From NCBI GenBank assembly GCA_013407085.1, contig JACCGJ010025996.1, positions 1 to 64,000 on the forward strand: a stretch of 64,000 bases of DNA, given 5' to 3'. This DNA is from Atriophallophorus winterbourni. Lineage: Eukaryota > Platyhelminthes > Trematoda > Plagiorchiida > Microphallidae. Below the pieces are notes generated by a model. It was not told the origin of the DNA. It made no database searches and worked only from the letters and a program-made list of their open reading frames with translations. This document shows, one piece after another, positions 1 to 64,000 of the stretch (its first letter is position 1; the number at the start of each line of letters is the position of its first letter). The position numbers and the translations under genes are program-made.

Positions 1-510
1 TGCACATATCCAGAAATTATCTGAGAGAATTATCCACCCAACTACCACCTCGAACCAGCGGGAGTCATGAATACACAGTACATATTCCCGAATCGAGACT
101 GAACAGTCGAAGGTATTTTATTGTGTACGCGTATGTGTTACCTGGAAATCCCTACCCTCTAAAGTTACGCATTCATCAACTTGGATATATTCAAATCGCA
201 TTTGGATAAATTCTTATCGGCCAATCCAAATATTGAACCTATATATTTTACACCATTACAACTTCGAAGTTTGAACCCGTGCATTGAAGTAAACTATAAA
301 TTTTGATCACAAGGAGTAACATGTGCCATCCAACCAATCTAAAACAGTTTCTTTTCTGAGGATGTTAATTTGATTCCAGAACTGCTCAGTAATCAAACGA
401 ATCCCATTTTACTGCCAGTGTTATTGGTAATTATCATATTCTTCTGTGAATTTTGTAAACCTATATGCTTTTTTGACCGCTAAATTGAATTGAATTGAAT
501 TGATATTACT
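1..510 (+). pseudogene. CR1-like RT C-terminal end and 3' tail (copy cut by window edge)
   Basis: The 3' end of the same RT relic seen whole at 3645-5208; the core lies upstream of the window. Out-of-frame remnants of the C-terminal domain run to about 240, followed by a 3' UTR ending in tandem GAATT at 487-506. It fixes the left phase of the array. Confidence 0.7.
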
Positions 511-1649
511 AGTATCAACCTGCATGTTTTTAGTAAGCATATCAACGATTATGGGTTTCGAGTAACTATAAACGGTTACTTAACATGGACATGTTGCACA
601 ATAAACGTTGCGAAAACCTTACTGATATAAACCTTGCAAATTGTCACTAATTCCATATATTCTTCGTATTCAGAGACTGAATACTTCTAGAACGTTGCGC
701 GGAGAACTAGAGAACATAAATTGTAGCTTCCTCGGGATTTAAACCAAACCAGCATAAAAGCATTTCTACAGCCACACTGGCCTTTAATCTCATAATCTGT
801 TCCTGTAGGGATCTGGATTTTAATTTTATGTATCAGGTTACGTGTTGCTTGAAAGTTGGGCATGTATTTGATTTATCCGATTGTTAGCTCGAATGGAAGC
901 ACCAATTTTAAATTTGTAAATTGCCTTCCTGTATGCTCTGATTTGATCAACAATTGGTTCCAAGTGTATTCAACAACAAAGGGATGTTCCATCACTGACT
1001 ATAGGGTGCGTAACCTCAAGTGATCACGTTTTAAATTTCTTCATCGATTTTAGAGTCGCAACGTATGTTTTTTCAGTTCAGTTACATTTGCTTTAGGTTC
1101 ATGCGCAGTGACCGGTTTCGCTACAAGTTAGATGAACTTGAAGTAATCAAAACACACCACTGTTAGTAGATGAATCATTATTCCACAGAACATAGAAAGC
1201 TGAACGCAACGAAGGTGAACCATGTTTTCGCGCTCGTATTGAGAGTGCAGGTTTTGACCTACAAAAGACGTATGATTTTTCATCGATAATGTGTTAAATT
1301 ATTCTGCAAAAATGGTTTTGTTATATTCACAAACCATAAAATTGAACAGCATAAAAGCGTCAATGTCTTATTCCAAAATTATAAATATTCGGACTGAAAG
1401 TTGATAGCTTTCTGAAAATAAACGGAACAATGTATTGACCCGAAGTAGTTAAACGTTTAAAGTATTTAATGGGATTATTTCGAAACCATTAAAATAACAA
1501 AAAATTAAACATAACGAGTGTATCTAGGATAGGCTTACAAATTATGGATAGGTTAATTTAATTTTGTTTTGATGGACTCAATGCAGGGCGAGTCAGAATC
1601 GCACGCAGTTAGATTAACCTAAAATAGATAGTCCGCCTAGCAAACATAG

Positions 1650-2560
1650 TGCAGGCAGAACTTGTGTCCTAGAGTTATGAGTTATATCCACCTCTCGTCT
1701 AATCTGTACATTGATGAACATAGGTCTCCTTTAAGAGACACTAGTCTATAGGTAATGATAATATCAAGGCCTATTATTTCTTTCGGTTGAGTCACACAAA
1801 CCCAGACGTCGCAATAGTCTAGTCTATGGAACGTTACAAAAACCCGTGGCTAACCGCACCACCCTGTGGTACTTCATCGTTTTACGATAACATCATTCGT
1901 TATTCGATGATATGTTCGAGGTATGAACCTTTATAATAATCGCGGAAAGATGAGTGAGAATCTGTTTGCCTTTCTACGAAGATTCCGGCAACGCTCTCCA
2001 GTTTCCTATTATTGAATTCTTCATGGTCTTTTGACTCAGAGCTACGTGTTGAGCCTCCGTTTCTCAACAATCATATCCAAGAAATATTCTTCCAAATGTG
2101 GAGCATCTCGCTTTTCCATGTGGTAAACGGTATATCATTCACAGCCACCCAATCTGACATGTTCAAGGATACAAGGATTCAAGTGTATAACAAATCCAAA
2201 TAATTTTGCACATCCTCACCACTGATTCGAGTCCATCATCCGTGAACAGAACACTTTTTAGTATTGTGAGTGGTGGTAAATCGTTTATGAATATGAGAAA
2301 GAAGCGAGCCTAGCAGAGACCTTTGTGGGATTCCGTTGGTGGTTTAATATTTTTGATATGACTCCATATACTTCCATTCTTGCGCGTTAATCTGATAGGT
2401 CGTCGCAAAATCATGAGAGAAGTGGATTACCGATTCATCAATGTAGAAGGGAATTGTATTTGACTGTATCAATAGCTTTGAACTGTATTCATGTTATACT
2501 TTGCAACGTTACAATATCTAAACATGTCTGATTGCTTGAAGACGAGATGGCCCGAAGACA
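1650..2560 (-). pseudogene. Old minus-strand reverse transcriptase relic, array copy A
   Basis: Read on the minus strand this shows decayed RT blocks with several stops: a segment like FLIFINDLPPLTILKSVLFTDDG, and further along RLLRRLGLCDSTE, the region after the thumb. It is older and more broken than the plus-strand relics beside it. The same relic recurs at about 6350-7260 and 11070-11955. Confidence 0.6.
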
Positions 2561-2734
2561 CACAATGCGCATAACTGATGAGAGACAACAACCGAGAAAC
2601 CGGTCGTGTCCTTCCGTCCTGATTTTCGAACGTTATGAACTACTTGTTAATATAATCAGCCTTTAATCAACGACAGCAACACAATTTACCGACGTCCTAG
2701 ACCATTTCTGCTCCACTGTCTCCACTCGTATGCG

Positions 2735-3415
2735 GTTCAGGTTCGGTCGCCCTGGCTACAGAAGGACATCAGTCTCTTGCAGAGAATATATCATCGGACC
2801 ACCAAGCTCGTAAGTGGTTTAAAACATAAACAGTACGAAGATCGGATTACAAGCCCTAATCTCTTCGACTCTCGCTACCGCCGTCTTAGAGGCGACTTGA
2901 TTCTTATGTTCAATATACTGCATACCCACAACCATCCCCCGAATCAACTATTCACACGACTACCACCACGAACAAGCCGGAGTCATAACTATACAGTGCT
3001 TATTCCCGACTCAAGGCTGAACTGTCGAAGGTATTTTTATTCTGTACGTGTATGTCTTACTTGGAACTCCCTACCCCGTAACGATGCACATTCACCCAAC
3101 TTGGATATATTCAAATCGAACTTGGATAACTTCATGTCGACCAATCCAAACATTGACCGCAATATATTCTGCATCATAAAGCTTTGAATCCATGCATCGA
3201 AATAAACCTTACATATTTACCCAATCAAACCGGTTGAAAACAATGTATTTTTACGTGATTCCTGAACTGATCAGTAGGCAAACGAATCCCGTTTTACTAC
3301 CTATGTTATTTGTAATTCGCATATTATTCTGTGGTTTTTGTAAAGCTATGTGCTTTTTAGACCATCAAATTGAATGGAAAATGAATAGAAATTGAAATTG
3401 AAATTGAATTGATCC
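2735..3415 (+). pseudogene. 5'-truncated CR1-like element: RT C-terminal region and 3' tail, copy 1
   Basis: A 5'-truncated piece of the same superfamily. It is open from about 2729 to 3187 with residues like SPWLQKDISLLQRIYHR, then a region containing LTWNSLPRNDAHSPNLDIFKSNLDNF, the usual CR1 C-terminal end. The 3' UTR finishes in AAATTGAAATTGAATTGA (to about 3413), a typical short-repeat tail. It lies directly upstream of the longer RT relic, suggesting one insertion beside or into another. It lacks the polymerase core. Confidence 0.8.
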
Positions 3416-3644
3416 TTAACTCTCGTTATTTCACCATAAAATTTTTACAACAACAAAATATTACCTCGGACGGTGTTGTCCGCACATTGCTAAATCTCAA
3501 CACGAAATAATTTTCCGGATTTGACGAAACTACCACGCTGATTCTAAAAAAGTATGCTCATACTTTGTGTACGCCCATCACGTACTTGTTTAAACTCTCT
3601 TCAACTTAACGGATCGTTCTCTTTAAGTGGAAGTATGACATCAT

Positions 3645-5208
3645 TTTCCCCAACTACAAAGAAGTAAACTGTTCTGAAGTATCTAACTATCGACCAGTAA
3701 CACTACTACCGGTGATCTCTAAATGAAACAGCGTCACAAAACATCTGGGAGACAATTGCTTGCTCGCAGTCGAAAAAAACTTCTTTCAAATAAGACACTC
3801 TTTCCTTTCAAACCTTGTGCTCGCCGTCAATAACTTGACACAAGCTGTAGACAAAGGTCTCACAATACACGCTTGTCATCTTGATATGTTAAATGCATTT
3901 GATATTGTCAACCACAGTCTGTTACTACAATAAATAGAGCAACGTGTTATCGAGGGTTCATTACTAGCCTGGTTTGAGGATTATCTCCGCGACCGTATAA
4001 TTCGAATAAGTGTTGATGGCGCTTTGTAACGACTTCTTAAATGAGCGAGTGGAGTGCCGCATGGATCAGTGCTTGAACCAATTCTTTTCCTGATCTATGC
4101 AAACGACTTACCTAAACTTGTTCGCTGCAAAATCTTGTTATTTTCTGATGACATCAAGTTGTGGATACATGTACGCACAACTAATGATTTCAGACAGCTT
4201 CAACTGGAAATCGATGCTTTACAGGACTGGTCAGTTAGAAATGAATTTTCTTTCAATGCCATACAATTCAAGGTATTAACTTTTGGAAGATATTTCGAGT
4301 GCTCTTACACCCTTGGTTCCCATAATCTTGAAACCACTTATATGGAGAAGGATTTTAGTGTTGGTGAGCAGCACATTAAACCGTCATATAACCCCACGGT
4401 TGTCAAGGAAAAGACGTCAAGAGTAATGCTTCTGCTGAAACGCTTGTTCGGGAGTTTCACGAAGCACACTGTTAATCTAATAATTAGTACGTTTATGAGG
4501 CCAACCCTGGAGTATGCGGCTCAGGCTTGGTCACCCTGGCTACAGAAGGACATCAGCCTCTTGCAGAGAATATATCATTGGATCATCGAGCTCGTATGTG
4601 GTTTAAAACACAAATGATTCGAAGATAATTTCACGAGTCTCAATCACTTCGGCTCTCACTACCACCGTCTTAAAGGTGATTTCATTCTTATGTTTATTAT
4701 ATTGCACATATCCAGAAATCACCTGAAAAATTATTCGCCCAACTACCACCTCGAACCAGCGGGTGTCATGAATACACAGTACATATTCCCGAATCGAGAC
4801 TGAACATTCAAAGGTATTTCATTGTGTACACGTATGTTTTACCTGGAAATCCCTTCCCTCTAAAGTTACACATTCATCAACTTGGACATATTCAAATCGC
4901 ATTTGGATAAATTCTTATCGGCCAATCCAAATATTGAACCTATATATTCTACACCATTCAAACTTAGAAGTTTGAACCCGTGCATTGAAGTAAACTATAA
5001 ATTTTGATCACAAGGAGTAACATGTGCCATCCAACCAATCTAAAACAGTTTCTTTTCTGAGGATGTTAATTTGATTCCAGAACTGCTCAGTAATCAAACA
5101 AATCCCATTTTACTACCAGTGTTATTGGTAATTATCATATTCTTCTGTGGATTTTGTAAACCTATACGCTTTTTAGACCGCTAAATTGAATTGAATTGAA
5201 TTGATATT
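3645..5208 (+). pseudogene. CR1/Jockey-like reverse transcriptase relic, copy 1
   Basis: A broken non-LTR reverse transcriptase. It opens near 3670 with residues like SNYRPVTLLPVIS, the RT entry motif. Motif A (LDMLNAFDIVNHSLL) lies at about 3880-3927 and is followed by an in-frame stop near 3931. The open part from 4054 carries a GSVLEPILFLIYANDLP block and FSDD in place of the catalytic YADD (about 4143-4155), then thumb residues ending QRIYH. Past 4617 the frame breaks again, and the 3' UTR ends in GAATT repeats near 5205, as in CR1 tails. Internal stops and the altered catalytic box make it non-functional. Element family is by motif only. Confidence 0.85.
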
Positions 5209-6349
5209 ACTAGTATCAACCTGCATGTTTTTAGTAAGCATATCAACGATTATGGGTTTCGAGTAACTATAAACGGTTACTTAACATGGACATGTTGCAC
5301 AATAAACGTTGTGAAAACCTTACTGATATAAACCTTGCAAATTGTCACTAATTCCATATATTCTTCGTATTCAGGGACTGAATACTTCTAGAACGTTGCG
5401 CGGAGAACTAGAGAACATAAATTGTAGCTTCCTCGGGATTTAAACCAAACCAGCATAAAAGCATTTCTACAGCCACACTGGCCTTTAATCTCATAATCTG
5501 TTCCCGTAGGATCTGGATTTTAATTTTATGTATCAGGTTACGTGTTGCTTGAAAGTTGGGCATGTATTTGATTTATCCGATTGTTAGCTCAAACGGAAGC
5601 ACCAATTTTAAATTTGTAAATTGCCTTCCTGTATGCTCTGATTTGATCAACAATTGGTTCCAAGTGTATTGAACAACAAAGGGATGTTCCATCACTGACT
5701 ATAGGGTGCGTAACCACAAGTGATCACGTTTTAAATTTCTTCATCGATTTTAGAGTCGCAACGTATGTTTTTTCAGTTCAGTTACATTTGCTTTAGGTTC
5801 ATGCGCAGTGACCGGTTTCGCTACAAGTTAGATGAACTTGAAGTAATCAAAACACACCACTGTTAGTAGGTGAATCATTATTTTGCAGAACATAGAAAGC
5901 TGAACGCAACGAAGGTGAACCAATATTTTCGCGAGCGTATTGAGAGTGCATGTTTTGACCTACAGAACACGTATTATTTTTCATCGATAATGCGTAAAAG
6001 TTATTCTTCAGAAAATGGTTTTGTTATATTCACAAACCATAAAATTGAACAGCATAAAAGCGTCAATGTCTTATTCTAAAATTCTAAATATTCGGACTGA
6101 AAGTTGATAGCTTTCTGAAAATAAATGGAACAATGTATTGACCCGAAGTAGTTAAACGTTTAAAGTATTTAATGGGATTATTTCGAAACCATTAAAATAA
6201 CAAAAAAATTGAGCATAACGAGTGTATCTAGGATAGGCTTACAAATTATGGATATGTTAATTTAATTTTGTTTTGAAGGACTCAATGCAGGGCGAGTCAG
6301 AATCTCACGCAGTTAGATTAATCTAAAATAGATAGTCCGCCTAGCAAAC

Positions 6350-7260
6350 ATAGTGCAGGCAGAACTTGTGTCCTAGAGGTATGAGTTATATCCACCTCTC
6401 GTCTAATCTGTACATTGATGAACGTAGGTCTCCTTTAACAGACACTAGTCTATAGGTAATAATAATATCAAGGCCTATTATTTCTTTCGGTTGAGTCACA
6501 CAAACCCAGACGTCGCAATAGTCTAGTCTATTAACGTTACGAAAACCCGTGGCTAAGCGCACCACCCTGTGGTACTTCATCGTTTTACGATAACAATCAT
6601 TCGTTATTCGATGATATGTTCGAGGTCTGAACCTTTATAATATTCGCGTAAAGATGAGTGAGAATCTGTTTGCCTTTCTACGAAGATTCCGGCAACGCTC
6701 TCCAGCTTCCTATTATTGAATACTTCATGGTCTTTTGACTCAGAGCTACGTGCTGAGCCTCCATTTCTCAACAATCATATCCAAGAAATATTCTTCCAAA
6801 TGTGGAGCATCTCGCTTTTCCATGTGGTAAACGGTATATCATTCACAGCCACCCAATCTGACATGTTCTAGGATACAAGGATTCAAGTGTATAACAAATC
6901 CAAATAATTTTGCACATCCTCACCACTGATTCGAGTCCATCATCCGTGAACAGAACACTTTTTAGTATTGTGAGTGGTGGTAAATCGTTTATGAATATGA
7001 GAAAGAAGCGAAACTAGCAGAGACCTTTGTGGGATTCCGTTGGTGGTTTAATATTTTTGATATGACTCCATATACTCCCATTCTTGTGCGTTAATCTGAT
7101 AGGTCGTCGCAAAATTATGAGAGAAGTGGATTACCGATTCATCAATTTAGAAGCGAATTGTATTTGACTGTATCAATAGCTTTGACTGTATTCATGTTAT
7201 ACTTTGCAACGTTACAATATCTAAACATGTCTGATTGCTTGAAGACGAGATGGCCCGAAG
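6350..7260 (-). pseudogene. Old minus-strand reverse transcriptase relic, array copy B
   Basis: Array copy of the relic at 1650-2560. A 64-residue minus-strand open stretch at 6386-6580 (containing DYCDVWVCVTQPKE) is only a piece of this decayed RT, not an independent gene. Confidence 0.55.
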
Positions 7261-7437
7261 ACACACAATGCGCATAACTGATGAGAGACAACAACTGAGA
7301 AACCGGTCGTGTCCTTCCGTCCTGATTTTCGAACGTTATGAACTACTTGTTAATATAATCAGCCTTTAATCAACGACAGCAACACAATTTACCGACGTCC
7401 TAGACCATTTCTGCTCCACTGTCTCCACTCGTATGCG

Positions 7438-8116
7438 GTTCAGGTTCGGTCACCCTGGCTACAGAAGGACATCAGTCTCTTGCAGAGAATATATCATCGG
7501 ACCACCAAGCTCGTAAGTGGTTTAAAACATAAACAGTACGAAAATCGCATTACAAGCCCTAATCTCTTCGACTCTCGCTACCGCCGTCTTAGAGGCGACT
7601 TGATTCTTATGTTCAATGTACTGCATACCCACAACCATCCCCCGAATCAACTATTCACACGACTACCACCACGAACAAGCCGGAGTCATAACTATACAGT
7701 GCTTATTCCCGACTCAAGGCTGAACTGTCGAAGGTATTTTTATTCTGTACGTGTATGTCTTACTTGGAACTCCCTACCCCGTAACGATGCACATTCACCC
7801 AACTTGGATATATTCAAATCGAACTTGGATAACTTCATGTCGACCAATCCAAACATTGACCGCAATATATTCTGCATCATAAAGCTTTGAATCCATGCAT
7901 CGAAATAAACCTTACATATTTACCCAATCAAACCGGTTGAAAACAATGTATTTTTACGTGATTCCTGAACTGATCAGTAGGCAAACGAATCCCGTTTTAC
8001 TACCTATGTTATTTGTAATTCGCATATTATTCTGTGGTTTTTGTAAAGCTATGTGCTTTTTAGACCATCAAATTGAATGGAAAATGAATAGAAATTGAAA
8101 TTGAGAATTGAATTGA
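7438..8116 (+). pseudogene. 5'-truncated CR1-like element: RT C-terminal region and 3' tail, copy 2
   Basis: Second copy of the 2735-3415 fragment, 4703 bases downstream. The open stretch 7480-7890 encodes almost the same 136 residues, differing at only a few positions. It ends with the same short-repeat tail near 8116. It is a duplicate made by the tandem array, not an independent insertion. Confidence 0.8.
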
Positions 8117-8347
8117 TCCTTAACTCTCGTTATTTCACCAGAAAATGTTTTACAACAACAAAATATTACCTCGGACGGTGTTGTCCGCACATTGCTAAAT
8201 CTCAACACGAAATAATTTTCCGGATTTGACGAAACTACCACGCTGATTCTAAAAAAGTATGCTCATACTTTGTGTACGCCCATCACGTACTTGTTTAAAC
8301 TCTCTTCAACTTAACGGATCGTTCTCTTTAAGTGGAAGTATGACATC

Positions 8348-9911
8348 ATTTTCCCCAACTACAAAGAAGTAAACTGTTCTGAAGTATCTAACTATCGACC
8401 AGTAACACTACTACCGGTGATCTCTAAATGAAACAGCGTCACAAAACATCTGGGAGACAATTGCTTGCTCGCAGTCGAAAAAAACTTCTTTCAAATAAGA
8501 CACTCTTTCCTTTCAAACCTTGTGCTCGCCCTCAATAACTTGACACAAGCTGTAGACAAAGGTCTCACAATACACGCTTGTCATCTTGATATGTTAAATG
8601 CATTTGATATTGTCAACCACAGTCTGATACTACAATAAATAGAGCAACGTGTTATCGAGGGTTCATTACTAGCCTGGTTTGAGGATTATCTCCGCGACCG
8701 TATAATTCGAATAAGTGTTGATGGCGCTTTGTAACGACTTCTTAAATGAGCGAGTGGAGTGCCGCATGGATCAGTGCTTGAACCAATTCTTTTCCTGATC
8801 TATGCAAACGACTTACCTAAACTTGTTCGCTGCAAAATCTTGTTATTTTCTGATGACATCAAGTTGTGGACACATGTACGCACAACTGATGATTTCAGAC
8901 AGCTTCAACTGGAAATCGATGCTTTACAGGACTGGTCAGTTAGAAATGAATTTTCTTTCAATGCCATACAATTCAAGGTATTAACTTTTGGAAGATATTT
9001 CGAGTGCTCTTACACCCTTGGTTCCCATAATCTTGAAACCACTTATATGGAGAAGGATTTTAGTGTTGGTGAGCAGCACATTAAACCGTCATATAACCAT
9101 ACAGCTGTCAAAGAAAAGACTTCGAGAGTACTTCTTCTGCTGAAACGCTTGTTCGGGAGTTCCACGAAGCAAACTGTTCATCGAATAATTAGTACGTTTA
9201 TGAGGCCAACCATGGAGTATGCTGCTCAGGTTTGGTCACCCTGGCTACAGAAGGACATCAGCCTCTTGCAGAGAATATATCATTGAATCATCGAGCTCGT
9301 ATGTGGTTTAAAGCACAAACGATTTGAAGATAATTTTACTAGTCTCAATCACTGCGGCTCTCACTACCACCGTCTTATAGGTGATTTCATTCTTGTTTAT
9401 TATATTGCACATATCCAGAAATCACCTGAATAAATTATTCGCCCAACTACCACCTCGAACCAGCGGGTGTGATGAATACACAGTACATATTCCCGAATCG
9501 AGACTGAACATTCAAAGGTATTTCATTGTGTACACGTATGTTTTACCTGGAAATCCCTTCCCTCTAAAGTTACACATTCATCAACTTGGACATATTCAAA
9601 TCGAATTTGGATAAATTCTTATCGGCCAATCCAAATATTGAACCTATATATTCTACACCATTCAAACTTAGAAGTTTGAACCCGTGCATTGAAGTAAACT
9701 ATAAATTTTGATCACAAGGAGTAACATGTGCCATCCAACCAATCTAAAACAGTTTCTTTTCTGAGGATGTTTATTTGATTCCAGAACTGCACAGTAATCA
9801 AACAAATCCCGTTTTACTACCAGTGTTATTGGTAATTATCATATTCTTCTGTGGATTTTGTAAACCTATACGCTTTTTAGACCGCTAAATTAAATTGAAT
9901 TGAATTGATAT
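8348..9911 (+). pseudogene. CR1/Jockey-like reverse transcriptase relic, copy 2
   Basis: The counterpart of the 3645-5208 relic, one repeat unit downstream. It has the same entry motif, the same TAA after motif A and the same FSDD box. The open segment is 8759-9286, with a few substitutions, for example a stop just after QRIYH where copy 1 reads on. The 3' tail ends in GAATT repeats near 9908. Non-functional. Confidence 0.85.
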
Positions 9912-11069
9912 TACTAGTATCAACCTGCATGTTTTTAGTAAGCATATCAACGATTATGGGTTTCGAGTAACTAGAAACGGTTACTTAACATGGACATGTT
10001 GCACAATAAACGTTGTGAAAACCTTACTGATGTAAACCTTGCAAATTGTCACTAATTCCATATATTCTTCGTATTCAGGGACTGAATACTTCTAGAACGT
10101 TTCGAGGAGAACTAGAGAACATAAATTGTAGCTTCCTCGGGATTTAAACCAAACCAGCATAAAAGCATTTCTACAGCCACACTGGCCTTTAATCTCATAA
10201 TCTGTTCCCGTATGGATCTGGATTTTAATTTTATGTATCAGGTTACGTGTTGCTTGAAAGTTGGGCATGTATTTGATTTATCCGATTGTTAGCTCAAATG
10301 GAAGCACCAATTTTAAATTTGTAAATTGCCTTCCTGTATGCTCTGATTTGATCAACAATTGGTTCCAAGTGTATTCAACAACAAAGGGATGTTCCATCAC
10401 TGACTATAGGGTGCGTAACCTCAAGTGATCACGTTTTAAATTTCTTCATCGATTTTAGTGTCGCAACGTATGTTTTTTCAGTTCAGTTACATTTGCTTTA
10501 GGTTCATGCGCAGTGACCGGTTTCGCTACAAGTTAGATGAACTTGAAGTAATCAAAACACACCACTGTTAGTAGATGAATCATTATTCCGCAGAACATAG
10601 AAAGCTGAACGCAACGAAGGTGAACCAATGTTTTCGCGCGCGTATTGAGAGTGCATGTTTTGACCTACAGAACACGTATTATTTTTCATCGATAATGCGT
10701 AAAAGTTATTCTGCAGAAAATGGTTTTGTTATATTCACAAACCATAAAATTGAGCAGCATAAAAGCGTCAATGTCTTATTCAAAATTCTAAATATTCAGA
10801 CTGAAAGTTGTTACCTTTCTGAAAATAAATGGAACAATGCATTGACCCGAAGTAGTTGAAGGCTTCAAGTATGAATGGTGATGATTGCGAAACATTTAAA
10901 ATGACAACAAATTGTATATAACGAGTGCATCTAGGATAGGCTTACAAATTATGGATATGTTAATCCACTTCTGCTATAAAGGTCTTAATGCAGGGCGAGT
11001 TGAAGCCGCACGCAGGTAGAATATGCTAAAAATTGGAAGTCCGCCTAGCAAACATAGTGCAGGCAGAAC

Positions 11070-11955
11070 GTGTGTCCTAGAAGGATGAGTTATATCCACC
11101 TCTCGTCTACTCTCTACATTGGGTCTCCTTTAATAGACACTATTCTATAGGTAATAATAATATCAAGGCTCACTGTTTCTTCTGGTAGAGTCACACAAAC
11201 CCAGAAGTCGCAGTAGTTTAGTCTACGGAACGTCACCAAAACTTCACCACCCTGTGGTACTCCATCGTTCTACGATGACAATCATTCGTTTTCCGATGTT
11301 AAGTTCGTAGTCTGAACCTTTATAATATTCGTGGAAAGATGGATAACATTCTGTTAGCCTGTCTATTCAGAATCCGAAAACGCGCTTAAGCTTTATATCA
11401 CTGAATGCTTCATGGTCTTTTGTCTCAGGGATGCGTGACGAGCATTCATTTCTCAAGAAACTTATCCAAGATATATTCTTCCAAATGTAGAGCATCTAGA
11501 TATTCCATGTGTTAAACGGTATATCATTCACAGCCACCTAATCTGACATGCTCAAGGATACAAGGATTCAAGTGTATAACCAATCCAAATAATTTTGCAC
11601 TTCCTCACCACTGATTCGAGTCCATCATCCGTGAACAGAACGCTTCTTAGTATTATGAGTGGGGGTTAATGGTTTATGTTTAGGAGAGAGAACCGGACCT
11701 AGCAGATATATTTGTGGGATTCCGTTGGTGGTTTATTATTTTTGATATGACTCCATATACTCTCATTCTTGCGCGGTGATCTGATAGGTCGTCGCACAAT
11801 CATGAGAGAAGTGGATTACCGATTAATAAATGAAGAAGCGAATTGTATTTGACTGTACCAAAAGCTTTGACGCTATTTATTTTAACCTTTGCATCGTTAC
11901 AATAAGTAAACTTGTCCGAGTGCGTGAAGACAAGATAGACCGAAGACACAAAGCA
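11070..11955 (-). pseudogene. Old minus-strand reverse transcriptase relic, array copy C (diverged)
   Basis: Third copy of the relic. It is clearly more diverged from A and B than the upstream part of the same unit. Similarity ends near 11955, just past the block matching the GAAGAC...GAAGACAC stretch of the other copies. This end marks the right border of the array. Confidence 0.5.
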
Positions 11956-12524
11956 AGCTAGCTGAATACAATCTTAACAGCAAATAACTCCGTGTTTTAA
12001 TTGACTGGTTAGATTTGGATAAAGTGTAACCAAAATGAGTTATGCTTTTTTTCACGAGCTCCCAGGTGCCAGGTGCAGCAAAAATAAGAAGCACTTGATG
12101 GAAGTATTCCCAGCCAGTACAACGGCATCAATTAATTATGCGCTTACTATGTACATTCATGATCGATATCGACCAAAGTGAAAAACAATTGCCTTTTTCC
12201 AAAATGAGTGTTTAATAATGCTGTCGGTGTGTATCATAGGCCTAACACATTTTGTTATGCAAACCACGTTAATATGTTCCATAATAGATTTGGAATGGAT
12301 TTAATTCGTAAATGGTCAGACATTTTAAGTTTCAGCAAGTCGAATACTCGGTCTGAAGTATGCCTACAAATGATACAAGTTTACGCAAGAAATTGTGACC
12401 AATCTCTCTCCAGGATATCCACACGAATGAATACATCGTTTCGCTACTCGGAATACATATGCTGGAAAGTTAAGTAAGTTTCTGTGCAACGCACGTCTGT
12501 GTTATTTTAAGAACCTTGACGTTA

Positions 12525-12735
12525 CAAAACGATACAGGCTCAAATGGACTGACCGTGTGACAGCTTAGTTCATAAAAAACTAACTACCTCTAATTCTATA
12601 CTCACTGCCTTCTATCTATTCTGTGCAACTTCGTTCTCTCCTGACCCGCAAAAGGTAAATAGCCTGTTTTCTTGCATTGTTGTTCTATTCGATACATTCC
12701 TCAAATTGTTCGGATCCTCTCTAAAAAGATTTCCT
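12525..12735 (+). pseudogene. Reverse transcriptase C-terminal relic
   Basis: A decayed plus-strand piece reading LKWTDRVTA then stop codons and residues resembling LRSLLTRKR...CFLALLFYSIHSS. It matches the order seen in the minus-strand element at 59.2-59.8 kb (KWTDHVTA...LRLRSSTVPPDVVRCFVFTCIVQILIYAS), so both probably come from one family. No function remains. Confidence 0.55.
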
Positions 12736-12744
12736 GATTAAACA

Positions 12745-12960
12745 GGTCGGTCGTAGCAACCTTATCCAACAGTGGCGAAACTTGTTTAACATTCTTCCTT
12801 TGTACCAAGCGCAAGCGAATACTGATTTTACTGTTCTTACCCGATGACAGCAAACAGCACGAAACCGGTCGTAATGTGTGTGTGCGTGATAGAGTTGCAT
12901 AATAATAAGCGTTCTTGGTCATTTATTATCAAAAAATCTGGTCAGAACTTATTTTGGATA
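12745..12960 (+). repeat. Interspersed repeat with degenerate hammerhead-ribozyme core
   Basis: Core at about 12837-12874. TTAC (12837-12840) is followed by CCGATGA (canonical CTGATGA with one change), AGCAAACAGCAC, GAAA (12861-12864), CCGGTC and GTAA (12871-12874), which pairs with the opening TTAC as stem I. GTC at 12868-12870 fits the NUH cleavage triplet. Upstream sequence (GTCGTAGCAACCTTATCCAACAGTGG) is shared with copies at 38.8 and 62.9 kb, so this is one dispersed family. Activity of this copy is doubtful because of the core change and poor stem II. Confidence 0.6.
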
Positions 12961-13116
12961 AATGAAATCTCCGTTTACCGGTTATCATTTTTGATAAGCT
13001 TGACAATAATGACCTCTATAGAACAATTCGGAAGGAAATTATCTCGTTAATATATTATGTATGATGTTTCATCTGCTCACATTGGTTTAACTGTGCAAAG
13101 CGTTATCACAAATTTT

Positions 13117-13330
13117 TGCAGGAGACGATAGTGGCCTTATGCTGTGGAACACAGATTGTACGCCGTCAGCTTGTAATTACCACGATTCGTCGATTATGGC
13201 GAATACTGTATGAGCCCTGCGGAGAGTTTGTTCCTTCCGACTCGGACTATTTAGTCATTCGAAAATCTGTGGATCATGAACAATTAAAATATGGTGGTCA
13301 AAAACGTCGCCGACGAATCAATTGACAAAA
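13117..13330 (+). repeat. Retroelement 3'-end fragment (decayed finger tail)
   Basis: The stretch CTGCGGAGAGTTTGTTCC...CGGACTATTTAGTCATTCGAAAA is related to the finger-encoding 3' tail at 21278-21435 (CxxCGRDCSSRIGLFSHSK), but the cysteine codons and frame are decayed. It is a truncated 3' end of an RTE- or similar non-LTR family. The 69-residue open frame across it is not a credible gene. Confidence 0.5.
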
Positions 13331-13719
13331 TTGAAGGTCTCTATACGATACCCCTAAGATGCCTCCTCCTATGCGAGAAACGTCGTAATTACTAATAGGC
13401 GATTTTCTTCGTGCATACATGCCAGCCCGTAGATAATGCGAGTGGCGAGCTTTTGTGCCTTTCTAGCTGCACTATATCCTTCTGGTAATATGGCCATCAA
13501 GCCCGGATATAGCACGCTAGGTGCTGTCTTACTCTTTTCTTGTAGATGAGTAGCAGCACCTCAGCTCTTCTGCATGAGGGTCAGGGTGCACTCATCGTAT
13601 AGCTGTGATTGTACCGAAATTCAGGTTAGATTTGATACGAACATAAACGGGTCGAAGACACAACTGGTTATCCGGCAATCGACGAATGATGTTGTGTTAT
13701 CTTGCGAACGAGATTTTCG

Positions 13720-13804
13720 ATTGGTCAAATCTACGCATTGACCTTGATTGTTAAACTAAAAATTGTCCAATCATTTTAAAACTTGAAATAAAATACTATA
13801 TAAG
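13720..13804 (+). promoter_or_regulatory. Core promoter of the micro-exon gene (CCAAT and TATA)
   Basis: A perfect TATATAAG lies at 13797-13804, 37 bases before the start codon at 13841, so transcription would start around 13825-13832, leaving a very short 5' UTR. A CCAAT sits at 13767-13771 and an inverted one (ATTGG) at 13720-13724. A TATA box at this distance from a signal-peptide exon supports a real gene start. The exact cap site is not visible. Confidence 0.65.
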
Positions 13805-13840
13805 CGTTACACGGCAGCGACACAGATCAGTCGTGAGAAA

Positions 13841-13901
13841 ATGTCGCATCTTTCTATCTTGTCCGCTACATTCGTACTTATATTGCGCCTGAATGTAATT
13901 C
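13841..13901 (+). CDS. MEG exon 1: start codon and signal peptide
   Basis: Encodes MSHLSILSATFVLILRLNVI plus the first base (C) of the next codon; donor GTAAGT at 13902. Leu/Ile/Val-rich and without acidic residues, it has the look of a secretory signal peptide, with cleavage probably in exon 2 after the CTG region. Start chosen because it is the first ATG after the TATA box and the only one leading into the hydrophobic stretch. Ends in phase 1, as in schistosome MEGs. Confidence 0.85.
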
Positions 13902-16900
13902 GTAAGTTTATGATTGTTTCGTTTATATCAACACTTATATAATGATTAAAAAAAAACTAATACAAATATTTGTTACCTTCAGTTTGCACCGGAGTAACAT
14001 ATAGTAAGTCTGAACTCTTGTTGACATGTAAATCTTATTCCCATACATGCAATTAAATAATAATAATCTAGCTCATATGATGCACTAAAGGTAACTTCAT
14101 ATCTGTATTAGAATCAACTCCAAATCGTTTTGTTATATTTCAAAAGACTGTATTTTGATTTATCTGTATGTTTTCTTGCGAATGGTTTTAGTAGCGATTC
14201 CACATTTAGCAGCACATACACACAGCTTTTTTGCATCCATTAAGCCTCTGAAACGCGACTTAATTTTACTCGAGTCGAAAGGTATCCAGCCTGGGTGCAG
14301 GCAGGATTGGAAGCGCTAAAAGGTTTATGTCAATTGATGCAATCGGTATGCTGTGCTTACGAAACGCATCGTAATTCACTTCTAAACATATACAGGAAAT
14401 GTTTTGAAATATTAGTTGCGATCCCGTTTAAACTGTTTCCATTTAAAGTCTTTATAATTAAGACTTCTTTGCGACGAACTACTCTTTTAAAATAAGCTAT
14501 CATAAAGTGCTCCCAATTTATTGATGCAATATGGTGCTTACTTTCACGTATTAAAACAACAACTAAATTCAAGCTGTTCGGCATCACCTGGATGGGAGAG
14601 TGAAACGAGGTTCAGTGAGACTTGAGACTGTGAAAAATTAGTAAACATAGTTTTATTTTAAAGTAATTTCTGAACAAGGATTATACCACGAACCGTGTTG
14701 TTCAAATAAATAATCGCAGGGCGATAACTGACTGATCACTTAAAATTCTCGCATTTGAAACGGTGAATGATTACTAATAAACCTTTTTCCTAAACGAATA
14801 GTCAATATTTATTTGTAATAGTAAAGCTCAAAATTTTCGGTCAACATACATTTTGAAGGCTTTCATCGTGAATACATTATGTTACTCATGAGACTGCACT
14901 TGCACTCGACGCGTAATTATTGCTGTTTTCGTATTCAGTTTGAAAAATAAAAGTGTTGATTTTTATACAGTAAAATGAAGCGGTTATCGTTATTGTTCAT
15001 TGGATGGCAACCTTGTGCGCATGAGCATTTTATACTTTGTAGCAATTCAAATGACATGTAGTCCACATGAGCAATCTCTCCCACAGCGCGCACAGCAATA
15101 GGCAATTTTCCGTCGATCACTAACAGTTGAACCCCAATGGCGTGCTGAACGGCTGTATCTGTTCTCCTCAAGTTTGGAGATTACGCTACACGCAGCGCAT
15201 CTAACGATCGCGGTTAATAACACGTTCTTATTAACAACTCATGTCAATGTCATGAGCCTACAGAAAGTTTAACAAAGATTGTGAACAACAAACTGTTTTG
15301 AGTCGTGAACCGCTCAGTAAGCCTAATGAATTTTAGATCACTAAAATTGAATTGAATTGAAATTTATTGAACTATTTCAGATAAAGCGCTCAAAATAATT
15401 GAATTCCTCTTTTGTATTGAGTTGCTTACTCCTTATGCAGATAATTTAATCTGAGCTTTAATCCATCATAAATTTGTATGTCAATCGGGCGTCTATATGA
15501 TTGGCATACTGTAAATGATATCGCTATTATTCCTATAGTTTTTATTATAATAAATTTTTGAGTTAATAATAAATAGCCATATGTGTACAAAATTATTAAT
15601 GTTATTCTTGTTGTGTTCTTGCGCTCCATCGAATAGAATTGGGCGACTTCGAATTAAAATGTGAGTATTCAAAACTTGTTGAGGGGAACTTTGTCGTAGA
15701 TATCTACACTTCTGAATTAATGTAATGAAATTATTCTGATATTTTACCGGTAATCTATAAAATTTGACAATGTTGTTACCGAATATTGTTAAACATCATA
15801 ATTCTAACAAAAAACTTGGTAATTCAAATCAAAGCTTCACAATACCTAGATTGAAGAAATCAACAATTGATGTGAAAAATGTCAAACAATACCACAATCA
15901 AATATCACATGATTTTATTCAGACTCGATCAACAAGTGTTGAGATCAGTCATGAAAACAAAAGATTACGCACTTGTCGTTTTGGAACCATTGGTATGGTA
16001 GCAGATTCTGATGACGATCACATCAGCTGTCTTTCATCCAAGTCCTTCAGACACGTCTTGCGGAATCCGGCGAAATGAAATGTTATAAATCACGTAATAT
16101 AGATTTCCAGTTTATCCGATATTACACGTATCCATTCATCCTCCAAAGTTTGTAATGTTGATTTTTGTCGAGAATCTCGGAAAAAGTTGTGTACATAAAT
16201 AATTTTTCTACGGCACAACAATATTTTCATAATTGACATTTACTACTTATCAACTTTGATTGATAATATTTTCCAATGTCAAAATTTCAGACACGAAAGT
16301 TTCGAATGAATCAGGTAAAAACAAATAATATTGTTGTCAATTGAGAGGAATATTCTTGTTTTAACAAATGCGATTATAATCATTTTTAATTTATTCAAAA
16401 TTTAGTCAAATTCAAAACCCCGTACGGTATGTGCTTCGAAACGTTTCCAATCATAAATTAATGCGTATTTTAAGTTTGCGTGACCATGTTTAAATTAATC
16501 CATATAATAGGCCGATTTTACTGAAACATCCAGTTTGAGATCATTTTATTCGGCAATGAAAAGTTTTAAAATAAAGGTAAAGCTTTGGAGTCAGAACTTT
16601 GTTAAACATATGAAATAAAATCATACACGTTTGACACAATTGAATTTTCTGACGCAAAGATGATTTTTATAGCTCTCTCACTCTCTCTGCATATTATTAT
16701 ATATTATACAAGCAAACAATGAAATCCTTGTAACATATGTTTCAATGACGCATTTGGAGTATTTTGTTGATAAAGTTTCGTTCTGTGACGGAAGCTTCAT
16801 CAGACTGAAGTTATCAACAGTGAGAGTGAGAGTGTTCTGGATTGAATCGTATTCGCCTGATCAATTTTAAACTGGCTAACAATTGCATTGTTCATAGTAG

Positions 16901-19900
16901 GTGCTTATCATGTTAGGCTAGTGATAAATATGAAATGACTTTATGCCCTGCATGTTGTGTATTGCCTCACATTGTAGGTACAAAGTATAAACACATTTTC
17001 CAGCATTTCGTTACAAATGTTTCGTTGATAGCATTGTTTTTCTGGTGCAAATATCTCGAGCGAAAATGCACGTTCGAAATTAAACTAATTGAACACACGA
17101 AAACCAAACCATATCTTCAAAATTCAATGCCAATTAGATTTGAAGCGTGCTGTATTAAACTTAATCCGATTTAATGAGCAAAACTGGATTAACATAGCTT
17201 GGGTAGGCATTACACATTTCATTGGTGCACGTAAAAATACCAGGAGGGTCTCAAGTGCGCGAGACATTGAGATTTCCTGATATAAAGGACGTAAAATCAA
17301 AACGAAATTCACCTAGGTATGATATTAATTGATGCCATCAAGTTCATTTTATTTTAAATTATTTATTACTGATGAGTAGTTACAAAATAGAAATATTAAA
17401 CAAAATATCATCATATACGATTGAGATGTTGTACTAAGATGAATTTTCAAGTTTTTTAAAATGATATTCATGAGAAAATGTCTAAAATAAGGACACCAAT
17501 TTTGACAAATATCCATTCTGATGGCCATGGTTAAATTTTAAATACCCAGCTTATGATATTTTCTTTAGTTCCGACATCTGTATTTCATATATAGATGAAC
17601 GTTTTTTTATATATTTTTAAGCTTTCAATTATAGTTTATGTGTCGTGAGCTCATTTCGGGTTTCTTTAGCACTAAGTGGCACAAACTATGTTCGATCAGA
17701 AATCGATGTAGGAGTTGGAATTTGGTCTCAATATTGCTGTTGAAAACCATCATCTTGTCGCATATATAGGTAAATACCTCATGTTCTCGCCCTGAAGGAT
17801 TTTCTCACCAGCTGATGCAAATGAAATGTCGAAAGGGCGTGTAAGCAACAACAAGTTTGAAGCTTGGGAGATCGTCAAACTCTTCAGAAATGCAGTCGTT
17901 GTTAGATTCTTTCTTGCTGGATTGTATATAAAACGAGTTTAAGCTGTTGTGGAGGGTAATTTATATGACAAAGCATTTTTTAAATAAATGTCCCTGCTAT
18001 CGTATTTTGATGCTTTTGGTAAATAAATAAAACAGCATACAATAGCATAAGCTGTTTTCGATAATTATCTCGAAGTTGTCTCAGTGCGAAGATCATCTCT
18101 ATGGTGGATACTCTTCGCAAAATCCACACTGATATTTAAAGTAAAATTTATTAACTAATTCCTGTAGCCGTCTGTTTAACTCGGGAATATTGTGCTAACG
18201 AAGTTTAAAAGTGATATCCCTCAATAATAGATGGTATTGCCTTCATCACTTTTATTGGTAAACAGCCTGATGATCTTAGTATCTCGCATATCTTGCAGGA
18301 CACACTTCCTGGCCAGCACCGTAAAAACGAAAGGTGAAGAGGCAGTAATAAAGATATGCTACAGTATTTCCTGAGTTCGGGCGGAATTTATTCGACACCA
18401 GGGACGCCACACTTGTTACGCTGGAGATAGCCATATTCAGCTCATCAATACTATGGAAGTATTTAGGTATTCATTATTTTCAAATGAATGCGACAAAACC
18501 GTGCTCGCCATAGAGTAGAAAGAAGAACATTACTTGACTCATGTTTCGTTCGGTGAAGTATTGTCTGCAATTGTGCTACCAGATGGTGGATAAAAGTGAT
18601 GTTCCGAGTTTCATTGATTAACGGCTCTCTTGATTTCTTCAACCATACCAAAAGAATTACCAGTTTCCGCAGCTAGTTGGATAAAGGGGCTACTTTTAAT
18701 CCAATAGCCCGTTGCGCACTGCATAGCAATAGGCGGGAACTTATTTTTAGCTACTCTAGAAAGGCATAACTTTTCATCCGTTCCCTCCTTCGAACTCACT
18801 TTGCAACATAAATAGGAAGAGAAACTAAGCACATGAATTTTTCGAACTGCTATAGCCAGCATATTTGAAAGTTTTCAAACAACAAGCTTTCGACAAGAAT
18901 TCGAACAAACTAGTTACATCAATTCGGATTTTAATGCATTTTTAAATTGTTTTTCGACGATAAATGCCAAATACATGTATATCCGACTGAATTGAAGCGA
19001 TGACGAACACCAGTTTCTTCAAAACTTCGTTTAATGTGTATTATTGCAAGCTGACTCCAATTACAATGTCATTATAACGGGTTATAACACTCAGAACCGA
19101 TTTTCATCGAAGGTTGTCGATTGTAATGAGTCGGTCATCAACTAATTACCGTGTGTCAATGTTTTGCCATGTTTCGCCATAACAATAACCATCTTTATTA
19201 TAGCCGTGATACTCGCAATCATCTTGATCGTCAACATATTCATCAGCAACATCATCAGCATCTTCAACATCAGCATCATCTTCATCATCAACAACACCAC
19301 CATCATCCTGGTCATCAACAACAATAACATCATCATCATCTTCCTCTTCATCGTCCTTATTATTATTATTATTATCGTAATTATCATCCTTATTATTATC
19401 ATAATCCCAATCATATCCATCATATCATCACCATTATCATCCTGTTGATTATCGTGATTTGAATCACCATCATCATTATCATCAACATCACCATCATCAT
19501 AACATTGTCATCATCATCTTAGTCATCATTAACTTCGACGTCGCCATCAGCATCCCGATCAGCTTAATCATAATCAGCACCATCATATCATCATCATCAT
19601 CATCGCCGTCATCATCATGATCATCAAAAACAGCATGAAATTCGTGGATACGTTTGCTATTAGGTGTTTGACGACGTAACATGAATTAGGATAAATAGCT
19701 TATCAACATTATCAGAGAAACTGTTAAAGATATATATGCAAATACCAATATGAAACTAATTTGTTATAGTTTCACTGAACGTATTTTTACCTATGGATAT
19801 GCTACATAAGTTTAGGGGATGTGAGTACAAAATATTTAGTCATTTCTATTGATTTGATCGGTAAACGTAGATCCACTGGGTGAATTGGTCATCAAAGGTT

Positions 19901-22900
19901 GGTTGTACCAATGTGATGAACATAGGCATTCGCATATTAGATTTGATTTCTCATATAGTTTCGGGATCTAATGTGATAGGATTTATATCGGTCCTGATTA
20001 TGTGGCTGTTTTTTAACCACATGACATGATGTTTAGCAACATCAATTTGGTGGGCCTGAAAAAACTGACCGATGGCAACGTATACACTTCACTGAGTATA
20101 AGAATGAAGCGGACTATCTATTGCTTCCGAAATTGCAGTTTATCCGCCAGTATTTTCCGTCATCTCTAAATTTGTTTCGTGTAATTTTCTCACAGGTGAG
20201 ACAGAACTCAAAGTGGGATCTCTTACTCAAATGCGTGAGTTTACTTCTAATCTACATGCGTATATATGTATTTTGGAAATATTTCTGGTAAATGTCTCAA
20301 TGAACAATGCACACTATTATATAATTCGAATAATAACATTATAATATAAACAGTGAGTGTTCACACAACGCATGTTTACTAAACTTCGAGCGGTCACTTA
20401 AGCGGACTGATTGAATGTATGAAATAAGAATTTCTCGAATATCAAAAAAATCAAAATTTGAGCACGCTGGACGTGGGCTACGAAATGTAAAACAGAGAGA
20501 TGGAAAATTTGGACATTGACTCTATCAGCTTATACGAATCTGCTTTTGATCACTTACACTGTGTGCAGTGTGTGAAGTGACCTGTACAAACAGTTAAATA
20601 GCAGAAACAGCTCTCGGCAGATGAACGTGGACCGAGCCAATCGGTTGGATATTGCCAATCACTCTGAGCGTTGTGGGAGAGATTGTTCTACTTAAATCAT
20701 ATTTTGCATAGCGCAATGCGGTTGCATCACTTTGAGCTGCGGATTATCAGGATATACTGATCTTACAATTAAACCTACGTGAATAAATTATACGTTGTTG
20801 GAATCCCATCGAATTTAGTTTTCTGGATATATATGAGCAAATTCGGATTTTTCATGATTTTCCATATTGGATCTAATCTTGCAGCCCTGTTAATATTATT
20901 TAGGTCTTAAAAATGATAAATGTCACAGAAAAGATTTTATTCTCCGCCATCGACCAGCTATATATTTCAATATCATTTGATCAACTAGTGATGTCTATCT
21001 CAAGATTTATTCCTGTTTTTGCTCTTATTCATGAGCACCGCTTTTTGTCCAGCTCACGATATTCATCATCGATCGCTCGAAACAACCACTGTTTGTGCAC
21101 ACACCACTGATCAGTGCTGCTTACAACCCAGACCGGAAGACTACGAAAAGAAAACAAAGCACAAAGGGCTACATGTGCAAGATTTGCCAAATGGCATCAA
21201 TTCCTAAGTCTGTCACGTGTTACGCTTGCTTGTCAAAATTGCATGCAAAATGCTACAAATCGCAGACCTCAGATTTAGTTTGGATTACTGACTATCGTTG
21301 CCAGCGCTGCGGGAGAGATTGTTCCTCCCGAATCGGACTGTTTAGTCACTCAAAAAGCTGCAAAACTTGAACTTTCACGCGTTTGTGATGTACATCCATG
21401 GTCGACATCGACCGAAGGAGGCCAACAACAACAACTAATGGAGATATTTGTCCCGGTGTTTGTTCCGTCTACAAGGTATGCAAGGCCAGACCAACAGTGA
21501 CATACTATGAGGCAAACATTGCTGACAATGAAATTACAAATGAAATTCTGGTGCGATGGGAATGATTGTTAATGAGCTTTCCTGAAATTGAAACGCTTTT
21601 AAATGGACTCGAATCAGGAATTCATAAGTGGACTGAACTGATAAAAACGTCATATATGTACATTTGATTCCAGACTCAGAGGTTACTACCAAAGAGCAAG
21701 TATTGCATGCGCCACATTCTAACAAGCCAGCATTTACCCAGATGGTGACTAAAGCAAGTAAGTGTTCGACGGTAACGCTGACGTCTGAACTTCACGAAAA
21801 GGAGGAAGTTCTGAGCAAAACCAGGTCACATCACAAGGAGGCAAAAAACTCTATAAAACACGGAAATACTTTAAGCGAGATCTGAACCGAAATTCCAGAG
21901 TCAGAATACACGCTCTTTTAAACGAGATAAAAGCATGACATTAACATTTTGTTGGGTATTTGCATTTGAATTGACTTACATGATATACACATGATGTCGG
22001 TAACTCGGCTCGCTCTTCATCCGAACTCTGCAAATCAAGACAAACCGCGTTTGATTAGGATACGATTTGTCAATGTATAGAAAATGGAAAATGTTCTATG
22101 AATTCGTATTTGCTCCGAGCACATAGTGACTCTTACCACCGTATGTATGCTGACATAACTTGGTGGTAACGGCCACGAAGTGATGTTTTTAATTTGGTGT
22201 ATATCCGACGCCGAAATCATTTTGTTCACTAAACTCTCCATTGCAATGTTCACTTATATGGTATGCGAAATCTACTTGTTTCTCCACATTCATGCATTTA
22301 TTGAAGTTAAAGCGCAGTTTGATCTTCAAAGACCAAACCTGTAGCACACCAAGATCTATTGATAATAGCAAACTGTCTTCTAGGCTACGGATGCACCCCT
22401 ATATCATTATGTCGTCCGCGAATAACTATATGTTCCAGAGAGCAAGTACCAGTATTTCATTGACCTAGACAAAAGAGGTCTGAACCTCAGCTAGTTGCTG
22501 CAATTAGTTTTGATAATTCACCATCAGCACGTAACTGTGTAGTGCGATTTGTTTATTAGTCAATTAGCCAATTCAACAATTTTGGGTGACACCAAGCCTT
22601 TGACGCTTCTGCAGTAGTATGGTGTGGTTAACACGATCAAATGTTTCTGAGATATATATGTAGCTGGTGTGTATTGATTGCCCTTTATCTACCTATTTTG
22701 TCCAATCTTCCAGCATTATCAGTAAATTAGATAAGCATAAATAATATGGTATAAATCCGTGCTGTTTTCCCAAAAGTAACTGATTATTTGTGAAAAGTTT
22801 AAATCAATGTTTCTGATTTAAATTTTTGTTCACGGTTCGAACCTAGACCGCTTGACTTGCTTACACTATGATTTTAATGTTTAAATCTGAGCAATATATT

Positions 22901-25900
22901 TGAAAAATTAATATTACATTTAGGTTTGCGAGACTGCACGAGAATAACTTGTCTCGTTGAAAATAGATCATTTTAACTAGTTTTACCTCCGTATTTTATC
23001 ATTCAGTTCAACTAAGCGAGCAACATTTCGGTAGGGGTAAGTCAACAGTTGTGATATGTTTAGGAGTAATACGAGTAAGAGATTACATTTAATATTACAT
23101 TGGTGCTCCCATATTTTACCAAATCATATATCCTTGCAGTTACCTAGTAAATTTGGATGCTAAAATAAGATAAATAGAATTTCCATAAATGTTCTCGCAA
23201 ATTCGTTTGAGGATATAATTCGATCGAAGCAAAATTGTTACTATTTTCTATTTTATTCAATTATTTAAAAATCTACCGAATATATATATATATATAATGT
23301 TAAATGTAATGCAGTAATTAAAAACCGATATATGCGAAGTCGTTCGTAATGAAAGAAAACTGCATTTTGTTTGCAAAGTCAAACATGATGTCGAAGCTCC
23401 TCATCAGCAATATTAAAAAACTAAATTCATTCATATCCATGGAAATAAATTGGTAAAAAAACGTTCAAAGCCGAAGTTGGGTAACGTTAAAATTCTGACA
23501 CATACACTTCGTTATGCCAAGGGTATTAGTTAGAACATGAAATCTCATTAAGTAGCGCCCCAGCAACCATATTCAATAAGTCATACCTCTAAATAGCCTA
23601 TTGAAATCCAGGGGTATTTAAGTCCTGTAAACAAAGGCAGGATAAAACATTCTATTTAACCAGCGTAGGGTGAACTCGGTCGTGTTCAATTGACACTGCG
23701 TTTCATATAGAAAAATGTTTAATTGAACTCAGGACTCAGAATATTAAGCGATTTTTGGAGAATATGTTGTTAATGTTTGTGACTACGCATCCGTGCTAAA
23801 CCCTTAGAAATATTCACAAAGCTGATCACGGCAGTCCATTATGGAAGCACTGGACACTAGTTTTATTTTAGGTGAAGCAAAAAGCTTAACAATAACCATA
23901 TGATTTCGAGTAATGTAGAGAACGAAATATAAAATCTCTCAACAATCAAACAGTCACCTACCGCATGGTTAGTCATATACACATCCCGTTTGGAAGCGAA
24001 AACCGCAACAGATTCTGAGCGTTTGATTCCGTCAGGCAAAATGTTCCAAGTTAAACTATTTCTTACCGAGAAAAAATTACTACCAATTTTCAATCGAGAA
24101 TGCGGAATGCCTAAATCCTTTGTATTTTTTCGTGTTCCAGCAAGGCCACTGGTCTTTTGCAAGTGTTTGAAGAATTGGTTTTTAGTATGCAAGATTTTGA
24201 ATTCGAACAGGAGTTCACGCCGGATCTGTCAGTGTTCACTTTGACATGCACTAGATACATAGCGAACCCTCAGGAAATCAACGTTGTTAATAAATGATAC
24301 AACTTCCTGCGTTAGGACGTTATCACAGTTTGCATGTACTTTACACAACATTCGAACAGAAACGATATTCTGAATCCCCAGGGATATTGCCTGCGTATGT
24401 AAATTTTGATTGAAACTTCAAAACTTGGATTTTTTAGGATTCACCTTGATCAAAGTTGGAACTCTAGCGAGTTAGAAAATAAATCCAAAAGTATAAGAGC
24501 ACAAATGTTTGCGTTTGCACAACACGTCACATATAGGAATGCTTACTCTAAAACAACAGACAAGCTTCATCCTGAAAAGTATACAATTTGTATGGCTATA
24601 ATATTTCTCCGACTAGTCACGAAACCTGTTTTGAATTTTCGATTAGAACACACTATGAAATTTAGTTGCTAAATATAAACATTATTGAGTACTGACTATT
24701 CTAATTTAGTTCGCGCCCAAATCAAATTATCCGTATTTGAGCCCTCATGTTGTGTTGATTTTCTTCGACTAAACTCCAGTAGTGATCTCAACTAGGGGAA
24801 CGGCGAGCGTTGAATCCATTTCTATGCAGAACAGGGTCGTATATATCGGAGAATATGTGTATCGCAAAATCCTCACATGACCGAATTCTAACAATAGTTA
24901 CCGAAATCCTGTATTAAATTAACAGTGATAAAAGTGCACACAAGCAATCCTGTCCCATGCTACAATAAGAAGATGTGTACCTGCCTAATGGGTTGCAATT
25001 TCCTGACAATTAATAGAATATGAAAATTTGCTTCATATATCCTATCGGAATAAGCAGCCAATCGAAATATGTTCGAATATTACGGTAGAAAAATTTAGTC
25101 TGCCTGATACGAAAATTTACGTGCAATGAAATTAGGTTGGTTAAACAGAGATTTATGTATTTTTTCAGCCAAAATTAAACAAGATACAAGTAAGGTTTTA
25201 TTCTGTTATTTGAGCGTGAACCGAACAGTTTTGATATATATATTAAAAAATAGTTGTTGTGTGTAAGCGCTGGGGATTTGAGCACTGCAACGGCTGTCTA
25301 TTACCGTTGATTTGATCGATTGTTTTGAATCAAGTGTGTGGATCGTACATGCAAAGGTTGGTTATGTCAATCTGATCGCCAGGTGGATCCCGGTATAAAT
25401 TTGTTTACCACATTTTCACTTTCTTGAAGCATACTGGAAATAATCTTATTGTCTCCAGCTAAGGAGGACAAACAGCTAGAAACCGGTAGTGGTGCGTATG
25501 TAAGGGGCTGTTAGCCATTATGTAACTGTTAACTCCTGAACCTGCTATTCAGTCGGTGTTCGCCGAGCGTACATTCCTTATTCTGGAAGTTATGACATCA
25601 TGCTAGATGGCACCGTTCGCTGGATTTCTTGAGACGTTCCGGAAAGCACGCGCCATAAAGGTGAATAAACATGAACTAGCGATGGTTAGGCTGAAGTTTG
25701 TTTACTCTCATTGTAAAGCTCGCTGTTTTGCGATTTTGGAGATGTATCAAACGAAAGCTTTTTCAAATCTAAACAAATAGGGCTAGCACGATAAATCCCT
25801 CAACACAATTTTCAACTTTCTAGCTTCTTTTCAATTCTGCTTGAATATATATCGGTTCTGCTAGAAACGTTTTGTAAAAGAACAAAGTCGTCTTTGATTT

Positions 25901-26539
25901 GCATAATCAATAGAACTGTTTCTTGCTCGCTATTTGTAACAAATTCATATTGAAGTCATTTTATGTGCAACTTTCAGCGACACCGGAATTAAAAGGTGAG
26001 TTCGTCTTGATAAATACTACTTTTTGAATTTATCAAACTAAGCAATTACCATTCATTCTGGAGATTCACAAATATGAATTCCAAAATTACAATGCATAAA
26101 TTCTTGCACATAAACAATTTACCTCAAATCATATCATTCAAAATGGTTCTGTCCGAGGATAAAACAATACTTTGGACGCGAATCAGTTATGCAGATGACT
26201 GTGAGGAACTGCAAATATATTTTCAAAACGTGTCGGATTGGGCTACTATGAATGATCTGACTTTCAACATACGGGAAATCTAGATGGTACATATTGGAAA
26301 GGAAGTCTCCTGGACATATCGATAATAAACTGAAAATGTGGCTCGGAGCTCGTTGGGGAACGGCCATGAAGTACAGATTAAGGGAAACATGAAGAAGACG
26401 ATTTCCTTCTATTATATAACTACTGTAGGAGAATGGTCATCTTCAGGTTTCCCTTAATCCGTATTTCATGGTCTTTTTCCAAAGAGCTCCGAGCCAAATT
26501 TCAGTTTCTCATATATAGTATATAATATATAGAGATATA

Positions 26540-26587
<48 letters not shown>

Positions 26588-26603
26588 TAGTATTATATAT
26601 AGA

Positions 26604-26639
<36 letters not shown>

Positions 26640-27622
26640 GTAATGTATGTATGTATATAAATGTGTGTATATGTAATGTAATATTGCCATCTGGCTTCCA
26701 AATTTAACGGATTGTATATTGTTTGTATACTGTTCAGCTGTTACAAAGCCCACTGAACCTAATCCCATTGTCTCCAGCTAATACGGAAAAACAGCTGGAA
26801 ACCGGTAGTGGTGTATGAGTAAGGAGATGTGAGCCATTATGCAACTGTTAACTTCTGAACCTGCTATTCCGTGGGTGTTCGCCGAGCGTACATTCCTTAT
26901 TCTGGAAGTTATGACATCATGCTAGATGGCACCGTTCGCTGGATTTCTTGAGACGTTCCGGAAAGCACGCGCCATAAAGGTGAATAAACATGAACTAGCG
27001 ATGGTTGGGCTGATGTTTGTGTACTCTCATCGTAAAGCTCGCTGTTTTGCGATTTTGAGGATGTACCAAACGAAAGCTATTTCAAATCTAAACAAATAGG
27101 GCTTGCACGATAAATCCTTCAACACAATTTTCAACTTTCTAGTTTATTTTCAATTCTGCGGGAATATATATCGGCTCTGCTAGAAACGTTTTGTAAAAGA
27201 ACAAAGTCATCTTTGATTTGCATAATCAATAGAACTGTTTGTTGCTCGCTATTTGTAACAATTTCATATTGAAGTTATTTTATTTGCAACTTTTAGTGAC
27301 AATGGAAGTGAAAGGTGAGTCCATATTGATAAAATCTTCTTTTTGGAATTATCACATTAAAAAATTACCATTCATTCTGGCGAATCACAAATATGAGTTC
27401 CAAAATTACGTTATTAAAATCTTTCACTTGAACGATTTACCTCAATTCATATCAGCTAGAAAAGCTAGATGCTGCACTTTGACAACAATGTTGCTGGACA
27501 TATCGATAACAAACTAAAAATGTGGTTCGGAGGTCGTTGGAAAACGACCATGAAGTACGGATTAAGAAAATCTGAAGAAGTATATATATACTTGAAGTGA
27601 ATCGTCTTTTTCTAGCTTTCTC

Positions 27623-27686
<64 letters not shown>

Positions 27687-30600
27687 TACATACCAGCAGG
27701 TTGGTCGGGATCGTTCGAAGAATATTTGGAAGATTCTCACTGGTTACGATATCGAGGATAATAAACGTCAATTTGCACACAGCGTTGGAGTATGCGGCTC
27801 CTTGGCTAAGAAACTTCATTTCTCACTTTGAATAATTTTATTAATGAGCAGGAAATTTAGTTAGTACACCAAAGATTGATGTTCCGTACACCGAAAGATT
27901 GCGACGTCTGGGTCTATGTGACTTCACCCAATGGTGTATAAGACGTGATATTATTCTGCCATATAGAATTGTGTCCAGCAAAGGAAATCAACTCATACAA
28001 TTGTTTGAAGTGCGTGATGAGAAACTGAAACGTGTTCATTGCCTCATATCTTTATTTCTTAAGATCCCGTGTTGACAGTCAGCCCGATGTTTTCGCCATA
28101 CCTGCAAGATTTCTTTGGAATTCCCTATGTGTGGTTGGCGATTCTTGCCCAGCGATATTTTAATCGAAATTGAACAACATTAGTGATCCTATTATTTTAA
28201 ATAATATACTCGTCTCATAATGTTGTTTTCCTCTAACGGTTGATGTCTACCATGGATGTAATTTAAACATTCGCATGATATTTTTATGTTCCACAATTTC
28301 TTAAATGACTGAACATTCCGATTTTGGAGGAAGAATCTCTCTCGCAGCGCTTGCAGCTTTAGGCAGTACTTCGTTGATCGGAGTATGTGTTTGCATATCT
28401 TTATGCTGGAGATAAACTGATGTGTTTTTTTCTTGACCAAATTGGAAAATTTTGATGCTGTCCCCACTGCTTTCTCGATTAAATCGCATCGGAGCGAGAA
28501 CATATTATCGACCACTTTTTGAATTTTATCCAAAACAAGTAGATTTATTTTTGTTGAAGAAATTCCGATTTTTCCATATACGAATTCATTGTTCATGATT
28601 TAACCATAGCTACTCGCGGTTGCTTTTAATCTACTGTGACCGAACTTATCCATGCATACACTATTCTGGTTTTCTGTTTATACTGTCATGATTTTGATTT
28701 ATTCTAGCGCATTGGTAAAAAGGGCGAGTCACGGGCAATTAAAAGACACAGAAATCTTGTCTATTATCAAGCACAAGAGCACAAAGCACATAAATGATCG
28801 GCAAATACTCAGAAAACCCACAAACGTTCATTTGAGTAATTAGTTTGTCAAATGTATTTCAAAAGAAACCAACCGAATGACCTTGTTGGCGTTAAATAAA
28901 AACAGGTGATTTATAACTTTTCTGAAACTAGCAACAAAAATGTCTTGTTTCCGGATATTTTTGCTTGATTGCTCTGGGAGACGTTTTCTACTGATGCGGC
29001 TTTGGTCATGTGAATGTTGTTGGCGAAGATTTGGATAGGAAGCTCAGAGTGAACTGTTGGCTCTTCACTCAGTCTACCACAAACTGATTGCTTGCGTTCT
29101 TTCGTGTTTGATATTGACAGAAATAAATTGCTGCAACATCATCTAGTGAACAAAATGCTTCTCGCTGAATTCGCTTTAGCGGAAACAAAATAGCGACGGG
29201 TTGAACAGAACTGACTGGCGAGAAATGATATGAACTGATAAAGTATTGACAAACCGTGCTGATTCGACGTGAATTTCCCTTCGGCTCACATAGGTTGTTG
29301 AAGGATGTACATCACAAGCGCATGTTGGTTTCATCCTGTACAACCTTTCATATCACCAAACATTCCTAAATGTGGGGAAAATTCTCACCCTCATCACTCT
29401 CAGCGAAACGCAGTACTCATTAAATCCGTGAAAGTTGGACGCTGACAGCGTGATCTACAATCAACTTCAACATGATACTTTACACAGCTATTTATTCGAA
29501 TCGGTAATAAGCAGGAAATGTACAACAAACCACTACATTCAAACAAAAAAATCACAGACTGATGCCACTGAATCCGCAATGGGTTACATGCAATTTGTCA
29601 TCATTCGGTATGGACAGTAAGATTAGGTAGAGTGCCTGCGATGCGTTTATATACGTCCAATATATGGTGGTGCTCACATCCTTTCTTACGCTGCATTGTA
29701 TTTGTCTATTTTTATACAGATTTTCCATTTAAATTTGGTACGTTTTTTTAATCAATATTTTATCAATATCAATGATACATCATTTCATAGAAAATACATA
29801 TTATAATTTTGCATGTGCTTGGAGACTGTCTCGTTTTTGTCCGATAACGCAATACATTTTGTTGCTCACATCCTCTCAAACGAATTTTACCATTATCAGG
29901 TGAGCCTAGAAAAAATGAAAAATTGTTTAACAATGTTACAATTTGGGACCGGTGAATCCCAATTTTTATGTTCCAATGAAACTAATCTTCGTGTTTACAA
30001 CATGACGGTGGCAAATATTCAGAAACTGCTGGTACTGCGCAAGTGTGGTGAGCAATGGTACATACTGCTCGTAAAGAAACGTCATGAGTTCTTAAACAAC
30101 AATCATTTTGTGATTCTGCTTTGTGGAAAACCATATTCAACAGTGAGAGTTTAATTAGTGATCAAAACCTGAACCACTTCGTATTGTATAGGGCAGGCTA
30201 ATTTAGTTTTGATGCGTTGTTCAAATCAAGACCAAATGGGATAACGTCAATCACGTTGTTTACACATGCTTCAGGCCACTCAATTCAAAACTAACCACCA
30301 GCCCTTCGCGTTACACTAAGGTCAACGCGTCCACACAAATGACTTCGATTGGTCAAACGCGTTTATTACACACAAGACAAAGAACAAACGACAGGCCCAT
30401 CTTATACAGTAAATCATGTAACCACAACCGTGAACCAAAACATGTTTATCCCGGGAGTAACTTCGATCTGATTTGGCAATCGATTTTATGGCAACTGGTA
30501 TGCTACTAGGTTTAACACACGTTTCGTTTAACAAAAGTTGATAAATTGCATATCGTTCGGTCGTAGCTGAGAATGTCCATCTTCTTATACTACTGAAGAT

Positions 30601-33600
30601 GATGTTGCTTCAAGTGTTCGAATGCAATCATTTCCAAAACACGACATATTATGACACCTCTTCTTCCTCTCCTGTTGTACCAAAGGGTAATGTTCAGTAT
30701 ATCGGAATTAGCACTAAGCTTGAGGATACTTCGTACTAAGACAACACAATAAAAGTTAATTTTCGTTCAAATTTAATTAAACATAAGAACATTGTCCTCA
30801 TAAAGTTCAATTCTTCCGTCTACAGAGGACTTCCAACATGGAGAACACTTAACAAGTAAGTACCAGTTCAGAATGTACGATGATTTTTATTTTGAATACA
30901 AAGTTTCCTCACAATTCGATTTTCAAATTGTCATTTTCACTCTTGTATACATGGTATATCCAAGCATAACACGTGATGCTATCTGAAATGTGAAAACTGT
31001 TTGTGCTACCTGTAATCCATTTTAACTCTTTTCATCTTTTTAGCTATGAAATATGATCGCGGTAATTATGAATAGCATGCATTTTATGTTTTCGCAAAAA
31101 TAACAATTCACCTATTTTTACAGATTTCATTGTCGATCGACCGATCGATCGACTTAATAATGAGACCATTTTTCCAAAATGACTTGTAGAACAATCATTT
31201 TCACGCATATTTTCTATCTTATGGATTATTGAAGAAGAGTTCTTCTCTATGTCGAGTTGATTTTTGGCGGTCGACATTTGGGATGTACGCAATTGCGTAA
31301 CGTTTGGATAATCGTTTTGAAACCTGTCGACATTTACCATACAAGTTCAGACATACTTTCTCTAGACCGCTCAGTTTGAAGGCACTGTGCGAGGCGTCAC
31401 CTGCGAACTGTTAGGGATCAGATACTGCATTTCACTGTTGAAGGTATCCACGACATCTGGAAAATACCGCCGATCGACTGATTGATACAAATTGCAATGC
31501 GCGATAGCAAATGGAACTGTTCCATCATGTGAGACGCTAAGGATCATGAATTCCCGTGCGCTTGCAATGCACATCCATGGTCATCTGCGGAAGGTAATTT
31601 GCAAGAGCGTAACATTCAAAATTATAGGAATTATTCTATCCGTAACCTAGTCCACTATCTAGTTGATCTAATTATTTGAATTTTAAAATAAAATCACTTT
31701 CAAATTTTCGGCAATAATTTTACCTGAAATGTTTGATATCCATGATAATAACAAAAATTGACACACTTTTCCCTTTTCGTGAAATGACGCTTCATACTAT
31801 GCTCAAAATTAAACAGTCAGGAGTCAGTTCTTCTCAACTCGTCTGATCTATGTTATGAGCTAGCATATCTATCTTACAACCGTCATTATACCGTGATTTT
31901 GAACTTCCGAATTTTCTGCCGTTGCTTTAAGAATAAGACATTTAGGCGGTATTGAACAGCACATTATTTTGAAATCCATCAGTTCCTCGAGTTCATTAAA
32001 CATCGTTTAAACATCGTGTTTCGTGTTACGAACCCTAATCAACAGTGGCTCAAAATAGTTTTGTTTATTTGTGTGATAAAACATGACCTAGCAAAATTAT
32101 GCGATAGTATTTCAATGAAATAAACGTTCTCTTGATACCAGCTTCAGAATTCGATAAAGTATCTTACTCTGTTCATGCACCATGTGTTCAACATATGACC
32201 TACGAAGGAAATGTATTACGTATGATCATACGAAAAGCATCATATTTATTCCAACTGTCTGCATGTAAACCCAACAGACACCGGGGTTCGAAAAGATCAT
32301 ATTCACACTTTTGTTGTCATTACGATTATTTATATCACTGTGTTCGACAGGTTATCCGCAAGATATATGTAAAAATAAAATAAAACAAGCTGAGAGATGG
32401 AGATATAATTCCTTGGTTGACTAATTGGTCTGCTTCACGCTGGCAGTCAGCCCGCAGATGGCGCATGCCGTAAAGGTTTTCATTAGTGACTGAAGTTGCT
32501 CTTATGATTAAGCTATATTGGCTCTATCACGTGACTATGTAGATATCTACAGTTTTGAAACTCGGGCGTGTTCTGCACATACAATCATATTGTGAGGGGC
32601 AATGTGATTACGTTGATTGCACCTGTTTCAAGGTCCAACGTTAATCACGCACCCCAGATAGTCACACAGTTGACTATTGGCTTAATTCATCACAGGTACC
32701 AAACTTTCCAACGCTATTTACGTGTTTACTGTGCACATGACAACAAACATCGTACACCTACCTCAGGTCGACAAAGCACGTCAACACTACACTGTCCTCA
32801 ATATGTCCATGCAGGATTTTGTTTTCAACAGATTTGTTAATCCATTTCATGCAAACTTGTTCGATTCAATTTTAATTTTTACTGTATAAAAATCATATGG
32901 TTTTACTAAAATATCATGGAATAATAAGGAAACTACGAATAATATAACAAGCATTAACGGGTTTTGATTTGCTTACTGAGCAGTTTAAGATTCAGGTAAA
33001 AATCCAAAGTGTAGAAATTGTTTTCGTTTGGACTTGTAGATACATAGGATCAGAATGTGCAGTTATGGGTCAAAAAGCCATCAAGATTTCACCTAAACAT
33101 AGGTTTATTTAGTGCGAATACAACATATTCGGGTAGATTGTTTCGCGTAAATTAATAACGCACCTCAAAAGCTATTCTGCAGTCAAGTCGTGAGTAAGGA
33201 ACAATTATAGTTAACGTTTGAGCTCTTGTCTTATGCAAGCAACCTGTAATAATTAATCATTGTAAAGGGTGATTTGCAGTAGTCAAACATTATAAACCAA
33301 AATAAAATTCCTCAGAAGACGAAGGCGTGGATGATTGAATGATATTATGGTTGAGATTCGCACATTGTATGATTTCCACGTGTGTATAGCGAAACATTTA
33401 GTAGCTTCATGGTAATTTCTTTCAAATTCGCAACATATCTCTAAAGCTATGACGACTATGTTTGAAATGTTTTGTGAGTCTGATGCACATATTCATTATT
33501 CGAAGAATTGTCTTTTTGCGAACCACATGAAAATCTTCTTTAGATGGAGACTTTTTGTGACGTTTTCCGGTAGACGGAGAAGCAGTGGCTCGACATCCAA

Positions 33601-36600
33601 AGACTGTTGCTTATGAGCGCGTATAAGTCCTTCTTTTCCATCATGAACGCAAGTCTGTGTGCACCAAGAGAATATTCGAAGTCCACATAGTTTCCAAGTC
33701 TCAACATATGACGCCTTTGTAAGATGAGGAATTCAAGCACGAAACATGCTCTACTTGTACAAACGAAGTTGAAAATATACATATAGTTTGATAACGAGTT
33801 GCCCTTTTTTAACTCCTTCTGGTTCCGATGGTATGGTCGCTCAAATCGTTACCAAACAATACATTCGAAACACGTATTTCCGTTTTACTATTGTTGTATC
33901 GGCGCTTCTTTCTCTACGCTTGCGTCAGAAGTTGGTATTCTGCCTATCTGACGCCGCAATTTGATGAATTTGTACTTGTAATAAAATTACATTTTGTAAG
34001 CAACTTGAGCTCAGAATATATATAAAACAGCATAAGCTCAAGCATTGTTTCAGCTATGAAATATTTCGCTGAATAATGAATCTATGTTGTGTTTGTTTAT
34101 TTAATGCTTGAAACTAGTAAATGCATGTAATGCGTACCAATTACCGGATATATTCCAAATGTATTTCATGTTTTTTAGGCGAAAGTAATTTTATATTCGA
34201 AGGTATTTTTTTCTCATTTAAAGTCACACAAATATCGTTTCATCATGCTCACATGTCAAAGTTGTTAATTCTATCAAAAGAATGATGTGCATTTGTATAG
34301 AAAATTTATCCGCATTGTGTTTTGGCGCAACTTTATGAATAATCTGCGATCGCATTAACAAACAAAACTTAACACGCGCAACTTAGTATTTATATGTTTA
34401 ATTCTTAACGATCTTGACCTAATCAAAACTTCTTCAATGACTGAAACAAAGTACGATCATCACCAATCGCTTGCATTTCAATCGCATAAACACAAACGAT
34501 TGGTTTCGTGCTGTTTGCAGTCATCAAGTAGGGATAGTAGGATCAGGATTCGTATGCGTTCGAACAGTAGATGAGTAGTAAACTAGACTTAATCTCGTAT
34601 GCCACAATATTCCGAAAGGGAATCAAATAAATTCCAATGGAACTTGCATACCTGAACTCCATACGTAAAGCTAACAGTTCTAATCGTTAGAGAAAGTGAA
34701 AGTAAAGGCATAATTTCACTTCCACTATTTATAAATGATAGAATATTTACATAAAATTCGACCAACTATACATCAAAAACGAAACTAGAAATAAGTGTTC
34801 TCCATGCATCATGAATAATTTATTAACATTCTATATAAATAATTTTTATTTCACAGTTACATTCAAAGACGGCAAGGACACAAGTGAGACATTTTAAAAA
34901 ATCATTGATTAGAATCAAACTTTGATTTTGCGCTAGTTTTGAATAAATTCACTCAATTAATAATATTTCACAACTTATTACTATACTTTGTGCTTTGTTC
35001 TGATGTACATCCATTTTAAATGGAGTTTTCGTGAGTGGTACGAACATTACATAGCTGGGCGTTAGGTGTTTGATTTGAACGAGTTACACTGCCAGATTTT
35101 TTGAACATCCAGTCTGTAGACCGTCCATACGTTTTTCGATCGACTAAATTCTCAATGATTGCAAAAATTCCACGTTAACCATAAGCACCAAGTGGGGCAT
35201 TACATCTGTTACTCTGAAAACGCTTTAAAAGGAAAGGTTTAATGCGTGTATGTGTACAGGAGGGTTACCGCCCAAAACGCCTGGATCGAATGTGACCTAA
35301 TGTGTTAGCGAAATTTGCTCTCACCCGCAAGTCATTTTATTCAGAGACCAAATTGATTTTTAAAAATAATTTCAGAATGGTCTAATATGATGATTTAGGT
35401 TGGAGAAGAAATGTTTCCCAACACTAGATTTTATGTTTTGCGACAACTCATCAGAACTGCATACTTTGCATCAGGTCGGAATCTTAACCATGACCATCAT
35501 AATTGGAGAACTACAATTTACGTCATGAGCTACTATCCGCCAGACTTGCCCATTTGAGTATCGTCATATGCCCGGCCAGTCGAGAACTGCTCTAAAGACG
35601 TTTAACTACCGCCCTTTTGACGGAACGTTGCACTGGTATCAACTTGCTAAACGGTCCTGATTTGCAAGAATAAGATCAAACAGCATGCATTTGCAGCATG
35701 TCTGTTATTTATGGAAACATATTTTGTATCCGAATGCATATCCCATGAGATTAAGGAAGTCATTCCAATCGAGACTAAATGAAGTATTCGATCCGAACGT
35801 CTATATCCCTTTGAGTTTAATCATTGAACACTCTCTATTTGAAATAAAATTCGTCACACCTTGTTTCTTGTTCCAAGGTCAGTAGCGTAACATCTCACAC
35901 CGAGTTATCAATGTGTCAGCCGTGATCCAAATCTGATTTCCACCACAAAAGAGAACGTCAATTCGTCAAATATTCGTTACGCACATGACGATGGAACGCA
36001 TTCAGATAGGTTAACCACTTGTCTACTGACGGTGACTCAAGTTACCTCAAACAAGCAGTCCATTGCTCAGTAGCTTACGTCGGTACCTTTAGTCACCATC
36101 GGAGTGCAAGTTTCGTGTTTTCTTTAGCCATAACTAAGTAGAAAAACACAAAAATATCATACAATACTTATATCCAATTACCGTAGACAAAGGGTAAAAC
36201 TTATTCGAATCAACTATGAGCTAGAGGTTTGTAAAAACGTTCTCTGTTCTGGCTGTCACTTCGCTTAGACAATAAGCACGATGACGTGTCTGCTGATCGC
36301 ATTCTAACTCCCGCCAAGTTGACCGACTGAGATGACGAATTGCTGCCGCTTTTTTGTTCTATTTGCTTATCGGCTTTTTTGAAAAAGTATTTCGTTAATT
36401 CATTTAAAGCATTAGAGATGCACTCACATCTTATCTCCACTATACTGCATTTAGAAGCGGATCTTCATTTGTAAATTTCGAATAGATAACAATAATTACG
36501 CAAATGAATTGTTTGAGACAAATTGGGACGGCAAGAAATCACGGGGCACATATCATATCTATATTGGTATTTAGTTGATTGGCTTCACAAGCACCCATAA

Positions 36601-39600
36601 CTAGGGCTTAGGAGGTATAGACAGAACGATCACGATAAGCAGGCGTTGAAATAATGAAGAACTGGCAAACAAAGTTAGAATATTATAGTCACAGATGGAT
36701 AGAGCTAGCACGAACAGTCTGTTTAAATATTATTTTAATTTTGTGTATTTGAGAACACTGATCACAATTGATTTTTCATAGACACGGTGACGTTTGGTAA
36801 GTTCTAAGTAGAATTTGCATTTAAATTATGAATTTAGTTACCATAGTGATGTACCATAATATATGAATATATGAATGTGAGTATATGATAGTGGCCTTGC
36901 AATTAGCTGGAAAAAAATTGGACGTAACATTTCATAGTGATTCATACGCTGAATGTTTAAAAGTCCGTTGGTGCATTTCAGCTAGAAATTACAAGGTTAA
37001 TGTATGGTGAAAGATTTTCAAAAGTCTTTTTATATAATAAAATGTATGTTATCATGCGGGTAAAATCTACTCATGTGCAAGTTGACCGCTTGTTGAGAAT
37101 GCGTTTTTCATGTTTGAAACTACTCATTAGTAAAACGCCATTCGGAATATTCACAAATTTGATCACATCTAACAAAACGATAAATCTGATCAAAAGTTGC
37201 ACTTATTTGAACTTCATTAGCGTGCGAGTTTCACTCTCGACCCTTGCCTTCCTATTCACAATAACTACGACCTAGGCTACCGTACAAGTCTGTTGAATAA
37301 TTTTTTATCAAGTTTGTTACAAACATTTACCAATTAATCAGAGGTTGATTGGCATGTTAGATGTAGTTAACCATGAAACAATTTGACAAGTTTTATAACA
37401 AAATAATCTTCGGAATTGCAATTACACCGTTTTCTTTTGTACTCAAACCACAATTGAAAATATAATCATCATTTCATTTCGGATTTATCGAAAATGTTTA
37501 GAAAGGACTTAACGATTTCATTATTCGCATCGAGTAATTAACAGTTTCGAGTCAATTGAAGACCATTTGCTGAAAGATGCAACATGTTGCGTGTTACTTT
37601 GCGTGTTACTTTACTACTTTGTCGGCGTAAATGAGCTTCATGATATACATTCAAGAGGCTTACTTTTAATCATTTTTAAATGGAGAGAAATCAAAAGTCC
37701 GTTTCAAAGAAACTGAACGAAAAATTCAGAATTGCCTACATGTTTAAAAAATATGCTGATTACCGTGTTTCTTCAGTAGAAGCAACCAAAATCTTTGGTG
37801 TGTAAATATGTAGTCTAAAATCATTTACTGCTTCGATTGAGCAACTTGATAAATGCGCAGTCACAAAAACTCACGCGTTTGATCTATAATCGGTCACTTC
37901 AAATACGTTTCAAATGATCTATACCTGGACAATTTTATCAAAATCTGATTACATTCAGTGCATAAATCTGGTTACCGGATGCGGTCATCCCAAATCTGCT
38001 GCCTGCCACCTGAAGTACTCAGGTTCGCTACAACGGGCGAAATAACGTTTTCATAAATTCCATTCAGAAATTTGATCATTTAATATTCAGTACTGCATCT
38101 ACTTACTCACGCAATGGAACAAACAGCACTGCGTCTGTCCCAAGAAAATTCCTTTTGCGTACCTACGTGCGAAACTTACAACATTGGCAAAATACGTATT
38201 CTGCCACCAATTACTGCATACCAAAATATAGCTAACATCAAGTAAAATGAAAGAATAATGTGAAACCCCGAAATGCGAGAAAACGTGAAATCAAAATGTT
38301 GCAAATCATAGAAGATGAACTGTCAGGGGGACATCAATATTTAAAAAATGGGAGAGTGATAAAAATCTGATAGGGTATTTAATCGTGATTATAATTTTTT
38401 ATATACGCATATTTTATCATGACGAAGACAAGATAATGGGTTTTATAATAATTAAATTGAATGTGTTGATTATTTTTGTATTTAGATAAGCCAAAAAAAG
38501 GTAAACTGTTAACTTAGATATATATCTTACAAGAAATAATTTTATCATCTTACCTAATTGGAATAATTGTGAAGATTGATGAAAAATACCGAAATGGAAT
38601 TCCTTTGCTTTTATCAAACTATTCGCTGAAAATATGAGACATTTTTAATCAAATTTTATTTCTCATCCATTGCTGTAGCCCGTAGAGTGCAATGCATTAT
38701 AGATTATATAAATTCCGATCAACAGATACGATGTCAATTTGACCCATTAATTCTCATCACCACATACGGAACACATATTACTCGAAAGTTTGGCCGTACC
38801 AACTTTATCCATCACTGGAATACGCACCCAACTTGTTTACCATTCTTTCACTGTTTCATGCGCATTCAGATCTTGGTTTTACTGTCACTACTTGATGAGT
38901 GCAAACAGCACGAAACCAATAGTGGGGAGTGTGTTTTTGATGTAAATGCATGCAATTGCGAAACCTTTTTACTAATGTATTCATAGGGAATTTGGATTGA
39001 GGGCATTTTATGAAATACACATTCATGAAACTAGCGTATGGACAGAAAATGCTTATTTCCGGCAGTCTAGTCAGTTGTGCTGTTAGAAATGTTTGAACGT
39101 ATGACCCCGCAATGCAAAGAAATTTGAGTGAAATCGGTTAGAGTAGTATTTGGGTAACGTTTCACTCCTGACACAGAAGCTTCGTCAGACCCTGGAGTTT
39201 TGTTTTATGAGAGCATATCATAAGTTTGAGAGAGTACTGTCCATATGAAATTGATGCTACCCCTTATTATCTGTATTGGGTTTAGGAGAATTTCAGTTTG
39301 TTGAGTCGCGCCTATTATTGATAATAATAAATTTCAAGGACGAACTTTGTCGCTCGGCTCTGCGGATTTTTACAAATGCAGAATATATTGTATTGAGCTA
39401 AGGGTCCCATGCATGCATCGTCTAATTAATACGGAGATTACAGTTTAAGCTGTACTATAATATCATCGGTGAATCTCATGTTCGGCTAAAATTTTAAGAT
39501 AGTTATTTATTTGATTTTTTTAAATTTGAGTATTTTCAATGCTTGGTTTTTTGATAAAGGTTTCAAGTTGAAGTTCAATGAACCCACTTTGCAACACGGT

Positions 39601-42600
39601 AAGTTGAGTTAAATGCTGATAGACTAAATGATCACGACAATATAAAGTCATTAATTATATACGTCATTATTTACTCGATTTTTCCAGTTGGTACTGCAAC
39701 ATTCAGAACATGTGAGTTTTATCTGATGAACCACCTTCCCTTTTTTAAATGATTGTATATGTGTTTAAAAGATCGTGTCTCATTCATCAACTTCATTGTT
39801 TACATAATTTCAGTGGACCCTGTTGAAAGTAAGATCATTTTTAACACAATGATTAACCAATAATCTAAATCTTGTAATTTTCAAAATTATCAATTTAATG
39901 TCGTAATATCTGGAATCATTTATCCACTGCCCTAAATAGGGATTGGTGTTGAGACCAAAAGTCAAGGCCTATGTGCTTTTGAAATGTCTTAATTTGAGGA
40001 TTTCTAATGGGTTAAAATTGGTATGTTAAATGTTTCCACTAGCTTGTGCCGTCAGCTCGCCCTGTGAAAAGCTTCAGGAGTCATACTCAGCGAATCTTCC
40101 CTATGAGACTCCAGGTTAAACTAATTGCAGCCATTTGTATTTTCATGTTGTACTCCTTTCCTGTGCCCTAATATTCAAAATATATCAGCACATATATGCA
40201 CTGAATTTCTTTAGTGTTATGGAATCAAATTTCTTCATGGACACAGGTGTCTTCCGTATTGACTTAATATGGCGTGCATCTTCGCTTATCAATTGGCTTG
40301 ATACTTGCATTTTCTGTTCGCCAAAGTAATATCGATATTAGCATGATAAGAACGAAGCCAAGCTCAAAGGTGATATGAAATCAGGAAATCGGTCATTTAA
40401 AAGACCGCATTTGCGATACAAATACTTTTTGCCTAAGCGATATAAAATCTGTCGGAATTGACCCATTGGAGTGGAGTGGACACATTGAGCGATGAATGTG
40501 CTAGGCACGGGTCAAAGCGTACATTTTGATAGCGTAGATGTGATGAGACGGGGTATGAAAACTTGGAGTGAAAAACTTCACGCCGAGACTGAGACGAATG
40601 CTGTTTATATGATTAATAAGGCAGATATTTCACAAATCTGGCGTTCAATATATTGTGGTGCTCATATCCCCATCCCTGGCGTTCAGTTTTGCAGCAGATA
40701 ATGATAAACCTGCTTAACACCTAAGGTGCACTTGGATTACGTAATCACTGGGTCAGCGTAATCTGTTCGCACACAAAATAAACTAGATAGGGGTAAACGC
40801 AAAATTTAAAGTGAGCGATCACTCGTCCTGATCTCGCCTATATATCATAGAGAACTCAGAATTGGTCAAGAAATTGCCATTTAAGCCTGAACGCTGTTTG
40901 TACCGACAAACTCAGTCTGACGAAGCCCAGGTCTTCAGTAGCGGAACGTTACCCGAAAAACCTGCTGTAAACTATTTATTGCTAAAATTATTTTCATGAT
41001 TATGAACTCCTGATTGGTCTCGAATATTTTTAAGTACATTTTCAAAGTTAAATCCGTGTATGATTTTCAGAGTTTGATAAATGGAAAATGTGTTCTGTTG
41101 TCCACTTGTCAAATACACGAAGACATTGTTAGATGAAGAACGTCGAATTTTTCTCTGAAACTTCGTGTAAATCACGTCAAATATTCTTCTAAAAAATCGA
41201 ATCGTGTCAATTACAATTTACTACACCATCTATCTTCAGAAACATTTCACTGTGAAACAGTAATCTAGCATATAATGCAACGTTTATTTTTTTAATGATT
41301 CAGTCACCAATAGCAAAAAACCCGTGAACAGTAAGTTGATGATTCCTTTATTGCAATAAAATGTTTAGCCATTATTTTGAGAAACTACTAAAAACATTCA
41401 CTCAAACCCGATAAACATTATATAGACGCGTCTTCTTTGTATTTGACAATTTATGTATTTTCACAGTTATGCTGAGCCAAAGCAATGTCGTGCATTGTAA
41501 GTTGAAAAACTAGTCTATGCCGTAAAACTATGTTTCAGAACTGCTCAAAAGTTGAATATTCACGTATCAAAATATCGATTGCGTAAAGTGAAACCTTATA
41601 ATGAATATGGAAACGTTGTGGGATTAGTGAACAATCTGAGATGTTCGTTCATGATATATCAATATTGACACAATCCCTTATGGTACAGGGCATTAGAATG
41701 AGAAGAATAATAATCGGGATACGCAAATTGTATAATATCAAACGAGATCTGTTTTATTTCTTGATCGGGTCAATAGGGTACCGTAAAAATGATGATGGTG
41801 CACGATTTAAGTGTGCTCGTTAAATTAAGTAAAATTAATTAGATCAATGTAATTAATTAATTAATCAATGTGTTGCTCACATCCTTCACACTTACACACC
41901 ACTGTCTGTTTTCCGTCATCAGATGGAAACAGTAGTATTAGTTTGGGTGTGCCTTGAAACTTTGTTTACCACATATCCACTGTTTCAAGGCTCACGAAAC
42001 CTAAAGTTACTGTATCCAACTAATGACGTCAAATAGCCGGAACCCGGTAGTGTTGGGTAAGTGCGTGTTATGTGAGCAACACATTATATTGGTCATCCAT
42101 AAGCTCCTTGAGTGCTCGGACAAGAATCATTATGTGGTTCTGTGTTTGGAAACCGTGGTTCGTTGCAACAGTGTCATTCCAGTAATCAGACCAAATTTTT
42201 TGTTACATATTTTGCACATTATGGTTTAGTTAACGCAAGTTGTTTTCCACAGCTCAGCGTAAATTAATCGCGGACAGGCTGTTTGATAGCTAAAATTGTG
42301 ATTCTCTGTCGCCATGTTAATGAAAAAAACTTTCAATTCTTAGATTGCTTTGTCTTGAAAAATGTCCTGCATTCTCTTAGGTGCATCTCGATAACTCCTC
42401 TTATACCAGGCTGTGGTTAGTTTGAAAGTGGTTATTTTTAAGAAAGTAAACCTCGAAATCGTGTATAAAATATCTGATAAAATCAAAATGAATCCAAAAA
42501 CAACTGTAATTGAATTATACATTCTTAACACATGCAGTAGGATTTGCACATGTGCAAACTGTTTTTTAACCTTATATCGCTCATTTACCACGATTTTTTG

Positions 42601-45600
42601 CTTTCACAGTCTTTTATCGTAAGCTACCTCAATTTTGTTTCAAATGATTCATTGTTTTTGTGAAAACACATTTTAGTAATCAATGTACAACGGCTTATAA
42701 GGCTTAATATTTTCAAATATTTGAATAGCTTATCTACGTGATAATCCATGATACTTGGTGCGCGTTTATCTGGTCCCGGAAAATTCGTTGGATAAATTCG
42801 GTGGATGTCGACCATGGATGTACATTATAACCGCATGAGGTTTTCACGGCAAAAGGTGTCGAATGTATAAACAGTCAGATTATTGTGTAACAAACTCTCG
42901 CATCAATAGCCAGTACTCATACGATTGGCAGCAGTTGCATATTAACGGTGTGATATACGATTAACAAACATGAGCAGAATATTCACTTCCCATGATTGCA
43001 AACGATGGTTTACAAAGTGAGAGGCTAATAGCAAGTTCTTCCCAACACCAAGGGCAAATTTCAAGAGCTTCCATTTCTCGTTTGCGTACGTCTTTCTTCC
43101 GCAAGTTTGTTCTGCCCGAGATTTCAGATTTCAATCCACCATTTTTTATATCTTTTCGAATATGATCGTTTTTAATTCAGTACACAAGAATCATCTACCG
43201 TATGCGGCGCTATCTTAGTATCATAAAGATGCTCTGTACACAAGCTTCAGAAAGCACTTTAGGATTCAAACTGTCTCATTCAAAATATGTTCAAGCTCCA
43301 GCGGATTCTCCTTTAATGGAAATCATTTAATTTACGTTCGTGTCTTGCGTGGATGGTCCAGATTTCACTGCCGTACAGCAAAGAATTTAGTACGCACAAT
43401 TAGTTTTCCACAATCTTTGTCTTCACAGTCAAGTTTAAATTTCCCCGGGCACGAGAGTTTAGTCGGGAAAAATATCAGCTGCTCTGCTTATCCGCTTATC
43501 AATCTCATTTTCTATACATTATGGTTCGACAGTGAAACATTGAGCATATACTCCCCTGATTTTGTTTATCCTCTCTCTAAACTTCATTAATCTGTCAAGG
43601 ACAGTGTGACAAAAGCAGTGTTGCTATTCAATGTTTTCACGGAGCATGTCACATCTAATTTTCAATACCGCCAACACTTTTTTTTGTCCTGCCTGTCTAA
43701 CCGATACAGTTATTCGGCTGCGGAACGTAGTTCACGCCCTCACCGTGTAACTCACATGATCCTACAGAATGATGTGTTTCGCTGTACGCGTTGCGGGCGA
43801 GATGTTTCCTCCTGAATCGGACTGCTCAGTCATTCGAAATGCAGCGGAGAATAAAAACCACGTGCGTCTATGAATTAGATTCATGGTCGAGATCGACCGA
43901 AGAAGAACAAAAGAAGAACGGCTGCAGTTGAAAGAACCACAGCGTTCAACACGGAATAAAGGAAATACATTAGAATTTAATTGACGAATTAGCATTTCTA
44001 TTCATTAAAATATATCTCAGTGACTAATACGACGTTTGTGCTAATCTAGTGACGTGATCAAGAAACAAATTTTAAATATTATGCGTGACTTAATTCATCA
44101 AAAATTATTTTCATTTTTAGCAAACTTTAAAAAATCCCCGATTAGTAAGTATAAAAATAAAAGAACATTTTTGTTGAATTGACATAGGCTGTTTGGAATA
44201 CGTGAACCAGATGTGCCACGAATTATTAGTATCAAACACTCGTGAAGTTTATATTTTGAAAGGAAATCCTATTTTGTTATAAAAATCATACCACTAGCAG
44301 TGCATTCGAAGGTTTCCCAAAAGCTTGAAAATTCTTTGCTCACTTGTGACGAATTGCAGTTTTGCATCAGCAAAACTGTAAGTTCAACATGTGTTACTTT
44401 AACGCGCAAAATGGAAAGAAATCATTTTCAATGTAGCTCGAAATCTTGTGTAATTCACGATTCACCGTGTTTGAAAAACGGTTTTACCCCATGGTTAGGT
44501 GCATTTTTTCAATTTGTATAACATACATAATGTGGTATCAGAGACTCAGCCTTTTCATTTGTTTCTTCTACGCTCGCACTTAAGGATTTATTTGCATGAT
44601 TTTATATTCTAAACATTTGTAAAATATTTTTCAAAAGCTGCGGGATCCAATCTTGCTATGTGTGTTCCGTGATCAGGTATACGTAGTTTTCGATTTCTGT
44701 TCGCAGTGTCCCAGATGAAAAGATTAAGAAAGTCAATCGCAGCATATCCAGAATCACACTTATACATGATCTAACATTGAAAAACGTTTGCATATCATGA
44801 CAACAGTTTTCATTTGAAACTTGGTCCCGCTCATATTGCTTTGATTAAATAGACAGGCAGATTAGAAGTCTCGTCTATTTGCGGCTCATTGCATTTTTTG
44901 AAATTTCAATCGTAGCATATTCATAATCGATCTTTCATACAAAGAATCTACACAATTCGCGTCAGATTCTACCCACGTACAAATTTTTAAAGTTTCTGAA
45001 ATGAAACAGATTTTAGTGTGTCTTTTATTTAGACAAGGATATAAACTAGTCAAAGTGTTCTTTTTCTATTTCACTTTAAGTCGGACTGTGCAACATACTC
45101 TTAGTCACGGGGGCGTTACTAGCTGTAATCAACTCATGGAAGAACGATTAATACACATGCTCTTTCATAAAAAGGATAGCGATCTGGATCATTATGCTGA
45201 TGATAAATCTACTTGGAGATTCGAATAAATCATGAGTGACAATCTAATCCAAAATATATTACCAAGATCACACAAAATAGAAAACAAATCAATGTTATCA
45301 TTTGGGAGATCATTGAATACGATGCACAAAATCTGTTGAGGAATGATGAATAAAGATTACACCGACAAATCACGAAGACTGTTAGTCGACCGGTAATGCG
45401 TAAGAGATCACGTTGTAAGGAACACAGCTAAGAAGAATCGAAGTGTGTAAGGGGTTATGAAATGTTTACGAATAAATTTAGTGTGAACACCGACAAAAGG
45501 AATTCGACAACAAGATAATCTCATCAATTCTGAACTATAACGAATGAATACTCATCATGAATGATATTTATGGTGATCCTGTGGTTGTTATTATGTACAT

Positions 45601-48089
45601 ATATGAAATAAATTGCAATTTATAATATGTATTTTTCAGATATGCTTTTAAATCAATATTAATCCTGCGGTATTTCCGTACACCCTCAGATGTCATGTGT
45701 ACCAGTGAGTTTACTGTTACTTCAATAAAGTAAAAGCATAAAAAAATTAAGCCTTACAATATGTTGAGTAAAGCGAACAGCGATTCTATTTTCTGTCCTA
45801 AATTTCGAAACAGTGCAAAACTGTTACGTTTTTAAATTTCAGCAATAAATAATGACGTCGAGCTCTTAGATCAGAATAGACGACATATTTTTGACTTTTG
45901 TGGATTGTTACAACAAAAATATACATAGTTGAAAATGTATGAGTGCATAGCATGTGAAGCGTAAGATAGATTCTAGAAGACGAAGACTGACGAAGAAAAT
46001 TGAATAATTGATATTGACAAAATTCATATGGCTTTTCAATTACCAAAGCACAGTAAATATTCTTACATAAAAAGCAATGTCGGGTATAGCACCTACCATG
46101 AGTCAATACAGAGGTGTAGTTAAATCGTTTTGCAACAAAAGTGTTTCCAAATGTCGAATGGATGTTTTGACGCTGGGAGCGGTGACAATGCTTTCGTGGA
46201 GAGCATTCCTAAAGGAAACAGACACGCACACAATCAACATCTCGGCGACAGCTAATGAGGGAATGTTGAATTTCAATTCAATTCAACTTAATGGTCTAAA
46301 AAGCAAATAGCTTTACGAAAATCACAGGATAATATGGGAATTACAAATAAAATAGTAAGTAAAAACGGGATTTGTTTGCTAACTGATAAGTTCAGGAATC
46401 ACAAAAAATACAAAGGGCAGAATTTGTTTTCAACCGGTTGAATAGGTTGAAAGGTCGACTAGTAGCATCGTGTATGTTGTGACTCACGGTATTCGAATAA
46501 ATGATTTAAAGAATGATATGGCAAATATAATTTTTCTATATAAGTATCATATCACACCGAAGGCTTAGTTGAAGAGAGTTGGAGAGTCTCCGTTTTGCAA
46601 TCGTTTTTCGTACGTTAGTTTCTCGAAGCCACTTACTAGTTTGGTTGCACGATGGTATATTTTATAAACCAATAGTACATTGTTTGTTTAATCAGGGAGT
46701 CCGAGCTTGCTAAGCAAGCTCAATAATTGAAGTTAACTAAGTTTTAAAGATTGTGGGCGAATTGCCAGGCGAGAAGGTTTCGAAAATTATCTGCAGAATA
46801 ACTAGATTCTTGATAGTTTGCTTGTGGATGACCTCAAAATTGATGCTGTTCTTTAGGCTACCGCATACCCAGACTCAAAGATTTCTTTTTGACTCGGTCC
46901 AGCTCAAAATCATTTTTTTACAATAACGGCTTTTGTAGTAGTGGAAAGTGATCAACTTGGCCCAACGTTTAAGAAAACTAGATAAACATATTATGTTGAT
47001 TGTTAAAAGCAACAAGGTTGTTCAATGTGTAAAAAGTGAAACGTTGGAACATTGGAAATATACATAGCCGATTCAGAGACACTGCTCACACAAAAAGAAG
47101 ATTCGTGAAAGAATACATTTTCGAGACTTTCAGATGATCAAAATCGCAAAGTTTGAGTTTAATATTCGTGCGAATAATGTGCATTTGTATTTAGACTTAC
47201 AGATATCCGCATTAAACACGCAGCATTAAGCTTTCTCGAATTATTGACAAAGCGTTGATGGATTGCACCCGTAAATTGCAATGAAAAATAATAATATTGT
47301 TGATGGTGTACACAAGCTTCCGAATTTAGAAGAAGTGGAATTCGTTTGACATATTAAATGAAGTCCTAAATTTATTACAATCCAAAAGGATGTCTTATGT
47401 ATTATTATCTGAACTGGCGAGGAAATGTTAATCTTGGTTGGCATGGCAAGTTGCAAGCAAGCGGTCATGCTGATGTCGCTCTACTCGTGTACAGGTTGAA
47501 TTAATGTTCGATTCGCGGTGTATGCACCGCGTTTCTTTGTGTCTGCGCCCAATCTTCTGAAGATTTAGTTGCATTTCAAGTCCCACACATCCTCATCATT
47601 ATATGTATTAATTAAATAATGGTCCCACGGCAGTGACGCCTTCGGGATATGCTACCCTGTAATGCCGACCATAATGATGAACATAATGTTGATTAGTTTG
47701 ACGATTTATACATTTTGGAAGAGATATCTACTTCGATTAGTAAAGAACGATTAGCAGGCTATTAGTAACTCATACTGAACTTGAGCTTTAACAGACGGAA
47801 ACGATCACATCCCAAACAAGTTCAGCATAGAAATTCCAAAAGCTTTCTTGAAAGCATTACAAACTTTCCGTTAATGCAAATGGACCAATCAAAAGCCTAT
47901 TGTTTACTTGATTGGCTCTCAAATGTCTTTTAAATAATTCTACGTGAAATCAATTATTAAATGTGAAATTATCTCTTGAACAGAAGGAAAGAAATGCACC
48001 GGTCTCTTGATTGGTAAGTTTCCAAATTTACTTAGCATTGATGCATATACAATGTTAGATTTTGTGTTAAGTTTTCCGGTGATAAATTA

Positions 48090-48137
<48 letters not shown>

Positions 48138-50169
48138 TGTTGTAAAATAGTGCTCTTGAAAATAAGAACTAAGTTTAAATAGACAAATGTGCTTCTTCGT
48201 CAAGCACTCAAATAGACCACAGATTACCTTTACGTGCGTTCGTAGGTGCTAACATAGTTTTGGATGATAATCTGCAACTTTCTCAACTTCGATCAATGTT
48301 TGGAGGCATGGGATATTTCAGATATTAAACAAGCTTACTGATCCATAAGTTAAGCCAGCCACACAAAAGTTAAAAGTAATTAATGTTACTTTGAATTAGG
48401 TCCTATGGAAGGTACAAACATTTATTGGTATATCCAGGTGCTCACACACCCCGCAGTTGCACACGACAGCTTCTTCCTTGTTATTCATAATCATCAGTTG
48501 GAGACGGTAAGTTCAGATTCAGTGAGACTTGACACAGTGGTAAAGTGGTAAACAAACGTATACTTGAATGGTACTATTGAATATGGTTCTTGCAACCAAC
48601 CACGGTGGTCAAAGAGAAAATCACAAAGTGTTGTTCTGAAACCGTGCGCTCATTTTAACAACGGAATTGGACGACAGAATTTGATACTTCTCCGCAGTTT
48701 TCTTTACACCTGATTTAAATGACGATACGTTACAAAATTATTGTTGCAAATAAATTTGTCTGCTAAAGGAAATCTGCTAAGAGACTTGTTCCGAGAGTGT
48801 AGGCAGAAAGTGACACTCGGACAAATCCTTCCATTCACATCTGAAACTCGAATATTGTTTTTCGGTGCCGTTTAAATCGTGTGTGGCATATTTTTGTGTA
48901 ATCCCTCATCTAACCTGTGGTGGACTCTTTTTGCGTGACCGTATTTATAGCTTAATTAGATTTATAAATGCAAACAAACATTATTTCGTCAGACATATAT
49001 GTGATATACTCTACTCGGTATATATTATGCTTACAATTTCAATTCTAACTTAAACCTGTGATGTTTAAAATTGTTATCATTTTCAAACATAAATCCTTGA
49101 ATACTTGTATATTTTATCTTATATGTATTTAATTATTGTAAAATGAACTAAATAAATACACAAAATATTCCTACTATATGCTCAATGTTACCATTGTTTG
49201 AAAACTCAAAGAATCAAAGCTCGTTTGCCTCACTAAAAGATGATAAAACAACTAATCGTGATAATAATTGTGCTAGGAATGTGAGGAGAAAAATCGTGGA
49301 CAATTCAATGATTTATTTTGCCCGCTGCATCATCGCTCATTGGACCATACTCATGTCTTCATCTCCTGGATCAAGTTAAAATTAAACGAAATTGAACAAA
49401 AACTTGAAGGCACAGAATCGCTTGAACCGTGTTTGTGGTTGGGCAACTGACATTGACTATAAGCAAACTGCACGAAAGCACAATAATGTTTGAGCAAAAA
49501 ACATCTCCCATTACATCTGTCATATATTTAGAAGCTTCTGTGTTAGCCTTCTTTTGTCAAAGTTGGACATGAATGTTTCATCCTAGACATCTATTCGAAT
49601 GACTAAACAAACCGATTCACAAAGAGAAATATCTCCTCTAGTGCTCTCAGTAACAGGCAGTATTCGGTTGATCGATTTTATTTTCACGTTGATAGCGTGA
49701 GATTCGCAGTACCTGCTATTCCGCAACTTACAAATGACGCTTCACAAAGTGCGAGCAACATAGGCGGTCATGAACAAGTTATTCGTAACTCGTGTGCGCA
49801 ATTCCAAGATTTTAAATATCGTTTTCGCAAGTGTTGTTTTACACCACATGCGGTTCGCAACATCAAAGAACAAATATTATATTAATAAGTATATGTATCA
49901 TACGAATGGCATAAGTATCATTTAAATGGAACGTTGTCGGATTTTGCCGTCAGAAGTAGCTAGAGTTTAAAATCAAATCAATTTGCATTAGGTTACTACG
50001 TCATAATTAATTGATGCAACCGATAAAGTAATATTGAAATAATTGATATCTTTCTATGATTTCCATAAATATTGTCAAATATTAAAATCCTATTAACAAT
50101 GAGGCGTTTTTTCAACCGCTTTGCTAACAGAACCAATCAGAATCGGTAAGTATGAAATTATATCTATTT

Positions 50170-50209
<40 letters not shown>

Positions 50210-53200
50210 CGAGCAAAGTTGAGATAAGTTATCGAGTACCAATCGGCTTAGTACTGACTATCGCTAAGAACGAACGCGATATCAGTGGAAGATGCGATTC
50301 AATCGAGCTGTTCAGATGGTGGTGCGTGAGATCATCACGCAATTGTGGTGTCATCTACATCGAACGAAGGATCCTTATGTACATCTTGATCTCAGATATC
50401 AAGTTTTCTTTTGACGTTGTGCAAATTTCAACAGAATAAGTAGAAGTTTCAACATTTTGTTTCATGAAGTTGATGTATATTTGACCGATATTCATTGACA
50501 CAGAAAGTTTCTTCAAACATTATTCTTTCATTTTTAATTTGTCGTCGCTTACTACAGGTACAATCAGAGATCGTAAGTGCAGATTTATAACCTGTGATCA
50601 GCAACGAGGATATGTATTTTGTGTATTATTATATTATTATTATTATATTTGCACAATCTGATACAGATATAGTGCCGTTCAACATAAACAATGAGATGTA
50701 CAAAGCGAGAAGGGGGGTACAAAGCGTTGTCATCGGCATCGTTGAACGTAGGCATGATACTACCCGGTTGCCTACACCGAAGTAGGGGAGATTTCGTTTA
50801 TGGGGTCCCACCCCGAGCCATTACCCACAAGGCAGTGGAGCGAGAGAGGTTCGCACCTATCGGTGGCCGGTGACCGACGAAACGGTTCATACGCCCTTTT
50901 CTGGGAATCTCCTGTTCGGAGCCCGATAACCCCGTTGATAGGTTGGTGACTTCAGTTTTTGCCTGTGCACCATACAATGTCCTTGGATAGGACAAGGGGC
51001 AGTGACTTTTGGAGCGGCGAGTCACATCCGCCGCGTCGTGATGTCATCATTGGATTTTTGTGGCTTTTTATAGGGAGAACGCTTGCCAGGCGAAAACCCA
51101 CCACACCCTCAGACACCACCGCCGAACCTTTCGCTGAGCTCAGAGAACCGAGCCCACCCAGCTGGCACCACGTGGAGGTATTTCGGCAAGCCAGCCTATG
51201 TATTTTGTGTGCTAAATGCCGTCACTATAAAATTGATTATTCACTTTCCAATTGTATTTATGATTACTCTGTGCGCTTGTGTGACATATCAGTTGACATT
51301 GCGTCACCAACAGCTTATTTTAGATGGTTTCTGCAGTGTTTTCTGAAGATGATATACGGAGCATGTTAACCCTCATAAGGCATCGCCGTCTATGGTGACT
51401 TGGTAACGTCTAATAAGTGGAAAGTTATCATATTCCAAAAGATTTGCTCTATAGTTAGTTGAAGTTAGGAAGTCGACTATTGGGCAGACGGCATTGCGGT
51501 GCAAAAACGTTAGACTAAGAGTAATGTTAGCTCGTGCCTTTGATTATACAAGTTGGAAAGAACTTGCTCTTGAGCGCTCACTTTTGAGGCATTGTGAAAC
51601 GTCATTTTCAAACTGAGAAGGTTTAACACAGATCACACCGCTGGTCTGCAACTGACACCATTTGACGGATTACTACCTATCATTGCGCGCGCTTCGGGAT
51701 AGATTGTTTCTCCCAAATCGGCTAATTTAGTCATTTGAAGAACTATGGAGCATGAAACCTTCATGCGCTTGTGATGTATGGCTGGCGTTGACTGAAGATT
51801 CTAACAACAGGAACATCTAAGCTACTCCAACCTGCCTAAAAGTCGTTTTCTTGTGTCAGCTTTTATCTATCCATTTTCGGTTTCAAGTCCGAAGTAGTGA
51901 AATTCTCGTGAACGGCATCAATGCTTGCGTAAAATAGCGAGGAGTTTGAATCGCTAGACTCTGATATTAGAAGCAAAATTCCAATGCAAATCCTACGTAT
52001 TACAGGCTGTCAACTGGATTGTTAATAATTGTTACTAATGTCTGATTGCTACATTTGCGTATCGATCGCTAAGTTTATAGTATCAGGTCTTGCGTGATAC
52101 AGTTTAGCGAAGTCAAGTTATACGCAGTTTTCTGGGTTCGAAGACGAGCAACATATTGAATAACTGCGTCACCGTCGTCTTTGAAATTGGAGTAATAAGG
52201 TGACTGTCAAAAGCACGTGTTCTTGTTCCAAAAAATAGGGCAACATTTAAAAGTGTTTCAAGGAAAATGGATGCAATTAATACTGGATAAACTGGTTTTT
52301 TCACGGAGAAACACAATTCGAACAAAGTTATAAGTTACATGCAGATCCTGATCCTACTGCCCCTACCTGATGAGTATAAACAGCCGTAAACCGGTCGTGG
52401 GCTGTGCGTGTGATGGAAATGCATGCAAATTAGCTTTATTGTTACATTATTGATATTTTGTAAAATTAAACTAGACATTCGCTTAGTACAGAATGTTCTA
52501 ACACTGGATCAATTGCCTCTTGTAGAACATGATTGAGTAGCACACGTTTCAGAATTCACTATCGTCGTTTAGGATATGTGTCCTCAGAAATCAATAACCA
52601 AGCGTGAACAGGGTTCATAAGCTTTGTGAAGTATCGGTAAACCTTTGACGTGAGCTAAATTGGCGTTCAACAAAGCTGAAATGCAATAATTTCACGTAGG
52701 AAATTTGAGAGCTAGTGGTAACGCGTACAAATAAATGCGGCGAAGCAGACATAAAGCGCCATTTTCGAAAATGGATAGATATTATAAACAGTTTGATGCA
52801 CAAAATAGCCGTATTTGCACACCCCTCTATCACACACACGTCTACAAATGATTTTGTGCTGTTTTTACTCATCAGGCAGTATCTGTACGACCAGAAACAG
52901 TGAATAACTGGTGTCTATTTAAGTCATTGATTGATATGCTGAAATGAGCGATTTGTTCAATCACGCATACGCACGTTAACAGGTTTGAAAGAATATCTGT
53001 AGTTGCGTGTTCTTTGTACAAACTATTTCACAATCGCTTTCATGATGCTTGCAATCATGTTCAGTTCTCGAATTGATCATTAAAACCAAGGATGAAGCAA
53101 CTTTAACTCATTTAACAATCCGGAGAACGAAAGTTTGATAATAACCTTGTTTGATCCGCACTGCAAATCGAATATTCACACAAGCAACACATAGAGACTT

Positions 53201-56200
53201 GCGGCATTGAGGCCGTTGTTTAATTCGTATACAATGAATAAACAGTACAATGTGAGTATATAATATTGGAGTGGTTGGTAAAAAAGCCACAGATGTATAC
53301 TAACATATTTAAGACCAAAGTACGCTATCATCTGAATGGATAAGTTTTAACCGTTTTCTCTCACTTGGTAATCTTTAAGGAGAGCGTGTCGTTGACCCGT
53401 TCACATTCCAATACGAATCGTATAGATCGTACTCAACATTGAAGTATGAAACATCGTGTAATCATAAAACCCTGGCTAGTGACACAAGTATTTGTAATAC
53501 AATGAGAGTGTTCAATTTTATCTATCCATCGATTTTCTGCCATTGCTACCAAGTTCGAAGTCACTAACACGATTCATTTAATGCTCCTTTCCGCAGAATC
53601 TGGTGAACGCGACTACCTCGGTGAGCTTCGTTTATTGTCTCACATTTAATGCAATTTTATAAACGAATTATAATTAAAACGAGAATGGAATTGAACTGGA
53701 CTTTTTCTTCAACATGAACTAAATTCAAACGCGAAGTGCAATAGTGATGAGTGTTAATCACGAGCTTTAAAATGATATGAAGTTCTCCGCACGTCAACAC
53801 AACTCAATTGCGAACATGTAATGTTTCGGGTTTCGGGGTGTTGGTTTGCGAACATTTCGAGCGACAACATATGTGGAAGTATGAAACGACTGGCAATGTC
53901 ATCCGCAATCACACGGTATGCAATTAGTCAATGTCCGTCAAACGTACCGGTCGGCACGAAATCGACTTACAAACACATCGAAGTGACAACCGGGACAGAC
54001 ATGTTGAGGATCCGTGTTGTGATTGTTTTTTTGCCCAAGTAACTGGCGTGTGTTTTGTGATTGGTCTTGTGCTAAATAAACGCCTCTTGTGTAGTGGGTG
54101 AACCTGATTACCGTTGGACAAGTTGACCTCTGGTGTGGATCGGGTGCCCAAGTACAAGTGGCTGTGAAACGCGGGGGCTAACTTGGCTATTGTTGGACAA
54201 ATGAAACATAAATGAGCCAATTGGCGACCTGCCCATTGTTAACTTAAAATGAGAAGAAGCAATCATTTGCGGCCTCACTACCCCACCCGCTACAATATGA
54301 TGCGTTTTACTTTATCGGGTAGTACCTCACCCGCTACAATATGATACGTTTTTCTCTATCGTGTAGTAGATTTGTACCTAAAACACTTTATGTTTTTTAT
54401 TACTTGAACAGTTTCAGACGCAATGAGTAAGCAAGGAGTGTCAAATATCGAGCTATCATTTTCCTATGTTTTATGCCTTGTGTTTGATTCTTTGATTTAA
54501 CGGTAATATGGGATAGCTACTCTCAAGCCGATTAGGAAGATGCAATTAAAATTATTTTAAATGGTTTGTGTGCTAACCTGATTTTTTGATGTTTGCTTGT
54601 TCATCCATCATGAAAGTGTTTGGACGCTGAAACCAAGAACTGTCTCATGATGTTTCCTAATATGCATGGACATTTCAACAATTTCAGATGAAATAATTTT
54701 CGTTTGAATCATTGAACGGTCGCCAGTGCACGTTGGAATTATGTGTATTTCCCATTTTCTTTGAAATATTAGAATTCTAAATTTCAAGGAATTAGAGTTA
54801 TGAAAGCTATCGCTCGATAGCTTAAGACGAATACGGAATGGATATAAACATAAACAATGTAAGTAAGGCACATAAAATTTACTTAAGCACGTAAATGAAT
54901 GGCTCAGAATCAACCGCTAGGTCTCCCAGTTCTCTTCGATGAACGAATATTCGAGAGATGTACAACTACTTGTTGTACTGCGTATAAAATCTTGATGGTG
55001 ATCTGTGTTCTCCGGCTTTTCATTACTACGTACGACTCGGTTTGTTTTCTACCCACAAATAGCCGTACAAGGCTTGCCGTTCTCAATCGATATTGTGTGA
55101 TAAATATCATATCATTTACATGTTTTAACGCTGACACGGTTTCCAAAACTCTTCACAATTTCTCTAAACCTACGGGTGCACTGATTTCCTTTCAAATTTT
55201 GAAGCCGGCAGCGAACAGAACTATTTCAGATGTGATGAGTGTGGTTAATCGTTCATGCATAGCAAAGATCTAAACGAACTGTGTGCAGATAATTGCTGAA
55301 ACGCGATGTTGGTTACACTCAATTTAGTCGACAGTTTGTTTACTCTAACATTTGCGTGTGAATCTCATAAGTATTAGCACAACCACGAAAGCAATAGTCC
55401 ACCTGTACTTTGTACCTCTGCTTTTGTAGAAGCATATTGTGAATGATTTTATCAAAATCTCTCGATATGTTCACATGGTGGATATTTGTTTGTGGATAAC
55501 TATATCCAACCCTTTCGTCCAACGCTGTAAGAACATATCTCAAGGTGCATCACTGTGTTTGAACTTCATGCTGCCATGGCGAAAATATATGAAAAGTGCG
55601 AAATCATGTTTTCGGAAACTACAAGTTTCATAGAATTTACAATCACAGGCATCACTATAACGACTACGATGCAATTCAGATTGTATTGATTCACTGACTG
55701 AATGGAGTGTTAGTATGTTTCAGTCATTTTTTCATACATTGCTAATGTTAACTTTACGCCCAAGTACGATGATGGAAAGAGATGAACTATTTTTTCTGAT
55801 AGCTGACCCGGCGCAGGATTCGAAACTGAGTAGGGCAATTGCAAGAAGCTTGTACCATTTGGTGCGTCCCCAAATCTCTAAGCATTGCAGGCACCCGACG
55901 TCGGACATCTATCTCCCATGTGGAAATTGACCCCGTCAGGTCGACACATCTGATATCGACGGTAAAACAGTGTCAAATGTCTCCATACCATTGCTCCGCA
56001 ATTATTATTATTATTATTACTATTATTATTGTACGAAGTTTCTTCCTTGAGAACTATTTGAATGTGGTGTTCCATCAAACAATATTCAATGGATTGCATC
56101 CCAATTCGAAGGTCATCTCCAATATATGGTGGTGAATGGCAAAAGATCACATGCAATACCGATTCCTCGTGGTGTCCTGCAGGGTACAGGTTAAGATTCT

Positions 56201-59200
56201 CGGGTTTATATGACGTAAATAAATATGAAATTTTTCTTTTGTTAACAAAATTTGTTTCCTAAACATGAAATATGTTTAAAAAACATTATTGAATTTGTCT
56301 TTCCAGAAGAGGATAAAAGTAAATGGAGTATTTCTAAAATATTGAATTTCCTCAAAAAATCAAATATACATTCTTGTTTGATATACCAATAGCTCCACTT
56401 AAAACTGTGTATAAGCATTGATTTGACCCAGGATACGATGCTTTCCATTTGATCGATATTTATCCCGGTGCATAATAGGTTATGGACTGTAGTAGTGAGA
56501 TATGTGGAATTCTCAAAACTGGTTATTCTAGGATTCATTGATTAAATAATTTAATGTTAAAACCTTATTACTTTACAACACCACATTATTAGGATATGAA
56601 TAAAAATGTGAAAATATAATAGTATAAAATGAGTAGAGTTTATCAAATGTAACGCTCACAAATGATGTTCTTTTGTATATATAAGACCTAGTTTGCTTTA
56701 AACATCGCCAAGCAAGGAGAGCACACCACCAATTAAATAAGGGAATGCTAAAGAATTATAGTACGTACGGCAAAACAATGGGATGTAAAGTGATAAGCTA
56801 TTGCCACGTGACATTTTCTCATCACAATCTTAAAACATGTGCCTATGTGGATGTCCTTTGGTAGATCCAAGTCTATAGATACGAATAATAGCGCGCCGTA
56901 TTCGCCTTTATGTAAAGTCTCATAGTCGGTTAGTTCGCAATCTGTCGATGTGCGAAACGTTGCAAAGACCCGTCACTGTCTTTGCTGCTCTGTGATAGAT
57001 ATTTCATTGAATACAGCTATATATTTAGCAGCCAAGGACCCAGACTTCAAACTTATAATTCATCGTACGGCGAATATAGATGTTCATTAACCTCGGTAGG
57101 GTAACCAGCGAGAATCGTCCTAATATTCTTTGAATTATATGTCATAATCTCTTGCCATGTCGATATTTGTAGGATACGCTCACGCGTATGCGGTATTTAT
57201 CAGAGCAAAGGCCCCCGATTATCCCTTGTTCCCGAATATGAAATTGCACTTAACATCAGGTGCATTTAGTATAGCATTGAAATAATGGAAAATATATGAA
57301 GATTATTATGAATAGTTTCAAAGTTGAGTTTTTGTCTACCCTCCCTTTATACTACTTCTGCATTTGCTGTATATAGAAAATCCTTAAGCTCGTCAATGCA
57401 GATTTGTTGTCTACCATTAAACTTTTCAAATTTTCCAAGTCAATTGCTTTCATCGTTTGACAAAATTTACTTGATTTTTAACACAGGGTGTGCCATCGGT
57501 CAATGTGAGTCTTAGTTAAACTGTTTTTATATCACCATCGATCGATAGATAACAATATCAAGTCATTACAACGCCTCTGAACGTAATCCAACCCTACATT
57601 CATGATCTAAAAATTCGTAGTGATAAGTAGCAGTTAGCTTCTGTTAGTATAATAATTATTCATTTGAGAGCAAGAAATAATTCATAAACATTTTGAATTG
57701 TCACAGTGCGCAGGTGCAGTTAAATCATTTGTATGTATGTGCAAATTTTGAATTATTATCTCACGGCTGGGGCAGTAACAATATTTGCAAAAACGAAAGG
57801 CAGGTAGGAGATAAACGTAAATGGCGATAGTCTAAACGGGTATAAATTCTTTGCAGTTTGGTAGAAAACTTCTGAAATCTTTTAACAAACGGGATTGAGA
57901 GGATCAACCTTTGCAATCGTTCCGGTTAAATTAGGCTTTGGAAACCACTGACAAGTTTAATTCCAATATCTGTAAATTTGTGGAAATCTCCTTGCAACTA
58001 ACTGAAAAGGAATTGACCTGAATTTTCTAACACCAGGTTGTTACTATATGAATAAAAATGTGAAAATATAATAGTATAAAAAGAGTAGGGTATATCAAAT
58101 CTAAGGCTCACGGATGATGTTCGTTTGCATATATAAGTCCTAGTCTTCTGTCAGAGAAGCCGTGTATGTGGGCGAGCGATGCCTTTATCTGTGCATATAT
58201 TCGCCATAATAACCCCTTGGTTATTGTAATCATTCTATGAACTACCATTCGGTGGCATAGAATTTCCACCGTAGGCTGCATAGTTCGAGTCAAGTGCAGA
58301 TATTGTGGAGCGTTAATTGGGAGCGTTCAAATGATATGCAAAATGGAATCTTTTGACACAACACAGGTGTAGGAAACGCCGGAACTACCGATGATGATAA
58401 TGGAAAAACCCGTATAAATCTGAATACGAAAGGATTGTATCAGAATGCTTCAAGCGACAAGATCTTTGAAAACCAGAAAAGATGGATAAGGTCTGACGTT
58501 ATCGAACGATATGCAATTGGTAATGGTCGATCAAATGAACCAAGTTCAGCCTGGTATTTAAGTGATCCGATCGGAACGAAATCGATTGACAATTCAGATT
58601 GAAGTGAGAACCGGTGTGTTCGGGACAGTGTTGCGCTTGCTAAATGTGCCTATGTAAGATGCGCTTGCGTGGTATTTTGGTTGTCACGTGCGTATTGAAT
58701 GCCAATGTATGGTGTGATTAGGGATTAGCGTTGGATAGAAGAAGAAGAAGAAGGAGAAAAAGAAGAAGAAAAAAAAGAAGAAGAAGAAGAAGAAGAAATG
58801 GCTTTATTCGAATACACGAATTTTCAGCGATTCAATTAATTCGACCACACGTAATGAAATGAACATATTAAAAAAATACATGTCTAATAAAGATGATCCC
58901 ACTTCAGCTATTATACTGTCAGTTTCTTCCTCAAATCGAGAATAACTTTTGTATGATCAACCCAATATCGAGCCAGGTAGGTAATGAAAGAATTTTTGAA
59001 TTTCTCAGTTCTTGCATACGGGACGATATGCTCACTACGCGTAGCTGGGAACGATCTGCAAGCCATAAGGACCTCATTCAGTGGGTGTGCATTATCAGAC
59101 GATATGACTCTGACCAATCTGTCACATTCACGAAAGTGGCGTTCGACGATCATATCACGAAATAACTCGATAGAGGAAGAGCTCAATCTTGAAATTAATT

Positions 59201-62096
59201 TGATTCCTCTTCTGATCATCAAAAACTCCTTTTCGAAAAGACCAGGAAAAATATAGGGGATGCGTAGATTAAAATTTGAACAATGCAAGTAAAAACAAAA
59301 CATCTAACTACATCAGGAGGAACAGTTGAAGAACGCAGACGTAAGGCGTAAAATGATAACCTTCTAACCTTCAAGTACTGTGCAGTCACATGATCGGTCC
59401 ATTTGAGACTCTGTGATAAAATGTCGCCAAGATACTTAGAGCATGCGCTTCTGCTGAAGTTCGAGCCATTGAAGGAAATCGTGGGAATTCCTTGAATCAG
59501 AGTTTTACGACGCTGACCAGCTATGTTTGAAAATATTACCTCTTTGCATTTTTGAGGGTTTAACGATAAGCCGAGCGAGGATGACCACTGGCCAATGTTA
59601 TTTATAATAAATTCAGTTGTAGGAGAGTCAGCAAATCTATGGTGGTCAAAAACAACATCAATGTCATCAGCATATTTTAGAATAAGAGTGGAATGAAAGC
59701 AAGGAAGATCAGAAATGTAGATAGAAAAATAAGAAGGGGAAAGTATTGCGCCTTGTAGAACACCGCGAGAAATCGTTACAGAATTGGACACTTTGCCATT
59801 CACGGCAGTATACTGCACGCGGTCCTCAAAATAGGACGCTATCCAGTGAACTAGGTTCAGGGGTACACCACAATCATGAAGATTTTGAGCAAAGAACTTC
59901 TGATAACACTGTTGAAAGCGTTCGTGTAATCAAGAAGACAAACCTGTACCACTTTTGATTTTGAATCCAATGACCGGGATACATGGTCAGTTAGCAACGC
60001 GAGTGCGTCTACTGTCGAACGATTTTTGCGGTACGCGAACTGATGCGAATCTTCTACCTGACAACTCGAAACAAGTCGTCGTAGCACTATACTCTCCAGT
60101 ACTTTGAGTAGCTGCGACGTACACGCAATGGGGCGGTACTTCCCAGGATAATTTTTGGGATTGGTGTAATACGTACCGGCTTCCAACTGTCAGGAAAATA
60201 CTTCTCTCAATGCATCTGTTGAAGATAGAAGAGATCGGCGAAGAAAGTTCACGTGCGCATTCTTTCAGCAAAAGAGGGGAAAGATTATCGGGGCCTGCAG
60301 CCTTTGAGCGGGATAGAGCGAAAATTGACTGCATAACTTCCACGGAGCTTGTAAAAGTCGGAGTTAAGAAAGAGGATGGGGGTAAAACAAAATCAGGGAT
60401 TTCTTGGGTTCCATCAGGTGAAGATAAAAAAGATTCATTTAATGAATTTATATCAGGGATAAAGGGAAGTATCTTCCTGTCTTCGCCACACAAACCTTTG
60501 AGCGCCCTCCTTAATTGGCGACTGTTAATTGTTTTCAAAATTGATTTTACATAAATATCTCGCATGCGTTGAATCTCAAGCTTGATTATTGAAGACAGTT
60601 GAGAGACAGCGTGACGATCAAGATTTTTGAAAGCCTTTCCCTTCAGTCTTCGGAGGCGCTTCAATTTATTGGAGGAAAAACAATCAGGTCGAACAAAAGT
60701 AGTTTACTGTGGACAACATATATCGAAGAAAAAGTTTAGATAGGATGTAAAAACATCACATTCGAGGGAAACGTAGGGTTCGTTAAAAATGCGGGAGTCA
60801 GTGTCGCTTAGCATGGTCCTCAGCGCTGAAATATTTTCAGCTTCACAGGTCCTACTGGTCACTTTTCGCCCGATTCTGAGAGTCATGTAACTATGCCCCA
60901 TAGTTCCGTAGATTTTAGGGAGTATTGATGTCACACAGTGATCAGAATTTCCAATCGGCGCTGATTTACAGACATGAAAAATTTGTGGCGCATTAATGAA
61001 AGCGTAATCCTGGTTGATGTCAATCGAGAATTGGGTGTGAAACGCAAGGAAGGTGACGTAGTTACCGTCGCATCGAGCGCGGTCGAAGACCGTGTGTACA
61101 AAACGTACTGGACATTATCACATGATACAAGGATTGACTTAAATTCACGAAGCTTAATCGTCCTCATCATTCATCATTTGACTAGGTATGTATGACACAT
61201 TTTCTGACTTGTCTGAGTTGATTGCTACCCGAAAGGGTTACGCGATATCAATGCATCGTGTTACAAAAGCGTGTGTGATTGTTTGACCCCATTTGTCTTT
61301 CTCACTATTAACGGTATCTAGCAATAATAACCGCACCAATAGCTGGGTCTATACGTGGAATTATGTAGACTGAATTCACGAGGGAGCAGCTACAGCTATT
61401 GGCTGCTGAACGCAGATCATGCCGCCGGCGTGTAACTGAAACCCTAAAACAGATTTTTGACTTTCGTTGCCAGCGCTGCGGAAGAGATTGTTCGTTCCGA
61501 ATCGGACTGTTTAGTCATTCAAAAAACTGTAAAACATGAAAACATCATGCGATTTTGATGTAATCCATGGTCGACATCGACAGAAGGAGGCCAACAAAAA
61601 CAGTACAACTAAAGACTACTTATTAATATTCTGAGAAAACGATACAACAATTTGAGAGATTCTTCAAAAATCGAATGATATGATAGCGACTATGATGCTT
61701 AATTTACTAGTAAGCTACTCTTTAAAATTTCTTCAAAATGACAGACAGAATCAATGGAATAGAAGAGATAATTTTATTTTTTATTCATCTCAGATATTGT
61801 GTGTCTTCAAAAAATGCATTCAAAATAATCATCATTCTACCCGAAAATTTAGTTTCTTACAACGAGGAAACAAAACAATGTAAGTTATGTTATAAATTAG
61901 AAAACTATTTGCTGAATAAAAGTTGTTCCATGCAAAACAATGTCTATAATATCTACTGTCTATCTACTGTATACTACAATGTATCTATCTATCGGCCTAT
62001 CTATCTGTCTATCTATCTATCTATTTATCTATTTATCTATCTATCTATCTATCTCTATCTATCTTTCTATCTCTCTATCAATCAATCATTCAATCC

Positions 62097-62142
<46 letters not shown>

Positions 62143-62215
62143 ATATCTATCTCTCTATCTATCTATCTATCTATCTATCTCTCTATATCTATCTATCTAT
62201 CTATCTATCTCTCTA

Positions 62216-62266
<51 letters not shown>

Positions 62267-62311
62267 ATATATATATATCTATATATCTATCTATCTATCT
62301 ATCTATCTCTC

Positions 62312-62378
<67 letters not shown>

Positions 62379-62468
62379 TTATCTATCTACCTATTTATCT
62401 ATCAATTTATTTTTGCATTAGCTGCTCCAAGGAAAACTCTGAGTATTGCGAGGTTAAGAAGAAAATAA
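13841..62468 (+). CDS. Micro-exon gene (MEG-type) for a small secreted variable protein; about 30 exons over 48.6 kb
   Basis: What is seen: exon 1 codes for a signal peptide and ends in phase 1. About 30 candidate internal exons of 6-39 nt follow, all multiples of 3, all between AG and GT, all open in phase 1, with no stop at any consecutive junction. A terminal exon in the same phase ends in TAA overlapping AATAAA. Full set: about 250 codons. What is known: schistosomes and related flatworms have micro-exon genes with a signal-peptide exon, strings of symmetric tiny exons and secreted products varied by exon skipping, often expressed in glands or tegument of parasite stages. Inference: this is such a gene, unusually long and exon-rich, secreted and alternatively spliced. 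I cannot match it to a numbered MEG family, so no symbol is given. Exons are listed individually below. Confidence 0.88.
13983..14003 (+). CDS. MEG exon 2 (21 nt)
   Basis: Acceptor TTGTTACCTTCAG, donor GTAAGT. With the carried base it reads LCTGVTY and likely includes the signal-peptidase site. The intron before it is only 81 bases. It supplies one of few cysteines in the product. Confidence 0.85.
15290..15372 (+). repeat. CR1-like 3' tail
   Basis: A short 3' UTR remnant: CTCAGTAAGCC, TTTTAGATCACTAAA and then GAATTGAATTGAAATT, the same tail pattern seen at 487-506 and 5190-5205. Truncated; no coding part is recognisable upstream. Confidence 0.5.
15637..15660 (+). CDS. MEG exon 3 (24 nt)
   Basis: T-rich acceptor ending CATCGAATAG, donor GTGAGT. 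Reads KLGDFELK with the A carried from exon 2. Phase 1 in and out; ends in T. Confidence 0.75.
15770..16078 (+). other. Unassigned 102-aa open frame inside intron 3
   Basis: An ATG-initiated frame of 102 codons (MLLPNIVKHHNSNKKL at the start, HVLRNPAK at the end), in a window where most open frames are short and AT-biased. The composition is ordinary for a soluble protein: Ser, Asn, Lys and His rich, with an acidic DSDDD stretch at residues 81-85. An in-frame stop at 15758-15760 closes it upstream, and no clear splice sites flank it. It could be a retrocopy fragment, a small nested gene or chance. I recognise no domain. Confidence 0.3.
16291..16314 (+). CDS. MEG exon 4 (24 nt)
   Basis: Acceptor TGTCAAAATTTCAG, donor GTAAAA (weaker, after CAG). 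Reads YTKVSNES. NxS is a possible N-glycosylation site if the peptide is secreted (N-E-S). Confidence 0.75.
16750..16812 (+). repeat. Short interspersed repeat with GAAGCTTCATCAGAC
   Basis: Related to copies at 39150-39195, 63425-63465 and, inverted, 40905-40970; the shared core resembles GTTTCGCTCCTGACACAGAAGC followed by TTCGTCAGAC. Nature unknown; dispersed and non-coding. Confidence 0.4.
16815..19140. other. Intron 4, first part: no feature recognised
   Basis: AT-rich intron sequence. Several AG-to-GT intervals were tested and failed on length or phase. Weak minus-strand open frames (for example 18463-18862) show no recognisable domain. Confidence 0.4.
19195..19640. repeat. Imperfect (ATC)n trinucleotide tract, ~440 bases
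   Basis: Dense interrupted ATC/TTA repeats. Frames through it give runs of Ile/Phe/Asn on one strand and Met/Leu on the other, which are artefacts of the repeat. It lies in intron 4. Confidence 0.9.
20196..20234 (+). CDS. MEG exon 5 (39 nt)
   Basis: Strong acceptor GTGTAATTTTCTCACAG, donor GTGAGT. Reads GETELKVGSLTQM. With the candidate at 39560 it is the longest internal exon. Its GETELK resembles TTPELK of exon 7, which may reflect old exon duplication. Confidence 0.85.
21278..21435 (+). repeat. Retroelement 3' tail encoding a C-x2-C finger
   Basis: Open from about 21095 to 21370. The end reads ITDYRCQRCGRDCSSRIGL then FSHSKSC and stop, followed by a conserved 3' UTR (TGATGTACATCCATGGTCGA, GACCGAAGGAGGCC) and an AAC repeat end near 21437. 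C-x2-C-GRxC-x-SRIGL-x-SH is the C-terminal finger of RTE- or CR1-type non-LTR elements. Upstream residues (YMCKICQMASIP...CYACLSKLHAKCY) hold further cysteine pairs. It is a 5'-truncated copy and the best preserved of at least six in the window. Confidence 0.65.
21900..23860. other. Intron 5, middle part: decayed repeats
   Basis: AT-rich intron. A minus-strand stretch at about 22035-22640 resembles very decayed RT (the plus strand carries GTATGGTGTGGTTAACACGATCAAATGTTTC, like the inverse of RT motif regions), but I cannot assign it firmly. A short (TA)n lies at 23280-23297. No exon met the length and phase tests. Confidence 0.3.
23870..24400 (-). pseudogene. CR1-like RT C-terminal relic, minus strand
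   Basis: The minus-strand open stretch 23863-24192 contains TRKNTKDLGIPHSRLKIGSN and then FFSVRNSLTWNILPDGIKRSE, the conserved C-terminal end of CR1-type reverse transcriptases (FF..R....WN.LP..I..S). The frame breaks on both sides. It is a truncated relic in intron 5. Confidence 0.7.
25169..25189 (+). CDS. MEG exon 6 (21 nt)
   Basis: Very strong acceptor TTATGTATTTTTTCAG, donor GTAAGG. Reads PKIKQDT, a short basic/acidic peptide. Phase 1 in and out. Confidence 0.85.
25450..25500 (+). repeat. Degenerate hammerhead-type repeat
   Basis: CTCCAG, CTAAGGA (decayed CTGATGA), GACAAACAGCTA, GAAACCGGTA and GTGG. Same order as the better copies at 12837 and 38886, but the core is broken. The upstream 120 bases also belong to that repeat family (TTTACCACATTTTCACT). 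A duplicate lies at 26770-26815. Confidence 0.45.
25978..25995 (+). CDS. MEG exon 7 (18 nt)
   Basis: Acceptor TTTATGTGCAACTTTCAG, donor GTGAGT. Reads TTPELK. It is the first of a duplicated exon pair: the whole intron-exon-intron block recurs 1319 bases on as exon 8. Confidence 0.85.
26080..26390 (+). pseudogene. Reverse transcriptase relic (first copy)
   Basis: Reads HINNLPQIISFKMVLSEDKT and then ISYADDCEELQIYFQNVSDW before breaking, matching the RT region from before motif C into the thumb; the catalytic box has decayed. A shorter second copy follows exon 8 at about 27380-27560. Confidence 0.65.
26518..26640. repeat. (TA)n microsatellite
   Basis: Imperfect TA repeat of ~120 bases with a few interruptions, between the two copies of the exon 7/8 duplication. 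Confidence 0.95.
26770..26815 (+). repeat. Degenerate hammerhead-type repeat (duplicate)
   Basis: Counterpart of 25450-25500 made by the tandem duplication: CTCCAGCTAATACGG, AAAACAGCTG, GAAACCGGTAGTGG. The core is lost. Confidence 0.4.
27297..27314 (+). CDS. MEG exon 8 (18 nt)
   Basis: Acceptor TTTGCAACTTTTAG, donor GTGAGT. Reads VTMEVK and is homologous to exon 7 (TTPELK): 13 of 18 bases match and flanking introns align. A clear case of a new micro-exon born by tandem duplication. Confidence 0.85.
27380..27560 (+). pseudogene. Reverse transcriptase relic (second copy)
   Basis: Shorter, internally deleted copy of the 26080-26390 relic; ends with the shared TCGTTGG, AACGACCATGAAGTACGG stretch. 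Confidence 0.55.
27625..27686. repeat. (TA)n microsatellite
   Basis: About 60 bases of nearly pure TA in intron 8. Confidence 0.95.
27780..28180 (+). pseudogene. RT C-terminal relic
   Basis: Reads VPYTERLRRLGLCDFTQWCI, then RRDIILPYRIVSSKGNQL in one frame, then a stop. This is the domain after the RT thumb in CR1-like elements (YxxRLxxLGL...RRxRxDLI). Truncated at both ends. Confidence 0.65.
28192..28596 (-). other. Minus-strand open frame of 134 aa, probable retroelement 3' end
   Basis: Lys/Ile/Leu-rich reading frame whose end reads CECLNYIHGRHQPLEENN. The last part overlaps the inverse of the conserved 3' tail (CATCCATGGT), found in the plus orientation at 21400. The frame probably belongs to a retroelement copy lying on the minus strand. 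I recognise no domain in the first 100 residues. Confidence 0.35.
28650..29700. other. Intron 8, last part: no feature recognised
   Basis: AT-rich intron without a candidate exon passing the length, phase and splice-site tests. Short open frames at 28652 and 29435 look like chance. Confidence 0.35.
29720..29737 (+). CDS. MEG exon 9 (18 nt)
   Basis: Acceptor TTTGTCTATTTTTATACAG, donor GTACGT. Reads DFPFKF, strikingly aromatic. Phase 1 in and out. Confidence 0.75.
30826..30855 (+). CDS. MEG exon 10 (30 nt)
   Basis: Acceptor CAATTCTTCCGTCTACAG, donor GTAAGT. Reads EDFQHGEHLT, acidic and His-containing. It begins with AG, so joining it to an exon ending in T would create a stop; exon 9 ends in G, which is compatible. 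Confidence 0.85.
31044..31061 (+). CDS. MEG exon 11, candidate (18 nt)
   Basis: Very strong acceptor CTCTTTTCATCTTTTTAG but a weaker donor, GTAATT. Reads TMKYDR with the A from exon 10. Length and phase fit. A related sequence without a usable donor lies at 34054, suggesting this exon was once duplicated. May be skipped often because of the donor. Confidence 0.5.
31548..31595 (+). repeat. Retroelement 3'-tail fragment
   Basis: GTGCGCTTGCAATGCACATC then CATGGTCATCTGCGGAAGG matches the conserved 3' UTR of the finger-bearing tail at 21385-21425. Very short. Confidence 0.4.
31600..32860. other. Intron: no feature recognised
   Basis: AT-rich intron sequence with decayed repeat-like stretches. 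Plus-strand open frames at 32132 and 32568 carry no recognisable domain and no flanking splice sites that fit the gene. Confidence 0.3.
32870..33080 (-). repeat. CR1-like 3' UTR, minus strand
   Basis: Read on the minus strand this matches the 3' UTR found after the plus-strand RT relics: the plus-strand text GGTTTTGATTTGCTTACTGA is the inverse of TCAGTAGGCAAAC...CCCGTTTTA. Its GATTCAGGTAAAA mimics an exon end but belongs to the repeat. Confidence 0.5.
33540..33782 (-). pseudogene. CR1-like RT fragment, minus strand
   Basis: Reads RLGNYVDFEYSLGAHRLA and then EKKDLYALISNSLWMSSHCF, the region after the RT palm (xxYxLGxxxLxxxxxxKDLGVxI). Open for 80 codons, but only a fragment. Confidence 0.65.
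34054..34075 (+). pseudogene. Possible dead micro-exon
   Basis: After TTGTTTCAG the sequence CTATGAAATATTTCGCTG closely resembles candidate exon 11 (CTATGAAATATGATCGCG), and the bases after it also align. Here the donor GT is replaced by AA, so it should not be spliced as an exon. Reads like a fossil duplicate. Confidence 0.35.
34179..34184 (+). CDS. MEG exon 12, candidate (6 nt)
   Basis: GCGAAA between a strong acceptor (TTTCATGTTTTTTAG) and a modest donor (GTAATT). It would add two residues, GE or SE depending on the exon before. Six-base exons occur in known MEGs, but such a short match can arise by chance. Confidence 0.35.
34857..34883 (+). CDS. MEG exon 13 (27 nt)
   Basis: Acceptor AATTTTTATTTCACAG, donor GTGAGA. 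Reads ITFKDGKDT after an exon ending in A. Its KDT end recalls KQDT of exon 6. Confidence 0.85.
34890..36770. other. Intron 13: no feature recognised
   Basis: AT-rich intron. The open frames at 35685-35885 (plus) and 36210-36440 (minus) have no recognisable domain. A weak echo of the retroelement 3' tail (GATGTACATCCATTTT) sits at about 35002. Confidence 0.3.
36782..36796 (+). CDS. MEG exon 14 (15 nt)
   Basis: Acceptor AATTGATTTTTCATAG, donor GTAAGT. Reads NTVTF; N-T-V is not a glycosylation site, as it lacks S/T at +2. Confidence 0.85.
37777..37797 (+). CDS. MEG exon 15, candidate (21 nt)
   Basis: Strong acceptor TTACCGTGTTTCTTCAG; donor GTGTGT is weak. Reads VEATKIF with the G from exon 14. 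Open and in phase, but the donor keeps confidence moderate. Could be an alternative exon. Confidence 0.45.
38700..38985 (+). repeat. Interspersed repeat with hammerhead-like core
   Basis: Core 38886-38927: CACTAC, TTGATGA (C3 of CTGATGA replaced by T), stem II GTGC/GCAC (38899-38902 with 38908-38911) around AAACA, GAAA (38912-38915), then ATA as a possible NUH triplet, and GTGGGG pairing back to CACTAC (5 of 6 pairs, one G-T). Upstream GGCCGTACCAACTTTATCCA and downstream GATGTAAATGCATGCAA belong to the family. This is the best preserved stem II in the window. Confidence 0.6.
39150..39200 (+). repeat. Short interspersed repeat (GGTAACGTTTC family)
   Basis: GGGTAACGTTTCACTCCTGA followed by CACAGAAGCTTCGTCAGAC; same family as 16750-16812 and 63425-63465. 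Confidence 0.45.
39560..39598 (+). CDS. MEG exon 16, candidate (39 nt)
   Basis: Donor CGGTAAGT is strong. The acceptor (GGTTTTTTGATAAAG) has a T tract but ends in AAG, and two later AGs give lengths that break the frame. Reads GFKLKFNEPTLQH. Its length equals exon 5 and it lies just before two confident exons. Confidence 0.6.
39688..39711 (+). CDS. MEG exon 17 (24 nt)
   Basis: Acceptor TACTCGATTTTTCCAG, donor GTGAGT. Reads VGTATFRT. Ends in T, so it must not be joined to an exon starting AA or AG. Confidence 0.88.
39814..39828 (+). CDS. MEG exon 18 (15 nt)
   Basis: Acceptor TTTACATAATTTCAG, donor GTAAGA. Reads LDPVE. The intron before it is only 102 bases; with the 89-base intron ahead of exon 17 it forms the tightest exon cluster of the gene. 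Confidence 0.85.
40000..40900. other. Intron 18, first part: repeat debris
   Basis: No exon passed the tests. The stretch near 40651 (ATTGTGGTGCTCATATCC) recurs in varied form near 29665, 41870 and 48436 and belongs to an undefined repeat. Confidence 0.3.
40905..40970 (-). repeat. Short interspersed repeat (GGTAACGTTTC family), inverted
   Basis: Plus strand reads CTCAGTCTGACGAAGCCCAG ... GGAACGTTACCCGAAAAACC, the inverse of the copies at 39150 and 63425. Confidence 0.45.
41304..41330 (+). CDS. MEG exon 19 (27 nt)
   Basis: Acceptor TTTTTTTAATGATTCAG, donor GTAAGT. Reads ITNSKKPVN, basic. Confidence 0.88.
41467..41496 (+). CDS. MEG exon 20 (30 nt)
   Basis: Acceptor TTATGTATTTTCACAG, donor GTAAGT. 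Reads IMLSQSNVVH. The intron before it is 136 bases. Ends in T. Confidence 0.88.
41930..42085 (+). repeat. Degenerate hammerhead-type repeat
   Basis: TTTGTTTACCACATATCCAC then CTAATGA, CGTCAAATAGCCG, GAACCCGGTAGTG. Family member with a mutated core (CTAATGA for CTGATGA, GAAC for GAAA). The GGGTAAGTG after it mimics a splice donor but is part of the repeat. Confidence 0.45.
42610..42618 (+). CDS. MEG exon 21 (9 nt)
   Basis: TCTTTTATC between a very strong acceptor (TTTTTTGCTTTCACAG) and donor GTAAGC. Reads FFY with the T from exon 20. A 9-base exon is below the usual limit for exon definition but typical of MEGs. Confidence 0.75.
42797..42845 (-). repeat. Retroelement 3'-tail fragment, inverted
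   Basis: GGATGTCGACCATGGATGTAC with GCATGAGGTTTTCAC is the inverse of the 3' UTR at 21385-21425. Confidence 0.5.
43740..43925 (+). repeat. Retroelement 3' tail with broken finger
   Basis: Encodes CTRCGRDVSS then a stop where the intact copy reads SRIGL; the second half of the finger (IGLLSHSKCS-like) continues after the stop. Followed by the conserved TTCATGGTCGAGATCGACCG and GAAGAAC-rich end. Confidence 0.6.
44121..44144 (+). CDS. MEG exon 22 (24 nt)
   Basis: Acceptor AATTATTTTCATTTTTAG, donor GTAAGT. Reads PNFKKSPI. Phase 1 in and out. Confidence 0.88.
44360..44377 (+). CDS. MEG exon 23, candidate (18 nt), within a perfect hairpin
   Basis: Acceptor GACGAATTGCAG, donor GTAAGT. Would read ILHQQN. 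The exon lies inside a perfect 9-bp inverted repeat (44357-44365 with 44370-44378, loop ATCA) that also covers the acceptor AG and the first donor base. An internal AG could compete. Skipping the next exon (24) would give TAA at the junction with exon 25. Confidence 0.4.
44960..45228 (+). other. Open frame with a YADD-like box, possible RT scrap
   Basis: The frame 45001-45228 ends SDLDHYADDKSTWRFE. HYADD could be a decayed RT catalytic box, but the surrounding residues do not match well. Not a convincing gene. Confidence 0.25.
45690..45704 (+). CDS. MEG exon 24 (15 nt)
   Basis: Acceptor TATTTCCGTACACCCTCAG, donor GTGAGT. Reads YVMCT after exon 23 or NVMCT after exon 22. Carries a cysteine. 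Confidence 0.65.
46255..46460 (-). repeat. CR1-like 3' UTR, minus strand
   Basis: Plus strand begins AATTTCAATTCAATTCAAC and TGGTCTAAAAAGCAAATAGC, the inverse of the 3' tail after the RT relics at 3350-3413. No coding part is clearly attached. Confidence 0.6.
46470..47970. other. Intron 24, last part: no feature recognised
   Basis: AT-rich intron with no exon candidate passing the tests and no recognised element. Confidence 0.3.
47984..48013 (+). CDS. MEG exon 25 (30 nt)
   Basis: Acceptor AAATTATCTCTTGAACAG, donor GTAAGT. Reads KGKKCTGLLI: a basic head, one cysteine and a hydrophobic end. It begins with AA, so it needs a previous exon not ending in T. Confidence 0.88.
48092..48136. repeat. 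(TA)n microsatellite
   Basis: About 45 bases of pure TA, 80 bases after exon 25. Confidence 0.95.
48140..50120. other. Intron 25: repeat debris, no exon recognised
   Basis: AT-rich. TTGGAGACG at 48496-48504 looks like a 9-base exon but lies in a repeat-like stretch (see rejected items). Open frames at 48865, 49185 and 49697 show nothing recognisable. Confidence 0.3.
50131..50145 (+). CDS. MEG exon 26 (15 nt)
   Basis: Acceptor TTCAACCGCTTTGCTAACAG, donor GTAAGT. Reads EPIRI. Shares the CAATCAGA core with exon 27, so the two are probably duplicates. Confidence 0.85.
50173..50207. repeat. (TA)n microsatellite
   Basis: About 35 bases of TA just after exon 26. Confidence 0.95.
50558..50572 (+). 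CDS. MEG exon 27 (15 nt)
   Basis: Acceptor TTGTCGTCGCTTACTACAG, donor GTAAGT. Reads GTIRD. Same length, same donor and same CAATCAGA core as exon 26. Confidence 0.85.
50750..51195 (+). mobile_element. GC-rich retroelement fragment
   Basis: Clearly GC-richer than everything around it. It opens with ACCGAAGTAGGGGAGATTTC and includes GGTGACCGACGAAACGG, GTCCTTGGATAGGACAAGG and a CCACC-rich 3' part. One frame is open (50959-51369), but there is no finished domain. The abrupt base-composition change suggests a mobile-element 5' region, possibly of an RTE-type element. Identity is not certain. Confidence 0.4.
51683..51805 (+). repeat. Retroelement 3' tail, decayed finger
   Basis: CGCGCTTCGGGATAGATTG and CCAAATCGGCTAATTTAGTC correspond to the finger region at 21300-21345, followed by CATGCGCTTGTGATGTA and an AAC end. 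The cysteine codons are lost. Confidence 0.5.
52350..52445 (+). repeat. Hammerhead-type repeat with intact CTGATGA
   Basis: CCTAC (52362-52366) then CTGATGA (52367-52373), GTATAAACAGCC, TAAA in place of GAAA, CC, GTC (52394-52396) and GTGGG (52397-52401), which pairs with CCTAC over five positions including one G-T. Downstream TGTGATGGAAATGCATGCAAA is the family end. Stem II has decayed. Confidence 0.55.
52795..52890 (-). repeat. Hammerhead-type repeat, minus strand
   Basis: On the minus strand: CTGCCTGATGAGTAAAAACA, GCACAAAATCA and later TGTGTGTGATAGAGG and GCAAATACGGC, the same order as at 62990-63065. GAAA has become AAAA. Confidence 0.5.
53597..53620 (+). CDS. MEG exon 28 (24 nt)
   Basis: Acceptor TGCTCCTTTCCGCAG, donor GTGAGC. 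Reads QSGERDYL. Begins with AA; exon 27 ends in C, so the junction is safe. Confidence 0.85.
53890..54130 (+). repeat. Dispersed repeat, copy 1
   Basis: TATGCAATTAGTCAATG, CACGAAATCGACTTACAA and GAAGTGACAACCGGGAC recur, diverged, at 58515-58650. Non-coding; family not identified. Confidence 0.5.
54412..54426 (+). CDS. MEG exon 29 (15 nt, or 9 nt from a second acceptor)
   Basis: Acceptor TTATTACTTGAACAG gives 15 nt (VSDAM); a second AG six bases on (TTTCAG, 54412-54417) gives 9 nt (DAM). Both keep frame. Donor GTAAGC. Confidence 0.65.
   Translation, partial: FQTQ
54450..56070. other. Intron 29, first part: little recognised
   Basis: AT-rich intron. The interval 55680-55712 satisfies exon rules but resembles an RT remnant (see rejected items). 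A short ATT repeat lies at 56000-56031. Confidence 0.3.
56080..56200 (+). pseudogene. Reverse transcriptase fragment
   Basis: Reads FEGHLQYMVVNGKRSHAIPI and then PRGVLQGT before a stop, matching the RT motif B region (QYxxVNG...RGVLQGxxLxP) also seen in the minus-strand element at 59.8 kb. Confidence 0.6.
56565..56690 (+). repeat. Direct repeat, copy 1
   Basis: ATGAATAAAAATGTGAAAAT and ATAATAGTATAAAA with GAGTAG...TATCAAAT...CTCACAAATGATGTTC recur at 58048-58140, about 1455 bases downstream. Together they flank exon 30. Confidence 0.7.
56700..57480. other. Intron 29, last part: no feature recognised
   Basis: AT-rich intron with repeat-like fragments; no exon candidate. Confidence 0.3.
57487..57504 (+). 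CDS. MEG exon 30 (18 nt)
   Basis: Acceptor TTGATTTTTAACACAG, donor GTGAGT. Reads RCAIGQ. Carries a cysteine and ends in T. Confidence 0.85.
58048..58140 (+). repeat. Direct repeat, copy 2
   Basis: Second copy of 56565-56690 with scattered changes; similarity is lost after ATATATAAG.CCTAGT. No second exon 30 was found behind it. Confidence 0.65.
58500..58735 (+). repeat. Dispersed repeat, copy 2
   Basis: Diverged copy of 53890-54130 (TATGCAATTGGTAATGG, CGAAATCGATTGACAA, GAAGTGAGAACCGG). Confidence 0.45.
58737..58797. repeat. (GAA)n microsatellite
   Basis: About 60 bases of GAA with a few interruptions. It lies at the 3' side of the minus-strand retroelement that starts at 61.2 kb, so on that strand it reads as a (TTC)n tail. 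Confidence 0.9.
58905..61190 (-). mobile_element. Broken non-LTR retrotransposon: APE endonuclease end, reverse transcriptase, C-terminal domain
   Basis: Read from 61190 down: endonuclease end with the SDH motif (SAPIGNSDHCVTSILPKIYG at about 60900-60965); linker with KAAGPDNLSPLLLKE (about 60290); RT entry YPGKYRPIACTSQLLKVLES; motif A LLDYTNAFNSV (about 59910); motif B RGVLQGAILSP (about 59755); catalytic YADDIDV (about 59665); thumb with SKYLGDILSQSLKWTDHV; C-terminal part ending KFKNSFITYLARYWVDH (about 58980). Frameshifts between segments (for example near 60180, 59850 and 59290) break it, so it is inactive, but it is the most complete element here. It lies antisense in intron 30. CR1/Jockey-like by motif. 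Confidence 0.8.
61450..61615 (+). repeat. Retroelement 3' tail with intact finger codons
   Basis: Encodes FRCQRCGRDCSFRIGLFSHS and KNCKT then stop (CxxCGRxC...H...C), followed by the shared 3' UTR (GATGTAATCCATGGTCGACA, AGAAGGAGGCC) and an AAC/ACA end. 5'-truncated. Confidence 0.6.
61853..61879 (+). CDS. MEG exon 31 (27 nt)
   Basis: Acceptor CATTCTACCCGAAAATTTAG, donor GTAAGT. Reads FSYNEETKQ with the T from exon 30. Lies inside a longer open frame (61738-62421) that continues into the TATC repeat, which is an artefact. Donor and phase favour the exon reading. Confidence 0.7.
61982..62405. repeat. (TATC)n microsatellite, ~420 bases, in the last intron
   Basis: Long, lightly interrupted TATC/CTAT repeat filling most of the 542-base last intron. 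It gives spurious Ile-Tyr-Leu-Ser open frames. Its pyrimidine-rich strand runs up to the acceptor of the terminal exon. Confidence 0.97.
62422..62468 (+). CDS. MEG exon 32: terminal exon, basic C-terminus and stop
   Basis: Acceptor TTTATTTTTGCATTAG. With the T from exon 31 it reads SAPRKTLSIARLRRK then TAA (62466-62468). Six of 15 residues are Arg or Lys, giving a strongly basic tail. The only exon with no donor in frame before a stop. Confidence 0.75.
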
Positions 62469-62469
62469 A
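62464..62469 (+). terminator. AATAAA polyadenylation signal overlapping the stop codon
   Basis: AATAAA at 62464-62469 shares bases with the TAA at 62466-62468, so the 3' UTR would be about 10-30 bases. It supports this as the gene end. Confidence 0.6.
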
Positions 62470-62869
62470 TATTGCTCAATTTGAGTGAGAATCGGAGTAT
62501 TCAATAGATAATCAATACTGTTTGGCCCTCATGAGAGTAATGTTTTGAATTGTCACAGAAACACAGTTTGCAAAGCACCAGGTAACGATTGTAGCACGAG
62601 TGCTGAGAGATCAACGCGGTCTAACCAAATTACCGTAATTGCACTCGCATTAAAAATCTGAGTATTTAATAGACTAGGTACACGTATGATAGGATTGAAT
62701 GTCAAGAAGCGTTAGACACTTGCGCACTAATTATCATCATTTTACTATTAAGGTATTTCAGTGTTAGAACTTATATAGCCCCATGAGCTACGAATAGTTA
62801 TCAGGGAAATATTATTGATTACTCCGTTATGCGCTGTGTGTGTGTTTGTGCATCATGAAAATGCATCAT

Positions 62870-63075
62870 CATGCACGGACGATGGAAGAAATTGGTCGTA
62901 TCAGTCTTATCCAACAATGGCCTAATTAAAATGAACTAAGTTTTTCTGTTCACGCAATTTTTAAAAATGTGCGGTTATGATCTCAATATCCTCAGTTGAT
63001 GAGTGCAAACAGCACGAATCCATGCGTGAGGTGATTACATGATGGAAATGAGTGCAAATACGGCTACTCGTCTAA
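62870..63075 (+). repeat. Hammerhead-type repeat
   Basis: CCTCA (62990-62994), G, TTGATGA, stem II GTGC/GCAC (63003-63006 with 63012-63015) around AAACA, GAAT, CCATGC and TGAGG (63027-63031), pairing with CCTCA over five positions. GAAA and the NUH triplet are mutated, so this copy is probably dead. Upstream TGGTCGTATCAGTCTTATCC is shared with 12745 and 38790. Confidence 0.6.
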
Positions 63076-63119
63076 GCCCATGAGTTTTCGTGAGCACGTG
63101 TGGTTGAAAAGAAGTGTCA

Positions 63120-63275
63120 TGCTAGCATTATCTATCAGTGACGTAAAAGCCAAAACAGGGTTTACCTTTCCTTCACTGTTTCAATGCATGCGAATCCCGA
63201 TCGCATTGTCCCTACCTTTTGGGTACAAACAGCCCAAAACCGGTCGTTCGTTGTATTTGATCGAAATACGTTGGA
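63120..63275 (+). repeat. Hammerhead-type repeat, strongly decayed
   Basis: TTTACCTTTCCTTCACTGTTTCA, CCTACCTTTTGGGTACAAACA and GCCCAAAACCGGTCG follow the family order, but CTGATGA is lost. Next to the copy at 62870 in the same orientation, so a tandem pair. Confidence 0.45.
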
Positions 63276-63414
63276 ATACGGATTTATTATTTCATACTCT
63301 TATTTTTAAATAATCAATTTAGCTGTACCGAAAAAGAGACGGAACTGATTGATTGGGACAAAATTTGTTTAGAAAAACAAACCGAAATAAAGTTTGCAAT
63401 GAATCGGTTATAGT

Positions 63415-63470
63415 AAGTTTTTGGTAACGTTTCGCTTCTGAACACAGAAGCTTCGTCAGAACAAGAGTGT
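63415..63470 (+). repeat. Short interspersed repeat (GGTAACGTTTC family)
   Basis: TTGGTAACGTTTCGCTTCTG and ACACAGAAGCTTCGTCAGAAC; same family as 16750, 39150 and inverted 40905. Confidence 0.45.
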
Positions 63471-63635
63471 CGGTACGAACAGTATTCAGGTATAAATGGC
63501 ATTCTCTTGATCAATCCTGAGTTCACTAAGCTACACAGGGAAGATCAAGATAATTGATCACTGACTGCGTGTAGTTCGAGGTGAGTTTACTTTTATTAGT
63601 TCGCTAAGCGGATGGTTTTCGATACGCAGTATCTT

Positions 63636-64000
63636 TCAAGTCAGAATCAGGTCGATCCTCATTCGTCTTCGTATAAAATCACACAAACCAAGGATGGCCA
63701 TTTGCTCTTGATACGGGACCCGCTGCATCCCTTCAACTAACTTTGTAGCTTTGTGGTGTATTGGATCCATGATCTCGATGTCTTTACGCAACCACGTTTC
63801 CCAGGCTGGGATCGAATAATCCATCGTTGGATGGATGTAAGTATTTAAAATATGAAGAATTGTTTTGCGTGAGAACCGTCCGAAAATTATTCTCAGGAAT
63901 CCTAATATACCACATGCCCGATTAAACACTTTTCTACAATGCATATTCGGTTTCAGGTTATTAGTAATCCAAATTCCGAGGTCCTTTTCAGCGGTGGTGC
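63636..64000 (-). pseudogene. Reverse transcriptase C-terminal relic, minus strand, cut by window edge
   Basis: From the edge: TTAEKDLGIWITNNLKPN, then CRKVFNRACGILGFLRIIFG, YIHPTMDYSIPAWETWLRKD and LGLCDFIRRRMRIDLIL. This is the normal order after the RT palm in CR1-like elements and is open for about 120 codons, better kept than most relics here. The core would lie beyond 64000. Confidence 0.75.

What the first reader, a model, noticed from the sequence alone, without database searches (positions are those of the whole stretch)
13841..62468. A very long micro-exon gene: about 30 symmetric exons of 6-39 nt spread over 48.6 kb
Seen directly: about 30 AG..GT intervals, each a multiple of 3, each open in the same phase, each joining to the next without a stop, bracketed by a TATA box plus signal-peptide exon and by a basic terminal exon plus AATAAA. 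One such interval is weak evidence; a colinear string with constant phase is very unlikely by chance. Family knowledge: this is the MEG architecture of schistosomes. Inference: secreted, combinatorially spliced product, over 98% of the locus being intron. It matches no MEG I can name and may be an undescribed family or member. It would be missed by normal gene finders, because no open frame track shows it.
Basis: partly seen in the sequence, partly recalled or inferred. Interest (0 to 1): 0.95.

Follow-up and report, generated by a model that had tools for sequence, protein, structure and literature searches.

The report
Giant hypervariable micro-exon gene, three copies
This stretch of a flatworm genome holds what is almost certainly a real gene chopped into about 31 tiny coding pieces over 48.6 kb, present in three copies whose pieces change about twice as fast as the DNA between them, as expected of a secreted protein in an arms race with a host.

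Summary
The string of micro-exons is real. With an untrained splice model, 24 of 28 strong AG..GT intervals on the locus + strand are multiples of 3, and all 24 are open in one phase (14 and 15 in the other phases); the opposite strand gives 5, 2 and 1 per length class. The window's own genome holds two full-length colinear paralogs that show the same signal when scanned alone: 19 of 22 and 18 of 25 multiples of 3, all open in phase 1. Comparison supports 29 internal exons of 9-39 nt plus conserved first and last exons: 723 nt, 240 aa, 1.5% of the span. For the 24 intervals picked blind, exon mismatch is 30% and 24% against 13.5% and 12% in matched intron intervals, while AG/GT are nearly always kept. 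I read this as diversifying selection on a secreted-type micro-exon gene. It meets a published structural MEG definition. Flatworm origin rests on a cox1 read with AAA = Asn; the genus is unknown, so 'schistosome' is untested. Expression, splice variants and orthologues elsewhere could not be tested.

The parts
13797..13804 (+). TATA box (TATATAAG), about 40 nt upstream of the start codon
   Evidence: sequence; same in both paralogs
13841..13901 (+). exon 1 coding part: start codon and hydrophobic signal-peptide-like stretch; donor gtaagt
   Evidence: 1 of 61 bases differs in each paralog
13983..14003 (+). micro-exon, 21 nt, end of the signal-peptide-like region
16291..16314 (+). micro-exon, 24 nt, weak donor (low score), splice sites kept in both paralogs, codons very different
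20196..20234 (+). micro-exon, 39 nt (42 in both paralogs)
23007..23036 (+). micro-exon, 30 nt
25169..25189 (+). micro-exon, 21 nt
25978..25995 (+). micro-exon, 18 nt, first copy of a tandemly duplicated exon; only one copy found in paralog C2386
27297..27314 (+). micro-exon, 18 nt, second copy of the duplicated exon
29720..29737 (+). micro-exon, 18 nt
30826..30855 (+). micro-exon, 30 nt
31044..31061 (+). micro-exon, 18 nt, found only by three-locus comparison
34857..34883 (+). micro-exon, 27 nt
36782..36796 (+). micro-exon, 15 nt
38486..38500 (+). micro-exon, 15 nt
39560..39598 (+). micro-exon, 39 nt; this AG is not kept in the paralogs, which have TTTTAG 6 nt upstream instead
39688..39711 (+). 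micro-exon, 24 nt
39814..39828 (+). micro-exon, 15 nt
41304..41330 (+). micro-exon, 27 nt (28 in paralog C14303, in a run of A)
41467..41496 (+). micro-exon, 30 nt
42610..42618 (+). micro-exon, 9 nt
44121..44144 (+). micro-exon, 24 nt (donor lost at this place in paralog C2386)
45690..45704 (+). micro-exon, 15 nt
47984..48013 (+). micro-exon, 30 nt (24 in paralog C14303)
48498..48506 (+). micro-exon, 9 nt (or 24 nt to 48521); lies in a copy of a palindromic repeat, doubtful
50131..50145 (+). micro-exon, 15 nt
50558..50572 (+). micro-exon, 15 nt
53597..53620 (+). micro-exon, 24 nt
54412..54426 (+). micro-exon, 15 nt (GC in place of GT at the donor in paralog C14303)
56307..56318 (+). micro-exon, 12 nt, found only by three-locus comparison
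57487..57504 (+). micro-exon, 18 nt, identical in all three copies
62422..62468 (+). last exon, coding part, basic C-terminus, stop TAA
   Evidence: weak from the window alone; identical in C2386, nearly so in C14303
62464..62469 (+). AATAAA overlapping the stop codon
25427..27454 (+). tandem duplication (25427-26136 and 26746-27454, 89% identical) that copied an 18-nt micro-exon

Best explanation
One protein-coding micro-exon gene of the MEG type on the + strand, 13841-62468, in a flatworm genome, with two full-length paralogs. A conserved promoter and first exon give a secretion signal; 29 symmetric phase-1 exons of 9-39 nt give a small, charged, probably disordered mature part; a conserved exon ends it with a basic tail. 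Because every exon is symmetric and in one phase, exons can be gained, lost, lengthened by whole codons or skipped without breaking the frame. The amino acids they encode are under strong diversifying selection, so the gene makes a set of secreted proteins that share ends and differ in the middle. Shown: exon string, phase, conservation of splice sites and order in three loci, exon gain by tandem duplication, exon-restricted fast change. Inferred: transcription, secretion, disorder, exon skipping, a host-facing role.
For: Untrained scan 24/1/3, all 24 open in phase 1; same in each paralog alone, 19/1/2 and 18/3/4 against 5/5/3 and 4/2/4 on their other strands. Three-locus scan, score >= 3 in all: 23 intervals multiple of 3 in all three, 2 with remainder 1 in all, 0 with remainder 2 in all, 3 mixed; 22 of 23 open in phase 1 in all three (9 and 5 in the others). 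For the 24 blind picks AG is kept in 22 of 22 and 24 of 24 that map, GT in 21 of 22 and 23 of 24, against 1416 of 1933 and 1310 of 1698 intronic AG, 1744 of 2291 and 1597 of 2033 intronic GT; exon mismatch 0.298 and 0.240 against 0.135 and 0.122 (maxima 0.193 and 0.177 of 1000 control sets). The change is sharp at exon edges; codon positions 1 and 2 change at least as often as 3. Exons are more diverged than their own flanks in 24 of 26 and 21 of 26. NG86 dN/dS 1.19, 1.33, 1.44; amino acid differs in 92 of 159, 66 of 147, 79 of 155 codons. Length changes by whole codons (39/42/42, 30/30/24). No stop at any of 30 adjacent junctions. Base use differs between codon positions, G highest at the first, P 0.01 (24 blind picks).
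Against: No RNA evidence is held. The last exon is only one of several candidates from the window alone, though both paralogs keep it. Paralog C14303 has a 28-nt version of exon 41304, paralog C2386 lacks the donor of exon 44121 at that place, and neither paralog keeps the AG of 39560, so not every copy need be intact and I did not apply the 'site lost' rule alike to all candidates: these were kept because a usable site lies close by, GC stands for GT (54412), or the blind score was high. Conversely 16406, 31817, 40247, 42410, 53246 and 26778 keep AG, GT and frame in both paralogs yet were left out for weak sites, tiny size or repeat origin; some may be real. Synonymous change by NG86 is itself above the intron rate, so dN/dS is only modestly above 1; fourfold sites in codons unchanged at positions 1-2 (6/28, 3/28, 5/31) do not differ from introns. 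Six of the 29 exons were accepted after seeing the paralogs; the blind set of 24 is the clean test. No hammerhead element, reported as enriched near S. mansoni MEGs, was found.
Confidence: 0.9

Rival explanations
1. Chance: in 48 kb of AT-rich DNA many AG..GT intervals of length 3n are open in some frame, and the reader chained them.
For: The trained model expects 4.9 false intervals at score 12, and several look-alikes failed in the paralogs.
Against: 24 of 28 multiples of 3 with 24 of 24 open in one phase, repeated in two paralogs, with splice sites kept in nearly all and no excess of multiples of 3 in 153,760 flanking bases (18/24/19).
Confidence: 0.01
2. A real micro-exon gene of another kind, such as the bicycle genes of aphids, whose small internal exons also start with codon position 2.
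For: Same exon phase and many micro-exons; an aphid 'megacycle' gene has more than 100 (PMC9168663, passages).
Against: The genome's best cox1 (C6618) reads with AAA = Asn: of its 7 AAA codons 4 stand where a mammalian chain (7o37_a) has Asn, 1 Lys, 1 Gly, 1 Phe: the flatworm/echinoderm code. Only 4 Cys and 3 Tyr in 151 exon-internal codons, which does not look like CYC-motif proteins. Caveat: C6618 could be a contaminant; 24 cox1-like matches lie on 8 contigs, and the window's own contig was not placed.
Confidence: 0.04
3. The gene is real but the fast change of the exons comes from a local mutation or conversion process aimed at exons rather than from selection on the protein.
For: NG86 synonymous change (pS 0.31 and 0.21) exceeds the intron rate (0.12 and 0.11); 46 of 155 codons between window and C2386 have two or three changes.
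Against: The change stops at the exon edges, and fourfold sites in codons unchanged at positions 1-2 are near the intron rate (14 of 87 over three comparisons that are not independent), though that choice of codons leans to slow ones. The orthologous exon is the best same-length match for 22 of 24 and 22 of 23 exons, so exons have not been swapped between places.
Confidence: 0.1
4. A decayed gene family: the copies are pseudogenes and the exons are drifting.
For: One frame-changing length (28 nt) in C14303 and one lost donor in C2386.
Against: Drift does not make exons change faster than introns nor keep AG/GT, phase and whole-codon lengths.
Confidence: 0.03

Closest known systems
Micro-exon genes (MEGs) of Schistosoma mansoni and other parasitic flatworms
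   Same: Signal-peptide first exon, many symmetric micro-exons between long introns, basic C-terminus in one clade, high dN/dS, an exon duplication near a transposable element (PMC10526429, parts 1-2 of 5 read; PMC4671649 and PMC4350168, passages).
   Different: 29 micro-exons against '10 to 20 very short exons' per gene; last exon very short with AATAAA on the stop, whereas MEGs 26-32 have two long flanking exons; no MEG motif was sought in a joined protein; no hammerhead element found.
MEG-8.2 of S. mansoni (PMC12998952, passages)
   Same: 17 exons, 15 of them micro-exons of 12-33 bp, about 20-residue signal peptide.
   Different: About half as many exons; sequence relation not tested; its activity says nothing about this gene.
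VAL genes of S. mansoni, VAL-6 in particular (PMC4350168, passages)
   Same: VAL-6 has a stretch of very small symmetric exons like a MEG; one group 2 VAL has 38 coding exons (the passages do not say which).
Bicycle and megacycle genes of aphids (PMC9168663, passages)
   Same: Many micro-exons in the same phase, fast evolution, secreted.
   Different: Insects; CYC motifs; the genome here points to a flatworm.

Membership tests
Micro-exon gene (structural definition of PMC7653826) | At least seven exons | tested here: met
   31 predicted coding exons; prediction, not RNA
[quoted passage not shown]
   29 of 31
[quoted passage not shown]
   29 in a row
MEG of schistosomes | Signal peptide in or mostly in the first exon | tested here: inconclusive
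   hydrophobic N-terminus by eye over exons 1-2, exon 1 conserved in both paralogs; no predictor run
MEG of schistosomes | Product made and spliced alternatively | not testable with these tools
   no RNA data held; 8 of 465 forward exon pairs would create a stop
MEG of schistosomes | Sequence relation to a named MEG family | not tested
   exons not joined; no named flatworm proteins searchable; six exon peptides gave 0 papers
MEG of schistosomes | Flatworm genome | tested here: inconclusive
   cox1 with AAA = Asn, code 9, shared with echinoderms; supports flatworm, contamination not excluded; genus not tested
Bicycle genes | CYC motifs (named; cysteine-rich character recalled) | tested here: inconclusive
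   4 Cys, 3 Tyr in 151 exon-internal codons; junction codons not included, no motif search on a joined protein

The most novel reading that the evidence does not exclude
An undescribed MEG family, larger than the 10-20 exons in print, in which variety is stored as hypervariable micro-exons: conserved introns and splice sites act as fixed frames in which each copy of the gene rewrites its codons, so that the unit of diversification is the single exon, with a possible exon-aimed mutation or conversion process beside selection.
Probability: 0.25. Interest if true: 0.8.

Novelty: new member of a known kind. Interest (0 to 1): 0.6.

Why it matters
Genes like this are missed by gene finders because no open frame shows them. 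Here a gene of about 31 exons is recovered from DNA alone and backed by paralogs, with a simple test (splice sites kept, exons changing faster than introns) that could find the whole class in unannotated parasite genomes. The rate inversion at exon edges gives a direct measure of selection on exons of 3 to 13 codons.

Tried and rejected
Exon candidates rejected: 24560, 32553, 42253, 44360 (splice site or frame lost in a paralog), 36071 (unmapped in both), 51442 (unmapped in one, AG lost in the other); 25459-25491 and its copy 26778-26810 (poor donors, in a palindromic repeat also at 41946-42086); 59009-59080 (beside a LINE on the other strand) and 21674-21757 (near a PHD-like ORF), by inspection only. 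Undecided: 37777 (17 nt in one paralog), 38091, 41923 and 45010 (a site lost in one), and 16406, 31817, 40247, 42410, 53246 (sites kept in both, but weak or tiny). My first comparison, of the two copies of the duplicated stretch within the window, gave 41 of 51 exon bases identical against 591 of 654 for the rest (P 0.03) but 93 of 115 for the near flanks (P 1), so it showed no exon-specific excess; the paralogs gave the power. In one search the last exon was placed one base early; one search uses the right place. In some searches the C2386 version of exon 39814 appears as 19 nt because of the alignment; a GT at 15 nt is visible.

DeMarco 2010 and Berriman 2009 are not held. The search for a trematode eggshell domain (PF08034, meaning recalled) did not complete, nor DNA searches with 53550-53860 and 13770-13920. 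The two DNA searches of the genome that were answered found 3 places each, the window included.

Full report
1. Observation. I scanned for AG..GT intervals of 6-45 nt with a textbook splice model (its numbers recalled, not trained on the window). In the locus, + strand, summed score at least 6, the lengths fall 24/1/3 by remainder modulo 3; all 24 multiples of 3 are open in phase 1 (14 and 15 in phases 0 and 2). Random places of the same lengths give 16.65 of 24 open on average and never 24 in 2000 draws. The - strand gives 5/2/1 (first seen). Three of the four that are not multiples of 3 are other donors of the interval 25459 or of its copy. Flanking DNA of three contigs, 153,760 bases on both strands, gives 18/24/19. 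A model trained on 22 exons, each scored with itself left out, finds 30 intervals at 12 or more against 3 on the - strand and a shuffle mean of 4.9, maximum 10 of 100. So the window alone supports about 25 exons.

2. Paralogs. The window is bases 1-64000 of contig C15785 (87,760 bases) of a genome of 537,331,230 bases in 15,840 contigs. A 301-base query over the 5' end finds two further places, C2386 (97%) and C14303 (95%); a query over two middle exons finds the same two at 86-87%. Both contigs are colinear with the window across the gene; colinear blocks are 74-87% identical over most of 19.5-44 kb (to 52 kb in C2386) and mostly 88-95% nearer both ends. I take them for paralogs, since they seem too different to be alleles. 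Scanned alone with the untrained model they give 19/1/2 and 18/3/4, all 19 and all 18 open in phase 1; their other strands give 5/5/3 and 4/2/4. No other copy of the first exon was found in the fetched flanks.

3. Exon list. I compared 46 intervals (45 candidates, one of them in two lengths, and the last exon) in the two paralogs and rescanned all three together. With score 3 or more in all three loci, 23 intervals are multiples of 3 in all, 2 leave 1 in all, 0 leave 2 in all, 3 are mixed; 22 of the 23 are open in phase 1 in all three, 9 and 5 in the other phases. This added 31044-31061 and 56307-56318. The final list has 29 internal exons of 9-39 nt, 615 nt, introns of 81-4917 nt, coding total 723 nt (240 codons and a stop), 1.5% of the span; 0 of 30 adjacent junctions makes a stop. 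The first exon differs by 1 of 61 bases in each paralog; the last exon, weak by itself, is identical in C2386 and nearly so in C14303, with AATAAA kept. The list is a judgement: see evidence against for exons kept although a site is changed in a paralog, and for candidates left out although both sites are kept.

4. How the exons change. To avoid choosing exons by their divergence I used the 24 intervals with nothing dropped. In C2386, 20 could be compared (2 unmapped, 2 of other length): 125 of 420 bases differ (0.298); matched intron intervals give 0.135, maximum 0.193 of 1000. In C14303, 21 could be compared (3 of other length): 103 of 429 (0.240) against 0.122, maximum 0.177. AG is kept in 22 of 22 and 24 of 24, GT in 21 of 22 and 23 of 24; intronic AG is kept in 1416 of 1933 and 1310 of 1698, GT in 1744 of 2291 and 1597 of 2033. 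For the 29-exon list the figures are 0.330 and 0.249 with 26 exons compared in each. The change begins and ends at the exon edges: intron bases -20 to -9 differ at 0.139 and 0.106, donor bases +3 to +6 at 0.038 and 0.050, exon codons at 0.344 and 0.249; mismatches at codon positions 1, 2, 3 are 64, 51, 45 of 155 and 39, 38, 33 of 147. Nei-Gojobori dN/dS is 1.19, 1.33 and 1.44; dN set against the JC-corrected intron rate is about 3.6, 2.7 and 2.9 (my arithmetic). Fourfold sites in codons unchanged at positions 1-2 do not differ from introns: 6/28, 3/28, 5/31. The amino acid differs in 92 of 159, 66 of 147 and 79 of 155 codons. Exon lengths change by whole codons, 39/42/42 and 30/30/24; the exceptions are told under evidence against.

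5. Exon gain. A tandem duplication inside the window (25427-26136 and 26746-27454, 89%) copied an 18-nt exon with its splice sites. By a pattern search the exon is present 2, 1 and 2 times in the window, C2386 and C14303. Exon divergence between the two copies in the window is no higher than that of the near flanks (41 of 51 identical against 93 of 115), though higher than that of the rest of the duplication (591 of 654). The palindromic repeat in which intervals 25459 and 48498 lie warns that two look-alikes may be of repeat origin.

6. Organism. The best cox1 of the genome (C6618, 33,335 bases) has 6 TGA codons in frame and reads well with code 9; of its 7 AAA codons 4 stand where chain 7o37_a has Asn, one each where it has Lys, Gly and Phe. 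This points to the flatworm or echinoderm mitochondrial code, and with a MEG-type gene to a flatworm. MEGs are described from Schistosoma, Echinococcus and Hymenolepis (PMC7653826, passages), so 'schistosome' does not follow. GC is 36.7% in the window and 39.2% over 271,760 fetched bases.

7. Comparison with the known. The predicted gene meets all three structural criteria for a MEG given in PMC7653826. It is larger than the 10-20 exons given for S. mansoni MEGs; among S. mansoni VAL genes one has 38 coding exons and VAL-6 has a MEG-like part (the passages do not say that these are the same gene). High dN/dS of mature MEG parts and a transposon-linked exon duplication in MEG-3 are in print (PMC4350168, passages). 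One search for papers on introns more conserved than exons in such genes returned only that paper, without that phrase; this does not show that the point is new. I therefore file it as a new member of a known kind by architecture, with sequence relation to any named family untested.

Noticed in passing
window 1-11950: About 2.5 copies of a 4.7-kb tandem unit (90-95% identical) with LINE fragments lie upstream of the gene; like units lie upstream of both paralogs, so the duplicated segment is larger than the gene.
   Followed up: partly
window 59219-60703, - strand: Broken LINE with reverse transcriptase (PF00078) inside the last, 4.9-kb intron.
   Followed up: no
window 21035-21370, + strand: Open frame with a weak PHD-finger match (E 0.0009, below the Pfam cut-off); its end recurs near 43788, 51667 and 61452, so probably part of a mobile element.
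   Followed up: no
window 26333-26503: Inverted repeat (82% self-complementary) that scores as a plant microRNA precursor (MIR2118, 40.4 bits, gathering score 85), next to the duplicated exon.
   Followed up: no
window 51121-51198, - strand: Weak match to HDV-like ribozymes (32.9 bits, gathering score 50, E 0.51).
   Followed up: no
G000, 8 contigs: 24 cox1-like matches, nearly all with stops in the standard code, on 8 contigs including the apparent mitochondrial contig C6618: nuclear copies or foreign DNA.
   Followed up: no
window 13841-62468 against both paralogs: Colinear blocks are mostly 88-95% identical towards both ends and 74-87% over most of the middle, as if the ends were homogenised by conversion.
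   Followed up: no
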